A stretch of DNA of 64,000 bases from Photorhabdus laumondii subsp. laumondii. GTDB taxonomy: Bacteria > Pseudomonadota > Gammaproteobacteria > Enterobacterales > Enterobacteriaceae. The first letter of the stretch is position 1. Every line of letters begins with the position of its first letter. A model generated the notes under the pieces. The model was not told the DNA's origin, made no database searches, and worked only from the letters and a program-made list of their open reading frames with translations. Of this stretch, positions 1 through 64,000 are shown one piece after another. A program made the position numbers and the translations under genes. The DNA is taken from assembly GCF_003343245.1 (NCBI RefSeq), contig NZ_CP024901.1:3968001-4032000 (forward strand), given 5' to 3'.

Positions 1-97
1 TGGCACTACGATGAGTTAACGCTTGTATCAGCAAATCATACTGATCAAAAGTGTACCCCAGCTTACGCTGCAATCTGTTAATTACGATGGGATTCAT
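1..97 (-). CDS. rnc: Ribonuclease III, N-terminal fragment (runs off the left edge)
   Basis: The minus strand from an ATG at 97 encodes about 32 residues beginning [17 protein letters not shown] and reaching ALTHRSA. This matches the start of enterobacterial RNase III, the double-strand-specific endonuclease that processes rRNA precursors. Only the beginning of the RNase III domain is present; the catalytic signature lies outside the window. It is downstream of lepB on the same strand, the usual lepA-lepB-rnc order. The 174-bp gap from lepB holds a long inverted repeat that could belong to the rnc leader. Confidence 0.9.
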
Positions 98-139
98 GTG
101 CTACCAATATCGGTCAGAATTCGTCAAATAAAAACGCAC

Positions 140-183
140 ACGCAACAGACCTGTTACAGGAACCCCCGACAAAACTGTTGCGT
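140..183 (-). promoter_or_regulatory. Stem-loop in the lepB-rnc gap (possible rnc leader or terminator)
   Basis: ACGCAACAG at 140-148 pairs with CTGTTGCGT at 175-183, a perfect 9-bp stem around a loop that contains a smaller CCTG/CAGG hairpin. In Escherichia coli the rnc leader forms a stem-loop that RNase III cuts to autoregulate its own mRNA. A T-rich run follows on the minus strand, so a terminator for the lepA-lepB operon is an equally good reading. Sequence alone does not decide. Confidence 0.45.
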
Positions 184-271
184 TTGCACTGGCCCCTTAT
201 AGGAGCCAGTTTAAGTTTGAAAGGACATTCTACACTGCGAGTAAAATTAATGCTTCGCTAATATAAGAATA

Positions 272-1252
272 TTAATTAATTCCACCAATACGGCTGAAGC
301 GAACTCCGGTAGGCCATTCCCCTTCCTGTTTTTCAAAACTCATCCAAATAGCTGAAGCGCGACCGACCAGATTTTTCTCAGGAACAAAGCCCCATGCACG
401 GCTATCAGCGCTATTATCACGGTTATCACCCATCATAAAATAGTGACCTTCGGGCACAATCCACATTCCCTCTGGCAAGCCAGGCTGACGGAAATTAGGT
501 ACCGATAGTACACCGGGAATCTCCAAAATATGATGGTTCACTGCGTCCAAATTCTCAATTCGTTCACCCTGCCGCATACTGTAAGGCGGCAATGTTTCTT
601 CAACGGGGATTTGGAAAACACCTACCTTTCTCAAACTTTCACCTTTGGAGTCAACACCATATTGCTGCATTGTCCACTCACTTGGAAATAGTGAACCGTA
701 AGAAACCGGTAATTCTCCCTGACAATTCCCTGTCTCACTGCAATTAGAAAAAATACGCAATTCTTTCTTTGCCGGATCATAAATAATTTTATCACCCGGT
801 AAACCAACCACACGTTTGATGTAGTCAAAACTTGGATCCAACGGGTATTTAAATACAGCAACATCACCACGCTTTGGTTCGCCAGTCTTAATCAATGTTG
901 TTTGAGTGATGGGATCTTTCAATCCGTATGAATATTTCTCTACCAGAATGAAATCACCAATCAATAAAGTTGGCATCATAGAACCCGATGGGATCTGAAA
1001 AGGCTCATAAACAAAAGAGCGCAGGATCAGAACCACGGCTAACACAGGAAAAATAGATGAACAGGTATCCACCCATGTTGGCTTGTTAATAGTCTCAGCC
1101 AGATGCTCCTGATCCATTGTACCCTCAGTCAGCTCCTGCAATCTGGCAAGTTTTTTCTTGCGCTCTGGTGCCCATTTGAAACGATCAATACACCAAATAA
1201 TGCCGGTGACTAACGTTGCCAACGTTAGGATCAGGGCAAAAGTGTTAGCCAT
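272..1252 (-). CDS. lepB: Signal peptidase I
   Basis: This 326-aa inner-membrane serine protease removes signal peptides from proteins exported through Sec and Tat. Two hydrophobic segments are visible (about residues 3-21 and 66-80), followed by box B with PSGSMMPTL, where Ser91 is the nucleophile. FDYIKRVVG follows, where Lys146 is the general base, and GDNRDNSADSR is the conserved C-terminal box. The Ser/Lys spacing and total length match the E. coli enzyme. It lies 20 bp downstream of lepA on the same strand, consistent with one lepA-lepB operon. Confidence 0.97.
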   Translation of the reverse strand: MANTFALILTLATLVTGIIWCIDRFKWAPERKKKLARLQELTEGTMDQEHLAETINKPTWVDTCSSIFPVLAVVLILRSFVYEPFQIPSGSMMPTLLIGDFILVEKYSYGLKDPITQTTLIKTGEPKRGDVAVFKYPLDPSFDYIKRVVGLPGDKIIYDPAKKELRIFSNCSETGNCQGELPVSYGSLFPSEWTMQQYGVDSKGESLRKVGVFQIPVEETLPPYSMRQGERIENLDAVNHHILEIPGVLSVPNFRQPGLPEGMWIVPEGHYFMMGDNRDNSADSRAWGFVPEKNLVGRASAIWMSFEKQEGEWPTGVRFSRIGGIN

Positions 1253-1272
1253 TTAGACTCCTTACAAGCTTA

Positions 1273-3069
1273 TTAATTGTCTTTACCAACATGAAGAATG
1301 GCTAAGAAAGCTTCCTGTGGTAACTCAACGTTACCCACTTGTTTCATACGTTTCTTACCCTCTTTCTGTTTCTGCAATAGCTTTTTCTTACGGCTGACGT
1401 CACCACCATAACACTTCGCCAAGACGTTTTTACGTAATTGCTTCACTGTTGAGCGCGCAATAATATGATTACCAATCGCAGCCTGAATTGCGATATCGAA
1501 CTGCTGACGAGGAATAAGTTCTTTCATCTTCTCCACCAGTTCCCGACCACGGTACTGTGCATTGCCACGGTGAGTAATCAATGCCAATGCATCAACTCGT
1601 TCAGCATTAATCAATACATCCACACGAACCATATCAGATGACTGGAAACGAGTGAAATTATAATCCAGCGAAGCATAACCGCGAGAGGTAGATTTCAATC
1701 GATCGAAGAAGTCCAAAACCACTTCCGCCATCGGTATTTCGTAAGTCAGTGCAACCTGTTTACCGTGGTAAACCATGTTGGTTTGCACCCCGCGCTTTTC
1801 AACACATAAGGTAATGACGTTCCCCAAATACTCCTGAGGTAACAGCATATGGCACTCAGCAATGGGTTCACGCAGCTCTTCAATATTATTCAGCGGCGGT
1901 AGTTTAGATGGGCTATCCACATAAAGAGTATCGTGGCTAGTTGTCTCCACTTCATACACAACCGTTGGGGCCGTTGTAATAAGGTCGAGATCATATTCAC
2001 GTTCCAGACGTTCTTGAATAATCTCCATATGCAACAGACCAAGGAAACCGCAACGGAAACCAAAACCCAATGCAGAAGAACTTTCCGGCTCATAAAATAG
2101 CGAAGCGTCATTCAGACTCAATTTACCTAATGCGTCACGGAATGCTTCATAGTCATCAGAACTGACAGGGAACAGCCCTGCATAAACCTGTGGCTTCACT
2201 TTTTTAAAGCCCGGAAGTGGTTTTTCCGCAGGTTGACGGGCCAATGTCAAAGTATCCCCGACAGGCGCACCAAGAATGTCTTTAATTGCACAAACTAACC
2301 AGCCCACTTCGCCACAACCCAATACATCACGATCAACACGCTTAGGAGTGAAAATGCCAAGACGATCAGCGTTATATACCTGACCAGTACTCATCACCTT
2401 GATTTTATCACCCTTACGCAAGGTGCCGTTTTTAATCCGCACCAAGGAGACAACACCAAGGTAATTATCAAACCATGAGTCAATGATAAGAGCCTGTAAT
2501 GGCTCATCAGAATTGCCTTCCGGTGCTGGAATCTCTTTAACCAAGCGCTCAATGACGTCTTGTACACCAACCCCCGTTTTAGCTGAACAGCGCACGGCAT
2601 CAGTAGCATCAATACCGACAATATCTTCGATCTCTTCCGCTACGCGCTCAGGCTCTGCCGCTGGCAAATCGATTTTATTCAGCACAGGAACAACTTCTAG
2701 ATTCATATCTAACGCGGTATAACAGTTAGCCAGCGTCTGGGCTTCCACTCCCTGTCCCGCATCAACCACCAGCAATGCCCCTTCGCAGGCCGCTAGTGAG
2801 CGGGAAACTTCATATGAGAAATCAACATGCCCCGGCGTATCGATAAAGTTTAATTGATAGAGTTGCCCATCATTCGCCTTGTAATCCAAGGTAACACTTT
2901 GAGCCTTAATGGTGATACCACGCTCACGCTCAAGATCCATAGAATCCAGCACTTGCTCTGCCATCTCACGATCTGTTAAGCCACCGCAAATTTGAATAAT
3001 ACGGTCAGATAACGTCGACTTACCGTGGTCAATGTGAGCAATAATGGAGAAATTTCGTATTTGCTTCAT
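1273..3069 (-). CDS. lepA: Elongation factor 4 (LepA), back-translocating ribosomal GTPase
   Basis: This 598-aa translational GTPase acts on ribosomes, associates with the membrane and is active under ionic or temperature stress. The G domain shows G1 AHIDHGKS near the N-terminus, G3 DTPGH and G4 NKID. The LepA-specific C-terminal region is intact, ending ILHVGKDN. An in-frame extension reaches 3123, but the family start [14 protein letters not shown] corresponds to the ATG at 3069, which I chose. lepB follows after 20 bp. The gene is separated from rseC by about 190 bp, so it may have its own promoter. Confidence 0.97.
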
Positions 3070-3262
3070 TATAAATATTTTTCTGCCTTGATATTTCTGA
3101 ATCATTCGCCTATATGGACACACAGAGGGACATAAAGCGACGGTTTATTAGGTCGGCCACCGGCCTGAAAGGCTGTATTCTACATGCCAAATCTACGAAA
3201 ACCTAGTCATGCCTGTGGCTTTAAGGTATGAATTGTTAGACGTCTGGATGATTAAAGTAGGT

Positions 3263-3727
3263 TTATTCCCGCTGCTGAATGTGAATGGCATCAGGAGGCA
3301 AGCCGATTTGCAAAACGACAGGTTGATATTCCTGCCGATTATCCCAGTAAGTGGCGACTCCGCGGGCAAAGAAGAACCCCAACGCGCCTCCTAAAACACC
3401 GCCACAAAACACCCACAATTGATTGGTTATCCATAACTGCAAAAGTGCACCACCAAGGAATAGCCCAATAAGCGGAGTCAGATAAACCAGCAACGCCGAA
3501 CGCAGCAAACTCCCTTCAGGGATCCCCACTTCCACTTTTTGCCCCGGTTGCAGCGGTTGTAAAATCTCAAGTTCAAGCTGATGTATGCCATCAGACCCTA
3601 ATTTATTGAGTAAATAAGAACCACACGTTGCTCGCGCCTGACAACTGCCACAACCAGAAGAGGAACCATAACGTAATAATGCCCGCCCCTGTTGCCAGTG
3701 AATTACTGTTGCCCACTCTTTAACCAT
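3263..3727 (-). CDS. rseC: SoxR-reducing system protein RseC
   Basis: This 154-aa inner-membrane protein is the last gene of the sigma-E operon. It has an N-terminal cysteine cluster (CGSC followed by a further Cys) typical of the RseC/RsxC-linked family. Two adjacent transmembrane helices follow (around residues 78-96 and 103-120). In E. coli it works with the Rsx complex to keep SoxR reduced. Its ATG overlaps the rseB stop codon by one base (TGATG), indicating translational coupling. Confidence 0.93.
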   Translation of the reverse strand: MVKEWATVIHWQQGRALLRYGSSSGCGSCQARATCGSYLLNKLGSDGIHQLELEILQPLQPGQKVEVGIPEGSLLRSALLVYLTPLIGLFLGGALLQLWITNQLWVFCGGVLGGALGFFFARGVATYWDNRQEYQPVVLQIGLPPDAIHIQQRE

Positions 3728-4683
3728 CAGTCAGCTCCTATAAATGCGACACCAGCGGCAATACGCTTGGCAGTTGCCAATGGTAATTCACCAATAATTG
3801 TTACCTCATTTGCACCACGTATTGCACTATAAATCGTTCGGGCCCCACGACGGAGAGGATATTCCAACTTACCGGTTTTATCAGCATTAGTCACATTCAC
3901 GGAAAAGCTAAATAAACCATCACTGAACATAACAGATTCAAGTGTGCCGCTATTTGGCAATTTACGACGGCTACGCGAAACCTCAACGAAACCAATCGGC
4001 AATTTACCCACCTTCCAATTAAATACAACCTTCTCTGATGGTGGAATGACCAGCATTGGCGGCATATTTAAGCGAGTAATCACACTCATTGCATCATTGA
4101 TATCCCCATCAATGGTAGAAGAAACAACCCTAAATTGTTCAAGTGCCTCACTATCACGATCAAGTAAGTCAATACGTAATGGTAAATGAGTCTCTTCGTC
4201 GATCAGTAAAATATAATTATAACGCACTTCATCTTTGGAGGTGATGCGTACAACCCTACAGGGCCTATCACCGATATGGGTACGACCAACATCAATGAAA
4301 TTGTAATATTTTTTCAACTGATTGAAGTCAGCAAAAATGACGGCCGGTAAATAATCAATAATATGATTACCGCTAAGACTGAAAGCATCCAATCCAGGTT
4401 CAAAATAACTGATCTCATTACCGCGCTGGACAACTTCCCTACGAGAGCCATCCATCTGCATAATCTGAGCAATTGGAATACCATTGATAATAGCGTGGCG
4501 ATAACGAACCGAGACAATAGCCTGTGGGTTGAGATTAATAAAAGCAAGCTCGTAAGTTAGAGAGCGAGTGGCATTACCCATCTCCTGCAACAAAACCTCA
4601 GCACTGCTGAGCTGCGCCGAGGCTTGTAAAGGAGCAAACAGGCTGCCCGCCAGCAAACAGACGGAGAACCAAATACGTTTCAT
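3727..4683 (-). CDS. rseB: Sigma-E factor regulatory protein RseB
   Basis: This 318-aa periplasmic protein has a clear signal peptide (MKRIWFSVCLLAGSLFAPLQ, then an A-S-A-type cleavage site). It belongs to the MucB/RseB family, which binds the periplasmic part of RseA, shields it from DegS and senses mislocalised lipoproteins or LPS. Family length and order are normal. It lies 5 bp downstream of rseA and overlaps rseC by one base, so it is co-transcribed with rpoE. Confidence 0.95.
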   Translation of the reverse strand: MKRIWFSVCLLAGSLFAPLQASAQLSSAEVLLQEMGNATRSLTYELAFINLNPQAIVSVRYRHAIINGIPIAQIMQMDGSRREVVQRGNEISYFEPGLDAFSLSGNHIIDYLPAVIFADFNQLKKYYNFIDVGRTHIGDRPCRVVRITSKDEVRYNYILLIDEETHLPLRIDLLDRDSEALEQFRVVSSTIDGDINDAMSVITRLNMPPMLVIPPSEKVVFNWKVGKLPIGFVEVSRSRRKLPNSGTLESVMFSDGLFSFSVNVTNADKTGKLEYPLRRGARTIYSAIRGANEVTIIGELPLATAKRIAAGVAFIGAD

Positions 4684-4688
4684 TACTG

Positions 4689-5339
4689 CTATTGTGTTCC
4701 TAAAGATTGCGTTCCGGGAACCGGAATAACAACCTGTGGTGAAATTCCCCGTTCATCATTTTGCTTAAAATGCACACGGCGATCGAGTTCATATTGTTGC
4801 AGCATAATATTAATACGTTTATTACGCTCCTGCATTTGAAGGCGTTGATCATTGCCAAATACATCATCACCGGAAGGCACTCCCAAACTCACCGGAGAAG
4901 CCGAACCCATCATTGGCAAGGTGTTAAATGCCGGCGTATCAGATTGATATTCAAGATCCTCTGCACTATGACTGTTGTACTGTTGTACACCTACCAATAC
5001 GGCCAGCGAAACACAGGCAGCAACCGCCACTTGAGTCATTTGACTCACCCAAGGGCGAAGCTTTTGCCAGAATGGCATTTTTTGCCAAGTTTCTGGTTGA
5101 GGCTGAGATTCAGGAATATCCCCAAGGTTAGAATGAACAGGCTCTTTTTCAAGTGCAAATGCAACCCGGCTAGCAATATCCCTATGCAATACTTCCGTCA
5201 CATCACCGCGCAATGTGTCACGGATCAAGTGGTAATTTTCCCAGTGTTTCTGCATAACAGAATCTTTAGACAAAATACTAACGACTTCACTATCAAGAGT
5301 TTCGCCATCCATCAGTGCGGAAAGTTTTTCTCTTTGCAT
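4689..5339 (-). CDS. rseA: Anti-sigma-E factor RseA
   Basis: This 216-aa single-pass inner-membrane protein has a cytoplasmic sigma-E-binding domain starting MQREKLSALMDGE and one transmembrane helix at about residues 103-118. The periplasmic tail is the part cut by DegS after outer-membrane stress. Sequential cleavage by DegS, RseP and ClpXP releases sigma-E. It is 39 bp downstream of rpoE in the conserved rpoE-rseA-rseB-rseC operon. Confidence 0.95.
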   Translation of the reverse strand: MQREKLSALMDGETLDSEVVSILSKDSVMQKHWENYHLIRDTLRGDVTEVLHRDIASRVAFALEKEPVHSNLGDIPESQPQPETWQKMPFWQKLRPWVSQMTQVAVAACVSLAVLVGVQQYNSHSAEDLEYQSDTPAFNTLPMMGSASPVSLGVPSGDDVFGNDQRLQMQERNKRINIMLQQYELDRRVHFKQNDERGISPQVVIPVPGTQSLGTQ

Positions 5340-5378
5340 GCCAAAGTACCCTTCAGTATTGTTCCACTATTTTTAATT

Positions 5379-5948
5379 TTAAATCAGTGGTTGAATGTTA
5401 TCATCAATGGCTTCCCTTGCACGGAAGATGCGGGAACGCACCGTACCTACCGGGCAATTCATAATGGTAGCTATTTCTTCATAGCTTAACCCATCTAATT
5501 CCCTCAGCATTATTGCTATTCGCAAATCTTCGGGAAGAGATTCAATGGTACGGAAAACCACCTGCCTCAATTCTTCTGACAACATTAAATTCTCAGGGTT
5601 CGAAATTTCTTTTAATGCACTCGAAATTTCATAATTTTCTGCGTCACTGGCATCCAAATCACTGGATGGCGGACGGCGCCCTTGAGCGGTCAGATAATTC
5701 TTCGCAGTATTTACTGCAATACGATACAACCAAGTATAAAAAGCACTATCACCACGAAACGAAGCCAATGCCCGATAGGCCTTAATAAATGTTTCCTGAG
5801 CAACGTCAGGCACATCACCCTGCGGAACATAGCGGGATAAAAGACTCGCCACTTTATGCTGATATCTAACTACCAGTAGGTTAAACGCCTTTTGGTCACC
5901 TTTCTGCACTTGCTCGACCAGCATTTGATCCGTTAACTGCTCGCTCAT
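5379..5948 (-). CDS. rpoE: RNA polymerase sigma-E factor (extracytoplasmic stress)
   Basis: This 189-aa group 4 (ECF) sigma factor directs transcription of the envelope-stress regulon. Region 2 (DVAQETFIKAYRAL, then the FYTWLYRIAVNTAKN stretch) and region 4 (SLPEDLRIAIMLRELDGLSY followed by EEIA and a GTVRSRIFRARE helix) are both present. It is first gene of the operon with its antagonists rseA and rseB. A sigma-E-type promoter lies upstream at 6032-6058, matching the known autoregulation of rpoE. Confidence 0.97.
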   Translation of the reverse strand: MSEQLTDQMLVEQVQKGDQKAFNLLVVRYQHKVASLLSRYVPQGDVPDVAQETFIKAYRALASFRGDSAFYTWLYRIAVNTAKNYLTAQGRRPPSSDLDASDAENYEISSALKEISNPENLMLSEELRQVVFRTIESLPEDLRIAIMLRELDGLSYEEIATIMNCPVGTVRSRIFRAREAIDDNIQPLI

Positions 5949-6031
5949 CCGAGGTTAAATCTCCCGAAGAAAAGCTCCACATTGATATTTACTGAACCAA
6001 CCATGATGTTCTATTCCTGAGCAAGCATAGC

Positions 6032-6058
6032 TTTGAGTAATAAAATTCTGCGAAGTTC
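6032..6058 (-). promoter_or_regulatory. Sigma-E-dependent promoter of rpoE
   Basis: On the minus strand GAACTT (6053-6058) is followed after exactly 16 bases by TCAAA (6032-6036). This matches the sigma-E consensus of a GGAACTT-type -35 and a TCTGA/TCAAA-type -10. The start would fall near 6025, about 75 bp before the rpoE ATG. It corresponds to the autoregulated rpoE promoter of enterobacteria. Confidence 0.8.
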
Positions 6059-6151
6059 AATTTTTGTCATCATTTTGTTGCAATCATAGCTTTGATCATA
6101 TCTGATAGGCTAACATGATTTTTACCCATCTTCATTCATACATCATCAATT

Positions 6152-7756
6152 ATGCAATCATTATCCTCTCAACATTACAGCGATGTACTTATTATTGGCA
6201 GCGGTGTCGCCGGTCTATCTCTGGCTTTACGGCTAGCCTCACAATATAAAATCACGGTATTAAGTAAGAGTATTCTTAGCGAAGGTGCATCCTATTATGC
6301 ACAAGGGGGTATCGCCGCTGTATTTGATAAAACGGACAGTATCGCATCTCATGTTGAAGATACCCTTATCGCCGGAGCAGGGCTTTGCGATAAAAGTGCT
6401 GTTGAGTTTATCACCAGTAATGCCCGTCATTGCGTGCAATGGTTGGTTGATCACGGTGTTATGTTTGATACAGAAACCAGCGAAGATGGAGAAAAACAAT
6501 ACCATCTGACCCGTGAAGGTGGTCACAGCCATCGTCGTATTCTGCATCATGCTGATACAACCGGCAAAGAAGTAGAAACGACACTGGTTGATAAAGCGAT
6601 GTCTCATCCGAATATCACAGTGAGAGAGCGCTGCAACGCAGTGGATTTAATTACGTCAAATAAAGCCCGGTTAGACGGTGAGAACCGAGTCGTCGGCGCT
6701 TATATCTGGAACCGTCAGCAAGAACAGGTGGAAACTTATCGCGCTAAGGTTGTGGTACTGGCAACAGGCGGTGCAGCTAAGGTCTATCAATATACGACAA
6801 ATCCCGATATCTCATCCGGTGATGGCATTGCAATGGCATGGCGCGCAGGCTGCCGTATCGCCAATCTGGAATTTAACCAGTTTCACCCGACCTGCCTGTT
6901 CCATCCACAGGCGCGTACTTTCCTGTTGACAGAAGCCCTGCGAGGTGAAGGCGCATATCTGAAACGACCAGACGGCAGCCGCTTTATGCCCGATTTTGAT
7001 GAACGCGCTGAACTAGCTCCTCGCGATATCGTAGCACGAGCAATTGACCATGAAATGAAACGCCTTGGTGCTGACTCCATGTTTCTGGATATCAGCCATA
7101 AACCAGCGGATTTCATTATCCAGCATTTTCCAATGATTTATGAAAAATTGCTGACACTGGGCTTTGATCTAACAAAAGAGCCGATTCCAATCGTTCCTGC
7201 CGCGCATTACACCTGCGGTGGTATTGTTGTCGATCATCAGGGACATACTGACCTCAACAACTTATATGCTATCGGTGAAGTCAGCTATACGGGTCTGCAC
7301 GGTGCAAACCGTATGGCATCTAATTCTCTGCTGGAGTGTCTGGTGTATGGCTGGTCTGCTGCGGAGGATATCCAACAACAGATCGAAACAATAGAAGAAG
7401 TACCGCAACTCCCTTTCTGGGATGAGAGCCGGGTTGACAATTCAGATGAACAAGTTGTCATTCAGCACAACTGGCACGAATTACGTCTATTTATGTGGGA
7501 TTACGTCGGCATTGTGCGTACAACCAAACGCTTAGAGCGAGCACTGCGCCGTATTAATATGCTGCAACAGGAAATTCACGATTATTACTCTAATTTCAGG
7601 ATTTCTAACAATCTGCTGGAATTACGAAATCTGGTGCAAATCGCTGAATTAATCGTACGTTGTGCGCTAGAAAGAAAAGAGAGCCGAGGTCTGCACTTCA
7701 CACTGGATTATCCCGATTTACTACCAGAATCAAAACCAACGATTTTGACACCCTGA
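6152..7756 (+). CDS. nadB: L-aspartate oxidase
   Basis: This 534-aa cytoplasmic flavoenzyme oxidises L-aspartate to iminoaspartate, the first step of de novo NAD synthesis. The FAD-binding Rossmann motif [16 protein letters not shown] is near the N-terminus. The succinate-dehydrogenase-like signatures [21 protein letters not shown] and [16 protein letters not shown] follow. Length matches E. coli NadB. It is transcribed divergently from rpoE, as in E. coli, and ends just before a strong hairpin terminator. Confidence 0.97.
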
Positions 7757-7780
7757 TTTTTGCTGGCAAAACTTCTATAT

Positions 7781-7805
7781 AACCACGCTCCGGCGTGGTT
7801 CTTTC
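7781..7805 (+). terminator. Rho-independent terminator after nadB
   Basis: AACCACGC (7781-7788) and GCGTGGTT (7793-7800) form a perfect 8-bp stem with a TCCG tetraloop, followed by CTTTC. It lies between the convergent nadB and trmN6 genes and could work in both directions. Confidence 0.8.
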
Positions 7806-7823
7806 AATAATTCAATAAATGAT

Positions 7824-8558
7824 TCAATAATAGAGATAGAAATCCGTCACCAATTGCTGAAATTCTTGCGTATATGCACCGTCTGGCTGACGAATAGTCA
7901 ATTCACTGATTAAGCCAGTTTTTTCCTTACGGGAAAATGCCAATAACATCCGATGCAATGGCTTGCCTTGCCTATCGCGGATATTAACCCGATGATGGGA
8001 AAACCAACCCTGATGACATGCCATTGTTTCAAATTCCTCACCAATGGCATATGGCAATACCACACAAAACAGACCATCCGCTGTAATCAACGTCTCGGCG
8101 TATTGTAATAACTGCTGGTGAGTCATCGACCCCGTATAACGAGCCTGTTCCCTTGCCTCATTTCGACAAGCAACAGCCGGTTCAAAATAGGGGGGATTAC
8201 TGACAATTAAGTCATAACATTGCGAATACTGTTCAGCGAAATCACCAATATCCTGCTGATAAACATCTATTTTTCTCTGCCACGGAGATTGTTCTGCATT
8301 ATCTTGTGCCTGCAATGCGGCCTCTGTATCCAGTTCCACTGCATCAATTTTAGTATTTTCATCCGTACGCTGTGCTAGCATCAACGCAATAAGCCCACTG
8401 CCACAGCCAATATCTAAAATCGCTTTTTTGTCACTCACTGGAGTCCATGCTCCCAATAAAACGCCATCAGTCCCGACTTTCATCGCACACCGATCATGAC
8501 CAACAAAAAATTGCTTGAAAGTAAATCCATCCCGGCGTAAAAGTCGTTTCTGTTTCAA
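7824..8558 (-). CDS. trmN6: tRNA1(Val) (adenine-37-N6)-methyltransferase
   Basis: This 244-aa SAM-dependent methyltransferase (YfiC family) modifies A37 of tRNA1-Val. The SAM-binding motif DIGCGSGLIALMLAQR is near residue 50, and the NPPY catalytic motif of N6-adenine methyltransferases appears as IVSNPPYFEP. The N-terminal FTFKQFFVGHDRCAMKVGTD block is typical of the family. It is convergent with nadB and divergent from srmB, as in other enterobacteria. Confidence 0.93.
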   Translation of the reverse strand: MKQKRLLRRDGFTFKQFFVGHDRCAMKVGTDGVLLGAWTPVSDKKAILDIGCGSGLIALMLAQRTDENTKIDAVELDTEAALQAQDNAEQSPWQRKIDVYQQDIGDFAEQYSQCYDLIVSNPPYFEPAVACRNEAREQARYTGSMTHQQLLQYAETLITADGLFCVVLPYAIGEEFETMACHQGWFSHHRVNIRDRQGKPLHRMLLAFSRKEKTGLISELTIRQPDGAYTQEFQQLVTDFYLYY

Positions 8559-8630
8559 ATTAATAACCTGTATCTATTTAGCACAATAAATTTCGCCATA
8601 GGATAAGGGTTATTATGTTTCGATAAAAGC

Positions 8631-8757
8631 TATACCCGTTATCTTTCAAGTTGCCTCTTTGTTGGCTGCACTCGCTCACCCCGGTCACATCGTTACCTAT
8701 GCTCCCGGGGATTCGCTCCCTTGCCGTCGCGATCCCTCTTGAAATCCATAGGGTATA
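8631..8757 (+). repeat. ERIC repeat (127 bp), copy 1
   Basis: A full-length 127-bp copy starts TATACCCGTTATCTTTCAAG and ends CATAGGGTATA, with the GGCTGCACTCGCTCACCCCG core typical of Enterobacterial Repetitive Intergenic Consensus elements. It sits in the trmN6-srmB gap. The outermost TA pairs look like a target duplication. Confidence 0.92.
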
Positions 8758-8788
8758 TCTACCTTAAATTGACCGCTTTAATATTAGA

Positions 8789-8816
8789 TGAACAATACGC
8801 CCAACCTGTTTATAAT
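8789..8816 (+). promoter_or_regulatory. Candidate sigma-70 promoter of srmB
   Basis: A perfect TATAAT at 8811-8816 is preceded, after 16 bases, by TGAACA (4 of 6 matches to the -35 consensus). The start would fall near 8823, about 18 bases before the srmB ATG. The -35 is weak, so this is a candidate only. Confidence 0.45.
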
Positions 8817-8840
8817 CGGCGGCCTAAAAAGAGGTATATG

Positions 8841-10178
8841 ATGACTGCAACAAACTTTTCTGAACTTGAGCTTGATGAACGCCTGCTTGACGCCCTGAAT
8901 GATAAAGGTTATTCCCGCCCAACAGCAATTCAGGCTGCGGCTATTCCGGCAGCAATGGACGGGCGTGATGTACTAGGATCAGCGCCTACCGGTACCGGCA
9001 AAACTGCCGCTTACCTGCTGCCCGCTATGCAACATTTATTGGATTTTCCACGCAAGAAATCTGGACCACCACGTATTTTGATCCTGACGCCCACCCGTGA
9101 GCTAGCCATGCAAGTGGCAGATCAGGCAAAAGAATTCGCTGCACATACCCATTTGGATATCGCTACCATTACTGGCGGCGTAGCCTATATGAATCACGCT
9201 GAAATTTTCAGCGAAAATCAAGATATTGTCGTCGCCACTACAGGCCGTCTGCTGCAATATATCAAGGAAGAAAACTTTGATTGTCGGGCAGTTGAAACAC
9301 TTATCCTTGATGAAGCCGATCGTATGCTGGATATGGGTTTTGCCAACGATATTGAAACCATCGCGGGTGAAACCCGTTGGCGCAAACAGACCATGCTGTT
9401 CTCTGCGACTCTGGAAGGGGAAGCCATTCGTGATTTTGCTGAACGTTTACTGGAAGATCCAGTTGAGATTGATGCAGAACCGTCACGTCGTGAGCGCAAA
9501 AAAATCCAGCAATTTTACTACCGTGCCGATAATTCGGCACACAAAACAGCCCTGCTTTGCCATTTACTAAAACAACCCGATGTCACTAAATCCATTATTT
9601 TTGTTCGCAAACGTGAACGTGTACACGAACTTGCGGATAAATTGCATCAAGCTGGCATTAAAGCCCGGTTTCTTGAAGGGGAAATGGTACAGGCTAAAAG
9701 GACGGAAGCAGTTAAGCTCCTGAACGATGGCAGTGTCACTGTTCTGGTTGCAACAGATGTCGCTGCCCGTGGATTGGATATTGATGATATCAGCCATGTT
9801 TTCAATTTCGATTTACCACGCACCGCCGATGTTTATCTACACCGTATTGGCCGGACAGCGCGTGCAGGTCGCAAAGGTACTGCAATTACCTTAGTGGAAG
9901 CGCATGATCATCCTTTATTAGGCAAAATCAGTCGCTATCTGAATGAACCACTAACGTCGCGAGTGGTTGATGAACTTCGCCCAACCACTAAAGCACCAAG
10001 TGACAAAGCCCGCAATAAGCCATCGAAAAAAGTATTGGCTAAACGTAAAGAGAAAAAGAAAGCGGAAGAATCGAAGAAAAAAGCCAAAATACGTCATCGA
10101 GATAGTAAAAATATCGGTAAACGCCGTAAACCTTCTGGTAATCCAAAACCAGAAACGCCAGTCAGTAGCGATGCGTAA
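8841..10178 (+). CDS. srmB: ATP-dependent RNA helicase SrmB (DEAD-box)
   Basis: This 445-aa DEAD-box helicase acts in early assembly of the 50S subunit. Motif I is SAPTGTGKT, motif II LDEADRM, motif III SATLEG and motif VI HRIGRTARAGR, followed by a very basic Lys/Arg-rich tail. The open frame extends upstream to 8721, into the ERIC repeat, but the family start MTATNFSELELDE corresponds to the ATG at 8841, with GAGG six bases upstream. An adjacent ATG at 8838 is possible. Confidence 0.95.
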   Translation: MTATNFSELELDERLLDALNDKGYSRPTAIQAAAIPAAMDGRDVLGSAPTGTGKTAAYLLPAMQHLLDFPRKKSGPPRILILTPTRELAMQVADQAKEFAAHTHLDIATITGGVAYMNHAEIFSENQDIVVATTGRLLQYIKEENFDCRAVETLILDEADRMLDMGFANDIETIAGETRWRKQTMLFSATLEGEAIRDFAERLLEDPVEIDAEPSRRERKKIQQFYYRADNSAHKTALLCHLLKQPDVTKSIIFVRKRERVHELADKLHQAGIKARFLEGEMVQAKRTEAVKLLNDGSVTVLVATDVAARGLDIDDISHVFNFDLPRTADVYLHRIGRTARAGRKGTAITLVEAHDHPLLGKISRYLNEPLTSRVVDELRPTTKAPSDKARNKPSKKVLAKRKEKKKAEESKKKAKIRHRDSKNIGKRRKPSGNPKPETPVSSDA

Positions 10179-10183
10179 ATCTT

Positions 10184-10207
10184 TAAACGGGCCAATTGGC
10201 CCGTTAA
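10184..10207 (+). terminator. Hairpin terminator after srmB
   Basis: AACGGGCC (10186-10193) and GGCCCGTT (10198-10205) form a perfect 8-bp stem with an AATT loop, just after the srmB stop codon. The flanks are A/T-rich but lack a long U-run. Confidence 0.65.
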
Positions 10208-10348
10208 TTACAATATGCAGTTTCACATAGTAAGATTCTTCTGTGAGTAAATAGGCTCCAAGCAAACGCTTCTTTATTTCTTTAAATAATTCATCAGCTA
10301 TTTTGCCATCCCGAGTTTTTGCAATCACACTATTTGGTTTCATAAACG

Positions 10349-10867
10349 CTATTTGTAGATGCTCTTGGTCCTGTTTCTGCACCAAGGAATAAAAAGATTT
10401 AACGTTCCGCCCCAGAAAATACCGTCAAGCACACCATTGCTAAAGCCAAAAAACAGATTGAAGTGTAACGAATGCAACAACGCAGGGTGAATACTTAACA
10501 TGGCCGTAATAATAAACTTAACGATAAATGTGATAACAATCAGCGTCAGCGTTAACCAAGTACCAGGACGGATGATTAAATCACTGCCTGCTTTTTCACG
10601 TAATCTTGGTTGAGAACGCCACAGACCCCATCCTATTACAATCCCGACGAATAAACCCGCTGTCATCGTTATCAAGGCTAAATCTGAGAATGTGGTTTCA
10701 TAAATGACGCTATATACTCCCCAGACCAGGAATACTATTGGTAGTAAGAAAAGGCGATCAATTCGCATTTCACGATCGTACAAGGCACTGATCCCGCGCC
10801 TGATGAGAAAAGCAAAAAGAATCCAAACCCATATTGGGGTATCTTTAATAATGGTGGTCAGTGACAT
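10349..10867 (-). CDS. Small integral membrane protein of unknown function (DUF6622-like)
   Basis: A 172-aa protein with about five hydrophobic segments begins MSLTTIIKDTPIWVWILFAF. The layout and the N-terminal TPIWVWxLFAFL stretch recall small bacterial membrane proteins annotated DUF6622, from memory and without a search. No catalytic motif is visible. A longer form starting at 10909 is possible; I chose 10867 because the protein starts there with the family-like sequence. It stands alone between srmB and the accessory island. Confidence 0.6.
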   Translation of the reverse strand: MSLTTIIKDTPIWVWILFAFLIRRGISALYDREMRIDRLFLLPIVFLVWGVYSVIYETTFSDLALITMTAGLFVGIVIGWGLWRSQPRLREKAGSDLIIRPGTWLTLTLIVITFIVKFIITAMLSIHPALLHSLHFNLFFGFSNGVLDGIFWGGTLNLFIPWCRNRTKSIYK

Positions 10868-11228
10868 GTTATTTATATGAACGTCCCGCTTGCAAGCAGC
10901 CTCCATCATTTTGACTCTGACAGATAGGTTACAGCTTTAAATCCGGCTTTTTTGCAGCCTTTTAAAGCTGCGAGCTCCTATATAATCCGCTGACTCACGC
11001 CTTATTTCTCCAACGAGCTTTAAGCTCAGAATAACATTCAGGTTTAGTGAGTCCCGATCTTACCTGTCGTTGTCATCACGCTGGCTGCCAGAGCAACCTT
11101 TCTGCATTCACCCTTTTGTTAAGAGTTAATATTTGTCTGTATCAGTGATTAATACGGTCTGACACTGACGTAATCTTTATCGTATTGTTGCCCATCAAGA
11201 CGGTAGCTTATTAGTCGAATCCAAGATT
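10868..11228. other. Gene-free stretch with a TATAAT box and nested inverted repeats
   Basis: I see no credible coding region. A perfect TATAAT lies at 10981-10986. About six bases later a nested structure begins: GACTCAC (10992-10998) pairs with GTGAGTC (11047-11053), and GAGCTT/AAGCTC pairs inside it (11015-11027). This could be an unannotated transcript leader or small RNA, but there is no good -35 box. Confidence 0.35.
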
Positions 11229-11355
11229 TATATCCGTCATCTTTCAAGTTGCCTCTTTGTTGGCTGCACTCTCTCACCCCGGTCACATAGTTCTCTATGC
11301 TCCCGAGGATTCGCTCCCTTGCCGTCGCGATGCATCTTGAAATCTATTGAGTATA
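11229..11355 (+). repeat. ERIC repeat (127 bp), copy 2
   Basis: A full-length copy starts TATATCCGTCATCTTTCAAG, with TATACCC altered to TATATCC, and ends GAGTATA. It marks the left boundary of the AT-rich glycosyltransferase island. Confidence 0.9.
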
Positions 11356-11424
11356 TTCATACTAACACTAAAACACCTGTAAAAAATAACTTTTTCAACA
11401 ATACCACATTAAGTAATAAGACTA

Positions 11425-12639
11425 TTAAGCAACATATGGAAATACTATTTCATATATATATTCATACAAATTAACTTCATCCAAGATGATAAACGCCTTG
11501 ATTGAATTACCAAACTCTAAATCAAAATCCCTTTTATCAACAATATTAATCACAATTTCAGCCGTACCGTTTTTTACGCCAAATATAGCCTCAACCTTCC
11601 CTTTTATTGCCCCATACTTGAGATAATCATAAGCATCCATTTTTAATTCTACGCTCTGTCCAATTTTAATCTTTCTAATGTATTTTTCACTAACAACTCC
11701 TTTTGCTATAAAGTGATTACCATCAGGATATATAGTAAAAACTAACTCGCCTTTTTTTACCTGCTTAGGCCTGATGCCATTAATATTATTAAACTCAACC
11801 TTACCATCAGCTTTTGCAATTCCTTCTATTCTCAACTTACCATTCTTTATATTCTCCATCCCTGTGTTTTTTACATTCAATTCTGAGACAAGAACGGAGA
11901 GTTCACCTCTTAACTGGTTAAGCTCCATATCTAACTCTTTATATTTGGTTGCTCCAATTATGTATCTACTCTGCTCATCATCTAAACTGTACTTTCTTTT
12001 CTCTAAGTCTAATATATCAGATTCAAGATTAATCAGGCCACGACGTGATGAGAACAATTCCATTTTATATTTAATAATATCTTTCTTAGATAAATAATTA
12101 TTATTCTGATTTAACAATTTATCTACAAAATTCATCTGTTCTCTGTAGCTTTGACTAAAAAAATCATAGTCATCTCTATGGTCTTTCAAAATAGAGTCTA
12201 TATTTTTTAACTCACTTTCATTTTTATTAAACTTAAAATCCTCATAATTTTTTTCAATCTTCATCCGCTCATAGACATTATCTATATACTTTTCCATCGC
12301 ATTAATTTTCGTATTATCTCGTTTTATATTTTGCAATAAAATAGATTCAGCCTCCTCTAAATCTGGATTAATCGCATTATAAATAGAATCTCCTTTTTTA
12401 ACCACATCACCATCACGAACATTATAATTTTTAATGTCTATATCCTTTTCTGCATAAAATAATACAGGCTCTGGTGCGGTTTTAATAAAAGCATTTTCTA
12501 AAACAACTCGCCTCTTTATAGTCACAACAAAAGATAAAGCAAAACATATAATCAGCAAAAAAACTGTTATACTTATAATTAATTTATATTCTTTATGCAG
12601 TTCTGACTTAACTTCATTATTAGAGTTTAATTTATTCAT
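11425..12639 (-). CDS. HlyD-family periplasmic adaptor (membrane fusion protein)
   Basis: This 404-aa protein has a short cytoplasmic N-terminus and one transmembrane helix at about residues 20-41. A first lipoyl-like strand (NYNVRDGDVVKKGDSIY), a long predicted coiled coil (about residues 90-260) and a second lipoyl/beta-barrel part (ADGKVEF, then KIGQSVELKMDAYDY) follow. This is the layout of type I secretion adaptors that join an inner-membrane ABC exporter to an outer-membrane channel. Its ATG overlaps the end of the ABC transporter gene by 8 bases, so the two are a coupled export unit. No TolC-like gene is nearby. Confidence 0.82.
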   Translation of the reverse strand: MNKLNSNNEVKSELHKEYKLIISITVFLLIICFALSFVVTIKRRVVLENAFIKTAPEPVLFYAEKDIDIKNYNVRDGDVVKKGDSIYNAINPDLEEAESILLQNIKRDNTKINAMEKYIDNVYERMKIEKNYEDFKFNKNESELKNIDSILKDHRDDYDFFSQSYREQMNFVDKLLNQNNNYLSKKDIIKYKMELFSSRRGLINLESDILDLEKRKYSLDDEQSRYIIGATKYKELDMELNQLRGELSVLVSELNVKNTGMENIKNGKLRIEGIAKADGKVEFNNINGIRPKQVKKGELVFTIYPDGNHFIAKGVVSEKYIRKIKIGQSVELKMDAYDYLKYGAIKGKVEAIFGVKNGTAEIVINIVDKRDFDLEFGNSIKAFIILDEVNLYEYIYEIVFPYVA

Positions 12640-13212
12640 TAAAAGCCTCTAGTTTGAAGAAATCATAGTCCTTTTCACTTTTCAACTCTAACACTTCATG
12701 ATTTTCACAATCGATAGTAAAATCATGAGCGACATAGAATATAATACAACCTTCTTTTTCTGAAATTAATTTACTTACGACTTTAGCATTTTCATTATCA
12801 ATTCCTCTAAATATTTCATCAAATATCAATACCGATTTATCTGACAGATAACCTCGTAAAAAGAGTAATACTTGTCTTTGTCCTTCAGAAAAAGGGTTAA
12901 CCTTATCACTAATAACGGTATCTAGTTTTTCAGGCAAGCTATCTATTGTCTGCCATAAATTTAATTTTTTAAGCATACTCTCAACTTTATTCCTATCAAC
13001 GTCTCTTCCTAATGTAATATTTTCAATAATACTTGTAGTAAAGAGTATATCTTGTGGGAAGTATGCAGAGCATTGATTTATATGAATTTCAGGCTTAATA
13101 GTTTTATCAGAAACATAAAAATTCACAGATCCATTTACAGGTGGAATCAAACCAATCAAAGTCTTACATAAAGTTGTCTTACCAATACCATTCTGTCCTA
13201 TTATTTTATATA

Positions 13213-14309
13213 TACCCAAGAAACTTCAAGATGCAGTTTTTAGCACCTGAAAATGGTCGTTAATTCTAGACATCAGCGAGTCCGCTATATCCGGTAGCGT
13301 TGTGGTGAAAAATTTGAAGACGTTGTCTCGAAATTCATGTTTATCCGCAAAATAACGGTTATTTCGAACCTGTTCATTCATGACCTTCCATAATCGCTCT
13401 ATTGGGTTTAAATTTGGGCTATAGGGAGGAAGGTAATGTAACTCAATATTGCTAACATAAGCCCACTCCTTAACAAGATGAGCTTTGTTGTAACCCGCCC
13501 CATCCACAATAAGATGAATTTTTTGATGATAGTCAGGATAAGACTTTCTTATTTCATTGAAAAAACAGCAAATGTTGTAGTCATTGATGGTTTGATATTC
13601 CTGGAACACCGTACGACCAATGGCATTCAGGTTGAGCGCGCCCAATATATTCAGGCGAGTCCGGCTTCCTGTTGTTTTTACTGTTTTTTTCTCGCCTTTT
13701 CGCATCCAGCCATAACCGAGTTTGGTGCCTTGAGTCGGGTGAACAGCATCAAGAAAAAGGATGGGTTCGTCTTTCGCTGTGACTTTAAGATTCTCATAAT
13801 ATTCAATAAATTGTCGCTGTTTTTCTGCGTCGAATTTATGAGGGACGCCACAAGGTTTTTTATAAGAAAAACCCTGACGGTGTAGCCATTTATTCATGCC
13901 GGGAATGCTAAAGGTAATATTCCAGAGCTGAGCAACATAGGCCACGATTTCATGGGTGTGATGGAAAAGATGTTGAGATAAGTGATTGATTAAAAAATCA
14001 GTTTGTTCTTGAGAAAGCAAACTATCAGACCCCCCATTATCAGATTTAAGTTTACCTTGATTAAGGTAATCGCTGATATGACGGTTAACGGTCATTTCAT
14101 GAAGACGCAGGGCCTGAGCGATCATCACTGAACTCCAGCCTTCAGAGGCCAGCAGGACCGCTTTGATGCGATCACACTCCCTCTTATCACGGCAGGTGTG
14201 ATGGAGATGTTCAAGTTCGGCTTTTTGTTCATCGGTAATGAATATTTTCATAGCGAGGATAATGATCTCCATTTCGGATAAAATCAAGCATCTTCAATGA
14301 TTACGGGTA
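13213..14309 (-). mobile_element. IS630-family insertion sequence (1097 bp) in the ABC exporter gene
   Basis: The ends are TACCCAAGAAACTTCAAGATGC on the left and, as reverse complement, TACCCGTAATCATTGAAGATGC on the right: imperfect 22-bp terminal repeats sharing TACCC and AAGATGC. A TA is duplicated at 13211-13212 and 14310-14311, the target preference of the IS630/Tc1 group. The element carries one transposase gene. Its ends closely match those of the ERIC repeats in this window. Confidence 0.88.
13226..14251 (-). CDS. IS630-family transposase
   Basis: This 341-aa DDE transposase begins MKIFITDEQKAELEHLHH with a helix-turn-helix region (SSVMIAQALRLHEMTVNRHI). The catalytic residues are in LFLDAVHP (D), LIVDGAGYN (D) and NLNPIERLWK (E), the IS630/Tc1-mariner pattern. 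The frame stays open up to 14287, and I chose the family-like start. The gene is intact, so it could supply transposase in trans to short elements with similar ends, such as the ERIC repeats. Confidence 0.9.
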   Translation of the reverse strand: MKIFITDEQKAELEHLHHTCRDKRECDRIKAVLLASEGWSSVMIAQALRLHEMTVNRHISDYLNQGKLKSDNGGSDSLLSQEQTDFLINHLSQHLFHHTHEIVAYVAQLWNITFSIPGMNKWLHRQGFSYKKPCGVPHKFDAEKQRQFIEYYENLKVTAKDEPILFLDAVHPTQGTKLGYGWMRKGEKKTVKTTGSRTRLNILGALNLNAIGRTVFQEYQTINDYNICCFFNEIRKSYPDYHQKIHLIVDGAGYNKAHLVKEWAYVSNIELHYLPPYSPNLNPIERLWKVMNEQVRNNRYFADKHEFRDNVFKFFTTTLPDIADSLMSRINDHFQVLKTAS

Positions 14310-15523
14310 TATCTTATTACTTTGAAAGGTAAAATCCGGAATTTTACAGACGATATTTCCATTAGTACCAATATGAAGATTCCTCACTGTAATTTCGTCT
14401 ACACTAACAATATTATCATCTAATTCAGTATTCAATAAACTCTCATCTACAACATTATTCCCCATGAATTCTTTATACCTTTCAAGAGTAATGCTTGATC
14501 TTTTCAACTCCATAAAAGAAACTAAAATTTGCATTGTATGTTTTAGAGACATTTCTGTAAAAGCAATTAATGTCAACATTATACCTAGTGAAAAACTACT
14601 ATATCTAATAATGCTAATAACCATGACACATCTAATAACAGTACCAATGATTGTGTTAACTGTTAGCGTTTTACTTTTCACACCAGCAACAAGTAATGCA
14701 ACATTTTTCTCCCTATTCAAAAAATCATTCATCCTGTCAACACATCTATTCAGAATCCTGTTTCGATAGTTATTGCCTCGTATCGTTTCCCTTCCTCCAA
14801 TAATATCATCCATAATTGAAAGAAAATTTGATTTTATTTTAAAACGCTGCTCTTCTAAAATAATCATTTTCTTGACAGACAAAAAATAGACAATCACCAG
14901 CATAATCATTCCTAAGATCAAAAAGCTGACAACTAGAGGACTAACATATAGCACTATGATTGATAATATTAAAATCGTAATAAGCTTAACAACAATATCT
15001 ATTAGCAGAGTCAAATAATACTTTTTAATATTTTGAGCATCATAAATCCTTTGAATCAATCCACCTTTATTATAATCATTCAATATAGATAATCTTGTAG
15101 TAATCAAAGCAAGTAAATATTTATCTAAATAATAATAGTCCAAATATTTTTCCAGTGATGCTCTAAAGCGAGCAGTCAAATAAGTTAGTATCATATTGAA
15201 TGATTCATATAATAGATAGGATATCATAAAGATAAATAAAAAACGCAAGTCACCTGATGGTATAACCGCGTCAATCAGATACTGCATAAAAAATGCAGCA
15301 AAAGAACTAATGACACTTAATAGTAAAGAGTATAGTAATAAAGATTTTATATAACCTGTCGCAAAGTTATCCTTCAATGCCACATCCATTTTCATGCTAA
15401 ATTCCTGGATAATATTAATATAATTTACAACAATGAAATAACCGTGGATTCAGCAACAAGTTAGTTCATTACCCAATTAGAAAACCTAATTAAAATACAT
15501 ATAGCACTATTTTGGAATATTAT

Positions 15524-16318
15524 TTAGTTATCAACCACATTCAGTATGTTCATAATGCCCTGACTCACAAAATTTTCATCAGAATTTGTTTCACCACCAA
15601 GAAGCATAATAACCTCTCTATAAAGAAAATCTATTTCCTTAATTCTTGTTTCTATATGATTAGGACTCATTGCCAGTGAGAAATGCTCAGCAAAACTTTC
15701 ATCAATATCTTTGAGCTGGCTAATCATTTTGCGAAAACCTTGCAGCCCCCAATGACGATGAAGTCTGATATAAGAATCTGCAATATTGAGCAAAAACTTA
15801 GAACATGCAAATTCGAAAAATCCAAGGTCATATTTCACTTGATGTACCTTCCGGTATAGGCTTTCAATTAGCAATGCACTTTTCCTTCTATTTTCTATAG
15901 AAAATGTTTCTACAATAGGTGACTCGACTATAGAATAGGTTTTTAGTTTCAATTCTCTTGCTATATTTTTATTATCAAAAATAATCTCTGAATCCAACAT
16001 ATGCTTTATTGTTGGTCCATGCTTATGAGATAAAAGTTTTACTAAAGATTTTTCTGCCATATACCGAAGTTCAAATTCTACTTCACGATAGACTACCTTC
16101 TTTCTAAATAAATCAATTTTACTTCCATGTATAATAAGCAAGTCAATATCACTGCTTCCATTTTTATATTTACCTGTAAAATATGATCCATATCCAAGAA
16201 TAGCTAAGACTTTTTCTTCTCTCTTTATTTTTTCTACAATTTCTTTTAAGCATTCTTTAATGTCGTCCATACTACCTCGCTTAGAATATCTGTCACGAAA
16301 AATATAAAAATCATTCAC
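15524..16318 (-). CDS. Nucleotidyltransferase-fold protein (Pol-beta superfamily)
   Basis: This 264-aa protein has the minimal nucleotidyltransferase signature GYGSYFTGKYKNGSSDIDLL near residues 42-61: the GS motif followed by two metal-binding aspartates. A helical C-terminal part follows, like antibiotic or sugar nucleotidyltransferases. The substrate cannot be told from sequence. It lies between the disrupted exporter and the disrupted GT2 gene, so it may modify the product of the island. Its stop codon is formed at a TA that abuts a degenerate IS630-type end (15505-15524). Confidence 0.7.
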   Translation of the reverse strand: MNDFYIFRDRYSKRGSMDDIKECLKEIVEKIKREEKVLAILGYGSYFTGKYKNGSSDIDLLIIHGSKIDLFRKKVVYREVEFELRYMAEKSLVKLLSHKHGPTIKHMLDSEIIFDNKNIARELKLKTYSIVESPIVETFSIENRRKSALLIESLYRKVHQVKYDLGFFEFACSKFLLNIADSYIRLHRHWGLQGFRKMISQLKDIDESFAEHFSLAMSPNHIETRIKEIDFLYREVIMLLGGETNSDENFVSQGIMNILNVVDN

Positions 16319-16852
16319 TGGAAACTACAGCATATTTCACATCAAAACATTTCAACTATTTTAACTCGATTTCATTCAGGTGAAATCGAACATCGTTGGG
16401 TTTGTTCATATACTCTGATAATGGTAAGTTACTCTTTATTGTATTTCGTAATTGATCTAGCTTCTTAATATAATTTAATCTCGTTTCTGATTGGAATCCA
16501 GTAATAGACGATGTGGTAAGGGAGCTTTCTCTTTCTATCTTTACATAGAGGGGACGGTTAATATTCCTGACCTTTACACAATGAATAGCCCTAAGTAAAA
16601 AATCATCATCAGCAGCAATTCTAGTTGTACCATCAAAACCACCAAGGGTACGAAATATACTAAATCTAATTAACTGAGTAGGTTGAAAACTCAGATACTT
16701 CTTACCAAGTTGATGTGCAATATAAGGGATTCTATAAAACTTCTTAATGCGAAATGAGTTAACCGTATGGAAATTTTGGTAGAAATCTATATATGAAGTA
16801 CCTAATATATCAATATGACTATTTTTGTTCATCAGATTATACAGGCAATCTA

Positions 16853-18001
16853 AATAACTTTTCAAAATAGTAGAACACTTGGAGGGAACTCAGTCCAATT
16901 TTTGCAATCTGATCAATTGTAGATAATCCCAAACCACTAAACGGACTGAGTTATGCCTATCATAGCACCTATACCCCGCAATGAACGACGCCAGATGAAA
17001 AAAATTATCCAGAACACCCGAGATAAAGATTATGCTCGCAGGCTCATGGCCATATTGATGCTGCATCGAGGCGAGTCTGTCTCTCTGGTCGCCAAAACCC
17101 TTTGCGCCAGTCGTTCTTCTGTCTATCGCTGGATAAACTGGTTGACTTTATATGGTCTGGAAGGACTCAAAAGCCTGCCTGTGGGCAGACCCGCTGTCTG
17201 GAATTTAATCCCGCTTTATCCTTTACTGTCTTTTTTATTGCAATATTCTCCCCAGCAATTGGGCTGCCTGCGTTCTCGCTGGAGTCTTGAGTTTTTTATA
17301 ATTAAAATCAATGAATTATTAAACATAAAATTATCCATCAGTACCTTCTATCGTTACTTACATAAAATGGGTATCGTGTGGCGAAGGGCAGCCCCGACGC
17401 TTAAATTACCCGATCCCGAGTACCATGAAAAAATGGCGAAAATTACCGAGGCATTGTCAACGTGTTCAGAAAAACATCCCGTTTTTTATGAAGATGAAGT
17501 CGACATCGAGCTGAATCCAAAAATCGGGGCTGACTGGTATTTAAAAGGGCAACAGAAACGTATAGTGACACCAGGAAAAAACCAAAAACATTATTTTGCA
17601 GGTTGCCTGAATGTTCAAACGGGAAAAGTGACTTATGCTGACGGGTTAAATAAGAATTCTCAGTTATTTATCAATGTATTGGAAGAACTTGAACGCCAGT
17701 ATTGTCATGCTGAAACCCTCACTTTGATTTTGGATAATTACAGTATCCATAAAAGCCGACGGGTCAGAGATTGGCTGGCTTGTCATCCTAAATTTAATCT
17801 GTTGTTTTTACCTGTTTATTCACCCTGGCTGAATAAAATTGAGCGTCTGTGGCAATCCTTACATGAAACGGTGACACGAAATCATGGCTGTCAGTATATG
17901 TGGCAATTGCTTGAGAAAGTGAAAACGTTTTTAAATTCATGTCCCTACAGGAATAGCAGAGAATAAAAAGAGTGAGTGTATTATAATTATGAAAAGTTAT
18001 T
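16853..18001 (+). mobile_element. Second IS630-family element (1149 bp) in the GT2 gene
   Basis: The left end begins AATAACTTTTCAAAATAG. The right end, as reverse complement, begins AATAACTTTTCATAAT; the first 12 bases are identical and similarity continues for about 30. TA is duplicated at 16851-16852 and 18002-18003. The left part also holds an inverted repeat AACTCAGTCC/GGACTGAGTT just before the transposase. Both ends match those of the 187-bp element at 26641-26827. Confidence 0.87.
16953..17966 (+). CDS. IS630-family transposase (second type)
   Basis: This 337-aa protein begins MPIIAPIPRNERRQMKKIIQ, with a winged-helix N-terminus (SVSLVAKTLCASRSSVYRWI). The DDE residues lie in VFYEDEVDIEL (D), LILDNYSIHKS (D) and NKIERLWQ (E). 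It is only distantly similar to the transposase at 13226-14251. The last residues (FLNSCPYRNSRE) look unlike the usual C-terminus and a neighbouring frame stays open to the element end, so a late frameshift is possible. The DDE core is complete. Confidence 0.88.
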   Translation: MPIIAPIPRNERRQMKKIIQNTRDKDYARRLMAILMLHRGESVSLVAKTLCASRSSVYRWINWLTLYGLEGLKSLPVGRPAVWNLIPLYPLLSFLLQYSPQQLGCLRSRWSLEFFIIKINELLNIKLSISTFYRYLHKMGIVWRRAAPTLKLPDPEYHEKMAKITEALSTCSEKHPVFYEDEVDIELNPKIGADWYLKGQQKRIVTPGKNQKHYFAGCLNVQTGKVTYADGLNKNSQLFINVLEELERQYCHAETLTLILDNYSIHKSRRVRDWLACHPKFNLLFLPVYSPWLNKIERLWQSLHETVTRNHGCQYMWQLLEKVKTFLNSCPYRNSRE

Positions 18002-18341
18002 TAGTCTCATTGGTACAGAATAGTCATCTGCATCATGAAAGGTTATAAATTCAGTATCAATTCTATTGATGATATTATTTTTCAATCGATAAGTCCCGAC
18101 ATTAACATCACTCCTAAACAACCTGATATTTAAATTAGTTTTACTTGCTAAATATTCTAAAACATGTTGGAGCTGTATATAGTTGTCTTCTGATGAATGA
18201 TCATCAGCAACTAAAATCTGCACATCACTCAAACAAGTTCTCATTATAGACTCAATAGCACTAACAATAAGTATAGGCTGATTATAATGGGGGATTAGTA
18301 CAGAAACTCTACTCATGTGAGCTACTCATTCAAAATAATTA

Positions 18342-19232
18342 TCAATTATTCAAATTACAATGAACACCTTCAACTACAACTCCAAATTGGCGAAATATCT
18401 TTATTAAATAATGTATGTACAGGTTTGGATGCCAAAAGAAAAAAACAAGCCTCACAATAGTAAATGGAATAATGAGAGCAGTAATCCATACCTTACTCAG
18501 GTCATTATTATTAAATATCCTATAATTTGTTCTTCCTACTCTAAAACTTCTTTTTAATACCCAAAAAATATTTGCACGATTTTGGTCATAGAATTCATAG
18601 GCCAGTGCATCACGGCAATAGAAACAGCTGATCCCAATTTGCTTTGCTCTATGGAAAAAATCCGTATCCTCTCCTCCTGTAACACCAAAATTCAAGTCAA
18701 ACAGCTGCTCCTTCATCGATTCATACACTCGGCGTACAATAAATACATTACAAGTGCTAACATTTATATCTTTAGAATCTGATACTAATAAGTCTCGGTA
18801 ATAAAATGAAACTTTTTCCATCCATTTTCTTTTTTTATCCAAAAAAATAGGATAAGTGTTACCTTGTATCACATCAGAATTTGTCTGTATCTGGCATTCA
18901 ATAAGTGCATCTAACCACCGAGAACTAACAATCTCATCATCATCAATCATAGCAACTGCATCGCACTTATATGTTTCAAAGGCCAAAGTTAACAGCATAT
19001 TTCTAACTAATGAGATATTTTTATCTTCAACAAGAATGACATCAATATGGAAATTAAAATCATCTTTGATTTCATTGATCATGTTAAAAGACTCTTTCTG
19101 AGAAGAATCGTTATCTGCCACAATGGCAGTATAGTTATTTGATGTCTCTAATTTTTCAATGGATTTCAATAAACGTAATAATGATGAACTACGTTTATAA
19201 GTAGGAATAAGAATTGCTACTTGCCGTAACAT
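18342..19232 (-). CDS. Family 2 glycosyltransferase with C-terminal membrane segment
   Basis: This 296-aa protein begins VAILIPTYKRSSSLLRLLKS. It has the GT-A nucleotide-sugar motif VAMIDDDEIVS near residue 95 and the acceptor-side motif GVTGGEDTDFFHRA. A hydrophobic stretch near residues 250-268 (ALIIPFTIVRLVFFF) suggests membrane anchoring. It lies in a same-strand run of glycosyltransferases. The sugar donor and acceptor cannot be inferred. Confidence 0.85.
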   Translation of the reverse strand: MLRQVAILIPTYKRSSSLLRLLKSIEKLETSNNYTAIVADNDSSQKESFNMINEIKDDFNFHIDVILVEDKNISLVRNMLLTLAFETYKCDAVAMIDDDEIVSSRWLDALIECQIQTNSDVIQGNTYPIFLDKKRKWMEKVSFYYRDLLVSDSKDINVSTCNVFIVRRVYESMKEQLFDLNFGVTGGEDTDFFHRAKQIGISCFYCRDALAYEFYDQNRANIFWVLKRSFRVGRTNYRIFNNNDLSKVWITALIIPFTIVRLVFFFWHPNLYIHYLIKIFRQFGVVVEGVHCNLNN

Positions 19233-19269
19233 CCATTACCTCCTAATAAATTTAACGATAATGAAGTCA

Positions 19270-19974
19270 TCATGCTCTATCTTTCTGAATGTATTTTAAA
19301 TTAAACGTATCTCTTAACCATTTAAAATCATTAATGGTTGATAACAAGAATTCCATATTTTCAATGTTTTCCTCATAAAAATGAGCAGCATCATTAGCTC
19401 CTTTTGATATCCAATCACCAAATTCTATCTGAGTATCAATTAAACTCCATGCCGTTAATCTTTCTTTACATATAATATCTTCTTTAGGATTTTTCCTTGG
19501 TATACTGAGTTTTATACATTCTCGAAAAGCAGCTCTCCAGGAATGGAAACTGCTTGTGTTAATGACTGTATCTGAAGCAACAATATTGACTACGCGATAA
19601 TCAGGGCTAAGAGATATGGTCATATCTCCAGAAAAATTTTTAACATCCTGAAACAACCTTTTATTAAATAATTTCACACCTCCATTCCCGTAGCATAAAC
19701 GATTAACTGAGTTAACACTTCTCCATACATAAGTCGCAGTTGAGCATAAAGGTTCCACTGGTAACTCAAAGTTAAATTCATCTCTAATTTTACTGTCTCC
19801 GTCTACAACAAAGAACCATTTAGCCGTTACAGAATCAGAAGCAACTTTATGAGCGTTTAAGATACCATTAACACCATGAATTCTTTTTGCATCAGGAAAT
19901 CTATTTTTCAAATGATTCCAATTAGATTCAGCACATGGTTCATCATAAGATATAAAGACAATGTCATATTTCAT
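19270..19974 (-). CDS. Glycosyltransferase-like protein (GT-A fold)
   Basis: This 234-aa protein begins KYDIVFISYDEPCAESNWNH and has a DxD-type metal motif WFFVVDGDSKIRD near residue 58. This is the arrangement of GT-A transferases in polysaccharide clusters. No transmembrane segment is visible. It lies 6 bases from the preceding GT4 gene on the same strand, so the two are probably translated from one mRNA. Family membership is inferred from motifs only. Confidence 0.65.
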   Translation of the reverse strand: MKYDIVFISYDEPCAESNWNHLKNRFPDAKRIHGVNGILNAHKVASDSVTAKWFFVVDGDSKIRDEFNFELPVEPLCSTATYVWRSVNSVNRLCYGNGGVKLFNKRLFQDVKNFSGDMTISLSPDYRVVNIVASDTVINTSSFHSWRAAFRECIKLSIPRKNPKEDIICKERLTAWSLIDTQIEFGDWISKGANDAAHFYEENIENMEFLLSTINDFKWLRDTFNLKYIQKDRA

Positions 19975-19980
19975 CTGTAT

Positions 19981-21195
19981 TCATCCTTCAGAAAATTCCT
20001 CATTAAGTATTATGTTAGCTAAATGTTTACTTTGAATATTAATATTGAATTCATTCATTATTTTTTGATGTGCATTCTCCCTCATAATATTTTTATCTTT
20101 TTTACCCAACTCGTCTATATATGATATTTTTTCTGATAAAGCTACAATATCTCCTTCATTGACAAGAAATCCATTAACATTATTTTCAATTAACTCGGTA
20201 ATCCCGCTATGGTAGGTAGACAAAACTATCTTTTTCATAGCCATTGCCTCCATTAATACCACTGGTATCCCTTCCATGTCACCAGAGTTAGATGTTTTGG
20301 ATGGAAGTATTAAAACATCTGCGTCTTTCATAAAATTTAAGACTATGTGATGGGGTTGAAAACCATGCATTTTTATATGTTCATTCAAATTAAGTTTTAA
20401 TATTAATTCATAACAATAATCATTGAGCTCCCCATCGCCAACAATGTCTAAAGTAAATGACACTTCACTGCTTATTCGTGCTAGAGATAACAATAAATCA
20501 GGCAATCCTTTTTTTTCTGTCAAACGGCCGACAAAAATTATCTTCATTTTTTCTTTATTAGATTCATTTGGATATAAACATGAAAGAGCATCAATATCGA
20601 TCCCCAGATGTAGCACCTCAACATTGGTAGGATGACATCCTAGATTGATGATTCTATTACGCATATATTCACAAACTGAAAAAATTTTATTTGCTTGCTC
20701 AAATAAAATTCCGTAATGATTTCCCAGATCATTAAGACTCTTTTCTTTAGTCATTTCATATGCATGTAATACACTATATAGTGCACTCTTAATATATCCA
20801 TATTTTTTCAATTGTGCCGCCATGATACTAGCCATACCAAAATGGCTTATAACGATATCATTAGGTTTTATTTGTGACGGATTGGATAGAAATTTAAAAA
20901 GCAAGCGCTTACGGTAACAATTTCGTTTAAATAAACTCATTCGAGAAAAGAAATAACCAGAGGTTATAGAAAAATAAATAAACTTAAATATTGCATATAT
21001 AGGATGAATGTTTTTTATATCTTCTAGACAAACATAGGGGATTGTAGAATCATTAGCACAGATTGTATCACTAGATTTAGAAACAGATACAACTCTTACA
21101 TTAAATCCTTCTTTCTTCAAACTGATAATCTGTTGATGTATAAAAGTTTGTGTTAGGACTGGATATTCTTCAAGAAAAAAAACTATATCACGCAC
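19981..21195 (-). CDS. Family 4 glycosyltransferase
   Basis: This GT-B retaining transferase has an N-terminal acceptor domain (FFLEEYPVLTQTFIHQQI) and a C-terminal nucleotide-sugar domain with IIFVGRLTEKKGLPDLL and the E-x7-E motif GDMEGIPVVLMEAMAMKK. From the GTG at 21195 it is 404 aa, with AAGG seven bases upstream. A longer frame from an ATG at 21225 would start inside the ERIC repeat and has no ribosome-binding site, so I prefer the GTG. It heads a run of glycosyltransferase genes. Confidence 0.88.
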   Translation of the reverse strand: MRDIVFFLEEYPVLTQTFIHQQIISLKKEGFNVRVVSVSKSSDTICANDSTIPYVCLEDIKNIHPIYAIFKFIYFSITSGYFFSRMSLFKRNCYRKRLLFKFLSNPSQIKPNDIVISHFGMASIMAAQLKKYGYIKSALYSVLHAYEMTKEKSLNDLGNHYGILFEQANKIFSVCEYMRNRIINLGCHPTNVEVLHLGIDIDALSCLYPNESNKEKMKIIFVGRLTEKKGLPDLLLSLARISSEVSFTLDIVGDGELNDYCYELILKLNLNEHIKMHGFQPHHIVLNFMKDADVLILPSKTSNSGDMEGIPVVLMEAMAMKKIVLSTYHSGITELIENNVNGFLVNEGDIVALSEKISYIDELGKKDKNIMRENAHQKIMNEFNINIQSKHLANIILNEEFSEG

Positions 21196-21213
21196 AGAAG
21201 ATCCTTTTCTTTT

Positions 21214-21340
21214 TATACCCGTCATCTTTCAAGTTGCCTCTTTGTTAGTTGCACTCGCTCACCCCGGTCACAGAGTTATCTATGCTCCCGGGGATTCGCT
21301 CCCTTGCCGCCGCAATACACATTGAAATCCATTAGGTATA
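21214..21340 (+). repeat. ERIC repeat (127 bp), copy 3
   Basis: A full-length copy runs from TATACCCGTCATCTTTCAAG to ATTAGGTATA. It lies immediately upstream of the GT4 gene and contributes an in-frame ATG to it. Confidence 0.92.
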
Positions 21341-21463
21341 TATAGTTAAACAGAACCACATTAATATAGAAATTATACTGTAATCTATTCCTTTAATTTT
21401 TATCACAGCGGGTTTCATAGAAAATTCTCACATTATTAATTTATTCGTGGATAATTATTATTT

Positions 21464-22078
21464 TCAAATAGCAACATTATCAAAATAAGATTTATTTTTC
21501 CTATAGAAAAACAAACTCATTGTAAGCCCAATACAAATAGAAAGAACATGACCAGGCTTAGGATAATGAGCATAAATAAAATCTAAAGCGATTGCCGGCA
21601 GCATGGAAAAAACAACAGCAAACTTTAATATACTAGAGGTATGCTCTTTGACAAAAACCAACAGTAATGCAAAGGAAGATACGCCCAAAACAGCTTGTGA
21701 TGCTCCTGTACCAATATTCCAAGGGTAACTAACAAAGTTAGTGCTATAAAGAGTTCCCAAAGCACCAGAAATAAACCATAAAACTAATAAAAATTTAGAT
21801 CCAAGATGTTTTTCCAATAAAATTCCCAATATTGAAAGTGATAGCACATTGTAGACCATATGCAGTTGTTTAACATGTATGAACTGGGAAACCAGAAGTC
21901 GCCAATACTCAAATTCATATAATCTATTTGGTGTTAACCCTCCATATTTCTCTAGTTCTATAATGCTTATTTTACCGATAAAGCTATCTGTTAATGAATA
22001 TGAAACAAATGTGGAATAAACAATTGTCACACATACTATAAATACTGTTGTTATAGGCGCTTTTTCAATTTTGAACAT
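21464..22078 (-). CDS. Rhomboid-family intramembrane serine protease
   Basis: This 204-aa polytopic protein shows the rhomboid hallmarks. YWRLLVSQFIHVKQLHMVYN contains the conserved His/Asn (H73, N77), GTGASQAVLG carries the catalytic Ser127 (GxSx) and HVLSICIGL carries the catalytic His177. It would cleave transmembrane segments within the inner membrane. It is co-directional with the glycosyltransferases on both sides, an unusual setting for a rhomboid. Its substrate is unknown; a role in processing an exported product or an enzyme of the island is speculation. Confidence 0.85.
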   Translation of the reverse strand: MFKIEKAPITTVFIVCVTIVYSTFVSYSLTDSFIGKISIIELEKYGGLTPNRLYEFEYWRLLVSQFIHVKQLHMVYNVLSLSILGILLEKHLGSKFLLVLWFISGALGTLYSTNFVSYPWNIGTGASQAVLGVSSFALLLVFVKEHTSSILKFAVVFSMLPAIALDFIYAHYPKPGHVLSICIGLTMSLFFYRKNKSYFDNVAI

Positions 22079-22099
22079 TCAATACTTCCTTCATAATCA

Positions 22100-23209
22100 T
22101 TACATGACATCACAAATTATATCAGGTAAATCTTTAAGTGTAATATCTATATCATCAATTTCACTTAATTCTATGTTACGCTTAAAGTTAGTTACAATCT
22201 CAGGATTATCCAACCATTTTTTTATTATACCAGGCCCATTAGATTGATTTTCAAAACAAAAACCAAATTTTCTTTTGTTTGTCAACTCCACTATCCATCT
22301 TTCCATTGGTAACCCTGAGAAATGTATTAGAACTGGTAAATTGAATCTAATTGATTCCAATACTGTGTTTGGACCAGATTTGGAGTATAGAAATGATCTG
22401 CTGTTTGTTGAAGCCTCTAGTATCAGTTTTAGATAATCCTTATTAGCTAATGTATTATAAATGCATGCTCTATCTGCATACTTCCTATTTAAATCTATGC
22501 ATTCATCATACAATTTCTTATTCGAAATAATAACCATGAATATTTTAGGTTTCGACGGATGTTCGAAAGAAGTTTTTAATACATCAAAATAACCTTCTTC
22601 ACATCCATTGCAGAGAATTAAAATAGAAGGAATGTCCTGCTGATCGATTTGATAGTTTGAAACTGGCTTAAATAATGGAACAGTCTCTAGTCTATGAAAT
22701 TTTTCAACCATATCAGAATTTGGGTAATAATTTGTCGTTCTAATCGTCAAATCACTACTAAAATGTTGATGTATTTTAATATCTAACAAACCAGGATTAG
22801 TTATGAAGTTCACTGTTTTGAAATCAAAATAGAATTTTTCTTTGAATGCATGGACTATTTTTGCGATAACACCTTTCGTCGATATAATTAACGATGGAAA
22901 ATCATTTTCAATGACACTCGATAATGATTCATTTAATACTTGCTCATTATTGAAATTACTAATCCACAAACCAATATCATCTATCAACTCATCATATAGC
23001 TTCAATTTAATGTGAGGATCATAGTAACTTGCAGAAATCTCTTGCATTCTTAATCCAAACTTGCTGAACACAGGTACTAATTCATCAAAACAGATTAATT
23101 CTGTAGAAAAAAATGCTTTACTAGCTAGTTCTGATTCAATTTTTTTTGCTGCTTCATAATTTCCCATTCTCCCCCAAGTTCTCATGCAAATAATCAATAT
23201 CTTCTTCAT
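22100..23209 (-). CDS. GT-B fold glycosyltransferase (GT28/MGDG-synthase-like)
   Basis: This 369-aa protein begins KKILIICMRTWGRMGNYEAA. The C-terminal part SGPNTVLESIRFNLPVLIHF, followed by SGLPMERW, matches the donor-binding signature of GT28-like transferases such as MurG and monogalactosyldiacylglycerol synthase (G-x-T-x-x-E, then P and a final E). A lipid-linked acceptor would fit the isoprenoid genes next to it. It is 21 bp upstream of the rhomboid gene on the same strand. Confidence 0.65.
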   Translation of the reverse strand: MKKILIICMRTWGRMGNYEAAKKIESELASKAFFSTELICFDELVPVFSKFGLRMQEISASYYDPHIKLKLYDELIDDIGLWISNFNNEQVLNESLSSVIENDFPSLIISTKGVIAKIVHAFKEKFYFDFKTVNFITNPGLLDIKIHQHFSSDLTIRTTNYYPNSDMVEKFHRLETVPLFKPVSNYQIDQQDIPSILILCNGCEEGYFDVLKTSFEHPSKPKIFMVIISNKKLYDECIDLNRKYADRACIYNTLANKDYLKLILEASTNSRSFLYSKSGPNTVLESIRFNLPVLIHFSGLPMERWIVELTNKRKFGFCFENQSNGPGIIKKWLDNPEIVTNFKRNIELSEIDDIDITLKDLPDIICDVM

Positions 23210-23302
23210 TTAAGTAATATCCCCACAGCAAACTGTTAATATAAACTCAAAATCTCATATAAATTCACAATCTTCACATGATTGAGTTTTAATATATTTT
23301 CT

Positions 23303-23592
23303 ATGGACTCCGCCCATATTGCACCGAAGGAGACGCAGCAAAACCGGCTTCATCAAAATAGACCAGACGGTAGTAGCCTAACCGTGCTCCGGCCGTAACT
23401 TTATTGAGCAAGGCGATTTTTTAGCAAATTCGGGTTCGTTTATAGGGCCTCTGGCAAGCACGAGCAAGCCCATCCCTCGTGTACGGACGTCCCGGTGCTG
23501 GTGATTCAAGGCAAGTTGTTGCAACGTGATTCGTTCAGGCTCAGAAAGGACTATCTACGATGTCATAAAAACAAGTGGAAAGTCAGATTATC
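23303..23592 (-). pseudogene. IS630-family transposase remnant
   Basis: Reading the minus strand, LSEPERITLQQLALNHQHRD followed by VRTRGMGLLVLARG matches the N-terminus of another IS630-type transposase. After frameshifts and a deletion, YFDEAGFAASPSVQYGRSP, a DDE-core motif, appears at 23303-23360. The rest of the element is missing. The 5' border segment (23531-23592) recurs in opposite orientation at 29050-29110. Confidence 0.75.
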
Positions 23593-23697
23593 GTATTACC
23601 CATTATTGCAAGAATGTAGATAATTTATCTGATTAACTTAGTTCATTTCTATACTAATAAAATCAGAATATCTACATGGCATTGATATGCCATATCA

Positions 23698-25077
23698 CTA
23701 ATACTCCATAAAAAAATCATAATTATTTACAATTCCTTTAGGATCCAAGTGTTTCTTGAGTTCTAAAATTTTCATATAATCATCTCCATATATTTTTATT
23801 TTATCTTCATATTTCATTTCATGCCATCCCGCAAGATAAGGCCGACCTTCATTTAAAATACACTCTTCTAATATTTGACTATGCAGTAACTTTAATTTTT
23901 CATATTCTTTGCTTTCGTTTCTAGGAAACGTAAAGTACACCCCAACCCCGAATACAATTCCACTCATTTTTTTCGATATCGGCTCAAAAGGAAAGAACTT
24001 ACTTAAACTAGGACTTTTCTTTAAAATTATAAGAAGCCTACCTTTATTACTTATAAAAACGTCATTGTTAATTACTTTATTTAATAGGAAATTAGCAAAA
24101 GCCATAATATTATTCTGATCAACACAATAATCTCCCCAAAGATTAACATAGTCTCTATTCCAGAGATCATGCCTATAGGCACCAAATGTTCTTCCTCTAT
24201 AATCTCTTACTGAATGGTATTTGTAGCCAATACACCCTGTCACTTGACATTCTAATACCTTATTAACAATATTAATCTGATCAGAATTATTGCTGAGAAC
24301 CATATTAACATAGTATTTTCTTCGGTATAATTGACATGTGACAGCTTCAATATTCAGATTGGAATATTCAGATATCAATATCAGAAAACTCAGTAAATGA
24401 AGAATTCCATCAAACTCTATCACATAAAGTATGTTCTCTACTCTTAATGGAATTGCTTCAAAAGTCACATCTTCAATAATACCAAGTATTCCTAATGATG
24501 CGAGTCCAAAATTATAAAGTTCGGAATTTGAATCTTCTGAACATCTATGCCTTTTTCCATCAGGTGTTATTAGCGTATACGATTGAATACATGATGCCTG
24601 ACTGCCATATAGATATGAATCTTCTCCATATCCACCAACAGAAAGTGTTCCTCCAACAGTCGTATCAGGATGCCTAGTCAAGATAGGAAATGATAAGCCA
24701 TTTTTTCTCAAAAAACACTCAACAGACAACCATGTTTCAAAAGCTGAAACTTTAAACTTATATTCATCTATTTTTTCAAATACCGGATTTTCGACTGATA
24801 CTACTAATACAATTCCCTTTGAAAGCGATTGTGTACCAAAAGAATGCCCAACACCACGTATATTTATTGGTATCTCATTTATATTACAATAGTGAATTAT
24901 ATCTATTATTGAATCTGTATTTTTCACACAGACAACAGCAAGCGGTGGTATTGAATACATTCCACCAAAGTTTGTACAAAATGTTGATAAATATTCTTCC
25001 ATCAATATGACATAAACTCCATGCAATTGATTAAGATCATTATAAATTGTCTTTTTTTCATGCCAAGTAGTATTCAT
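23698..25077 (-). CDS. FAD-linked oxidoreductase (VAO/PCMH family)
   Basis: This 459-aa protein has a PCMH-type FAD domain: INIRGVGHSFGTQSLSKG, where the His is the usual site of covalent FAD attachment, and TTVGGTLSVGGYGEDSYLYG. The C-terminal HLDPKGIVNNYDFF is the usual end motif. It resembles alditol/lactone oxidases and cytokinin-dehydrogenase-like enzymes. A TTG start at 25116 is possible, but I chose the ATG at 25077. It is next to idi and the GGGPS-like gene, so it may oxidise a prenyl or glycerol part of the product; that is inference. Confidence 0.8.
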   Translation of the reverse strand: MNTTWHEKKTIYNDLNQLHGVYVILMEEYLSTFCTNFGGMYSIPPLAVVCVKNTDSIIDIIHYCNINEIPINIRGVGHSFGTQSLSKGIVLVVSVENPVFEKIDEYKFKVSAFETWLSVECFLRKNGLSFPILTRHPDTTVGGTLSVGGYGEDSYLYGSQASCIQSYTLITPDGKRHRCSEDSNSELYNFGLASLGILGIIEDVTFEAIPLRVENILYVIEFDGILHLLSFLILISEYSNLNIEAVTCQLYRRKYYVNMVLSNNSDQINIVNKVLECQVTGCIGYKYHSVRDYRGRTFGAYRHDLWNRDYVNLWGDYCVDQNNIMAFANFLLNKVINNDVFISNKGRLLIILKKSPSLSKFFPFEPISKKMSGIVFGVGVYFTFPRNESKEYEKLKLLHSQILEECILNEGRPYLAGWHEMKYEDKIKIYGDDYMKILELKKHLDPKGIVNNYDFFMEY

Positions 25078-25199
25078 TATTCCAGAACCTGATTTTATTC
25101 CATAGTTAGAAACCAAGGTATACTTTTATAAAAACCTATCAAAATAGAGGATATTTCGTATCATGCAGACTTATAGTATATTCTTGATTAAATGCCTTA

Positions 25200-25304
25200 T
25201 ATACCCGACGGCAAGGAAGCGAATTCCCGGGAGCATAGCGAACTATGTGACCGGGGTGAACGAGTGCAGCCAACAAAGAAGCAACTTGAAAGATGACGGG
25301 TATA
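25200..25304 (-). repeat. ERIC repeat, internally deleted (105 bp), copy 4
   Basis: TATACCC is followed directly by GACGGCAAGGAAGCGAATTC. Compared with full copies this one lacks about 22 bases next to one end, while the other end (GATGACGGGTATA) is intact. It lies between the FAD oxidase and idi. Confidence 0.85.
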
Positions 25305-25312
25305 CATGCTAA

Positions 25313-25843
25313 TTAGCACAATTTATCAAAGTGGTTCTGTAATATATCTGCCCACTCTTTCTTGAACCAAGGCGTACAAAACTCTTCATTATTATGAATA
25401 TATTCTTGGACATCTTTAATATTAATAAAAAATCCTGCTGATACTTCTTTTGGGTTTTCCGTTGGTGGTGTATCAGTAAAAACAACAAAGACATGACATA
25501 ATTCATGTTCATATCCTACATCTTTATATTTTTCTTTATATTGGAACTTATATAAAAATTTTGGTTCTTCATTTATTACAATACCGAGTTCTTCTTCCGC
25601 ACGTCTCATCACAGCATGAGAAATTTCTTCATCCGGTCTCGGGTGACTGCAATATGAGTTAGACCAATATCCAGGCCAGAGTAATTTAGACTGTGCTCTC
25701 TGCTGAATGTATACCTCATTTTTTGAATTAATAATAAAGCAGGAAAAGGCACGGTGAAGATGATCACCGTTTAAATGAGCGTCTATCTTATTAATGCATC
25801 CAACTCTGTTATCATTCTCATCGACTAAAACTACATTTTCCAT
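25313..25843 (-). CDS. idi: Isopentenyl-diphosphate delta-isomerase, type 1
   Basis: This 176-aa Nudix-fold enzyme interconverts isopentenyl and dimethylallyl diphosphate, supplying the primer for prenyl chains. The catalytic Cys65 is in WSNSYCSHPRP, the Nudix-like helix is HAVMRRAEEELGI, and the metal-binding HLNGDHLHRAF lies near residue 23. Length matches E. coli Idi. It sits 15 bp downstream of the GGGPS-like gene on the same strand, strongly suggesting a joint role in making an isoprenoid. Confidence 0.93.
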   Translation of the reverse strand: MENVVLVDENDNRVGCINKIDAHLNGDHLHRAFSCFIINSKNEVYIQQRAQSKLLWPGYWSNSYCSHPRPDEEISHAVMRRAEEELGIVINEEPKFLYKFQYKEKYKDVGYEHELCHVFVVFTDTPPTENPKEVSAGFFINIKDVQEYIHNNEEFCTPWFKKEWADILQNHFDKLC

Positions 25844-25858
25844 ATTAGAGACTCCTCA

Positions 25859-26602
25859 TTAATATATTCTTTCTTTATTTAATATGTTTATAGCATTGTT
25901 ATTCCAATTGACTTCTTCAAATGTAGTTCCAATTGAAATAAAATCAGCACCAGAATATAACAGGTTATTTACCTGCTCAGTGTTTGATATTCCTCCACTA
26001 ACAAACAACAGTGTATTATCTCCAACAATAAACTTTACAAAACTGCATATTTCATTAGAAATAACGCTGTTTCTTGAGTAAAGGTAAAAAACCTTCAATA
26101 AATTGAAATCTATACCTTCCAATGCTCTAGCAATACTTTCTGTTGAGTGATCTACAGTCTTTGAATAAACAAATTTTTGAGACTTTTTATCATTACCTAG
26201 AACAAGAGCAGCAGAACTGATTAAACAGTTGTCACCATACTTTTCAATACTCTGCTTGATGGACTCTCTCTCTAATGATAAAGAGCTATAGTATTCCACA
26301 TTGGAATTTATCACTGATGTGGCAAAAAATGCATCTGCGTGAGGTGATGAAGGAAATCCGTTTGGTTTCTGAGGAGGAAAATGCGTTATGATCGGGATGG
26401 TTTTAATCTTTGATGCGGCAGCTATAAAGGGAGACACTTTCATCTCAAAGTTTTCACAATCCGTACTAGCTATTATACAAAAAGGAGCATATTTTTGAAA
26501 AGTTAATAATCTATTTATATTTATTTCATAATTAAACTTAAATGGATCGAGGATAGGGATTATTGACTTTCTACATGAAGACATATATTTACAAATATCC
26601 AT
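25859..26602 (-). CDS. Geranylgeranylglyceryl-phosphate synthase-like (GGGPS/PcrB) prenyltransferase
   Basis: This 247-aa TIM-barrel protein shows IPILDPFKF near residue 19 (compare the family's LIDPDK), IPIITHFPPQKPNGFPSSPH, and ADAFFATSVINSNVEYY (compare the family's ADALxxxSLLNS). The C-terminal phosphate-binding pair VSGGISNTEQ and SGADFISIGTTFE is also present. GGGPS/PcrB enzymes join a prenyl diphosphate to sn-glycerol-1-phosphate, the first ether-lipid step in archaea and in a few bacteria. Chain length and substrate cannot be read here. With idi next door it probably makes a prenylglycerol lipid or a related compound. Confidence 0.78.
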   Translation of the reverse strand: MDICKYMSSCRKSIIPILDPFKFNYEININRLLTFQKYAPFCIIASTDCENFEMKVSPFIAAASKIKTIPIITHFPPQKPNGFPSSPHADAFFATSVINSNVEYYSSLSLERESIKQSIEKYGDNCLISSAALVLGNDKKSQKFVYSKTVDHSTESIARALEGIDFNLLKVFYLYSRNSVISNEICSFVKFIVGDNTLLFVSGGISNTEQVNNLLYSGADFISIGTTFEEVNWNNNAINILNKERIY

Positions 26603-26640
26603 AGTAAACCCTATTTTGACGTTATTAATTTAATGACCTA

Positions 26641-26827
26641 AATAGCTTTTCATAATACCGATACAGTTGGTCTATTTGATTAATATTCAAGCAGTGCAAG
26701 TCTGGTGCCTGATAGGCTGCAACAATTACGCCTATTGAGATAGGCTCTAACTCATCGCTCTGCTATGCATACAACTCCTGCTACACAAGGTGTTATACGA
26801 AGTGGAGCCCTATTTTGGAAAGTTATT
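26641..26827. mobile_element. 187-bp MITE derived from the second IS630-family element
   Basis: The left end AATAGCTTTTCATAAT matches the right end of the 16853-18001 element at 15 of 16 positions. The right end, as reverse complement, begins AATAACTTTCCAAAATAG and matches the element's left end at 17 of 18. TA is duplicated at 26639-26640 and 26828-26829. There is no coding capacity, so this is a non-autonomous derivative that could be mobilised by the transposase at 16953-17966. Confidence 0.85.
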
Positions 26828-26848
26828 TAGTTTGACAAAACAATTTTA

Positions 26849-27988
26849 TTAATCAAATAAAGATTTTTTTTCCTTCAAACTTTCAGTTTTTTCCCAAGAA
26901 TATGCAGACCATGCTATTTCTCTTAACGGATTTCCTGAAAATCTTCTAAAAAACAACTCAATCAATATGATTACATGCCATATTAAGAATATAAATTTAA
27001 GTATACTTTTTATAATCTTATCTTTAATAGGTATATTGATAAACATGGCTGGGAACAACCCATTGAACTGAACTTCTTTTAAATAATACAAGCACTTATC
27101 CAATGGATAATCAGCACAATAAACTACAGTGCTAATAATGGATCTACGTATACGGAAATATGTATCTTTGACATTCCCTCCAACATAATGTTGACATATA
27201 GACTCTTCCACGATCCTCATATTATTTTGAGGATTTTCTAATTTCATGTCTAATAATTCAAAAAAGAAAAAACCATCATCACAAATATATCTGGCAGGAA
27301 TCAAGTTTTTTATTGATGAGACACCTACCATCATACAACAGCCATGTGGATATTTTGTTTTCTTTGTAGACATTTTATTTTTGGCAAAATTCAAAAATTT
27401 TGAAGTAGGATATTTTTTCGGTGTCGGGCATTTCAATGCACCAGAACTCCCTATAAACCCTCTGCGACGAAGATCTTCATACAATTGTAAAAATGCATCA
27501 TCAGATAGAATAACATCATCATCCATCCATCCAACTGCTGAACAGTTTATCCTTCTTGCTAAAAGAACAGTTTGATTTATTGAATATGCTTTGCTCCTGA
27601 TATCTGTAAGAAACAATATCAACTTGTCGTAAACCTCATTTTCATTCAAAAGCTTTTGAACACTATCAATAATATCTTCTCTATGACTATAGTTAGATTG
27701 AATACTAACCATTAATACAGAATTAAATTTGATGCATTGTTCTATTCCTCTTTGAATTGCTTCTAAGATCTCAGATTTATCACATCGTCCCCATAGTGTC
27801 GGCAACAATATGATACTATCTGCATTCTTTATATAAGATAATTGTGCACATTCCTTCAATTCTACTTCATAACAACGCTCATCACTAAAATGTAAATATA
27901 TATCTTTATGTTTCGAATAATTCCAGTCATTCCCTTTTACATAACATTTGGATACTTGCTTCTGCATTATCTTAAATATATTCATCAT
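26849..27988 (-). CDS. Glycosyltransferase family 2-like protein
   Basis: From the ATG at 27988, with GGGG five bases upstream, the protein is 379 aa. CSAVGWMDDDVILSDDAF carries a DDD metal motif. Acceptor-side YICDDGFFFFELLD and a basic, hydrophobic C-terminus (KFIFLIWHVIILIELFFRR) suggest a membrane-associated GT-A enzyme. An upstream extension to 28018 overlaps the radical SAM gene and is unlikely. The substrate is unknown. Confidence 0.68.
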   Translation of the reverse strand: MMNIFKIMQKQVSKCYVKGNDWNYSKHKDIYLHFSDERCYEVELKECAQLSYIKNADSIILLPTLWGRCDKSEILEAIQRGIEQCIKFNSVLMVSIQSNYSHREDIIDSVQKLLNENEVYDKLILFLTDIRSKAYSINQTVLLARRINCSAVGWMDDDVILSDDAFLQLYEDLRRRGFIGSSGALKCPTPKKYPTSKFLNFAKNKMSTKKTKYPHGCCMMVGVSSIKNLIPARYICDDGFFFFELLDMKLENPQNNMRIVEESICQHYVGGNVKDTYFRIRRSIISTVVYCADYPLDKCLYYLKEVQFNGLFPAMFINIPIKDKIIKSILKFIFLIWHVIILIELFFRRFSGNPLREIAWSAYSWEKTESLKEKKSLFD

Positions 27989-27989
27989 C

Positions 27990-28838
27990 TTATACCCCAA
28001 CAAAATCACAATATTCACATATTCCGATTCTATTTCTATTCTTTAATTGTTCTCTAATTTCATTTAAATTATTTGAATTCCATATCTCAAGAATGCTTTG
28101 GTGGTTAAGATCTCCTATAATGGCCTCTTCCATCCAATCCTGACAGCACAAAACAACAGTACCACTGAATGTTATTGTGAGTTCAGTAAATGGTTTTACA
28201 CATGAATTATTTAGAAATACCTTCTTTTTTTCACCAATATTTCCAGCACGATTTGTCAAGCTTTCAGAATTATCTCGTGTTACAAATATTAAATTATCAG
28301 TAATATTCTCCTCCCATTTTTTTATTTTCTTCAATACTATTTTATCATCAGTATAGTCATTCACTATTAACTCAGCATATTGACCAAGCTCCTTAGCAAT
28401 TGTTTCATTTAATAAGGAACCATTTGTCTGAATAATTATTTTTGCATTTGTTTCGTTTTTTATTTTTTGAGCCCAATCTATAATTCTCTTATCCATCAAT
28501 GGCTCATTTCTAAAAAACAAACTGATATAACCATTAAAGTCTTTTAACTGCTCCACTATTTTATCAAATAGTTCTTGCTGCATTTTCCCTTGTTTCATTT
28601 TGACTTTATTTGTGGGACAAAATGAGCAGGAATAGTTACAGCCACTTCTTGTTTCTATTTGTATAATCTTAGGGAAATCTGGCACATCTAATTTACTACT
28701 TATTAGCTTAGATAAAAATGACTCTATGAATTTTGATTTGATATACTTCCTATTTATACCACTAATTGTGTTTAGAACACCTTTTCTTTTTATTCGACTA
28801 AAAACATAGCGGATTTTTTCTTTATTTATAAGATTCAT
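27990..28838 (-). CDS. Radical SAM protein with SPASM-type C-terminus
   Basis: This 282-aa protein has the CxxxCxxC cluster C67-C71-C74 (in SGCNYSCSFCPTNK), which binds the 4Fe-4S centre that cleaves SAM. C213, C231, C232, C274 and C277 form a SPASM-like auxiliary cluster region. SPASM proteins modify peptides, carbohydrates or cofactors. It is the first gene of the island in the direction of transcription. I found no convincing precursor-peptide gene beside it, so a role on a sugar or lipid is as likely as a peptide one. Confidence 0.85.
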   Translation of the reverse strand: MNLINKEKIRYVFSRIKRKGVLNTISGINRKYIKSKFIESFLSKLISSKLDVPDFPKIIQIETRSGCNYSCSFCPTNKVKMKQGKMQQELFDKIVEQLKDFNGYISLFFRNEPLMDKRIIDWAQKIKNETNAKIIIQTNGSLLNETIAKELGQYAELIVNDYTDDKIVLKKIKKWEENITDNLIFVTRDNSESLTNRAGNIGEKKKVFLNNSCVKPFTELTITFSGTVVLCCQDWMEEAIIGDLNHQSILEIWNSNNLNEIREQLKNRNRIGICEYCDFVGV

Positions 28839-28914
28839 CTCAGTAAAATATCCTCTTTATAAATTTCGACTCAATATATTAAGTTAATAAGATAAATTAT
28901 CTGCATTCTTGTTA

Positions 28915-29041
28915 TATACCCGTCATCTTTCAAGTTGCTTCTTTGTTGGCTGCACTCACTCACCCCGGTCACATAGTTCTCTATGCTCCCGGGGATTCGC
29001 TCCCTTGCCGCCGCGATGCATCTTGAAATCCATAGGGTATA
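28915..29041 (+). repeat. ERIC repeat (127 bp), copy 5
   Basis: A full-length copy runs from TATACCCGTCATCTTTCAAG to CATAGGGTATA, upstream of the radical SAM gene at the right boundary of the island. Confidence 0.93.
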
Positions 29042-29049
29042 ATTAATAT

Positions 29050-29110
29050 AATAATCTGACTTTCCGCCTGTTTTTATAAAATCGAAGATAGTCCTTTCTG
29101 AGCCTGAACA
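29050..29110 (+). mobile_element. IS630-type end fragment
   Basis: This 61-bp segment (ATAATCTGACTTTCCGCCTG to GAGCCTGAACA) is the inverted near-copy of 23531-23592, the 5' border of the transposase remnant. It is a solo fragment without the rest of the gene. Confidence 0.7.
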
Positions 29111-29480
29111 CAACTGTAGGTATAGGAATAAAATCATGACATACGCTACCGCTCATGGATTACAGGCTCCAAAATCCTAGACAGTTACCCAGTAGTTATA
29201 GAATTCGTTTTTCCTCTAAATAACTAATTAATGGAAATTTAAAGAAACATTCCATTAATCCAGAAATCAGCGTAGGGTAGATCACGAATAATTAACATTT
29301 ATACTTAATTATTAAGATTAGTTTAAGATTTTTAAAATGCAAACGTGATGAAAAATAAATTTATGTGAGAACCTCTAAATACTTCCCTTAGTCGCGAAAT
29401 TGAGCAAAATACAAACAATGTCGTTCCTGACAAGGTAACTTCATCATGATGACTCGCTGTTCTCAGCAAAAATATCCGGT
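29111..29480. other. Gene-free stretch between the island and the ankyrin gene
   Basis: AT-rich sequence with only very short open frames (14-18 codons) and no repeat that I recognise. It separates the IS fragment from the terminator of the lipase/ankyrin pair. Confidence 0.5.
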
Positions 29481-29511
29481 AAAAAGAGGCCAGTCAGCTT
29501 AACTGACTGGC
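29481..29511 (-). terminator. Rho-independent terminator after the ankyrin gene
   Basis: GCCAGTCAG (29489-29497) pairs with CTGACTGGC (29503-29511). On the minus strand the stem is followed by CTCTTTTT. Confidence 0.8.
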
Positions 29512-29537
29512 ATTAGGCCAAATCGCCCGTTTTTATC

Positions 29538-30125
29538 TTACTTCAAATAATATCGGCTGACTTGCTGAGCTTTCAGCCAATGATTAACTTCATCATATTC
29601 CGCTTGCATCTCATAACTTCGCGCTTTTAGCGGTGTGAGATTGAAATACATCTGGAACGTTGATTGTTGTTTGTTTTGCAATTTAGGATCAGCGCCTGAC
29701 TTCAACAATATCAGTGCCAGTTCCGGCGAATTAATTTTGGCTGCAATATGTAACGGCGTATCCCCAATCCGATTAGCCTGATTGGGATTAGCACCAGCGA
29801 CCAACAGTAATTCAACCTGCATTTTTCTCCCTACCTGAACCGCAACATGTAAAGGTGTTGCTAAGGTTGCAGGATGCATAATATTCACATCCGGCGCGAC
29901 GGATAATAAAGATTTGAGATAATCAGGATTGTTGATTTTTGCAGCCGTATGCAAAGCACTTTCTTGTTGCAAACCAGGTTGAGTAGGATCAGCGCCCTCC
30001 TTCAGCAAATTATTAATATCATCCATTTGCTGATTGAATATCGCCCATTGTAACGGAGTTATATTTTCTTTACCCCGCTGATAATCTAGTTCCGATTCAG
30101 GCTCAATTACTTCATTAATTTTCAT
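29538..30125 (-). CDS. Ankyrin-repeat protein, putative immunity to the adjacent lipase
   Basis: This 195-aa protein has four recognisable ankyrin units: TPLQWAIFNQQMDDINNLLK, ESALHTAAKINNPDYLKSLL, TPLHVAVQVGRKMQVELLL and TPLHIAAKINSPELALILL. Ankyrin-type proteins often sit next to secreted phospholipase effectors and neutralise them. The gene lies about 15 bp downstream of the lipase on the same strand and shares its terminator. No signal peptide is seen, so a cytoplasmic or Sec-independent location is likely. The immunity role is inferred from context. Confidence 0.8.
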   Translation of the reverse strand: MKINEVIEPESELDYQRGKENITPLQWAIFNQQMDDINNLLKEGADPTQPGLQQESALHTAAKINNPDYLKSLLSVAPDVNIMHPATLATPLHVAVQVGRKMQVELLLVAGANPNQANRIGDTPLHIAAKINSPELALILLKSGADPKLQNKQQSTFQMYFNLTPLKARSYEMQAEYDEVNHWLKAQQVSRYYLK

Positions 30126-30140
30126 CACACTTCTCTTTAA

Positions 30141-31157
30141 TTATGCAGAAACACTCAGATCCGGTTCATTAAGCATGACTAGAGATTCTTCTTGCTGTTC
30201 ATCATTTAAAGATGACCAAGGTTTGTATATCGTTAATAATTCCAGCACCTTTTCAAGAGAATGTGCTTTTAATCCACGTATCAGATTATGAGGAAACCCC
30301 TGACCTGACTCTCCTGAATCATCATTATATTTCAGTAAGATTTTATGTCCTATTGGCTGAGATACTGGCAGTTTCTGTTGTAATGCATCAAGTAAATCAT
30401 GCTCCACAACATAATGGCGCACCAATCCATTTTCAGCGATAGCCCTACCCTCTTGGGGTGAAAAACCCAAATTTTTCATCATATTGTCAGAAACACCGGC
30501 TGAATTAAATATTACCGCAGGCTTTCCAACTGATAATGCGGCTGTCGCGGCTAATCCACCTCCCAAAGAGTGCCCAGTAAATAACAAGTTTTCCCCAAAT
30601 GCTATTCTGGCAGTGCGAGCTAAATCAATTGCTTGATGATATTGAGCCTCATCAAATCCAAAACCTTGTCGTAAATTAGTTAATATATCCTTCAAATCAT
30701 TAGTGCCCACAAAAGCCACTATATAGAGATCGTCATTCCGATAAATACCTGCCTGAAAACCTGTTGTTTTATCCCTTAAATTTGCCGGTTCTATTCCTGC
30801 CTTTAATAATTCACCATCAGAAAGACGAATATAATCACCTATTCCCATCGTGGTGCTTATGTAGACATCATCAGAAATTAAGGTCAACATATAATCAATT
30901 TCATGAGATTGCTTACCACTAATTTGTTCAGACTTAATTCCTGTGATTGACTTTAAATTAAGGTTAATACTCTGTTCATTAATTAATGATTGATAGACTC
31001 TATTATTTTGTTTAGTCGTTTCCGAGAGGGAAAAAACTTCTGTAGTCGCTTTTTCAATATTTTGGTCTGGAACAGAAGGCGGTGTAACAAGTTGAAGATT
31101 ATTTAAAACGGGAAAACTTGAATCGACTGATAGATTCATTTCAATTGATAAACTCAT
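30141..31157 (-). CDS. Class 3 lipase-like / DUF2974 protein, putative secreted phospholipase
   Basis: This 338-aa alpha/beta-hydrolase has the nucleophile elbow FTGHSLGGG with Ser197. It is preceded by IVAFVGTNDLKDIL, the oxyanion-side motif of class 3 lipases, and followed by possible Asp and His triad members (EHDLLD and FPHNLIRG). No signal peptide is present; a type VI secretion or other non-Sec route is plausible. The pairing with an ankyrin gene resembles lipase effector/immunity modules. The phospholipid specificity is unknown. Confidence 0.8.
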   Translation of the reverse strand: MSLSIEMNLSVDSSFPVLNNLQLVTPPSVPDQNIEKATTEVFSLSETTKQNNRVYQSLINEQSINLNLKSITGIKSEQISGKQSHEIDYMLTLISDDVYISTTMGIGDYIRLSDGELLKAGIEPANLRDKTTGFQAGIYRNDDLYIVAFVGTNDLKDILTNLRQGFGFDEAQYHQAIDLARTARIAFGENLLFTGHSLGGGLAATAALSVGKPAVIFNSAGVSDNMMKNLGFSPQEGRAIAENGLVRHYVVEHDLLDALQQKLPVSQPIGHKILLKYNDDSGESGQGFPHNLIRGLKAHSLEKVLELLTIYKPWSSLNDEQQEESLVMLNEPDLSVSA

Positions 31158-31533
31158 AAAATTCCCCTAAGGATAGCTGAAAATAATCGACGATTTAATC
31201 AGTACAACTCATCTATCGGCAGGGAATGCCATTGGGTTAAATCAATGTTTAAATTTTGTTAACAAAATTAATCAACTGTGATTCTGCTCTCTGATAACAG
31301 CGAAATTCCTACCTATTATTTGCCAATAAATAGCCAGAAAAGAGTCAAAGGAACTGACTGTTTACAACACATACCGTTTTGGTTTCATACGATATTCAAA
31401 CAACGATCCAGCTTATTCTTAACCACAATCTGGTTTTCATGCATTGAATGCTAGCAATCATTTCGCACAATCAACCAAACTATCAATGAGTTATCTTGGT
31501 TATTTGCTCAAGCCAATATGTCTCATTCCTATA
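31158..31533. other. Gene-free stretch upstream of the lipase gene
   Basis: AT-rich sequence holding the presumed lipase promoter region. I see no ORF with a ribosome-binding site and no recognised element. Confidence 0.5.
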
Positions 31534-31660
31534 TATACCCTATGGATTTCAAGATGCATTGCGGCGGCAAGGGAGCGAATCCCCGGGAGCATAGAGAACT
31601 ATGTGACCGGGGTGAGAGAGTGCAGCCAACAAAGAGGCAACTTGAAGGATAACGGGTATA
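31534..31660 (-). repeat. ERIC repeat (127 bp), copy 6
   Basis: A full-length copy in the orientation opposite to copies 1-3 and 5, from TATACCCTATGGATTTCAAG to GATAACGGGTATA. It lies between the lipase and ung. Confidence 0.93.
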
Positions 31661-31915
31661 TCCACACAAATGAGGATACTCATTGATTCAGAACAGTTAA
31701 TTTCATATAGTTACTATAAAACATACTGCTACCTTATGTTTTAAATACGTTTTTATAACTAACCACACAGCAATTCTTTGGGTAAACTTTCAAAAATACT
31801 TTACAACATTGAAATAGTTATCAAGAATTTAGTTTTAGTGTGCATCAAAGGTTTTCCTCTGATTTTGTAATCGGTAAGCTAACATCCATTTGGTAATCTA
31901 TAAAAAGGATTTACT

Positions 31916-32596
31916 ATGTCCGCACCTCTCACATGGCACGACGTAATCGGTAACGAGAAAGAACAACCCTATTTTCTCGACACACTAGCCTATGTCGCAA
32001 AAGAACGTCAGGCAGGTAAAACCATTTATCCGCCACAACAGGATGTATTTAATGCATTCCGCTACACCGAATTGGCTGATATTAAAGTGGTGATACTTGG
32101 GCAAGACCCATACCATGGCCCTAATCAGGCACATGGCCTCTCTTTTTCTGTGCAACCGGGTATTCCTGCACCACCGTCTCTGGTTAATATGTACAAAGAG
32201 CTGGCATCCGATATACCTGACTTCCAGCATCCAAATCACGGTTGCCTAATCAGTTGGGCTAAACAAGGGGTGTTACTACTCAATACCGTACTCACCGTAG
32301 AACGTGGTAATGCACACTCCCACGCGAATCTGGGTTGGGAAACTTTCACTGATAAAGTCATTGCCGCTATCAATGAGCACCGTTCAGGCGTCGTTTTTCT
32401 GCTTTGGGGATCCCATGCTCAGAAAAAGGGCTACTTTATTGACGCTAATAAACACCATGTTCTCAAAGCACCCCATCCATCGCCACTATCTGCCCACAGA
32501 GGGTTCTTTGGCTGTCAACACTTTTCAAAGGCCAATACATTGCTAGAAAAACAAGGCATCGCGCCAATTAATTGGACACCTGAGTTGCCACAGTAA
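31916..32596 (+). CDS. ung: Uracil-DNA glycosylase
   Basis: This 226-aa family 1 enzyme removes uracil from DNA and starts base-excision repair. The water-activating loop [18 protein letters not shown] and the leucine/His loop [18 protein letters not shown] are intact. The ATG at 31916 has AAGGAT upstream. Gene size is normal, and the gene is convergent with grpE. Confidence 0.97.
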
Positions 32597-32626
32597 AAAA
32601 ATGCCGCCCCAGTTGGAGCGGCATTG
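32592..32626 (-). terminator. Bidirectional terminator between ung and grpE
   Basis: AATGCCGC and GCGGCATT bracket CCCAGTTGGA, which itself adds two G-C pairs. On the minus strand the stem is followed by seven Ts, making a strong grpE terminator. On the plus strand the U-tract is weak. Confidence 0.8.
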
Positions 32627-32664
32627 ATACTTATTACTGAACTAAAATGACTACTGAGCTAAAA

Positions 32665-33246
32665 TTACTTTGATACGGCTACCATTGCCGGGCGTAACAA
32701 ACGGCCATTTAAGGTATACCCTTTCTGCATGACCATCATGACATGATTCGGCTCATGCTGATCGGATTCCATCATGGTCATGGCCTGATGAATTTCAGGA
32801 TTAAAAGGAACATTTGTGTCGCCAACAACTTCAATACCAAATTTACCCACAGCCCCAAGGAAAGACTTCAACGTCAGCTCGATGCCTTCAACCATAGGTG
32901 CTATTTCGGTATTAGTACGATCTGCCACCTCCAAAGCTCGCTCAAGATTATCAATCACTGGTAACAGTTCATTGGCAAATCTTTCTAACGCAAACTTATG
33001 GGCTTTTTCCACATCTTGCTCAGTACGACGACGGATATTTTCAACTTCAGCCTTAGCACGCAAAATGGCATCACGTTCACGCTGTTGCGCCTGCTTGAGC
33101 TGTTCTTCCAGCTCTGCGACACGCGGATCAACAACACTTTCAGTCTCTGATGCTTCTGCTTTATCCGCACTGTTTTGCTGTTCAGATACAACTTCCATAT
33201 CTTCCGAGACTTGCTCGTCAGGCATTTTTTGTTCTTTACTACTCAT
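32665..33246 (-). CDS. grpE: Nucleotide exchange factor GrpE (Hsp70 cofactor)
   Basis: This 193-aa cofactor of DnaK releases ADP and acts as a thermosensor. The N-terminal acidic and glutamine-rich region leads into a long helix ([20 protein letters not shown]) and the family block [16 protein letters not shown]. The C-terminal beta-domain ends [14 protein letters not shown] sigma-32 promoter lies about 50 bp upstream. Confidence 0.97.
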
Positions 33247-33288
33247 GAATATCTCCGCGTATTTGGCATTAATCTCGCTACTTAGCCT

Positions 33289-33317
33289 ATTATGGGGATC
33301 TAAACTGGGGATTCAAG
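33289..33317 (-). promoter_or_regulatory. Sigma-32 (heat-shock) promoter of grpE
   Basis: On the minus strand CTTGAA (33312-33317) is followed after 14 bases by CCCCATAAT (33289-33297). This fits the sigma-32 consensus CTTGAA-N13/14-CCCCAT-T. Confidence 0.85.
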
Positions 33318-33370
33318 GGAACCCACCATATTGTGAGGATAAAACCTCTTGCTAGAAGGAAATTATAACG

Positions 33371-34249
33371 ATGAATAAAAAATTCAAATGCATAGGTATT
33401 GTTGGTCATCCCCGCCACCCAGAAGCACTTGCTACTCATGAAATGCTTTATCATTGGTTAAAATCCAAAGGTTACTCTGTCATTATTGATCGTCAAGTAG
33501 CCAAAGACATTGGTTTAAAAGATGCACAAACTGGCGGTCTGACCGAAATTGGTAAACAAGCTGATTTAGCTGTCGTTGTTGGTGGCGACGGCAATATGTT
33601 GGGCGCTGCCCGGGTCCTTTCCCGTTATGACATTAAAGTCATTGGTATTAACAGAGGCAATCTAGGTTTTCTGACCGACTTAGATCCTGATAATGCTTTG
33701 CAACAACTTTCTGAAGTATTGGATGGCGAATATCGGAACGAACACCGTTTCCTACTAGAAGCTCAAGTCAGAAGAAACGGCCAGAAACCTCGTATCAGTA
33801 CCGCTATCAACGAAGTCGTACTCCATCCGGGGAAAGTGGCACATATGATTGAATTCGAAGTCTATATCGATGAACGTTTTGCCTTTTCCCAACGTTCTGA
33901 CGGGCTAATTATCGCAACGCCAACCGGTTCCACAGCTTACTCGCTTTCCGCAGGAGGGCCAATTCTAACACCAAATCTGGATGCAATTGTCTTGGTACCA
34001 ATGTTCCCACATACATTGTCTTCCCGCCCACTGGTTATCAGTAGTGAAAGCAGCATCAGGCTGAAATTTTCCCAAAATAGCAACGATTATGAAGTCAGTT
34101 GCGATAGCCAGATAGTTCTACCTATACAGGATGGAGAGGATGTAATTATTAGCCGCAGCAAACAGAAGCTTAATCTCATTCATCCTCAAGACTATAATTA
34201 CTTCAACACATTAAGTACAAAACTAAGCTGGTCTAAAAAAATGTTCTAA
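33371..34249 (+). CDS. nadK: NAD kinase
   Basis: This 292-aa cytoplasmic enzyme phosphorylates NAD to NADP. The GGDG motif ([13 protein letters not shown]) and the NAD-binding [20 protein letters not shown] are intact. Length matches E. coli NadK. The gene is divergent from grpE and precedes recN, the common enterobacterial order. AAGGA precedes the ATG. Confidence 0.97.
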
Positions 34250-34267
34250 AAAATTAGGTTTCACTAC

Positions 34268-34309
34268 TTTACTGTATAAAAAACCAGTTTATACTGTATG
34301 AAGATACAG
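34268..34309 (+). promoter_or_regulatory. recN promoter with two LexA boxes
   Basis: CTGTATAAAAAACCAG (34272-34287) and CTGTATGAAGATACAG (34294-34309) both fit CTG-N10-CAG, the second being a perfect CTGT-N8-ACAG. They overlap a -35 (TTTACT) and a -10 (TATACT) separated by 16 bases. This indicates tight SOS control, as for E. coli recN. Confidence 0.85.
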
Positions 34310-34337
34310 AGGTGTTTTTATACACAGGAGAAGTGTG

Positions 34338-35999
34338 ATGCTCACCCAGTTAACCATTAGCAATTTTGCCATTGTTCGTGAGCTTGAAATTGACTTCCAG
34401 CCAGGCATGACAGCCATCACAGGTGAAACCGGCGCGGGTAAATCCATCGCAATTGATGCATTAGGTTTATGTCTGGGTAATCGTGGTGAGGCCAATATGG
34501 TGCGTCGTGGGGCTTCTCGTGCTGATATTTGTGCCCGGTTTTCTCTTTCTGATACGCCTTCTGCTCGTCAATGGCTAGAAGCCCACCAACTTGATGACAG
34601 TAATGAATGCTTACTTCGCCGTACAATAACGTCAGATGGCCGTTCCAGAGGCTTTATCAATGGCACCGCCGTACCGATTTCCCAATTACGCGAATTGGGT
34701 ACCCACCTTATTCAAATTCACGGTCAGCACGCCCATCAATTACTATTAAATAACGGCCACCAAAAACGCCTGCTTGATACTTACGCTAATCAATTCAATT
34801 TGCAAAATGAAATGAAACAGGCATATCAGCAATGGCACCAAAGTTGTCAGGATCTGGCTCGATTCCAACAACAGGCGCTTGAACGTCAATCTCGTCAACA
34901 GTTACTGGAGTATCACTTAAAAGAGCTCAATGAACTGGCACCGCAACCAGGTGAATATCCAGAACAAGATAATGAATATAAACGGCTAGCAAACCGTGGT
35001 CAGCTACTCTCTGTTAGCCAAACCGCACTCCAGTTACTTAGTGACAACGATGAACAAAATATTATCAGTCTGCTGAATTACGCCAAACACGAACTGGCAG
35101 AACTCATCACTATGGATGATAAATTCAGTCAATTACTCACTATGTTGGAAGAAGCATCCATTCAAATTAATGAAGTCAGCGATGAACTCCGCCACTATGG
35201 TGATCAACTGGATATGGACCCAAATCGTCTTTTTGAGCTGGAACAAAAAATTTCACAACAAATTAGAGTGGCCCGCAAACACCACGTTCCACCGGAAGAA
35301 CTTCCTTCACTACATCAACAATTATTGGAAGAACAGCAATTACTGGCGCAGCAAGAAGATGACTGTACCCACCTTAGCGAGCAGGTTAATAAACACCATA
35401 AGCAGGCATTGGAAGTTGCAGAAAGATTGCATCTGGTTCGCCAACAATATGCTAAAGAACTCAGTGAACTCATTACGCACAGTATGCATCAACTCGCCAT
35501 GCCTCATGGTCGCTTTACCATTGATGTCTCTTTTACACCTGAACATCTGAACGCTGATGGTTCAGATAAAGTTGAATTTAACGTCACCACTAACCCCGGT
35601 CAGCCACACCAATCTCTCGCAAAAGTTGCTTCAGGTGGTGAACTTTCCCGTATTGCGCTGGCAATTCAGGTTATAACGGCTAAGAAAATGGAAACGTCCG
35701 CTTTGATTTTCGATGAAGTGGATGTCGGTATCAGCGGCCCAACAGCCGCAATTGTCGGCCGTCTGTTACGTGAATTAGGCGAATCTACACAGGTTATGTG
35801 CGTCACCCACCTGCCTCAAGTAGCCGGTTGTGGTCACCAACATTTTTATGTCAGTAAACAGACTGACGGTGAAGAAACTGAAACTCAAATGCAACTACTG
35901 GATAAAAAAGCCAGATTACAAGAGCTGGCGCGGCTTCTCGCGGGCAGTGAAGTGACAAAAAATACCCTGGCAAACGCTAAAGAGCTACTAGCAGCGTAA
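34338..35999 (+). CDS. recN: DNA repair protein RecN (SMC-like ATPase)
   Basis: This 553-aa protein helps repair double-strand breaks. Walker A is [15 protein letters not shown], the SMC-type signature is [14 protein letters not shown] and Walker B is [13 protein letters not shown]. Central coiled-coil segments lie between about residues 155 and 365. I chose the ATG at 34338, seven bases after GGAG; a GTG sits three bases earlier. It is directly downstream of tandem LexA boxes. Confidence 0.96.
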
Positions 36000-36044
36000 T
36001 TTGATACAACTTTTACGTATATTTAGGGTCATAACTAAAGCTTG

Positions 36045-36171
36045 TATACCTTATGGATTTCAAGATGCATCGCAACGGCAAGGGAGTGAATCCCCGGTCA
36101 CATAGTTAACTATGTGACCGGAGTGAGCGAGTGCAGCCAACAAAGAAGCAACTTGAAAGATAACGGGTATA
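36045..36171 (-). repeat. ERIC repeat (127 bp), copy 7, symmetrical core variant
   Basis: A full-length copy runs from TATACCTTATGGATTTCAAG to GATAACGGGTATA. Its centre reads CCGGTCACATAGTTAACTATGTGACCGG, an almost perfect palindrome, where other copies have CCGGGAGCATAG on one side. It lies between recN and bamE. Confidence 0.92.
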
Positions 36172-36237
36172 AAGGTTTTCAATCTCATCAAGGTCTATTA
36201 TTATCAACACCCTGACTCCTAAAGGAATGTAATTACC

Positions 36238-36585
36238 ATGCGCTGTAAAATGTTGACTGCCGCTGCTGTATCATTTGTCATGCTGACTGCGGGTTGCTCT
36301 ACGTTGGAACGGGCTGTTTATCGCCCTGACATTAATCAGGGGAACTACCTAACACCGACGAGTGTATCAAAAATCCACAAAGGAATGACCCAGCAACAGG
36401 TAGCTTACACATTAGGAACACCAATGTTACAAGACCCGTTTGGGACTCAAACGTGGTTTTATGTATTTCGTCAGCAACCTGGGCACGAAAAAGTGACTCA
36501 GCAAACTCTGACCCTGACATTTGACAGTAATGGTGTACTGACTGACATTAAAAACGAAAATTCACTTACCGAAGATCTTCAATAA
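36238..36585 (+). CDS. bamE: Outer membrane assembly lipoprotein BamE (SmpA)
   Basis: This 115-aa lipoprotein has the lipobox LTAGC (signal peptidase II site before Cys) and the SmpA/OmlA domain ([28 protein letters not shown]). It is a small subunit of the BAM complex that inserts beta-barrel proteins into the outer membrane. The order recN-bamE-rnfH-ratA-smpB is conserved in enterobacteria. Confidence 0.96.
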
Positions 36586-36595
36586 CCGAAGAAAT

Positions 36596-36636
36596 ATAGA
36601 CAGTCAGTCAAAAAAATAGATGACTGACTATCTATA
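36596..36636 (+). terminator. Hairpin between convergent bamE and rnfH
   Basis: AGTCAGTCA (36602-36610) pairs with TGACTGACT (36621-36629), flanked by further ATAGA/TCTAT complementarity. No clear U-run follows, so efficiency is uncertain. Confidence 0.45.
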
Positions 36637-36640
36637 GTAA

Positions 36641-36934
36641 TTATTGAGCATTATTTTTAGCCCGCTCAGCACGCTTACGACGCATTTCTTTTGGATCAGC
36701 CAATAATGGGCGGTAAATTTCCACCCTATCACCCTCTTCCAAAATATCCGTCAACTTAACAGGACGGCTATAAACTCCGAGTTTATTCTTTTGCAAATCA
36801 ATATCATTACGCAAAGTCAGCAAACCTGATGCAACTATTGCCTGCTCAACTGTTGAGCCTTGAGCCAATTTCACCGTACGCAGATATTGACGATCAGGCA
36901 ATGCATAAACAACTTCAACATTGATATCAGACAC
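36641..36934 (-). CDS. rnfH: RnfH family protein (ubiquitin-like fold)
   Basis: This 97-aa protein starts at a GTG (36934), with GAGG six bases upstream, and begins [18 protein letters not shown]. The block [20 protein letters not shown], followed by RVEIYRPL, identifies the UPF0125/RnfH family. It overlaps the end of ratA by 8 bases. In E. coli the ratA-rnfH pair has been proposed as toxin-antitoxin-like; its function is unsettled. Confidence 0.9.
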
Positions 36935-37361
36935 GATAAACCTCGCGTGCACGTAGAGTAAAAGCCTGCACCATACTTCCAGCCAGCTCCTTAAAAATCT
37001 TACCAAAAGCCAATTCAATCAGCTTATTAGTGAATTCAAAATCAAGGTGCAACTCAACTTTACAGGCATCTTCACTCAATGGTATGAACTGCCAGCCTCC
37101 CATTAACTTACGAAAAGGCCCATCGACCAGTTGCATATTAATGCTTTGGTTATCGGTCAGAATATTCCGGGTAACAAAGGTCTTGCTTATACCCGCTTTC
37201 GAAACATCGACTGACGCAGTCATTTCGTTATTGCTAACACTCAACACACGACTACCAACACACCCCGGTAAAAAATCCGGATAAGAACCGACATCATTGA
37301 CCAATTTGTACATTTGTTCCACGCTGTAAGGTACTAACGCAGAGCGACTAATCTGTGGCAT
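36927..37361 (-). CDS. ratA: Ribosome association toxin RatA / CoQ-binding START-domain protein
   Basis: This 144-aa START/Bet v1-like protein begins [20 protein letters not shown], with AGGAA before the ATG. It has the family motifs [27 protein letters not shown] and [13 protein letters not shown]. RatA was described as blocking 70S formation, while homologues of this fold (Coq10) bind ubiquinone. It is co-transcribed and overlapping with rnfH. Confidence 0.93.
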
Positions 37362-37517
37362 ATAATTTCCTGTAAGGCTTAATTGTAGCAAATAATATCA
37401 CCTATACGTGATCAAAGAAAAAACTGTCAGCGTATAATGCAATAAACACGCATTAATCAGCAAATATGCGCGGGAAAAGATTTCTTTCACCAAAGCATTC
37501 AGTATAATGCATACACT

Positions 37518-38000
37518 ATGACAAAGAAAAAAGCACACAAACCCGGTTCGGCAACCATTGCCATGAATAGACGAGCTCGTCACGAATACTTCATTGAAGA
37601 AGAATTTGAAGCGGGTCTCTCGTTACAAGGATGGGAAGTCAAATCACTGCGCGCTGGTAAAGCCAACATCAGCGACAGTTACGTTTTGCTCAAAGATGGA
37701 GACGCTTATCTTTTTGGTGCCACCATCACCCCGTTAAATGTAGCTTCTTCCCATGTCGTCTGTGATCCAATGCGTTCACGCAAACTCTTACTTAATCAGC
37801 GCGAACTTGACTCATTATATGGTCGAGTCAATCGTGAAGGTTATACCGTTGTTGCCTTATCTCTCTATTGGAAAAACGCTTGGTGCAAAGTCAGAATTGG
37901 CGTAGCAAAAGGCAAAAAGGCACACGACAAACGTTCGGACATCAAAGAACGTGAATGGAAATTAGACAAAGCACGTATTATGAAGAATGCTGGGCGATAA
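37518..38000 (+). CDS. smpB: SsrA-binding protein SmpB
   Basis: This 160-aa protein partners tmRNA in trans-translation. The N-terminal [20 protein letters not shown], the OB-fold motif [18 protein letters not shown] and the C-terminal tail [20 protein letters not shown] are all present. It is divergent from ratA and is followed about 50 bp later by the tmRNA gene it serves. Confidence 0.97.
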
Positions 38001-38028
38001 ATTCTGGCATTATAGTTTAGTATTCTGA

Positions 38029-38034
38029 TATACT
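38029..38034 (+). promoter_or_regulatory. Candidate -10 box of ssrA
   Basis: TATACT at 38029-38034 lies about 16 bases before the mature 5' end of tmRNA. The matching -35 region is poor (CTGGCA with a 19-base spacer), so this is tentative. Confidence 0.35.
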
Positions 38035-38050
38035 TGCGTTTAAGACACTT

Positions 38051-38414
38051 GGGGCTGATTCTGGATTCGACGGGATTCGCGAAACCCAAGGTGCATGCCG
38101 AGGGGCGGTTGGCCTCGTAAAAAGCCGCAAAAAAATAGTCGCAAACGACGAAAAATACGCACTAGCAGCTTAATAACCTGCGCAGAGCCCTCTCTCCCTA
38201 GCCTCCGCTCTTAGGACGGGGATCAAGAGAGGTCAAACCCAAAAGAGATCGCGTGGATGCCTTGCCTGGGGTTGAAGCGTTAAATCTAATCAGGCTAGTT
38301 TGTGAGTGGCGTGTCTGTCCGCAGCTGGCAAGCGAATGTAAAGATTAGACTAAGCATGTAGTACCAAGGATGTAGGAATTTCGGACGCGGGTTCAACTCC
38401 CGCCAGCTCCACCA
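38051..38414 (+). ncRNA. ssrA: tmRNA (transfer-messenger RNA)
   Basis: This 364-nt RNA runs from GGGGCTGATTCTGGATTCGA to CGCCAGCTCCACCA, with tRNA-Ala-like ends that pair with each other and an encoded CCA. The tag reading frame starts at GCA (38141) and ends at TAA (38171-38173), encoding ANDEKYALAA, close to the E. coli tag. Together with SmpB it rescues stalled ribosomes. The 3' end is a common phage attachment site, and prophage genes follow directly. Confidence 0.97.
38380..38414 (+). other. Probable prophage attachment site (attL) in the ssrA 3' end
   Basis: The tRNA-like arm and CCA end of ssrA border foreign sequence and the prophage tail genes. Such integrations regenerate the RNA gene's 3' end. 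The matching attR copy is not in the window, so the exact core is undefined. Confidence 0.55.
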
Positions 38415-38537
38415 ATTTAGTAGGGACAGTGATAGGACAACAGCTTTAAAAACAGTGAGTTAGCAAAGTTGATTGGACACTGACCGGACAATGAAGGGAC
38501 ACAAAAGGATACGCAAAGGAGCCGCGGAGCTTTTGGA

Positions 38538-38567
38538 AAAACCAACCATAATTAGGTTGGTTTTTTT
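38538..38567 (+). terminator. Rho-independent terminator downstream of ssrA
   Basis: ACCAACC (38541-38547) and GGTTGGT (38555-38561) form a 7-bp stem extended by A-U pairs and followed by a T-run. It lies about 125 bp beyond the tmRNA, further than usual, as if inserted DNA separated the gene from its terminator. Confidence 0.8.
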
Positions 38568-38569
38568 AT

Positions 38570-38860
38570 GTCTGTAACACATAGCAACTACCTCTATTTT
38601 ATAATTTATAGTACAAAATAAAATGCCTCACCAGATCTCTGCCTCATAGGGCATTATTCATAAATCCAGCACTTGATACCGTCAGTTTTTGACGCATGCA
38701 TGTAACCCAACTTCATGTAACAATCACCTTAGTGATAGGTATTTCTGGTGTGGCATATCCTATGCTCATGGAGTTCGGCTTGTGCCACTTAAGCGGTCAT
38801 TTTATTTACCAATGTCACCCTATCGGCGAAATGGCTATACTATGATGTGTCGATAAACAG
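38570..38860. other. Gene-free stretch at the left end of the prophage
   Basis: No credible coding region. A TATACT box lies shortly before the HTH gene at 38881. No integrase remnant is visible. Confidence 0.45.
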
Positions 38861-38880
38861 TTTATATTTGTGGAGTAATT

Positions 38881-39066
38881 TTGAAACGTATACCGCCAGA
38901 ATTGTTTAAGTCTGAAATGAAACGAAAAGGCTGGACGCGCCGCGAGCTGGCTATACGGTGGGGCAAATCAGAAACATGGATCAGCAAAATAGTGAATAAT
39001 ATAGAACGGGATCAACACTGGAATGACGCCCTCAATGGACTGCCTGACAACGAAAAGCCCAGGTAA
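38881..39066 (+). CDS. Small helix-turn-helix protein
   Basis: This 61-aa protein starts at a TTG, with GGAG five bases upstream. It reads as an XRE/Cro-like HTH (ELAIRWGKSETWISKIVNN) with a basic N-terminus. It is likely a DNA-binding regulator at the prophage edge. Its target is unknown; it could control the neighbouring SymE-like gene, but that is inference. Confidence 0.6.
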   Translation: MKRIPPELFKSEMKRKGWTRRELAIRWGKSETWISKIVNNIERDQHWNDALNGLPDNEKPR

Positions 39067-39208
39067 ACTATAGGTCATATTTTTATTGCAGAAAGGTAAC
39101 CTATCGTTCATAATTCAACATTGAGAGACTATTTTCACTGACGCAGAGCTACCGGGCTGCCACCCGATAACCCTGCTTACCACAACTAACTATATAAGGT
39201 AGTTAATT

Positions 39209-39493
39209 ATGGCTAAACGCGATAATAAAACAATTCGCCGAATTTCCCAAGCTGAACGTTTTGGCAAGGTAGCTAAAAACGGCATTTCTTTAAAAGGAAA
39301 ATGGTTACAGGAAGCGGGATTTACCTTTGGAATGCCACTAAAAATCCGGGTGATGCCGGACTGTATTGTTATTACCGCCCAGAACACTCAGGAACTCTGG
39401 CAATGCCTGGAAGGACTGAGTATTGAGCCATTTAACCCCAGTGCTGCTATTGACTGGATTAAGTATTATCCTGGTGGGTTGATGATTACCTAA
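39209..39493 (+). CDS. SymE-family toxin-like protein
   Basis: This 94-aa protein contains the SymE signature GISLKGKWLQEAGFTFGMPL, followed by KIRVMPDCIVITAQ, an AbrB-like fold. E. coli SymE is an SOS-induced protein repressed by the antisense RNA SymR and condenses nucleoid DNA. AAGG precedes the ATG. I see no clear LexA box upstream. A SymR-like antisense RNA cannot be proven from sequence. It sits in a plus-strand pocket between ssrA and the tail-fibre genes. Confidence 0.75.
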   Translation: MAKRDNKTIRRISQAERFGKVAKNGISLKGKWLQEAGFTFGMPLKIRVMPDCIVITAQNTQELWQCLEGLSIEPFNPSAAIDWIKYYPGGLMIT

Positions 39494-39640
39494 TAGACTA
39501 AAGCATAAATGGACTATATCCTTAAATGTTGGATGATTATCCAACATTTTGAGGACGATTCAGTCAGAGTAGTGCAAAAAAGCCATATTTGATTAGACTT
39601 ATCTAACTATTGGAGGTCGGTTCAATTGGCCCTGATTCCA

Positions 39641-40087
39641 TTATTCTAAGGGTTTTTCGGGCCAGTTAATATCTGACGCTAAATTAACATCAACGCGGTT
39701 CAATAATACTCTATATTTTTTTAACTCTGCTAACAGCGATTTTTCCTTATCACTCGACATCTCCAAATCTACAGCATCTTGTAACGGAGCGATCTGTTTA
39801 CTTACAGTGAGCATAAGTTGCTGTTTCTTATGTTCTGCTTGCTGCTGCTGTTCCCGTCTGAGCTTTATTTTATCACTTTCTGATATTATCCACTTTTCAC
39901 TATCCCACTTGTGATAAACAGACTGTGCTTGTTCTGTAAGAATTGGATAACCCTCTTTATCACTGACGATAGCAAACCCGCGTGATTGACCGTCAAGTAA
40001 TTCATTGTGTTTTTCTGCTGTTATTTCAACACACTCTTCATGAGCTTCATTATAAAAAACACATTCTTTTCTGGAGAAATAGACCAT
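39641..40087 (-). CDS. Phage tail fibre assembly protein
   Basis: This 148-aa protein has a C-terminal block ending VDVNLASDINWPEKPLE and a Gln/Lys-rich helical middle, typical of caudoviral tail-fibre assembly chaperones (PF02413-like). It lies directly downstream of the tail fibre gene on the same strand, as expected for a partner that helps fibre trimerisation. Confidence 0.8.
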   Translation of the reverse strand: MVYFSRKECVFYNEAHEECVEITAEKHNELLDGQSRGFAIVSDKEGYPILTEQAQSVYHKWDSEKWIISESDKIKLRREQQQQAEHKKQQLMLTVSKQIAPLQDAVDLEMSSDKEKSLLAELKKYRVLLNRVDVNLASDINWPEKPLE

Positions 40088-41431
40088 TTATACCCCCCAA
40101 AATAATATATGTACAACTTTGCCTGGATTCTCATCATTGTTGGGAGTACCTGCTTGATATTCAAATGTCGATAGTGTTGCATTACGTACTAATGTGTGGC
40201 CAGTTGATGTATTGATACTCGACATACTTGCAATATAGCCAAAAAGCTTATTTTTAAAAGAAATTGGATAATTTACCTTTATCCATGATTGTTGAGCTGA
40301 TGGGACTTTAACCCATTGAATAATTACCCCCGTATCTCCACATTGCCACCAACCATTTTCGGATTTTATAGCTGTATTTTGTAATGCAAGAGTACCACTT
40401 CTCTCAGGCGCTAATATATTGTAACGCCGCTGATTCTTGGGATCGTCAGAATAGATATGCAACAATTTCCCTTCAGAACCGTTAATTCCCAATATATATC
40501 CATCTTTCGATTTGAAACGCAATTTAGGAAAAGGAGTTTTACTGTCAATCAGTAAACTGCCAACGGTTGCGGTTTTATTGCTAGAAATGCGTAAGAAAGT
40601 ATTATCGCTCTCAGATTTAGCATAACTTCCCACATCCCCAGCATTCAAACTAATATCCCCGGCCAACGGCTTCCCGTTAATTTTCCGGCTATTCGGCACC
40701 GCCCCTTTAGCCAACTCCACCATTTCCGATAAACCGATATTTTTTACAAATTCAGTTTTATTGAAGATGTCTGCTCCATTTTGATTTTTAGCGAGCTTAT
40801 TATTGGCATTATCATTCACATCAGAAACAAGTTTCTGAGTTGCTGCAAGGGTATTACTGTTACCTGTCTTGTCTGTAAGTTGGGTGATGCCTTTTTCTAT
40901 AAGTGTGGCGTCAGGAATCAAATCTTGAGTTGCAATCTCTCCCAGTCCTAAATTATTACGTGCTGTCGCTTTGTTATTAATATCAGATAAGTTATTAGCT
41001 TTCTGTAGAAATAACCCATTAGGATCTGCTAGTAGATTTTTCCAACCGGAAACTGATGTACTATCCGGATCTGTATTGTTATCTTCTACCTCATTCCACC
41101 AAATTTTACTTCCATCAGAACTGGCAACAATGGCCCCTTTAGGATAACCATCAATGGCAGCACTAAAGTCAGCATTATACGAATACAAGCCACCAGACAT
41201 TGAATAACGTATTGCGGTAGTAATATCATTCAATATCCCGTTCATATCCTTGCCAGATGGAGGAATTCCACCAGCAGATATTGCTGTCATCGTTAACGGG
41301 GGGAAACCGCTCGGATACGTAGCTACTCCTTTTGCCAAGCTGCTTTCAGTTGATTTTGTTGCAATCTCGTTATAGTCTCCGGCGCTCGCAAACGGAACAG
41401 CAATAAGATTAGGTTTTTCAGTTGATTTCAT
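40088..41431 (-). CDS. Phage tail fibre protein
   Basis: From the ATG at 41431, with AGGA upstream, the protein is 447 aa and begins MKSTEKPNLIAVPFASAGDY, a common start of short tail-fibre/collar proteins. The middle has KANNLSDINNKATARNNLGL, the classic fibre repeat. The C-terminal part would form the receptor-binding tip. It overlaps the preceding DUF2612 gene by 14 bases. An open extension to 41503 lies inside that gene and is rejected. Confidence 0.88.
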   Translation of the reverse strand: MKSTEKPNLIAVPFASAGDYNEIATKSTESSLAKGVATYPSGFPPLTMTAISAGGIPPSGKDMNGILNDITTAIRYSMSGGLYSYNADFSAAIDGYPKGAIVASSDGSKIWWNEVEDNNTDPDSTSVSGWKNLLADPNGLFLQKANNLSDINNKATARNNLGLGEIATQDLIPDATLIEKGITQLTDKTGNSNTLAATQKLVSDVNDNANNKLAKNQNGADIFNKTEFVKNIGLSEMVELAKGAVPNSRKINGKPLAGDISLNAGDVGSYAKSESDNTFLRISSNKTATVGSLLIDSKTPFPKLRFKSKDGYILGINGSEGKLLHIYSDDPKNQRRYNILAPERSGTLALQNTAIKSENGWWQCGDTGVIIQWVKVPSAQQSWIKVNYPISFKNKLFGYIASMSSINTSTGHTLVRNATLSTFEYQAGTPNNDENPGKVVHILFWGV

Positions 41432-42023
41432 TTGTTGGTATCCTTTGAACGATTGCGACACTGACACCAACCGGGTAAGGCAGTGCTCTCGATGTTTGAA
41501 CAATTGCTAATTCTGCTGTTGATAGCTGAAATTCAAATACATAACTCATCTTCATATTTCCATCATCAGTGATATATGCACGTCCGCTATCGCTAAACAT
41601 ATAAACAAGCATTCTGTTGATGTTTGGTATAGTGCAGTCAGATATATTTGACATGGCTTTCATCATAATTAGCTTTCGGTACATCAGATCTGATAGCTCA
41701 ATAGTTTTTGTTTTTGACTCCCCGGAATAAAATGGTGCTTGGTCAAATGGATTTGGATCTATCGTTGTCGGAACATTCAGTAAAGCTTCACCAAAACCTA
41801 TATATTTTACATTTTCATTAACAGTCAGCCGCCTGCTGACATTCACTATTTTTCCCCACACATCCAGCCCGTAAGTATTTTCTGTGTCAATATTCCAAAT
41901 CAGATCGTAAAATGTATTAATAAATTCAACAGAGGAAACAGCGGCATTGAAACTTCGAATAAGTGAGTTGAGTTTTGGACTAGCGGCATACTGAGCAAGA
42001 ATAGTTGCTCCCACATTTTCCAT
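41418..42023 (-). CDS. DUF2612 baseplate-associated tail protein
   Basis: This 201-aa protein begins MENVGATILAQYAASPKLNS and contains DTENTYGLDVWGKIVNVSR, the DUF2612 signature. It occupies the position of P2 gpI-like proteins, between the baseplate J protein and the tail fibre. It probably joins fibre to baseplate. Confidence 0.78.
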   Translation of the reverse strand: MENVGATILAQYAASPKLNSLIRSFNAAVSSVEFINTFYDLIWNIDTENTYGLDVWGKIVNVSRRLTVNENVKYIGFGEALLNVPTTIDPNPFDQAPFYSGESKTKTIELSDLMYRKLIMMKAMSNISDCTIPNINRMLVYMFSDSGRAYITDDGNMKMSYVFEFQLSTAELAIVQTSRALPYPVGVSVAIVQRIPTNEIN

Positions 42024-43265
42024 TTATGAACCTACTAATTTCACAGAAATATTATCAACGTCAAGCGTTGGGATTTCATCAATACCAAAACTAATTGATG
42101 TTGAATAAGTAATACCGTCACGGCTAAGCGTAATATTGTAAATATCAACACTCGATGTATCTATGTTATAAACGCCTGAATAATATCTACCAGCAAATAA
42201 TGTAGATGCTATTCTTGCTCGGGTTCCACCGTCTTCTCCGTTAAATGCTTGCGCTATAGCTGACTTAACCTGTGTTTCAATATCAGCAGGAAGGTAATCG
42301 CTATTAGCAAGTGAGACGTCAACATAGACACGAATGGGTGCTGGTATCACATAGTTAATTTCATATTCGGGATAAGGCTGAACATAGTTTTCATCATCCA
42401 CAATTGTGTGAGTTGTATTTCCGTTCGTAGGAATACCTGGAGGCTTTTTCTTCCAGATTACTCTAGCGACATCCTCAGTCTTTCCCCCATATACAGCACT
42501 ATAAATAGAGTTTGGCACCATTCTGTATTTTGATACCCCGACCGTTTTTACTACCGATGTATCATTTGAAATAACGTATGCGTCTGCCACGCCATTTACT
42601 TCTAATACTGCGGCATAAATGGCATGTAATGAGTTTGTCGCATTTTTAGCAACAGATTGTTTACGACGATACTCAAAATTAGCGCGGGTTTCCTCATCTA
42701 TGCCAGGTACGCCAGCACTCGCATTACTGATACCTGACCAACCGGGCACCGAGCTATAAATCGTGTTCAAGTCATCAATTTGGCATGCTAACGGCCCTGA
42801 TGTTGAGTTTTGGAAAACAACATCAACAGAGCCGCTGCCCGGGATCTTAACCTCTGTTAGTGAATGATAAAGATACCCTTTTTTATCTTGAGCAATACTA
42901 CCAATTGGAATAACTGTATTAACTAACCCAGTGCATGTTGCTGTTACCGTTGTTCCCGATGCTGGAATTCGATCTAAAAAATAAATTCGTCCGATAGCAT
43001 CTTGAAAACGTCCGGTTGCATAATCCGGATTAATTTGATTGACGATAGCAAGTAACTGATCGTTCTTGTCAGCAATGATAGCCGCATCACTCATGGCTAT
43101 TTGACCTTGCGGTGTTGTTAAGCTCGTACTCATTGCACCACCCATTGCTGTAGCCAAATCATTTAGCCGCCCATTTAAAATATCAACCTCGTCGGGCACA
43201 GTTAGACCCGTCTTTGTAAAGGTTACACCTGGAACACTTGTTGTCAGTACTACAGAGTTAGTCAT
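42024..43265 (-). CDS. Baseplate J-like protein (gp47/gpJ family)
   Basis: This 413-aa protein begins MTNSVVLTTSVPGVTFTKTG. It has the central block PGIDEETRANFEYRRKQS and HAIYAAVLEVNGVADAYVISN characteristic of baseplate wedge J proteins. It abuts the DUF2612 gene with no gap and overlaps the gp25-like gene by 1 base. It forms part of the wedge around the hub of the contractile tail. Confidence 0.9.
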   Translation of the reverse strand: MTNSVVLTTSVPGVTFTKTGLTVPDEVDILNGRLNDLATAMGGAMSTSLTTPQGQIAMSDAAIIADKNDQLLAIVNQINPDYATGRFQDAIGRIYFLDRIPASGTTVTATCTGLVNTVIPIGSIAQDKKGYLYHSLTEVKIPGSGSVDVVFQNSTSGPLACQIDDLNTIYSSVPGWSGISNASAGVPGIDEETRANFEYRRKQSVAKNATNSLHAIYAAVLEVNGVADAYVISNDTSVVKTVGVSKYRMVPNSIYSAVYGGKTEDVARVIWKKKPPGIPTNGNTTHTIVDDENYVQPYPEYEINYVIPAPIRVYVDVSLANSDYLPADIETQVKSAIAQAFNGEDGGTRARIASTLFAGRYYSGVYNIDTSSVDIYNITLSRDGITYSTSISFGIDEIPTLDVDNISVKLVGS

Positions 43266-43621
43266 CAGAAATTTACCACCGTTGATTGATTGTTCATGTC
43301 CGTTATTGTCATCATGCCCGCAATAGTTCTCTCCTTTCCATTTATAACTTTACAAGTGGCAGACTGAACATAAGGTGACTTCATTGCTTCTTGTTGCATT
43401 TTGCTGTTGATTAGCTGAGTTCCCGGCCAATATCCCAAAATTCGCTGGTAATAAGGAATACCCAATGCTGTGTCATACCAGCACTCACCCAGATATGTAC
43501 TACAGGCACAAGCGACATCCTGCGCTACAGAATAGGGATTATCAGTAATGGCGATATTTCCAGAATCATCTAACGTTAAATCCCATGACTCGGTATCAAG
43601 AAGAAATGAACGAGTTTGCAT
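43265..43621 (-). CDS. Baseplate wedge protein (gp25/lysozyme-like family)
   Basis: This 118-aa protein begins MQTRSFLLDTESWDLTLDDS and contains NPYSVAQDVACACSTYLGEC followed by WYDTALGIPYYQ. This is a phage baseplate protein often found just before gpJ. It would initiate the sheath on the baseplate. It is overlapped by the J gene. Confidence 0.78.
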   Translation of the reverse strand: MQTRSFLLDTESWDLTLDDSGNIAITDNPYSVAQDVACACSTYLGECWYDTALGIPYYQRILGYWPGTQLINSKMQQEAMKSPYVQSATCKVINGKERTIAGMMTITDMNNQSTVVNF

Positions 43622-43639
43622 TTTCGATTCCTATGGAAA

Positions 43640-43700
43640 TAAAAAAACCGCAATTAAGCGGTGTAGATATGAAAAAACCCGCACTGTAGGCGGGTTTATT
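43640..43700 (-). terminator. Two tandem terminators downstream of the 57-aa ORF
   Basis: First hairpin: AAACCCGC (43675-43682) with GCGGGTTT (43690-43697), followed by a T-run on the minus strand. Second: ACCGC (43647-43651) with GCGGT (43658-43662), followed by seven Ts. Two strong terminators isolate the upstream cargo transcript from the baseplate genes. Confidence 0.85.
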
Positions 43701-43719
43701 GACGACTACTCAAAAAATT

Positions 43720-43893
43720 TTAAGCAGCTTGACGATGATTCTTACGCTTTCCTTGAAGCTCAACTTTTGGCTTATGCTCAAACATTTTTGGGGCAGCTTT
43801 TATCAACAAGTCAATAGCTCCACCCACAGCAGTATACACCTGCTGCGTATCAAATTTTTTGATATCTTTAATGGCTGCTTTCTGCTTTGACAT
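43720..43893 (-). CDS. Small basic protein of unknown function (57 aa)
   Basis: The reading frame starts at ATG 43893 with an excellent AGGAG five bases upstream and ends before the tandem terminators. The protein begins MSKQKAAIKDIKKFDTQQVY and ends KRKNHRQAA; it is Lys-rich with a hydrophobic centre (GGAIDLLIKAAP). It is not recognised. Its position inside the phage baseplate region, with its own terminators, suggests a lysogenic cargo gene. Confidence 0.65.
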   Translation of the reverse strand: MSKQKAAIKDIKKFDTQQVYTAVGGAIDLLIKAAPKMFEHKPKVELQGKRKNHRQAA

Positions 43894-44049
43894 AACGACT
43901 CCTAAGAGATTTTCTCTCCAATAGCTTTGAGCCTGAGCCCATAAGGGGTGTTCACATTAACAAAGTTTTCTCTTGCACAAAAAACAAACTAATATTCGTT
44001 AGTTTTCGTATGCTATCACTATAAACTCTAGTGTCTAGTCTTTTTTTTA

Positions 44050-44583
44050 TCAATCTTTGATTGTCTTGAATATTGTTTCAAACGTATCAATATCAGCCTC
44101 CATAATGTAACCACACTTCATCATGTTAAATCCATAAGATGAGTAATAGGAGATTACTTCTTCAACAGGCTCAATGATACGGATATATTTACCCTGTGCA
44201 GATTTACAAAACATGTAAGCAGCCATCAGAGTAAGTTGAAACATTTTCCCATTTAAAGGGTGTTTTGCGTCATCACGATAGAAGTTCTCTATCATATGAA
44301 TTTCAAAACTTTCCTCATCAATGGAATATGTACATAAAGCTAGCCCAGAAGGAGGTCCTTGCACATTTCCACATTCTACCAGCTTTAAGCAAAATTCAAA
44401 TTTATCTTCTCTGTTTCCTACCCTAGACAAACATTCATCCCAGTTTAGTTCGCCGTATCCGCGAGAAAGGATTCTGTAATCATCATCAGAGATATCCCCT
44501 ATAGCAAGGTTAAGCTTAAGCTCATCAACAATAATCTGCATGCTATTTCTTACCACATGCCCGATCTGCTCAAGATTAAACAT
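44050..44583 (-). CDS. GNAT-like acetyltransferase, prophage cargo
   Basis: This 177-aa protein has YMFCKSAQGKYIRIIEPVEE and VISYYSSYGFNMMKCGYIME, the end of a GNAT fold, where the substrate-side Tyr/Gly-Phe motif is typical. It is not a structural phage gene. It lies in the non-structural pocket between the spike and the gp25-like gene. The acetyl acceptor is unknown. Confidence 0.6.
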   Translation of the reverse strand: MFNLEQIGHVVRNSMQIIVDELKLNLAIGDISDDDYRILSRGYGELNWDECLSRVGNREDKFEFCLKLVECGNVQGPPSGLALCTYSIDEESFEIHMIENFYRDDAKHPLNGKMFQLTLMAAYMFCKSAQGKYIRIIEPVEEVISYYSSYGFNMMKCGYIMEADIDTFETIFKTIKD

Positions 44584-45046
44584 TCTTTATCTCTCATTTT
44601 TAATTGGTTGATATATCTTACAGCTTTTTGTGATTATTTCATATGCTATTTAACTTTTCTTGCCATTAAAACGTGCACTATTTAACAATGACAAGTGAGT
44701 TAACAATTAACCCCAAACCAAGGATGGCTATATCCACCAGCGTGACTAAGGTTTATAACTTACCGTTCTCTATATTTTATTCTCTAAACTTCAGCTAAAA
44801 TAAATAATGTTGACTTCAATGTGATTGACTTTATAGTACAGAACCATTGCTTCTATCTCTATATCAGTCAAAAGAAGCTCTTTTCCAAGTCGCACATACT
44901 CGTAACCTTTTCCAGTTTCACAGTTCAACTAATACTGTTACCAGTTAAAACAATGACCGAGAAAAATAAAAAATTTACCTGGGCTTCACAAAGATTTCTT
45001 AGTTTCTTCATTTCTACATATTTATCATCCTTATTTACAGCTTTAA
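44584..45046. other. Gene-free stretch in the cargo pocket
   Basis: About 460 AT-rich bases between the GNAT-like gene and the spike gene, with no frame supported by a ribosome-binding site. It may hold the promoter of the cargo gene. Confidence 0.5.
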
Positions 45047-45646
45047 CTATCTTACGGTTCCATCGAATATTGCATTTCCACCGTTACCGCCACCACCTTG
45101 AATAACCGCACCATTTAATATAATAGATGGTGAGTTCATTGTGATTGAATTTGATGAAGTCATTTCCGTTGTCGGAGCGACTACGTTAATTTTATTCGGT
45201 GAAACAATATTTATCTGATTATCTACGAATTCAACATATTGTTGTGGTTCTGCGTTTAAAACTCCCCCCAGATAAATTGCGTCTGAATAATTGTGCGTTC
45301 TTTTTGAACCCGGTAATGCCGGTGCTTTTGTTGCTCTGATGCTGCTAATATCACGATCACAAATGGCAATTAAACCAATATCACCAACCACAGGATTCAT
45401 AATGACAGCACTGTTACCACGCTGAAGACGAAATACTGGAACATTATAGATTATTCCATTCTCGATTTTTCTCCCTGCTCCCGTCATATTATGTACCATC
45501 GGCTTTACATCTACGGTTTTCCCGCTCGATTTAATAACAAGGCCCAAAGTGATAAAAACATGCTGACTAAGAAACTGCCTCATGACAAAATCAAAAGCAT
45601 TCGCTTCACTGTTTATGTCCGTTGGTTTTGTTGTCAGCTTTGTCAT
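45047..45646 (-). CDS. Gp138-family membrane-puncturing spike protein
   Basis: This 199-aa protein has an N-terminal OB-like domain (HVFITLGLVIKSSGKTVDVK) and VVGDIGLIAICDRDISSIR. The beta-helical tip NSITMNSPSIILNGAVIQ is followed by a Gly/Asn-rich end. It matches the Gp138 spike family that pierces the outer membrane. It overlaps the hub gene by 41 bases. Confidence 0.85.
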   Translation of the reverse strand: MTKLTTKPTDINSEANAFDFVMRQFLSQHVFITLGLVIKSSGKTVDVKPMVHNMTGAGRKIENGIIYNVPVFRLQRGNSAVIMNPVVGDIGLIAICDRDISSIRATKAPALPGSKRTHNYSDAIYLGGVLNAEPQQYVEFVDNQINIVSPNKINVVAPTTEMTSSNSITMNSPSIILNGAVIQGGGGNGGNAIFDGTVR

Positions 45647-46502
45647 TGTTTTTATCCTCTGTTTTCACTGGAGTGCCACTAAAAGATGTATGCCACTGAC
45701 CACCATCAAGCCAGGAGGTAAGGTAGTGTTCCGCCCCTGTTATCAGATAAGTGCCGCTAACGTTCGGCAAAGAGGTTTCTATTTTTACCTTACGACCTAA
45801 AATAATTTCATTACTGAAAAGGGTAGTTGCTGTTATTCCCACGCCAGTAAATATGGGATAGCCAATTAGCCCATATTCTGGAGACGTAAGTAGCGGTTTT
45901 TCAACTTTCGGTTGACCATGAGGCCAAATGGTCACTTTATCAATCCCAAAGTCAGTGTCTATATCTAGCGCACTTGCCGCCTGTTGGATTTGATTAACAA
46001 CGTTTCCTGTATAATGAGGATTTGAGATAACACCTGTGGCGCCATAATTTTCAACCGTTAGATCCGCTTTTTTAGCCATTGCAGTAATAATATCGACAAT
46101 ATCCACATCTCCCGATGCAGTGAACGGTTCAACTTCCTTTGCTCTTAGGCCAAGCATCATACTGGCCGTTATCGTCAGGGGAGTATCGGGTAACTGATTA
46201 AAATCTGCATAGGCATCACTGATAAAACCCTCAAATATAGCATGACCATCCGCCCATACACGCATTAAGTTGAATTTCGCACTACCAATCCAGATCCCGC
46301 GATAACTCAACGTTGCCATTTGGCTGGTTGTTAAACCCCAGATTTGTAATGTTATTTGTGTCCCTGATATGCCGCCCCACGCCGCCATGTTGACATAAGC
46401 GCGTGCGTTTTCGATAGTCAGTATATTGTTACCGCTATCATCAAATGTCTTGCCGTCAACTAGCTGAAATTCAACTGTGATATTGTGTTGTTTGTACGTC
46501 AC
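45606..46502 (-). CDS. Baseplate hub protein (gpD/gp44-like)
   Basis: This 298-aa protein starts at a GTG (46502) that overlaps the stop of the upstream plug gene, with GGAGAGG seven bases before. It contains [20 protein letters not shown] and VYAG-like hub motifs such as [16 protein letters not shown]. By position and motifs it is the hub around which the spike attaches. The Lys/Asp/Asn-rich end overlaps the spike gene. Confidence 0.75.
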
Positions 46503-46804
46503 TGAGTCACCTCTCCTGGAAAAAGGTAATATAATTTGTAGCGTTGCCCTAGCTCCTCCCAATGGGGATCAGATAAACCATCCAGATCAGCAAAAAACAA
46601 TTCACCCTGGAACCGTAAATAACTGTAACGGACAATTTTATTGCAGTTGAGGCACACAACTCCCTGTAGCACAGGTTTATCATTGACGGTTAAATCCATA
46701 TATAAACCTGTGCCACGTTGATTGAGGCGTATCATGCATGACTGCTCATTCAAGGTCACAGTGAACTCCTGAGCCTTAGCCGCCCTGATCGCTATTTCAA
46801 TCAC
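46499..46804 (-). CDS. Baseplate plug-like protein
   Basis: This 101-aa protein begins [20 protein letters not shown], a start typical of the small phage baseplate plug proteins (DUF6983-like). It overlaps the neighbouring genes by 4 bases on both sides, so it is tightly coupled to hub synthesis. Confidence 0.7.
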
Positions 46805-47622
46805 GTTAATTTCCTCGATAATTCTTCTACTGCATCATTGAGATGGTTGGTGGCACTCAATACAGAATCATTTAATGGACCAGTAATCGTCTCTGTTGCA
46901 CGCTTGAAACCAGATGAAACTTTATCAGCAACTTGCGTTGCAGCACTGGAAACGGATTTTTTCAATCCGGTCAGAGCCTTTTTGACATCGGATAGTGTGG
47001 CATGTTTTGTTGAACCTGTTGATTGTTCGGTATTTTTACTTGGGCCTTTTGCTGTCTCATTCTTTGTTGTATTCGACTTGTTAGCAACATTGCTGCTCAT
47101 TTTCACTTCGGCAATGTCTTGTACCGCCTGGAAAACTGCGGTCACAATCAGTAAGGTAACACCGTTATCCTGCCTTATTCGAAAATCGTACTTAATCAAA
47201 TCATAACTTGTGTACGTAGTATCAGGTGTTTCAATGTCGTAAATTTCAGCACTGGATACCATCTTATCTAACGCTTCAAGAACATCAGAACGGGACGTCA
47301 GGGTGAGGTTTGTTAAGTTAGGCACGGAACCAGAAAAACCGGTCCATCCCTCAAACGAGAATGTCACATGGACTTCACCGGGCCGCTGCACTTTGTTGTA
47401 TGATGTATAGCCGCCTTTCTCTATCGGCGCAGTCGTGATTGATGCCTCTCGTGTGACTTCTACTACAATGAATGATGTGGGCGTAAACGGCTTATCACCA
47501 ACTCTCTGCCCGGATGCATAATAAATACCATATCCAGGAGATATCATACTGTTAACACCAGATAGCAGGTTGCCACTACGGAACGCACTAAGTACCGTTG
47601 TTTGATTGAGAGAGAATGCCAT
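46801..47622 (-). CDS. Phage baseplate/tail hub-adjacent protein
   Basis: This 273-aa protein begins [21 protein letters not shown] structured N-terminal half ([20 protein letters not shown]) resembles baseplate proteins that sit between tape measure and hub. The C-terminal half is Lys/Ser/Thr-rich and low in complexity. It overlaps the tape measure stop by one base. Confidence 0.65.
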
Positions 47623-49739
47623 TATCCAGTTACCCCCGTTGAATAGCTTGTTGCCAGCGTTGATCCACCTATTTTCTGCCGGGCATCGTTAACCACGCCT
47701 TTTACGTTGTTAGCGTTAGAGCTGATTTGAATAGTTCCGATGTGATAACTCTCAGAAACAGAGGAGGTACGGTTGTTATTTACCGTATTCGAATAACGCT
47801 GAGCGGCCACATGAGCCCCCAGTTGTGGCATATTCGCCAATACCTTTGGGATATAATCGCGGGTTTCTTTTGGCGCAGCGCCCAATCCTTTCCGTATAAC
47901 ATTTCCCTGTCCCCAGTTATAAGCCGCCAGTGCTTTACTCAAATCTCCGTCAAACATTCTCATTAGCTGAGATAAATATTTTGCCGCGGCTTCCGAAGAT
48001 TTTACCGGATCAAAAACATCATCATCCATTAACCCAAAATGTTTGGCTGTACCTGGCATAAACTGGAATAAGCCCTTGGCACCTGCTTTAGACACAGCAT
48101 ACTGATTGCCTCCCGATTCCGTCATGGCAACACTACGTAACAAACCCTCCGGTAACCCGAACTGCTGCTCAAGTTGTGCTAATTTTGGTGATAGCCAACC
48201 CAGTAATTTCATGCCGGTAGTGTTCGGTGACATTTCAGCGGCTGCGACTTGAGGAACGAGCGAATCAATCAGTTTATTAATTGAATCGGTCAGCTTATCT
48301 AACGCGGCTTTTAACCAATTATTGCTGTATTCTAGCCGCTGTTGTCGTTCATCCTCGGCCCGAATGATACGGTCATTTTCGCTGCGCTTTTCTTCCTTTT
48401 TGACCTCTTTGACTACGGTCGTATCTGGCTTAGAGGTTTTACCATCCAGTTTTGCCTGATAGGCTTCATACTCTTTTTTACTAAAAAAGGGTGTCCAGTC
48501 GCTTGCCAGATACAATCCATATGAATCAAGTGTATTTTTTGTCTCTTCCCCAACAATCGAAGTCGCAACTGACTCCACAGGATCATATAACGCATATGTG
48601 ATAGCGCCATATATTCCGGCTTTCCCGGCAATCCCTTTTCCCGGTAACCCGCCGCCTTTCCCCATTTTCAGCATGGACGAAGCCACGCGATAAATTCCCC
48701 ATAACCACCCCGCAAACTTCAACCCGATCAGACCAATGATGACATTACCCCAACCGCCTACCGCATCTGCGGCCTGATTAGCGACTGAAATAATAAAACT
48801 CATCTTATCGAGAAAACCACTGACCGCTTTTTTAATCTCTTCTGGGTGCTTATTCATCCAATCAGCTAGGTTTTTTAGCCAGATATTGAAATCATTGATA
48901 TATGGTAAAAGGGCATTAAACAGAATGTAGCCTGTTTTCTCAAAACTCTGGCTTATCTCTGTCCACTGTTCACGAAAACGACGCGCGGCGGCAACAGATT
49001 TATCATCCACACCCGAATTAGCTGTAAATTTATCCACATCTTTGAGTACGTGACCGGATGAGAACCACTGTTGCGCGGCGTACCCGACCCCAAGTTCACC
49101 ACCGTAAGCTTGCTGTTGATCTTTATTAAGTCTGGGAAAAACACCGCTCAGCTTACGCATGATAGATTCGGTGCTTTCTGAGGCAATATCAATATCGACA
49201 CCCGCTTGTGATGCCGTTTTTAACAGCGTCTCAAGAGCCGGATCAAGCGCAACACCTGATTTTAGTCGGGCTTTAGCATCATTAATGCGTGAAAATGCCC
49301 CCACAATCTCATTTGCGCTGACACCAAATGCTTGACCTGCTTTTGTCCAGCCATCAAGCGCTTTAGCCGACATGCCGAACGCATCAGCGGCAGTACTTAA
49401 CTGATTGAGATTGCCGGCAAAACTGGTCACAAAACTTTTCAGTCCACCGAGTGAGACCGTGACACCCGCCAAAGCCAAGATCTGACTCTTTATGCTGGAA
49501 AAGAAAGAGGAAGCTTTCTTTCCTGCCGCCTCCATTTCTTTTGCCACTTTTTCGGTTTTCTTACCGGTTTTGTCTAATGATTTGCTGGTTTTCTTTTCAC
49601 CATCATTAAACGAGTCAATCAGTTTTTGCATAACCTGAGCCAACCCACCGATCCCGGCAATCACTGCGGTTTCACCTGCGCTAAATTCAGCCGCATCAAG
49701 CCCCAGCGTTATAACAAGTTCATCTATAATGTTTGCCAT
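47622..49739 (-). CDS. Tail tape measure protein with lytic transglycosylase domain
   Basis: This 705-aa protein begins MANIIDELVITLGLDAAEFS, with coiled-coil segments and hydrophobic stretches through its middle. Near the C-terminus is an SLT domain: SVAMTESGGNQYAVSKAGAK carries catalytic Glu541, followed by GLFQFMPGTAKHFGL and AAYNWGQGNV. It sets tail length and opens peptidoglycan during DNA entry. Its ATG overlaps the stop of the frameshifted tail chaperone. Confidence 0.9.
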   Translation of the reverse strand: MANIIDELVITLGLDAAEFSAGETAVIAGIGGLAQVMQKLIDSFNDGEKKTSKSLDKTGKKTEKVAKEMEAAGKKASSFFSSIKSQILALAGVTVSLGGLKSFVTSFAGNLNQLSTAADAFGMSAKALDGWTKAGQAFGVSANEIVGAFSRINDAKARLKSGVALDPALETLLKTASQAGVDIDIASESTESIMRKLSGVFPRLNKDQQQAYGGELGVGYAAQQWFSSGHVLKDVDKFTANSGVDDKSVAAARRFREQWTEISQSFEKTGYILFNALLPYINDFNIWLKNLADWMNKHPEEIKKAVSGFLDKMSFIISVANQAADAVGGWGNVIIGLIGLKFAGWLWGIYRVASSMLKMGKGGGLPGKGIAGKAGIYGAITYALYDPVESVATSIVGEETKNTLDSYGLYLASDWTPFFSKKEYEAYQAKLDGKTSKPDTTVVKEVKKEEKRSENDRIIRAEDERQQRLEYSNNWLKAALDKLTDSINKLIDSLVPQVAAAEMSPNTTGMKLLGWLSPKLAQLEQQFGLPEGLLRSVAMTESGGNQYAVSKAGAKGLFQFMPGTAKHFGLMDDDVFDPVKSSEAAAKYLSQLMRMFDGDLSKALAAYNWGQGNVIRKGLGAAPKETRDYIPKVLANMPQLGAHVAAQRYSNTVNNNRTSSVSESYHIGTIQISSNANNVKGVVNDARQKIGGSTLATSYSTGVTG

Positions 49740-50355
49740 CAGTTTTTACCCTGCTGTAAAACGTAAGCATTGTGATTATCGACCTGAATAATCTCTATTA
49801 ACTGCCAAAGGTCCTCCACGCCATAAACTGTATCCAGCTCATGGAGCGTTGCCTTTCCTGATGAGATAACGGTCGCTATTGTGCCTGGGACATTTGTATA
49901 ACTGATGATACCGAATGGCTTTGAGATGCTGGAATAGCGCGGCGGGATTACGATTGGTCGGCGGTTTTGAAAAAATCCACGTGTAACTTAAGCACCTCTG
50001 CACGTAATTTCAGCCGGGTAACAATTTCTTCAATGTCACTGTCGATCAGCTCGCGTTTGATTTTTTTATCTACCTGATTCGGAACCATCTGCACACAACC
50101 CATCAGTTCATCAAGTAGTGGCCTGGCTTCATCAGGAGCAATGCGAGAAATTGCTTTCAATCCAACCACCGCTAATGCAGCCATGCCCAAATCCCGAAAA
50201 TTATCGGGGATAGACAACCCCTCTCTCCCCATTGCCATCAATGCACGAATAGCCCACCATTCAGCCTGCGAAGCGGGCATTTCCTGAATGTAAAAAAGCT
50301 TTCCTTTGTCGCGATTATCATCATTCATAGTGATGAAGGTTTCTTTACGTGCCAT
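49739..50355 (-). CDS. Tail assembly chaperone, long form made by -1 frameshift
   Basis: Frame 0 from 50355 reaches the slippery heptamer T-TTT-TTC (49975-49969). A -1 shift there continues for 76 codons with no stop and ends in TGA just at the tape measure ATG. The 205-aa fusion ends YVLQQGKN. The 3' extension has no start codon or ribosome-binding site of its own. This arrangement matches the gpG/gpGT chaperones placed before the tape measure gene in many tailed phages. Confidence 0.75.
49948..50355 (-). CDS. Tail assembly chaperone, short form
   Basis: This 135-aa protein begins MARKETFITMNDDNRDKGKL and contains MPASQAEWWAIRALMAMGRE. It is mostly helical and sits between tube and tape measure genes, where the lambda gpG-like chaperone belongs. 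A -1 slippery site near its end would give the longer form. Confidence 0.8.
   Translation of the reverse strand: MARKETFITMNDDNRDKGKLFYIQEMPASQAEWWAIRALMAMGREGLSIPDNFRDLGMAALAVVGLKAISRIAPDEARPLLDELMGCVQMVPNQVDKKIKRELIDSDIEEIVTRLKLRAEVLKLHVDFFKTADQS
49969..49975 (-). other. Slippery heptamer for -1 ribosomal frameshift
   Basis: On the minus strand the site reads T TTT TTC in the frame of the short chaperone. Both P-site TTT and A-site TTC can re-pair one base back. It is 22 bases before the short-form stop codon. Confidence 0.75.
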
Positions 50356-50792
50356 TAGCTATATGCCTCACCTGTTATTGATTCCCACTCAATGACGGCC
50401 TGCGCCGCTTGTAAAACCTTTCCTGCGTCCGGCATGGTTTTCCATTGCTTCAGAACGCCGTTCACCAATGTGTATTTACGCCCGATGGCTGGAAGAATAA
50501 CCGTCGCATTACATCTGAACACCGAGACGCTAGTACGTGATGTCGTTGCCCAGGTATCAAAAATGGTGCGACTTTCCGAATCAGGCATAATATGAATCGT
50601 CTGATTGATATTGCCGTAGATAAAACCCGCTGACAGTTTACCGTCCGCCCCACGTACCGTTTCAGCCAAATCCAACGCCTCAGTTTCGAAAATGTTGTCG
50701 GCAGCAAATCCCTGTAATTGCACACCAGACGGGTATAAATTGGTCACAGTCAGGGTAATTACCGCATCAGCAGAAGTGATTGTGTCTGACAT
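50355..50792 (-). CDS. Tail tube protein (DUF3277-like)
   Basis: This 145-aa protein begins [20 protein letters not shown] and contains GVQLQGFAADNIFETEALDL. It directly follows the sheath gene with a TAATG overlap and precedes the tail chaperone, the normal place of the inner tube protein of contractile tails. An in-frame extension to 50852 is not needed. Confidence 0.8.
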   Translation of the reverse strand: MSDTITSADAVITLTVTNLYPSGVQLQGFAADNIFETEALDLAETVRGADGKLSAGFIYGNINQTIHIMPDSESRTIFDTWATTSRTSVSVFRCNATVILPAIGRKYTLVNGVLKQWKTMPDAGKVLQAAQAVIEWESITGEAYS

Positions 50793-52279
50793 TATTGAAC
50801 CTCCGTAGATGCCATTTCGAATTTCTGAATACTGCCACCGTCGCAATACCACAGTGTACAGCTTGGGCTGGTGCGATTTGCACGCATAGAGGCAGACATT
50901 TCCCCAATATACAAGTAATAACCCTTCGCGATTATTGACGTTGAAACATCAGATCCCACAGCGTTAATAATTTCCAGTTTTTGTGCAGCCGATAATGTTA
51001 CGCCTGCTCGGATACCGCCCCACAACTTAAACCGCTGGATAACATCACTCATTGAGGCTTCCACCAGCGCACGGCCAGCCGTGTTATAAGGGATAGTCTT
51101 GTTGGATTTGAACAAGGCAATAACCGCGCCTTGCAAGTTCGCATTCAGCCAGATTTGACCACAGAAGGAATCTAGCCACTTAAAATCACCGGTTATTGTG
51201 CCATCAGCCCAATAATTTTCGGTGATATTATTGGCGGCATAATTGCCATAGAAGTTATACCCATTAGCAATCAGCGCATCATAAACATCAGAATCGATCA
51301 CATCAGGACTGAGGCCGCTCAATTCTCTGAATTTAAACGGAACACGCCCCTCAGTTCGCTCAAAATCCAGCACCGCCGCATAACCCAATACTGCTGCCGG
51401 TTTCATATTATCAGAGCAGAAAACAGGAACGACACTCCCGTAGCTGTGAATGCCAATAATTTTATGGGCGATAGTTTCCTGACTGCCTTTCACTTTTGCC
51501 GTGCCGCTTGTTGTCCAGGCAACATAGAAATAGCGATATACCTGACTACTAGCCCACGCGGATAATGCAAGATGCTGTTCATCTGTACATTCAAATACCG
51601 TCGTAAAACATGCCCATTGCTGAGACTGCGTTTTAATCACAGCGAATAGATCAGGAACCGCCGACACTGTAGCCCCCTGAGAAACCGTTGCCCCTAGTGC
51701 GCCAGTGAACTTAAGAGCCTCGGCCCCATCACCAGTACCATAGGTGATATTTGTATCTTCCGGTTTAATGCTGCCAGAGGCAACATTGATGATAAAAGCT
51801 TTACGGGTGGTATCGAACACAACCGTTACCGCCTTGCCAATCACTGTTTCAATGCTCTTTGCTGCATCCGCAAAGGATTTAACCCCATCAAGATTGATTG
51901 CGGCGTTTATTGCTGTACCATTGATATTGAGTTTCAATGTACCGGACATTTTTTGCAGATCGGTAATAGCTACCTCATTAAAAGAACCTGAACGTAACCA
52001 GGCCGATACTGCCGCTCGATTAAATCGGGAAAACAGCAATTGACCGGGCGTCTTTGTACAATTGTTGTACCCTGAAAAATAAATAGCCGCCATGCTATAT
52101 TCTTCGGATGCACCACCGAAATATGCCGCCACATCCTCTTTAGTCGAGAACGACAACACCACACCAACAGGTGCATATATATTATCTGTCAGTAATAATC
52201 CATTGAGATCAACAGCATTACCCACTGCCGACAGCACCCCCGGATTAATTCTCACGTCTTTACTGATTGGAATTGCCAT
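50792..52279 (-). CDS. Tail sheath protein (DUF3383 family)
   Basis: This 495-aa protein begins [20 protein letters not shown] and carries [20 protein letters not shown] and [20 protein letters not shown], matching the sheath-like DUF3383 family. It is the largest structural gene beside the tube and shows that the phage has a contractile tail. Confidence 0.87.
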
Positions 52280-52802
52280 GAATAGACTCCACTGTTTTAG
52301 TGTTCAGCGTAATACTGTCAAAAAATAGTTGTTCTGTTGTCACAACAGGGTTGATTTGAGCAGTAAATTCAAATGTCCAACGCGACTCATATTGCTGTTC
52401 ACCATTAATCATCGTCGTCTGAATCGGGTCGCTGGCATAAAGTGGTGCCATATCGATACCTGATCTCTTGAATAGCTCAATCGCATATTCAGTGCGCACC
52501 GTCGTTGCAATAATGTGAGCATCCTCATGAGCGAACTGACCGTAACAGTCAATTTGACATGTCCAGCGTGTCGTCCGAGTGATTAGACTTTTTCCCATAC
52601 CTGCCGCTGTTGGTGCGTTATAGATCACTACACTTGTTGATAAACCCGTGCTGTTCAATGGTGTCATAACAATAAAATCGCCATCTGACATCGGTGAGCG
52701 ATTTATCTGAGACAAAATAACGCTACGCCTGGGTATTAAGGCCATTAAAAAACCGCGTAATGCGGTTGTTATATCGTCTTGCGTTACACTTATCGTCACC
52801 AC
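52260..52802 (-). CDS. Phage neck terminator-like protein
   Basis: From the GTG at 52802, with GGGGAA upstream and overlapping the previous stop, the protein is 180 aa. It contains [20 protein letters not shown] and [20 protein letters not shown], typical of tail-completion/neck proteins next to the sheath. A frame extending to 52880 overlaps the previous gene. Confidence 0.7.
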
Positions 52803-53173
52803 TATTGTTCCCCACGCTGCAATGTAACAGCGAATTTGCACCAATTCGGCCACTCTTCCAAAATCTGCACTATCAACCACTCTTCACCATTAATAATCAA
52901 CAGATCACCCCCTTGCTGTCTGGGGCGGTTGACGGCATTAAAATTGCCATTCACATAAGCCGCTTTGAGCATGCCCTGAATATTCAAGCCGTTCGTATGT
53001 TGTAGATCAGTAAAAGTCAGTGGCTGGATTTGTGCGGTAACGGGTGTTGTAATGTAGCGCGGGACTTGCTTACCACTGGGTGCAATATCATATCCCACAC
53101 TTACCCGTATCTCTCCAGGTGAGTGAGGATTAACAACCCCAACAGCACCAGATACAATATTGTGCAGGTTCAT
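52802..53173 (-). CDS. Phage head-tail/collar protein, family uncertain
   Basis: This 123-aa protein begins MNLHNIVSGAVGVVNPHSPG and contains GGDLLIINGEEWLIVQILEE. It resembles small phage collar proteins placed between the gp10-like and neck proteins. Overlaps on both sides suggest translational coupling. Confidence 0.6.
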   Translation of the reverse strand: MNLHNIVSGAVGVVNPHSPGEIRVSVGYDIAPSGKQVPRYITTPVTAQIQPLTFTDLQHTNGLNIQGMLKAAYVNGNFNAVNRPRQQGGDLLIINGEEWLIVQILEEWPNWCKFAVTLQRGEQ

Positions 53174-53628
53174 TCGTTCCCCTCATCAATCACATAATCA
53201 ACACTGTTCAGCATGTGTTTGGTGTGACGTAGCGGCGCATCAAATCCCTTTTTAGCTATAGTGGATTTTTTATTAGCCGGTGAAGTGAAAGAACGAATAG
53301 ATTGTTGAATTTGCCCCTTGATAACTTCCCCGGTCATCCGTAACGCTGCATCCCCATTCATATCGTTAGCACTCAGGCCCTGTGCAAGCACATCACCCCA
53401 TTCATTAGCATGTTCGTTGATAGTGTTACGAAAAAACGGACGGGGTCGCCTATTACGCCTCGGATCGCCAATCTCGTTACTAATTGCCACCATTGCAACT
53501 GAGGTGCCATCGGGATAAGTCGCGTCTTTGAAAAAACCAACCCGCAATTTTTGGCCTTCACCCACTCTTTTAGCTAATTGCTTTAAGTAGCGTTTTGCTG
53601 CATCACCGCCCTTGATACTGTTCGACAT
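53170..53628 (-). CDS. HK97 gp10-like head-tail protein
   Basis: From the ATG at 53628, with GGAGG five bases before, the protein is 152 aa. It contains GQKLRVGFFKDATYPDGTSV and RRPRPFFRNTINEHANEW, the region seen in gp10-like head-tail joining proteins. It overlaps the DUF4054 gene stop. Confidence 0.68.
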   Translation of the reverse strand: MSNSIKGGDAAKRYLKQLAKRVGEGQKLRVGFFKDATYPDGTSVAMVAISNEIGDPRRNRRPRPFFRNTINEHANEWGDVLAQGLSANDMNGDAALRMTGEVIKGQIQQSIRSFTSPANKKSTIAKKGFDAPLRHTKHMLNSVDYVIDEGNE

Positions 53629-54077
53629 TAGCGCCTCCATTGAGTCCGTGGATAGTAATATGACGGATAGTGAGAGGGAGAGCTGCCGGGGACGTAACGC
53701 ATAATTCTATATTGCGCTGTTGCCTGCCAGTACATAGCCCCGTATTTTGTCTGCAAGAACCAAGCAGCACGTTCACTCACAACGCCCATATCAGCCGAAA
53801 CGGAAACAGATCCCTCACTTGCGCTGCTAACCCGCCCCACGAGCGGATTGGCCGCTGTTCCGCTAACAGATAAACGATTAAGTTCGGCAATATGAGCAAC
53901 AAGCATATTCAACAACAGTATTCGTTGTTCAAGATCACTAACTGGGCTTTGGGCCGTATTGTTAAGATAGAGTGTTGCTTCAATAAAATAGGTATCCAGC
54001 AGGACATCACTGATAGAAGAAAACTCCGGGTAACGAGTGCGAAATTTCACGACATCAAAAACGACAACAAAGCCCAT
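53628..54077 (-). CDS. DUF4054 head-tail connector protein
   Basis: This 149-aa protein has [20 protein letters not shown] and [20 protein letters not shown], followed by a Gly/Ser-rich loop and [20 protein letters not shown]. These match the DUF4054 connector family that follows the capsid in such phages. Confidence 0.82.
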
Positions 54078-54081
54078 TAGC

Positions 54082-54408
54082 TTAATCCTCTTCTTTTCGC
54101 TGCTCGATATTTTTACCCGGTTTTTGGGGATCGATAGGCTCTAACCCGTTCTTTAACCCGGCTTTTTCCTCAGCTTCCGTCCGAGCCTCTTTGAGTTTTT
54201 CTTGGGCAAAAATAAGCCCATTTTTGACTAATTCCGTATCTGCATAGAGTTCCAGATATTTGTCAAAAAACGCTTTATCAACATCATATGTCAGCCCATA
54301 ACCACCAATAATTGTTGATGAATTTATCCCGTTTAGCGTCACGCGATTCCCATCAATTTCAATCGTTAACCCGTGAGGCAATTTACACCCCACAATGACT
54401 GTCACCAT
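54082..54408 (-). CDS. Small phage structural protein of unknown function
   Basis: This 108-aa protein begins [20 protein letters not shown] and ends in a charged tail rich in Lys and Glu. It sits between capsid and connector genes. Such a small cytoplasmic-type protein with an N-terminal beta region is common there, but its role is not known to me. Confidence 0.65.
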
Positions 54409-55443
54409 TTAAACCCCCAACATTTGTGCAATAGCGTGTGGATAACGAATAATCGCACCCCACGTACCGGCTGATTTCTTTTGTTTAAAACTGGATGAGC
54501 TCACAACAACCGCGTGTGCCCGCATTTTTTCAGTAAATGAGGCATAAGCCGTTTTTTCACCATCAAGCGTATCAGCAATCAATTGAACCAGTTCCCCCGC
54601 TTCCGTACTGTATTCAACCGCCGTTTCAATCGTCAGATTCGGAAAATTCTTTTTCAATTGATCGGTAACATTAACGTTGTACTGGTTAGTTTTTGTCAGA
54701 TTAACTTCCGCTGTTGGCGACATGCAAAGTTTCAATGGCTCTGTTCGTTCCACCAACCCTTCTGTTTGTTTTGTAAGCTGCTTAAATAGGCGTTGGGAAA
54801 TATCGTCATAAATTGCCTGCCCGTCTTTGGTTTCCCACGTTGTACCATTGGATTTTCCGTTTGCAGCCGGTACCACCGGTGCGCTTAACCCCGGATCATT
54901 CAACAGTCCATAGTTTTTAAGCCCCGCAATACCATAGAAATAAGACTTGTTCATAAACTTGTTTAGGGTTAATGCGCTTGCGGTGTTAAGTTGCGCTGCT
55001 CGATTGATACGGGCCGTACCGTACATATCCAGCTCACGCTCCCCCCAGACAGTAAATGTTTGGAAATGATAGCTCTGGCGTTCCACCCAATTCACGTTAG
55101 CATCTGACATGCCGTTATTGCTGTGATCACCGTATGAGCTCACTTCACCCGTTGATTCTTCAACCGGGAACTGGGTTGTCAGCGTTGTCCAGTCACCTTT
55201 TTTATTTTCACCGATAATTTCAGCCGCTCTCATCGGCGTGACCAACACACGAACCAGCTCAGGATCGAGATAGTTAGTCAGATACGCAGGAACACCGGCA
55301 TTACTCACAGTCACCATAGCTGGCTGTGCATCCATAGCTAACGTATAGTTACGAGCATATTGGGGATTTAAGTAATCGACGGCCTGTGGTACTACAATGC
55401 CGTATTCCCCTTCAATATATTGAAAATCTGTGTGTCGTTTCAT
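54409..55443 (-). CDS. Major capsid protein (DUF2184-like)
   Basis: This 344-aa protein begins [20 protein letters not shown], with [20 protein letters not shown] and [17 protein letters not shown] at the end, matching the DUF2184 capsid family. It follows the decoration protein gene with a 1-base overlap. High copy number is expected. Confidence 0.85.
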
Positions 55444-55919
55444 TAGCTCCAGGTCCCCATTTTGACTAATTCACTCTCACCAGCAGCAGTACCGGCAACG
55501 AATTTAGTTTCGATAAAATCAGTGATAGTTTTTCCCGCTGCGGCGGCCTGCACCTCACCCGTTTTTAAGGATGCGTAAATCTTATCCCCAACTTTTGCGG
55601 GAGTGCTTGTTCGTACCGTAAAATCACCCGCAGTAAATAAAGTGACTTCACGTCCGGGTTGGATCAGCATGGATGCTTCTCCCAACCAAAGAGTGATAGA
55701 CGCTTGTCCGTCACGCCCCACAAAACCAGACGGTGCACCCGCCCCCTTGTTCGAAACAACACCATCAATCACCCAGGCAAAACGCCCAACAGTTACTCCA
55801 TCGTTACCCGCAATCAGCGTGCCGTCCCTTGCTAACAAAGTGGCGCTAGGGTTAGTACTGGCAAATGCTCCCTCAATGCCGGGGGCTGGATAGTGATTAA
55901 TTTTGTTCGGAAAACCCAT
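55443..55919 (-). CDS. Head decoration / structural cement protein
   Basis: This 158-aa protein begins [20 protein letters not shown] and is rich in Gly, Ala and Thr. [17 protein letters not shown] and [15 protein letters not shown] are typical of Gp24-like cement proteins. It lies between the protease/scaffold and capsid genes. Confidence 0.72.
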
Positions 55920-55921
55920 AG

Positions 55922-57247
55922 TTAAATCCTCACTAATTTAGATGCGGTGGGAAAACGTTTTTCAAAAGAATCTATAGCAGCAGAATCCATTGCTAGGTGG
56001 GCTTTAAGTTTTGCTGACTCTGCTATGCCGATCTGCATTTTCACTAAAGAGCGATAAGCGGACGGATGAACGCCGGTTGTATCAACACCCACCTCATCAA
56101 GCGCAACCTTGTAAATTTCGTCAGCAGAATCCATTGCTACTACATCACCGATGAGGGGTTTAACCTCAGCCTCAGCAATGCGAATAGCATTAATGCGATT
56201 CACTGTGTCTTTTTCTGCCTTTCGAGTAGCTGCACGAATAGCAGCATCCATTGCGGGCTTACTGACGCTATCCTCTTCCTTTGGTTCTGGTTTATTATCG
56301 GGATCATCGTCTTGCGCGGGAGTGCCTGAAATTAACGCCCGGATTTTTGCCAAGTCTTCCTCTGGCAATTTACCCGCAAGCAGTTCAAGTACTTGTGCAC
56401 AGATATCATCGTCCTGCGCGGGTAACTCCGCAGGCTCCTGTGTCTCCGCATCATCAGCAACAGCTTCAATGATTGAGGCAAGCTCCGCTGAGTCGATTTC
56501 CATATCCTGAGCCAGAAGGGTACCGAATTTGTTTTTCGCCGCTTCCGCTATACTTTTCGCGCTACCACCCGCTTTCAGTAATGAGGCAATTTCTTTTGGT
56601 GCAGCATCTTGTGCTAATTTCGGCTGCAAGTATGCCCCCAGCGCCGCACGTACAGCGACAGCCACCATTTTTTTATTTAACTTCATGTGTTTTAACTCCA
56701 GAGGGAGGGAATCGCAGACAACAACATCTGCACCGACTCGCCCTTCTTCAACAAGAGCGACATGGTTCCCGACGATATCGCGCATAACGCCATCATGATG
56801 AATGCCGTCATACATGCCGGGGGTCATATCAGCGACGTAGTGATACGCCGCTGACAATTCTTTTTGTTCATCCGATTCAATACCCGCTATGGATTCAGCA
56901 TCCCAAATTGCCAGGCTGTTTTTCAGGTATGTACCATCGAACATGGAATCTGATCCCGTTGTACCGACAATCAATTCTGTTGAAGGTTTGGCCGCCGTGA
57001 CGGGAATGTGTTTTTTCAATAACGGCAGGTTATTGAAAGTTGCAACCCCTTTCTCTAATTCATCAGGGGCACGCAACAGTTTGTAGATACGATTAGGATC
57101 AAGCCTTAACCCTTGCCAGTTCGGGATTTCTCTTCCGTAATACGATGATACCGTCGCCTTAGAGATAGGACTTTCAGTAACATGCAAACGCCCATCTCTG
57201 TCGTATGAGCGTACAGAAGCCCGATCTAACGCCAGACCGTGATTCAT
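55922..57247 (-). CDS. DUF2213 head protease/scaffold protein
   Basis: This 441-aa protein has an N-terminal DUF2213 domain: NWQGLRLDPNRIYKLLRAPD, FNNLPLLKKHIPVTAAKPST and IVGNHVALVEEGRVGADVVV, the last carrying likely protease residues. A long acidic, Ala/Glu-rich scaffold-like part follows. It probably cleaves itself and guides capsid assembly. Confidence 0.8.
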   Translation of the reverse strand: MNHGLALDRASVRSYDRDGRLHVTESPISKATVSSYYGREIPNWQGLRLDPNRIYKLLRAPDELEKGVATFNNLPLLKKHIPVTAAKPSTELIVGTTGSDSMFDGTYLKNSLAIWDAESIAGIESDEQKELSAAYHYVADMTPGMYDGIHHDGVMRDIVGNHVALVEEGRVGADVVVCDSLPLELKHMKLNKKMVAVAVRAALGAYLQPKLAQDAAPKEIASLLKAGGSAKSIAEAAKNKFGTLLAQDMEIDSAELASIIEAVADDAETQEPAELPAQDDDICAQVLELLAGKLPEEDLAKIRALISGTPAQDDDPDNKPEPKEEDSVSKPAMDAAIRAATRKAEKDTVNRINAIRIAEAEVKPLIGDVVAMDSADEIYKVALDEVGVDTTGVHPSAYRSLVKMQIGIAESAKLKAHLAMDSAAIDSFEKRFPTASKLVRI

Positions 57248-57264
57248 AATATTTCTCGGATTAA

Positions 57265-58101
57265 TTAATTGGTTAGTTTAGGAATGACGACCTGCCAACC
57301 ACACCCGCAATTGATTTCTTCACCAGGCATGATCCATTTTCCGTCAATATAAAGCCCTTTTGATAAATCGAACTCTTTACCATCCGCTTTCAAGTGTGAT
57401 TGACGAAATTTTTTTGCTGCATGACTGTGCCGCCAGATACCCGTTTTAAAACCCATTGAACGCTGCCGGGCAGATTGCATAACAAAAGTCGCTTTGTTGT
57501 TCTGGTCACGAGCAATCAGGACTGCTCGGCGCTTAGTAATGTCGTAACGCTCTTGCAAGGCTTTTGTCAACGTTCCAAGATCACGCCCCCTTGCTACTGA
57601 TTGCATCACTAGCGTTTCAACTTGGGATAAATATTGCCGTGGAATACTTTTAATCAACCCAACATTCTCACCAATGACCGTCTGTAGCGCGTTATTCATT
57701 TCTGTCGTCATCGTGAACGGTATCGAAATATGTGCCGCATCTAACGCATGATTTAACGAGGCATCCATGTTGTCCATTGATAAAGCCGCGAATTTTTTCG
57801 CCAGCTTGTCAGCTAAAGCATCAAACTGCTTTAACCAACGCCGGGTTAATTTTCGCATTGCTGAACGCATCAACATCTCCGGGCTAACATCCATTGCCAT
57901 TGCTGCACCGCTGTTCTTATAGTTGGCGGATACCCAGTAAATCACCGAGTTATTCATCTCATCCACCAGCTTATATAACTGCTTGCTGTACCACACCCGA
58001 ACACCGGCATTAGGTTTAATTTGTCGGAGTGTTTGAAGGGGATCAGATGATGTTTTCCGTGTTGCCCTCTTCTTCGATGTCGTCTTCTTTGTCGATTTCA
58101 T
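57265..58101 (-). CDS. Phage head morphogenesis protein (Mu gpF/SPP1 gp7 type)
   Basis: This 278-aa protein starts at ATG 58101, seven bases after GGAA. The C-terminal minor-capsid domain shows RRAVLIARDQNNKATFVMQS, and the final IMPGEEINCGCGWQVVIPKL has the Cys pair that often binds zinc with upstream His residues. It overlaps the portal gene by 59 bases in another frame. Confidence 0.78.
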   Translation of the reverse strand: MKSTKKTTSKKRATRKTSSDPLQTLRQIKPNAGVRVWYSKQLYKLVDEMNNSVIYWVSANYKNSGAAMAMDVSPEMLMRSAMRKLTRRWLKQFDALADKLAKKFAALSMDNMDASLNHALDAAHISIPFTMTTEMNNALQTVIGENVGLIKSIPRQYLSQVETLVMQSVARGRDLGTLTKALQERYDITKRRAVLIARDQNNKATFVMQSARQRSMGFKTGIWRHSHAAKKFRQSHLKADGKEFDLSKGLYIDGKWIMPGEEINCGCGWQVVIPKLTN

Positions 58102-59548
58102 CATTGATTTCCAGAGAGTGATACGGGCTGTTTTCATCGTTGGCTAGACGTTCGCGAGCTTCATCTGTGCTAATCACATTTGCAGCAATTAATACTGAAT
58201 CAGTATCTGCATCGGTCTTACGTATGCTGGCTTTTTGTTCATCATTCATTTGATACAGCGGTTCGAATGTAAAGCTAATATCAGGATCAATTTCGCCAAA
58301 TTCGGATAATTGAATAATATCAATCATTCGTGCCAATCCATCTTTCACTAACATTTGCAAGGTAGCAATGAAGTCATAGAAAACACGGATTTCCCCATCA
58401 GATGACGCATTTAGCCCGCTTGGTGTGATACCTGTAAAAATCACTAACGGTATGCTACTGACTGAACTCATATGTTCCTGAGACTGGGCTTGCAGTGAAT
58501 CAAGGCCACTTAGCGGTGTATTGAACTGGAAAAACTCCTCTTCGTTATCCAGCATCATTACCCCTCGGTTATCACGCATCTTGTTAAACAATTCTGCACG
58601 ATAAATTAACTGATCGGGATTCTTCGTCTGTCCTTGCAACGTCGATTGAAGATTGGTTTTAAATCCAGACACAGAGAATGAATGGATCAAATCAGATACG
58701 CTATCACGTGTCCTATACCAGTTTTGTACATAAGACTCTGCAATCTGAGTCAGTGATAAGCCGCCGAAATTATACGCAGGTTTAAACATATCGGTTAATG
58801 GCCGGGTGATAAATGTAATCAAACGACTGTCATGTACAGTTTTTGCCATCACATACCAACTTGACGGCTTATAGAAATCATTGCTCAACGGGTTGCTAGC
58901 GTTATAAATCCCCGGATATGTCCATATTGGCTCAATGACGTTAAAGCCAATAAGACTCCCCTTTGTGATTTTTTTGGGTGACAGAAATAATCTAGACTCA
59001 AGTTCAACCGGATCGGTTGCAGCAAGCACGCCTCTTGACGTGCGAACATCAATGTAAATCTGACCTCGCCCAAAAAAACCATCATGTTCAATGGCTTTTT
59101 TTAACCGTTCACGAACGTGGAATTTTTCAATAGCCTCATTAAGCGCTTTGATTTTATCTGATTTGTCATTATCCCCCACTGACGTTAGCTTTATCCACTT
59201 ACGAGTCATCTCCCCTGCAATAGTGCCGACCATTTTCCGATATTCGGGTAATTGTGACAGTTGGGCCAGATAAGGATAACCGGGGAAACCCACATCTCCC
59301 GATATACCACCTGTACCCGTCATATATTCATAAGGTGTAGAATCCATTGCCATTAATGCGGATAACTGTTCAGTAGGAACAACACCGGGAGGGGGCCTGT
59401 ATGGTTCAACAGGCCGAGCTACTTTTCTCTCTGTTATCGATCCGACAGTATCCGGATGTATGTTCATTGGCTGAGGTGATGCTTGATCAATATCCTGTTC
59501 AACTGGCAAAACCTCCGCTTTCTTTTTATGTCTGAATTTGAAAAACAT
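58043..59548 (-). CDS. Portal protein (DUF1073)
   Basis: From the ATG at 59548 the protein is 501 aa and begins [39 protein letters not shown] and [20 protein letters not shown] match the DUF1073 portal family. It forms the dodecameric ring at the packaging vertex. The frame extends upstream inside the terminase gene, which I reject as start. It overlaps terL by 23 bases. Confidence 0.85.
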
Positions 59549-60731
59549 TAAATTCGCCCAACAGATTTTTAGATATACGAAGTGGGTTGTTTTTGCCTGT
59601 GATATAACCATCCAGCGAATAACGTACCGCATCCCATAAATGGTTATGTTTGTCGAGCACCACCGGCAGGATTTCACCGGTCAGTCGGTCAGTCTTGTAT
59701 GAATAGAGTCTTGCCTCATCAATCATGTGCTTACAGCGTTCATGAATAATGATTTCTTCAAAGCCTTTAAGATAAGTGATCCCGTCCTCGACACTTCCGG
59801 GCCATTTTGTGGCACCATCGATAACGAACCCCTGGCGTGATAAGTAACTGATAGTTTCCGGTCGGCTACTGTCCCCATGAATGGGCCATTTACGAGAAAG
59901 CGGCACCGAATCATAGAACTGGGGCATTTCATCTAATTCAACGCCTACCCCATAGGCTTCATATTCGATATATAGTTTGGTACCAATAATGAAGCAGCGA
60001 ACCAGTGTGGATGGGTCATTAGCGAAACCAAAGTCAGCTCCATAGAAAAGCCGGTCGGCTTCTAGCCATAGCTCATCAGAAAATGCTTCAACCCGGTATT
60101 TTCCAGAGAAAATAACCGCTTCACTGAGTGCTTTTGGTAATCCAAGCCAAATATGCTCATACGCTTCATAATCGATGCGTTTGCAATATTCCATTTCCTG
60201 CCGGAGTACGTCAGGGAAAAAGGCGTTATCACAATAGTTAACTTTTCGAATAATAACGCCGCCGTCAGAGGGATCTTCCTGATGCCGGGTCATCAGTTTG
60301 TATGTCGGGTCCTCTTCCTCGCGAGGGTTGAAAGAAACCCAGACTTCGGATTTATTAGCACGTACAGTTGGCCCAAGAATATCCCAACTATCTTGCGAAA
60401 CGGTCTGAGCCTCTTCAACCCAGCAGATCTTAATGCCATGCATCGACTTGATGCTTTGAATATTGTTGCGAAGACCTTTAAACGTGAAACGAGTGCCGTT
60501 CTGACCTTCAATCTCGTTGTTTTTGACCTTATAGAAGTGGGACAGTCCAAGATCAATGATTTGTGCCTCAAGCAGGGCAAGAACAGAATCATTGATTGAG
60601 TTCTGGAATTCACGGGCACAAAGAATCGTCATTGGTTCTATAGCACCCAACAATACCAGCGCACGAGCAATCTCTACCGATTTACCGCCACCACGCCCGC
60701 CATATGTCCAACGCCAGCGAACAGAACCCAA
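59526..60731 (-). CDS. Terminase large subunit (PBSX-like)
   Basis: At least 401 aa. The Walker A-like [16 protein letters not shown], Walker B-like [11 protein letters not shown] and nuclease motif [13 protein letters not shown] are all present. The ATPase pumps DNA and the nuclease cuts it. The only common start codon is a TTG at 60731, just before the Walker region. The open frame continues upstream to about 60797 with family-like sequence ([20 protein letters not shown]), so the true start may be a rarer codon such as CTG at 60782. Confidence 0.87.
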
Positions 60732-60790
60732 TGCTCGGTCATATAAAACCTCTGTCGCCCAGTCACTACTAAAGGCGTACAGAACACCAT

Positions 60791-61510
60791 CTATGATGAC
60801 TGGGCTACCTGTTTTCCCTCGCGCAATTTCTCCATGTGAGAAGCCCAGACATCAGCAGGACAATTGGCGGGAGTGACAATACAGACTTTGCCATAACTCA
60901 GGCCAGCGAGATCAACATTGACCTCAGTTTTATTGCTGCTCATGTCGATACCGGTAAGTTGCGCAGCGTTCTTAATGTTCGGCGCAACCTGTCCGAACTT
61001 CTTATCTGCTAACGCTTCCTTCCCAGCACGAAACGACAATTCAGCCAGGTGTCCAGCATTGAATGAAACAAGCAACGCCGCTTCGTTTCTCAGTTCTCGA
61101 ATGCGGGCTTTTATTTCCGGTCTGCGTATCAATATGGATGATTGAGAATCAGCACGGGCTGGAGAGTAACCCGCACAAATTGCCGCCTCTTTCATCGGCA
61201 TACCCGCCGCTATGTTTTGAGCAAACTGTTCGTATTGCGGCTTTAGAATCCCTGCGGTTCCTTGCGAACTCTCTGCGAACTTTTCAGACTCCAAGATATT
61301 ACTGGTGTTACTTGCTACCTGACTTTCCGCTTGGTTCGCATCAGGTTCGCACTGCGTACTGTCAACAATAGTGCGAACCCATTCCTCAGTCTTTGCCCTC
61401 TTGCGGATTGCGGCATCACTAATACCGTACTTTTTGGCAATCTCCCTGATTGAGAGAAAGCCGGAACGGTAATCACGCTCTATTCCCTCCCAGTCAGTAT
61501 TTTTTGCCAT
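60791..61510 (-). CDS. Terminase small subunit
   Basis: This 239-aa DNA-binding protein has an N-terminal HTH ([20 protein letters not shown]) and the small-terminase block [20 protein letters not shown]. It recognises the packaging site and feeds the adjacent large subunit. It starts the structural operon. Confidence 0.85.
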
Positions 61511-61527
61511 TTCTTTCCCTTAAAATA

Positions 61528-61550
61528 TAAAAACCACCGTGGAAGGTGGT
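61528..61550 (-). terminator. Terminator upstream of the terminase operon
   Basis: ACCACC (61533-61538) and GGTGGT (61545-61550) form a 6-bp stem with a GTGGAA loop. On the minus strand it is followed by TTTTATATTTT. It would end the transcript of the 61589-61906 gene. Confidence 0.7.
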
Positions 61551-61588
61551 CAACATACAATATTTATTCAATAACAAATAATCATCAT

Positions 61589-61906
61589 TCAGTTATTGCT
61601 TAATTCGGCTTTCCGTCTGATATTTACCATTCGAACATAAAAATCATGCATAGATTTATAGTTTTCTTCACGTTTATCAATAGCCTCAAAAGGCTTAAGC
61701 CACTCATCAACCTGAGATTTGCACGTAATAAAAGCATCATCCACTAACTTTTCAGGCAGTATGTCTGCTGATAATTTAGGAAGGACATAATCATTTAGAC
61801 ATGTTGTCATAGGATCTACGTATTGGGTTTCCGAGTACCCGATACAAGGTAAAATAAAAACAATCAGCAATCCGATAAATTTTACGCAATTGAATATTTT
61901 TAACAT
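61589..61906 (-). CDS. Secreted protein of unknown function
   Basis: This 105-aa protein has a clear signal peptide (a KIFNCVKFIGLLIVFILPC-type hydrophobic core ending in GYSE) and two more Cys residues (TCL, TCKS) that could form a disulphide in the periplasm. I chose the ATG at 61906, five bases after AGGAGG. It is not recognised. It is near the end of the prophage region and could be cargo. Confidence 0.6.
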   Translation of the reverse strand: MLKIFNCVKFIGLLIVFILPCIGYSETQYVDPMTTCLNDYVLPKLSADILPEKLVDDAFITCKSQVDEWLKPFEAIDKREENYKSMHDFYVRMVNIRRKAELSNN

Positions 61907-62018
61907 CACTTCCTCCTTGCATGGAAGGATTATACATCAGCATTATCACTAGGGTGTGTCCCGCAATAGGCTGAGATAGAATAATCTATGTGGCTCTGAC
62001 TTTCGGAAAAAACATGTT

Positions 62019-62857
62019 ATGGCTCGTTACGACCTTCCTGATGAAGCATGGGAGTTACTGCTCCCCTTATTGCCCCCTGAACATTCTCAACGGGCGGGAC
62101 ATCCTTATGTTGAACACCGCCGGGTTATCAACGGCATGTTTTGGATACTCTGTTCCGGTGCCCCCTGGCGGGATTTACCCGAACGTTATGGTTCCTGGAA
62201 AACCGTCTATAATCGCTTTAATCGGTGGGCAAAATCGGGGCTCATTAACCTCATTTTCAATAAGTTATTGTCAATACTGGATGAACAAGGTTTAGTTGAT
62301 TGGTCAGCTATATCTCTGGATGGCAGTAACATTCGTGCGGCACATTGTGCGGCGGGCGCCAAAAAAAACATCCCGATGTCACCGAAAATCATGGCCTGGG
62401 TCGCTCTCAGGGTGGTTATGGCTCCAAAATCCATCTGGCGGTCGATGGAAAAGGCTATCCACTGAATGTGGTACTCAGTGCAGGTCAATGTCATGAAAGT
62501 CAATATGCAGTGCGCCTGCTGGATGGTCTGGGTATTCAGCGTAAAAACGGTTTTATGAAACGTCGTTCAAAAGCGGTGATTGCTGATAAAGGTTATGCCA
62601 GCCACGCATTACGTAACCGGTTAAAAAGTCAGGGAATAAAAGTGATAATTCCCTATAAATCAAATGAAAAAGCGCGGTCAGATGGACGGGTTAAATTCGA
62701 CCATGAAACGTATCGAAGAAGAAATGTTGTAGAAAGATGTTTTGGTCGACTCAAAGAGCATCGTCGCATCGCCACCCGTTATGAAAAGACAGCAAGAAAT
62801 TATATCGCTATGGTGAAATTAGGTTGTATCCGCTTATTTCTTAAGGCCATAATTTAA
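62019..62857 (+). CDS. IS5-family transposase, two frames joined by a -1 shift
   Basis: Frame 1 (62019-62465) encodes the N-terminal part, including DLPDEAWELLLPLLPPE and SLDGSNIRAAH, which carries the first catalytic Asp. A run of eight As at 62361-62368 allows a -1 shift into frame 2, which holds IADKGYASHAL (second Asp) and VVERCFGRLKEHRRIATRYE (Glu). The fused product is 279 aa and has the DDE motif intact. Frameshifting at A-runs is typical of this group, so the gene is probably functional rather than broken. Confidence 0.85.
62361..62368 (+). other. A8 slippery run in the IS5-family transposase
   Basis: Eight consecutive As lie where the upstream frame and the -1 frame overlap, the usual signal for programmed -1 frameshifting. 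Confidence 0.75.
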
Positions 62858-63048
62858 TTGAGGGACATAACCTAGTATGCGATAGGAACAGGCAGTAGCA
62901 TGAATTATCGGTATTAACGTAACTGTTTAAAAGATGAAATTATCATTCTTAGCTTTAATTTCATTAAGTGACTTGTCTCAACTTATTTCATGTTAAAAAT
63001 AGGTAGTTTTATCTTTCCATGAACAAAAACACTCTCAAGGAGTCTGTA

Positions 63049-63249
63049 ATGAGTTTTAAATCAACCATCGAAAAGATAGATGATTCACTAAAAAAACTAC
63101 CTCAGCAAGCTGACAACTTCAGTGCACTTATGTCTAAGCTTGCAAGTTACACAGTAGTAAATGGTTTAATCTGTTTTTCTGCCACAAGAGTTAGTTGCAA
63201 ATATTCCACTATAAAAAACCACCACAGATGTGATGGATTGGGGTGTTGA
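63049..63249 (+). CDS. Short ORF of unknown function, possibly truncated
   Basis: The ATG at 63049 has AAGGAG six bases upstream, so translation may start. The first 40 residues (MSFKSTIEKIDDSLKKLPQQ and on) look natural. The rest (66 aa in all) overlaps a strong terminator on the other strand, so the end is probably a fusion with unrelated DNA. No function recognised. Confidence 0.4.
   Translation: MSFKSTIEKIDDSLKKLPQQADNFSALMSKLASYTVVNGLICFSATRVSCKYSTIKNHHRCDGLGC
63213..63236 (-). terminator. Terminator after the KwaB-like gene
   Basis: CCATCACA and TGTGGTGG, on the minus strand, form a stem with one G-T pair and a 2-base loop, followed by six Ts. It lies about 65 bases after the stop codon of the gene at 63300. 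Confidence 0.7.
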
Positions 63250-63299
63250 GTTTTTAGAGTTATTTACTGGCTATTATGTACCGGAGGAATAACCATTCA

Positions 63300-64000
63300 T
63301 TAAGATTGATTAACCTTTTTCTTAGAGTTTGTCCTGTATAATGTTTGAGTAATCTGCGAGGTAAAATAATCTTCATCCAGAAAACACAATAGCCTCTTAA
63401 TGTGTTTTTTCTCTTGTGGCATTGCAATTTTCCTTTTGCCATTATCTTCGTGTATATCTAAATCAAAAACCACTCCATTTTCATTAGCTGCTGCTAATAA
63501 AGCATCCACAGTATAATTCTCTAAGACTCTTGATTTATTTATTAATGATACTTTCTTTCTTATTACCGTATCAGCAAGACTTGTAAGGTCAAAATTATTT
63601 GAAATATGGAAATGATCATGATTAGAAAACTCTCTTAAATCATCATCAGTGGCCTCTTTAAAATACCCATCAACATCGAATATTCGCCTCAACATATGAA
63701 AACTTTTAAATTTTAATTTATTACCCTCAAGTATTGCGGTTAGCTTATTATCGATAATCAAACCATCAGAATCAGATAGCTTAAAGGTATTTTTGTCTTG
63801 AAGTATACTATGAAACAATGTTTTTTTATTATCTATTATTTGTCTTTTATCAAAACATTGAAGATAAGCTTTTATATTATCTTCTGTTTCAGATGAAGTA
63901 ATTTCACCAGAAAACAGAGCCTTTATATTAAAAATAGATATCTCCTGCGGACTCCACTCTTGAATGGAGGTAGGCGTCTGAATTGCATCAAGAACACCTA
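63300..64000 (-). CDS. DUF4868 / KwaB-like protein, C-terminal part (start beyond the right edge)
   Basis: The minus-strand frame is open from the right edge to the stop at 63300, giving 233 residues. A TTG at 63818 is not a convincing start because the frame continues upstream without interruption. DKNTFKLSDSDGLIIDNKLT and a C-terminal LLCFLDEDYFTSQIT with a Lys/Ser/Asn tail resemble DUF4868, the family of KwaB of the Kiwa anti-phage system. KwaA would lie outside the window. No defence role can be proven here. Confidence 0.65.
   Translation of the reverse strand, partial: GVLDAIQTPTSIQEWSPQEISIFNIKALFSGEITSSETEDNIKAYLQCFDKRQIIDNKKTLFHSILQDKNTFKLSDSDGLIIDNKLTAILEGNKLKFKSFHMLRRIFDVDGYFKEATDDDLREFSNHDHFHISNNFDLTSLADTVIRKKVSLINKSRVLENYTVDALLAAANENGVVFDLDIHEDNGKRKIAMPQEKKHIKRLLCFLDEDYFTSQITQTLYRTNSKKKVNQS

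Follow-up and report, generated by a model that had tools for sequence, protein, structure and literature searches.

A low-G+C island of Photorhabdus that probably encodes a Gram-negative relative of the moenomycin pathway

What is produced by a gene island that joins a PcrB-family prenyltransferase to several glycosyltransferases, two putative redox enzymes and an export system? The question arises in the window, i.e. the whole 64,000-nucleotide stretch of DNA analysed here, in which the island genes all lie on the minus strand from 11425 to 28838. We consider it rather likely that they encode a Gram-negative phosphoglycolipid pathway related to that of moenomycin, with a broken copy in the window. 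The host, Photorhabdus, is an insect pathogen.

Composition and state of the island

The island forms a G+C trough (ca. 31–36%, compared with ca. 43–46% further out) and in some Photorhabdus occupies a single position on the chromosome, from srmB to ank/ung. Two direct copies of an interspersed repeat of ca. 120 bp (11231–11347 and 28917–29037) coincide with the end points chosen in an earlier note on this DNA (11229 and 29041). The gene set that this note had listed for one strand is present on the minus strand, and its domains were confirmed by Pfam and NCBIfam matches to radical SAM/SPASM, PcrB, NUDIX/IPP isomerase, FAD_binding_4, rhomboid, one GT4, two GT2 genes, nucleotidyltransferase, ABC and HlyD. 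The isopentenyl-diphosphate isomerase (25313–25843) exceeds the curated type 1 cut-offs (NF002995, 161 bits against 127; TIGR02150, 140 against 105.8). The FAD-linked oxidase (23698–25116) is placed in the lactone oxidase/cytokinin dehydrogenase/DprE1 superfamily by Pfam FAD_binding_4 (2e-26) and PDB matches, its TIGR01678 score of 73 bits lying under the cut-off of 397. A rhomboid-family intramembrane protease (21464–22078; Pfam Rhomboid, 7.5e-17), a Pol-beta superfamily nucleotidyltransferase (15524–16318; Polbeta, 3e-7; NTP_transf_2, 1.6e-6) and a HlyD-family membrane fusion protein (11425–12639; HlyD_3, 1.5e-10) are also encoded. The radical SAM protein (27990–28838; Pfam Radical_SAM, 1e-11) carries a C-terminal cluster domain of the SPASM/twitch type (SPASM, 8e-15), and its best solved relative is BtrN (4m7t, E 1.8e-22). 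The cysteines of both cluster regions align with those of 4m7t, including the CX3CX2C motif and the auxiliary-cluster cysteines, and presumably serve as ligands in the same way.

The window copy is broken: the ABC transporter and one GT2 gene are each interrupted by an IS630-family element. One element (13214–14307, minus strand; transposase gene 13226–14287, Pfam DDE_3, 3e-38) separates the N-terminal membrane part of the ABC exporter (14301–15395; ABC_membrane, 1.4e-8) from its C-terminal ATPase part (12632–13219; ABC_tran, 6.6e-18). The other (16853–17998, plus strand; transposase gene 16953–17966, DDE_3, 8e-26) lies between the N-terminal part of the GT2 gene (17987–18316; Pfam GT2, 9e-13) and its C-terminal part (16356–16865), which has no Pfam match of its own. 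These two transposase genes were absent from the earlier description. Both insertions are missing at these places in P. asymbiotica and P. bodei; the split GT2 is a single 269-aa ORF in both species, and the exporter is a single 554-aa ORF in P. asymbiotica. The proposed linkage of the genes is borne out in these two relatives, in both of which the cluster is collinear with that of the window.

These data bear on the reading that in Photorhabdus the island is no more than a decaying relic that was inserted and passed between strains, with no current product and with genes that say nothing about present chemistry. Apart from the IS630 insertions, it is favoured by the MoeGT1-like gene (see below), which differs in frame in P. 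asymbiotica and in P. heterorhabditis SF41, by the P. bodei homologues of the nucleotidyltransferase and ABC genes, which show extra pieces, and by two of 12 Photorhabdus genomes that retain remnants of the island only. Among the Photorhabdus copies examined, none is clearly intact over its whole length, a state that a dying pathway of any kind would also show. Conversely, codon changes are constrained, with dN/dS below 1 for every one of the 16 island gene pieces in comparisons with P. bodei and with P. asymbiotica. A full-length MoeGT1-like homologue of 369 aa is listed in the protein database under a P. heterorhabditis entry, and the core is retained in Vibrio spartinae and Brenneria tiliae, both with homologues of the MoeO5-like protein and of the two moe-type transferases. 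We regard a mere relic as rather unlikely; it is, moreover, compatible with a moenomycin-related pathway, since our explanation covers what the island makes or made.

Moenomycin-type glycosyltransferases

Six glycosyltransferases had been counted in the earlier note. Three of these carry a Pfam GT domain, namely a WcaL-like GT4 protein (19981–21225; Glycos_transf_1, 4e-36; TIGR04005, 210 bits, under the cut-off of 538), a GT2 protein (18342–19232; Glycos_transf_2, 2e-13) and the N-terminal piece of the split gene. Two others, 22100–23209 and 26849–28018, have no Pfam or NCBIfam match at E 0.01 and are recognisable as glycosyltransferases solely via homology to those of a moenomycin locus. The sixth, a 234-aa protein with a DGDS motif (19270–19974), matches no Pfam or NCBIfam model and is a possible glycosyltransferase as judged from its sequence.

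The moenomycin reference was locus L034 of S. clavuligerus ATCC 27064. The protein at 22100–23209, for which a MurG-like model with the two Rossmann domains of a GT-B fold was obtained, matches the glycosyltransferase in the moeGT1 position of this locus (tblastn, 3e-29). Its partner there lies just upstream of an Asn_synthase-type gene and follows a second gene of this type and an epimerase gene. The MoeGT1 assignment is based on this gene order and on the arrangement given in the accessible part of PMC8778134, where moeGT1 precedes moeH5 and the two overlap; unlike that overlap, the presumed moeGT1 of the reference, with frames as called here, overlaps the preceding gene and ends 34 bases before the next. 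The second protein, 26849–28018, contains a DDD motif and is related to two paralogues of the reference locus (tblastn, E 1.7e-41 and 1e-19; hhalign probability, 99.8 and 98.9). We take this pair to be of the MoeGT4/MoeGT5 type. The island GT4 and the intact GT2 show no strong match to glycosyltransferases of the reference. By homology, two island genes besides the moeO5-like one are relatives of moenomycin-cluster genes, which is new, and the MoeO5 homologue is linked to the MoeGT1-like transferase in the window, P. bodei and P. asymbiotica.

The product might instead be a glycan or glycolipid of the cell surface, such as a capsule, an LPS decoration or a glycosylated lipid anchor, and no secreted antibiotic; the MoeO5-like step would then provide the anchor only. 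Several glycosyltransferases, the nucleotidyltransferase and the rhomboid would suit such a product, the GT4 protein is related to the colanic-acid protein WcaL, and no resistance gene is evident. Still, a Pfam scan of 20 proteins gave no polysaccharide polymerase, ligase or flippase, and the cluster combines an ABC/HlyD pair with a moe-type core, which makes a surface glycan quite improbable.

The PcrB-family prenyltransferase

The protein at 25859–26602 (minus strand), the proposed first committed enzyme, is of the MoeO5 type by sequence and closer to MoeO5 than to GGGPS. Its best solved relative is MoeO5 (3vk5; phmmer against the PDB, E 9.1e-25, compared with 1e-3 for the best GGGPS); an actinomycete-free profile gave 2.1e-28 for MoeO5 and 6.5e-4 for the best GGGPS, and tblastn against S. 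clavuligerus MoeO5 gave 3.6e-21. The island protein shares the motif YLYSRN with its homologues from Vibrio and Brenneria and with 3vk5, and S. clavuligerus MoeO5 has YLYSR, while the same stretch reads Y(L/F)EAGSG in the three GGGPS chains aligned (6nke, 4jej and 5nez). An archaeal-type lipid, for which a PcrB-like enzyme would form a prenyl ether of glycerol-1-phosphate that is then glycosylated, is very improbable: the protein scores 42.5 bits, over the Pfam PcrB cut-off of 23.9, and GGGPS chains come next-best in the PDB, but MoeO5 leads by ca. 21 orders of magnitude in E, the curated GGGPS cut-offs are missed by far (TIGR01768, 47.1 against 113.25 bits; TIGR01769, 29.8 against 161.55; NF003198, 47.9 against 247), the motif differs, and the partner transferases are moenomycin-like. 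The archaeal-type chemistry expected in the earlier note, which would join glycerol-1-phosphate to geranylgeranyl-PP, is not supported for an enzyme of the MoeO5 branch. Characterised MoeO5 uses 3-phosphoglycerate and farnesyl-PP, according to the accessible part of PMC9385802.

A 2026 paper (PMC13096315), in its accessible passages, describes Plu3366 as a moeO5 homologue from an "obscure" Photorhabdus luminescens cluster of unknown product, distantly related to the moenomycin cluster. Gly204 and Asn207, named there for Plu3366, occur at identical numbers in 25859–26602, which is apparently Plu3366 itself or an ortholog. Against our explanation, the same passages report that Plu3366 was transcribed in a Streptomyces moeO5 mutant and that moenomycin was not restored. 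The phosphate-contacting Asn230 of MoeO5 is replaced by Gly204 in the island protein; TchO5, reported in a similar situation, does complement (PMC13096315). The "obscure" cluster is apparently the same locus as the island or its ortholog. The earlier note, which knew of no described cluster with this combination, is right only in part, since Plu3366 and its cluster are already in print. The passages in question treat the prenyltransferase, without glycosyltransferase homology, IS breaks or the island site.

Proposed pathway and comparison with known systems

An unknown glycolipid resembling moenomycin is probably made by the island, or was so once; our best guess for it is a glycosylated lipid of the isoprenoid-glycerol type, much as proposed earlier. 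Homologies, linkage in Photorhabdus and breaks are read from the DNA, whereas every substrate, the step order and the product are predictions. The isomerase would balance IPP and DMAPP, and a housekeeping synthase would supply the prenyl diphosphate, probably farnesyl-PP. The MoeO5-type enzyme would then form the ether bond with 3-phosphoglycerate or a similar phospho-acid. The first sugar may be added by the MoeGT1-like MurG-fold enzyme and the next by the second moe-type transferase, before the glycan is lengthened or branched by three or four more transferases, namely the two GT2 proteins, the GT4 protein and perhaps the protein of 234 aa. Sugar alcohols could be oxidised by the FAD oxidase and the BtrN-like enzyme, and the ABC/HlyD pair would export the product. 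The rhomboid and the nucleotidyltransferase have no place in this scheme.

Peptidoglycan glycosyltransferases are inhibited directly by moenomycins, for which the accessible passages of PMC13096315 name actinomycetes as producers. By analogy, the likeliest activity, though speculative, would be inhibition of these enzymes in competitors. We tentatively propose a new branch of phosphoglycolipid antibiotics with this target in the gammaproteobacteria Photorhabdus, Vibrio spartinae and Brenneria tiliae. These would be prenyl-phosphoglycerate glycosides whose core sugars resemble those of moenomycin; an FAD oxidase and a BtrN-type radical SAM dehydrogenase would modify them, and ABC/HlyD would export them. 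If so, new scaffolds and enzymes could come from a related Gram-negative pathway whose tailoring genes differ. The "obscure" cluster becomes a testable pathway with two further moenomycin-type steps named. The IS630-split exporter and glycosyltransferase suggest one possible reason why a product might have escaped notice in strains with this copy, and V. spartinae and B. tiliae are candidate alternative sources.

The island and the moenomycin reference share the MoeO5-type prenyltransferase, the MoeGT1-like GT-B enzyme and a second moe-type transferase, together with a GT2 transferase, whose similarity may be generic, and ABC ATPase similarity. No island protein matches the presumed MoeN5, the B12 radical-SAM protein, the Asn_synthase-type genes or the epimerase of the reference; the presumed MoeN5, so named from its position next to moeO5, had no match in the whole genome at E 0.001 in a search without a positive control. 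In their place, the island carries the isomerase, the BtrN-like protein, the FAD oxidase, the rhomboid, the nucleotidyltransferase, extra glycosyltransferases and ABC plus HlyD. As the B12 radical-SAM methyltransferase, amidotransferases and NDP-sugar epimerase have no match among the island proteins, we describe the island as a relative of the moenomycin cluster and do not file it as one. BtrN is the radical SAM dehydrogenase of butirosin; in contrast, the island has no visible aminocyclitol pathway, and the dehydrogenase role of its BtrN-like protein is predicted. GGGPS/PcrB, the archaeal and Bacillus prenylglycerol-phosphate synthases, belong to the same Pfam family as the island prenyltransferase and form a distinct branch.

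Gene content and setting of the island

The island genes lie on the minus strand and extend from 28838 to 11425 in the order radical SAM/SPASM protein, 389-aa protein, PcrB-family protein, type 1 IPP isomerase (IDI), FAD-linked oxidase, 369-aa protein, rhomboid, GT4, 234-aa protein, GT2, second GT2, nucleotidyltransferase, ABC exporter and HlyD. The single-strand set claimed in the earlier note (radical SAM/SPASM, PcrB, IDI, FAD oxidase, rhomboid, nucleotidyltransferase and ABC/HlyD) is thereby confirmed. Within a 5.69 Mb single-contig genome, the island has a G+C content of about 31–36% vs. about 43–46% further out. IS630-family elements interrupt two genes in the window, the second GT2 gene and the ABC gene. 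Because the exporter and one glycosyltransferase are split, the window copy is judged from its sequence unlikely to function in full.

Several features of the surrounding DNA were observed. An interspersed repeat of about 97–121 bp, which we take to be ERIC-like from its appearance, is present in seven copies that are 88–96% alike (8633–8753, 11231–11347, 21216–21332, 25206–25302, 28917–29037, 31538–31658 and 36049–36169). The island end points proposed earlier coincide with two direct copies, and the copy at 28917 has no equivalent in the sequences aligned from P. asymbiotica and P. bodei. The 389-aa and MoeO5-like genes are separated by a 186 bp segment (26642–26827) that occurs once in the window and has no counterpart in the sequences aligned from P. 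asymbiotica, P. heterorhabditis and P. thracensis. At 29538–31157 an ankyrin-repeat gene adjoins one that matches lipase-3 weakly; of 12 Photorhabdus genomes, 11 retain this pair next to the island site, and in P. thracensis only lipase-like pieces are present.

The prenyltransferase and its partner enzymes

The PcrB-family protein (25859–26602) had been read as evidence of archaeal-type prenylglycerol chemistry. In a PDB sequence search its top match was MoeO5 (3vk5; 90.9 bits, E = 9.1e-25) vs. 22 bits and E = 0.001 for the best GGGPS, and a profile restricted to the window protein and its homologues from Photorhabdus, Vibrio and Brenneria gave 2.1e-28 for MoeO5 vs. 6.5e-4 for GGGPS. The protein does not reach the curated GGGPS cut-offs, and carries YLYSRN at the place of Y(L/F)EAGSG in the three GGGPS chains shown. 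The archaeal-lipid reading was therefore rejected. A profile including S. clavuligerus MoeO5 reached MoeO5 at 2.8e-71; being biased towards MoeO5, it is excluded from the evidence.

A counterpart, Plu3366, is described as a moeO5 homologue in an “obscure gene cluster” of P. luminescens with unknown product (PMC13096315). In that study, a Streptomyces deleted for moeO5 transcribed plu3366 yet produced no moenomycin, for reasons left open, and in a similarity network the Photorhabdus and Vibrio homologues clustered separately from the actinomycete ones. The window protein has Gly204 and Asn207 at positions identical to those in Plu3366. In the literature searched, Photorhabdus together with plu3366 was found only in PMC13096315; the searched terms were not found in the main text of PMC9177418 or PMC4971723.

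For the MoeGT1-like 369-aa protein (22100–23209), a profile including the gene from the moenomycin locus of S. clavuligerus ATCC 27064 and an ENA homologue matched a processive diacylglycerol glucosyltransferase in the PDB at 1.6e-7. The single-sequence search gave two repeat-protein matches (E = 1.2e-4 and 0.56), taken as spurious. The equivalent profile search with the 389-aa protein (26849–28018), a relative of two paralogous glycosyltransferases of that locus, gave no convincing PDB match (best E = 0.79), and its predicted structure was discarded as too weak (mean pLDDT 50). PDB matches of the nucleotidyltransferase were MHC chains only (E about 0.02), taken as chance. The split GT2 matches the GT2 gene of the moenomycin locus at 1.7e-16 and 9.5e-11, a resemblance that may be generic GT2 similarity and is given little weight. 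A RiPP reading of the radical SAM/SPASM, ABC/HlyD and rhomboid genes was set aside, as the closest relative of the radical SAM protein is BtrN.

Distribution, divergence and lesions

The MoeO5-like gene is present in 4/12 Photorhabdus genomes. Nearly the whole gene set occurs in three of these four (the window, P. bodei and P. asymbiotica), albeit with lesions, and P. thracensis has pieces only. In six of the remaining eight, tblastn at E 1e-5 detected no island gene at the srmB–ank site; another (G151) contains island remnants, and the last (G138) a different insert of about 11.6 kb. By eye, the ORFs of that insert (about 3444–15049 of locus L053) resemble a sugar or aminotransferase biosynthetic cluster, and biosynthetic islands may have a hotspot at this site. 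In P. heterorhabditis SF41, which is not one of the 12, the initial portion of the cluster is present, as far as the contig end.

Outside the genus, homologues of the MoeO5-like, 369-aa and 389-aa proteins occur in Vibrio spartinae (85%, 73% and 82% identity) and Brenneria tiliae (64%, 59% and 63%). An equally long longest contig is listed for 3/3 homologues in V. spartinae and for 2/3 in B. tiliae, the third listing none. The protein searches returned 3, 4 and 3 clusters, respectively; those beyond Vibrio and Brenneria were two from Photorhabdus, one sharing 98% identity with the window, presumably from Photorhabdus as well, and one ENA protein at 25%. As such a search finds only relatives with common short exact words, and did not return actinomycete MoeO5, absence elsewhere is not established. 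In genome searches of wider groups, the MoeO5-like protein gave only weak partial matches outside Photorhabdus (17–26 bits; 1/149, 8/392, 3/369 and 0/77 genomes), not counted as relatives. A “phosphoglycolipid” region of X. budapestensis XH-4 is listed in a table of PMC13208338.

Synonymous distances to P. asymbiotica are 0.03–0.20 for island gene pieces vs. 0.65–0.89 for srmB, ung and trmN. The remaining flanks have intermediate or low values (lipase-like 0.44, ank 0.24, grpE 0.22, 10349–10909 0.11), so that only four of the seven flanking genes show a clear contrast; it is weaker against P. bodei (island 0.01–0.11, flanks 0.03–0.22). This pattern is compatible with the island having spread from species to species at a single site, perhaps via flank recombination. 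dN/dS is below 1 in 16/16 island gene pieces in both comparisons, the highest value (0.77) belonging to a 106-codon piece.

In P. bodei, extra pieces lie inside the homologues of the nucleotidyltransferase and ABC genes, and an IS630-type gene separates those of IDI and FAD oxidase. The only clear lesion observed in P. asymbiotica, common to P. heterorhabditis SF41, is a change of reading frame within the MoeGT1-like gene where the sequence has a run of A; it may be genuine, an artefact of sequencing or overcome by slippage. The frame of this gene changes at a similar position in three Photorhabdus genomes (L015, about 1505–1511; L005, about 13755–13761; L054, about 4416–4420), the A-rich run being seen in the two with aligned DNA, which suggests shared decay, phase variation or slippage. 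A full-length homologue exists under a P. heterorhabditis entry.

Comparison with the moenomycin pathway

The island lacks the B12 radical-SAM, amidotransferase and epimerase genes of the moenomycin cluster, and the presumed MoeN5 was not found in a genome search run with no positive control; hence, it is not classed as a moenomycin cluster. Judged by its genes, the island most likely encodes a phosphoglycolipid pathway resembling that of moenomycin, with tailoring and export steps of its own. If MoeN5 is lacking, the lipid may remain short. As the activity of C15 moenomycins is reported to be drastically reduced (PMC13096315), the island product may differ from moenomycin in activity or target.
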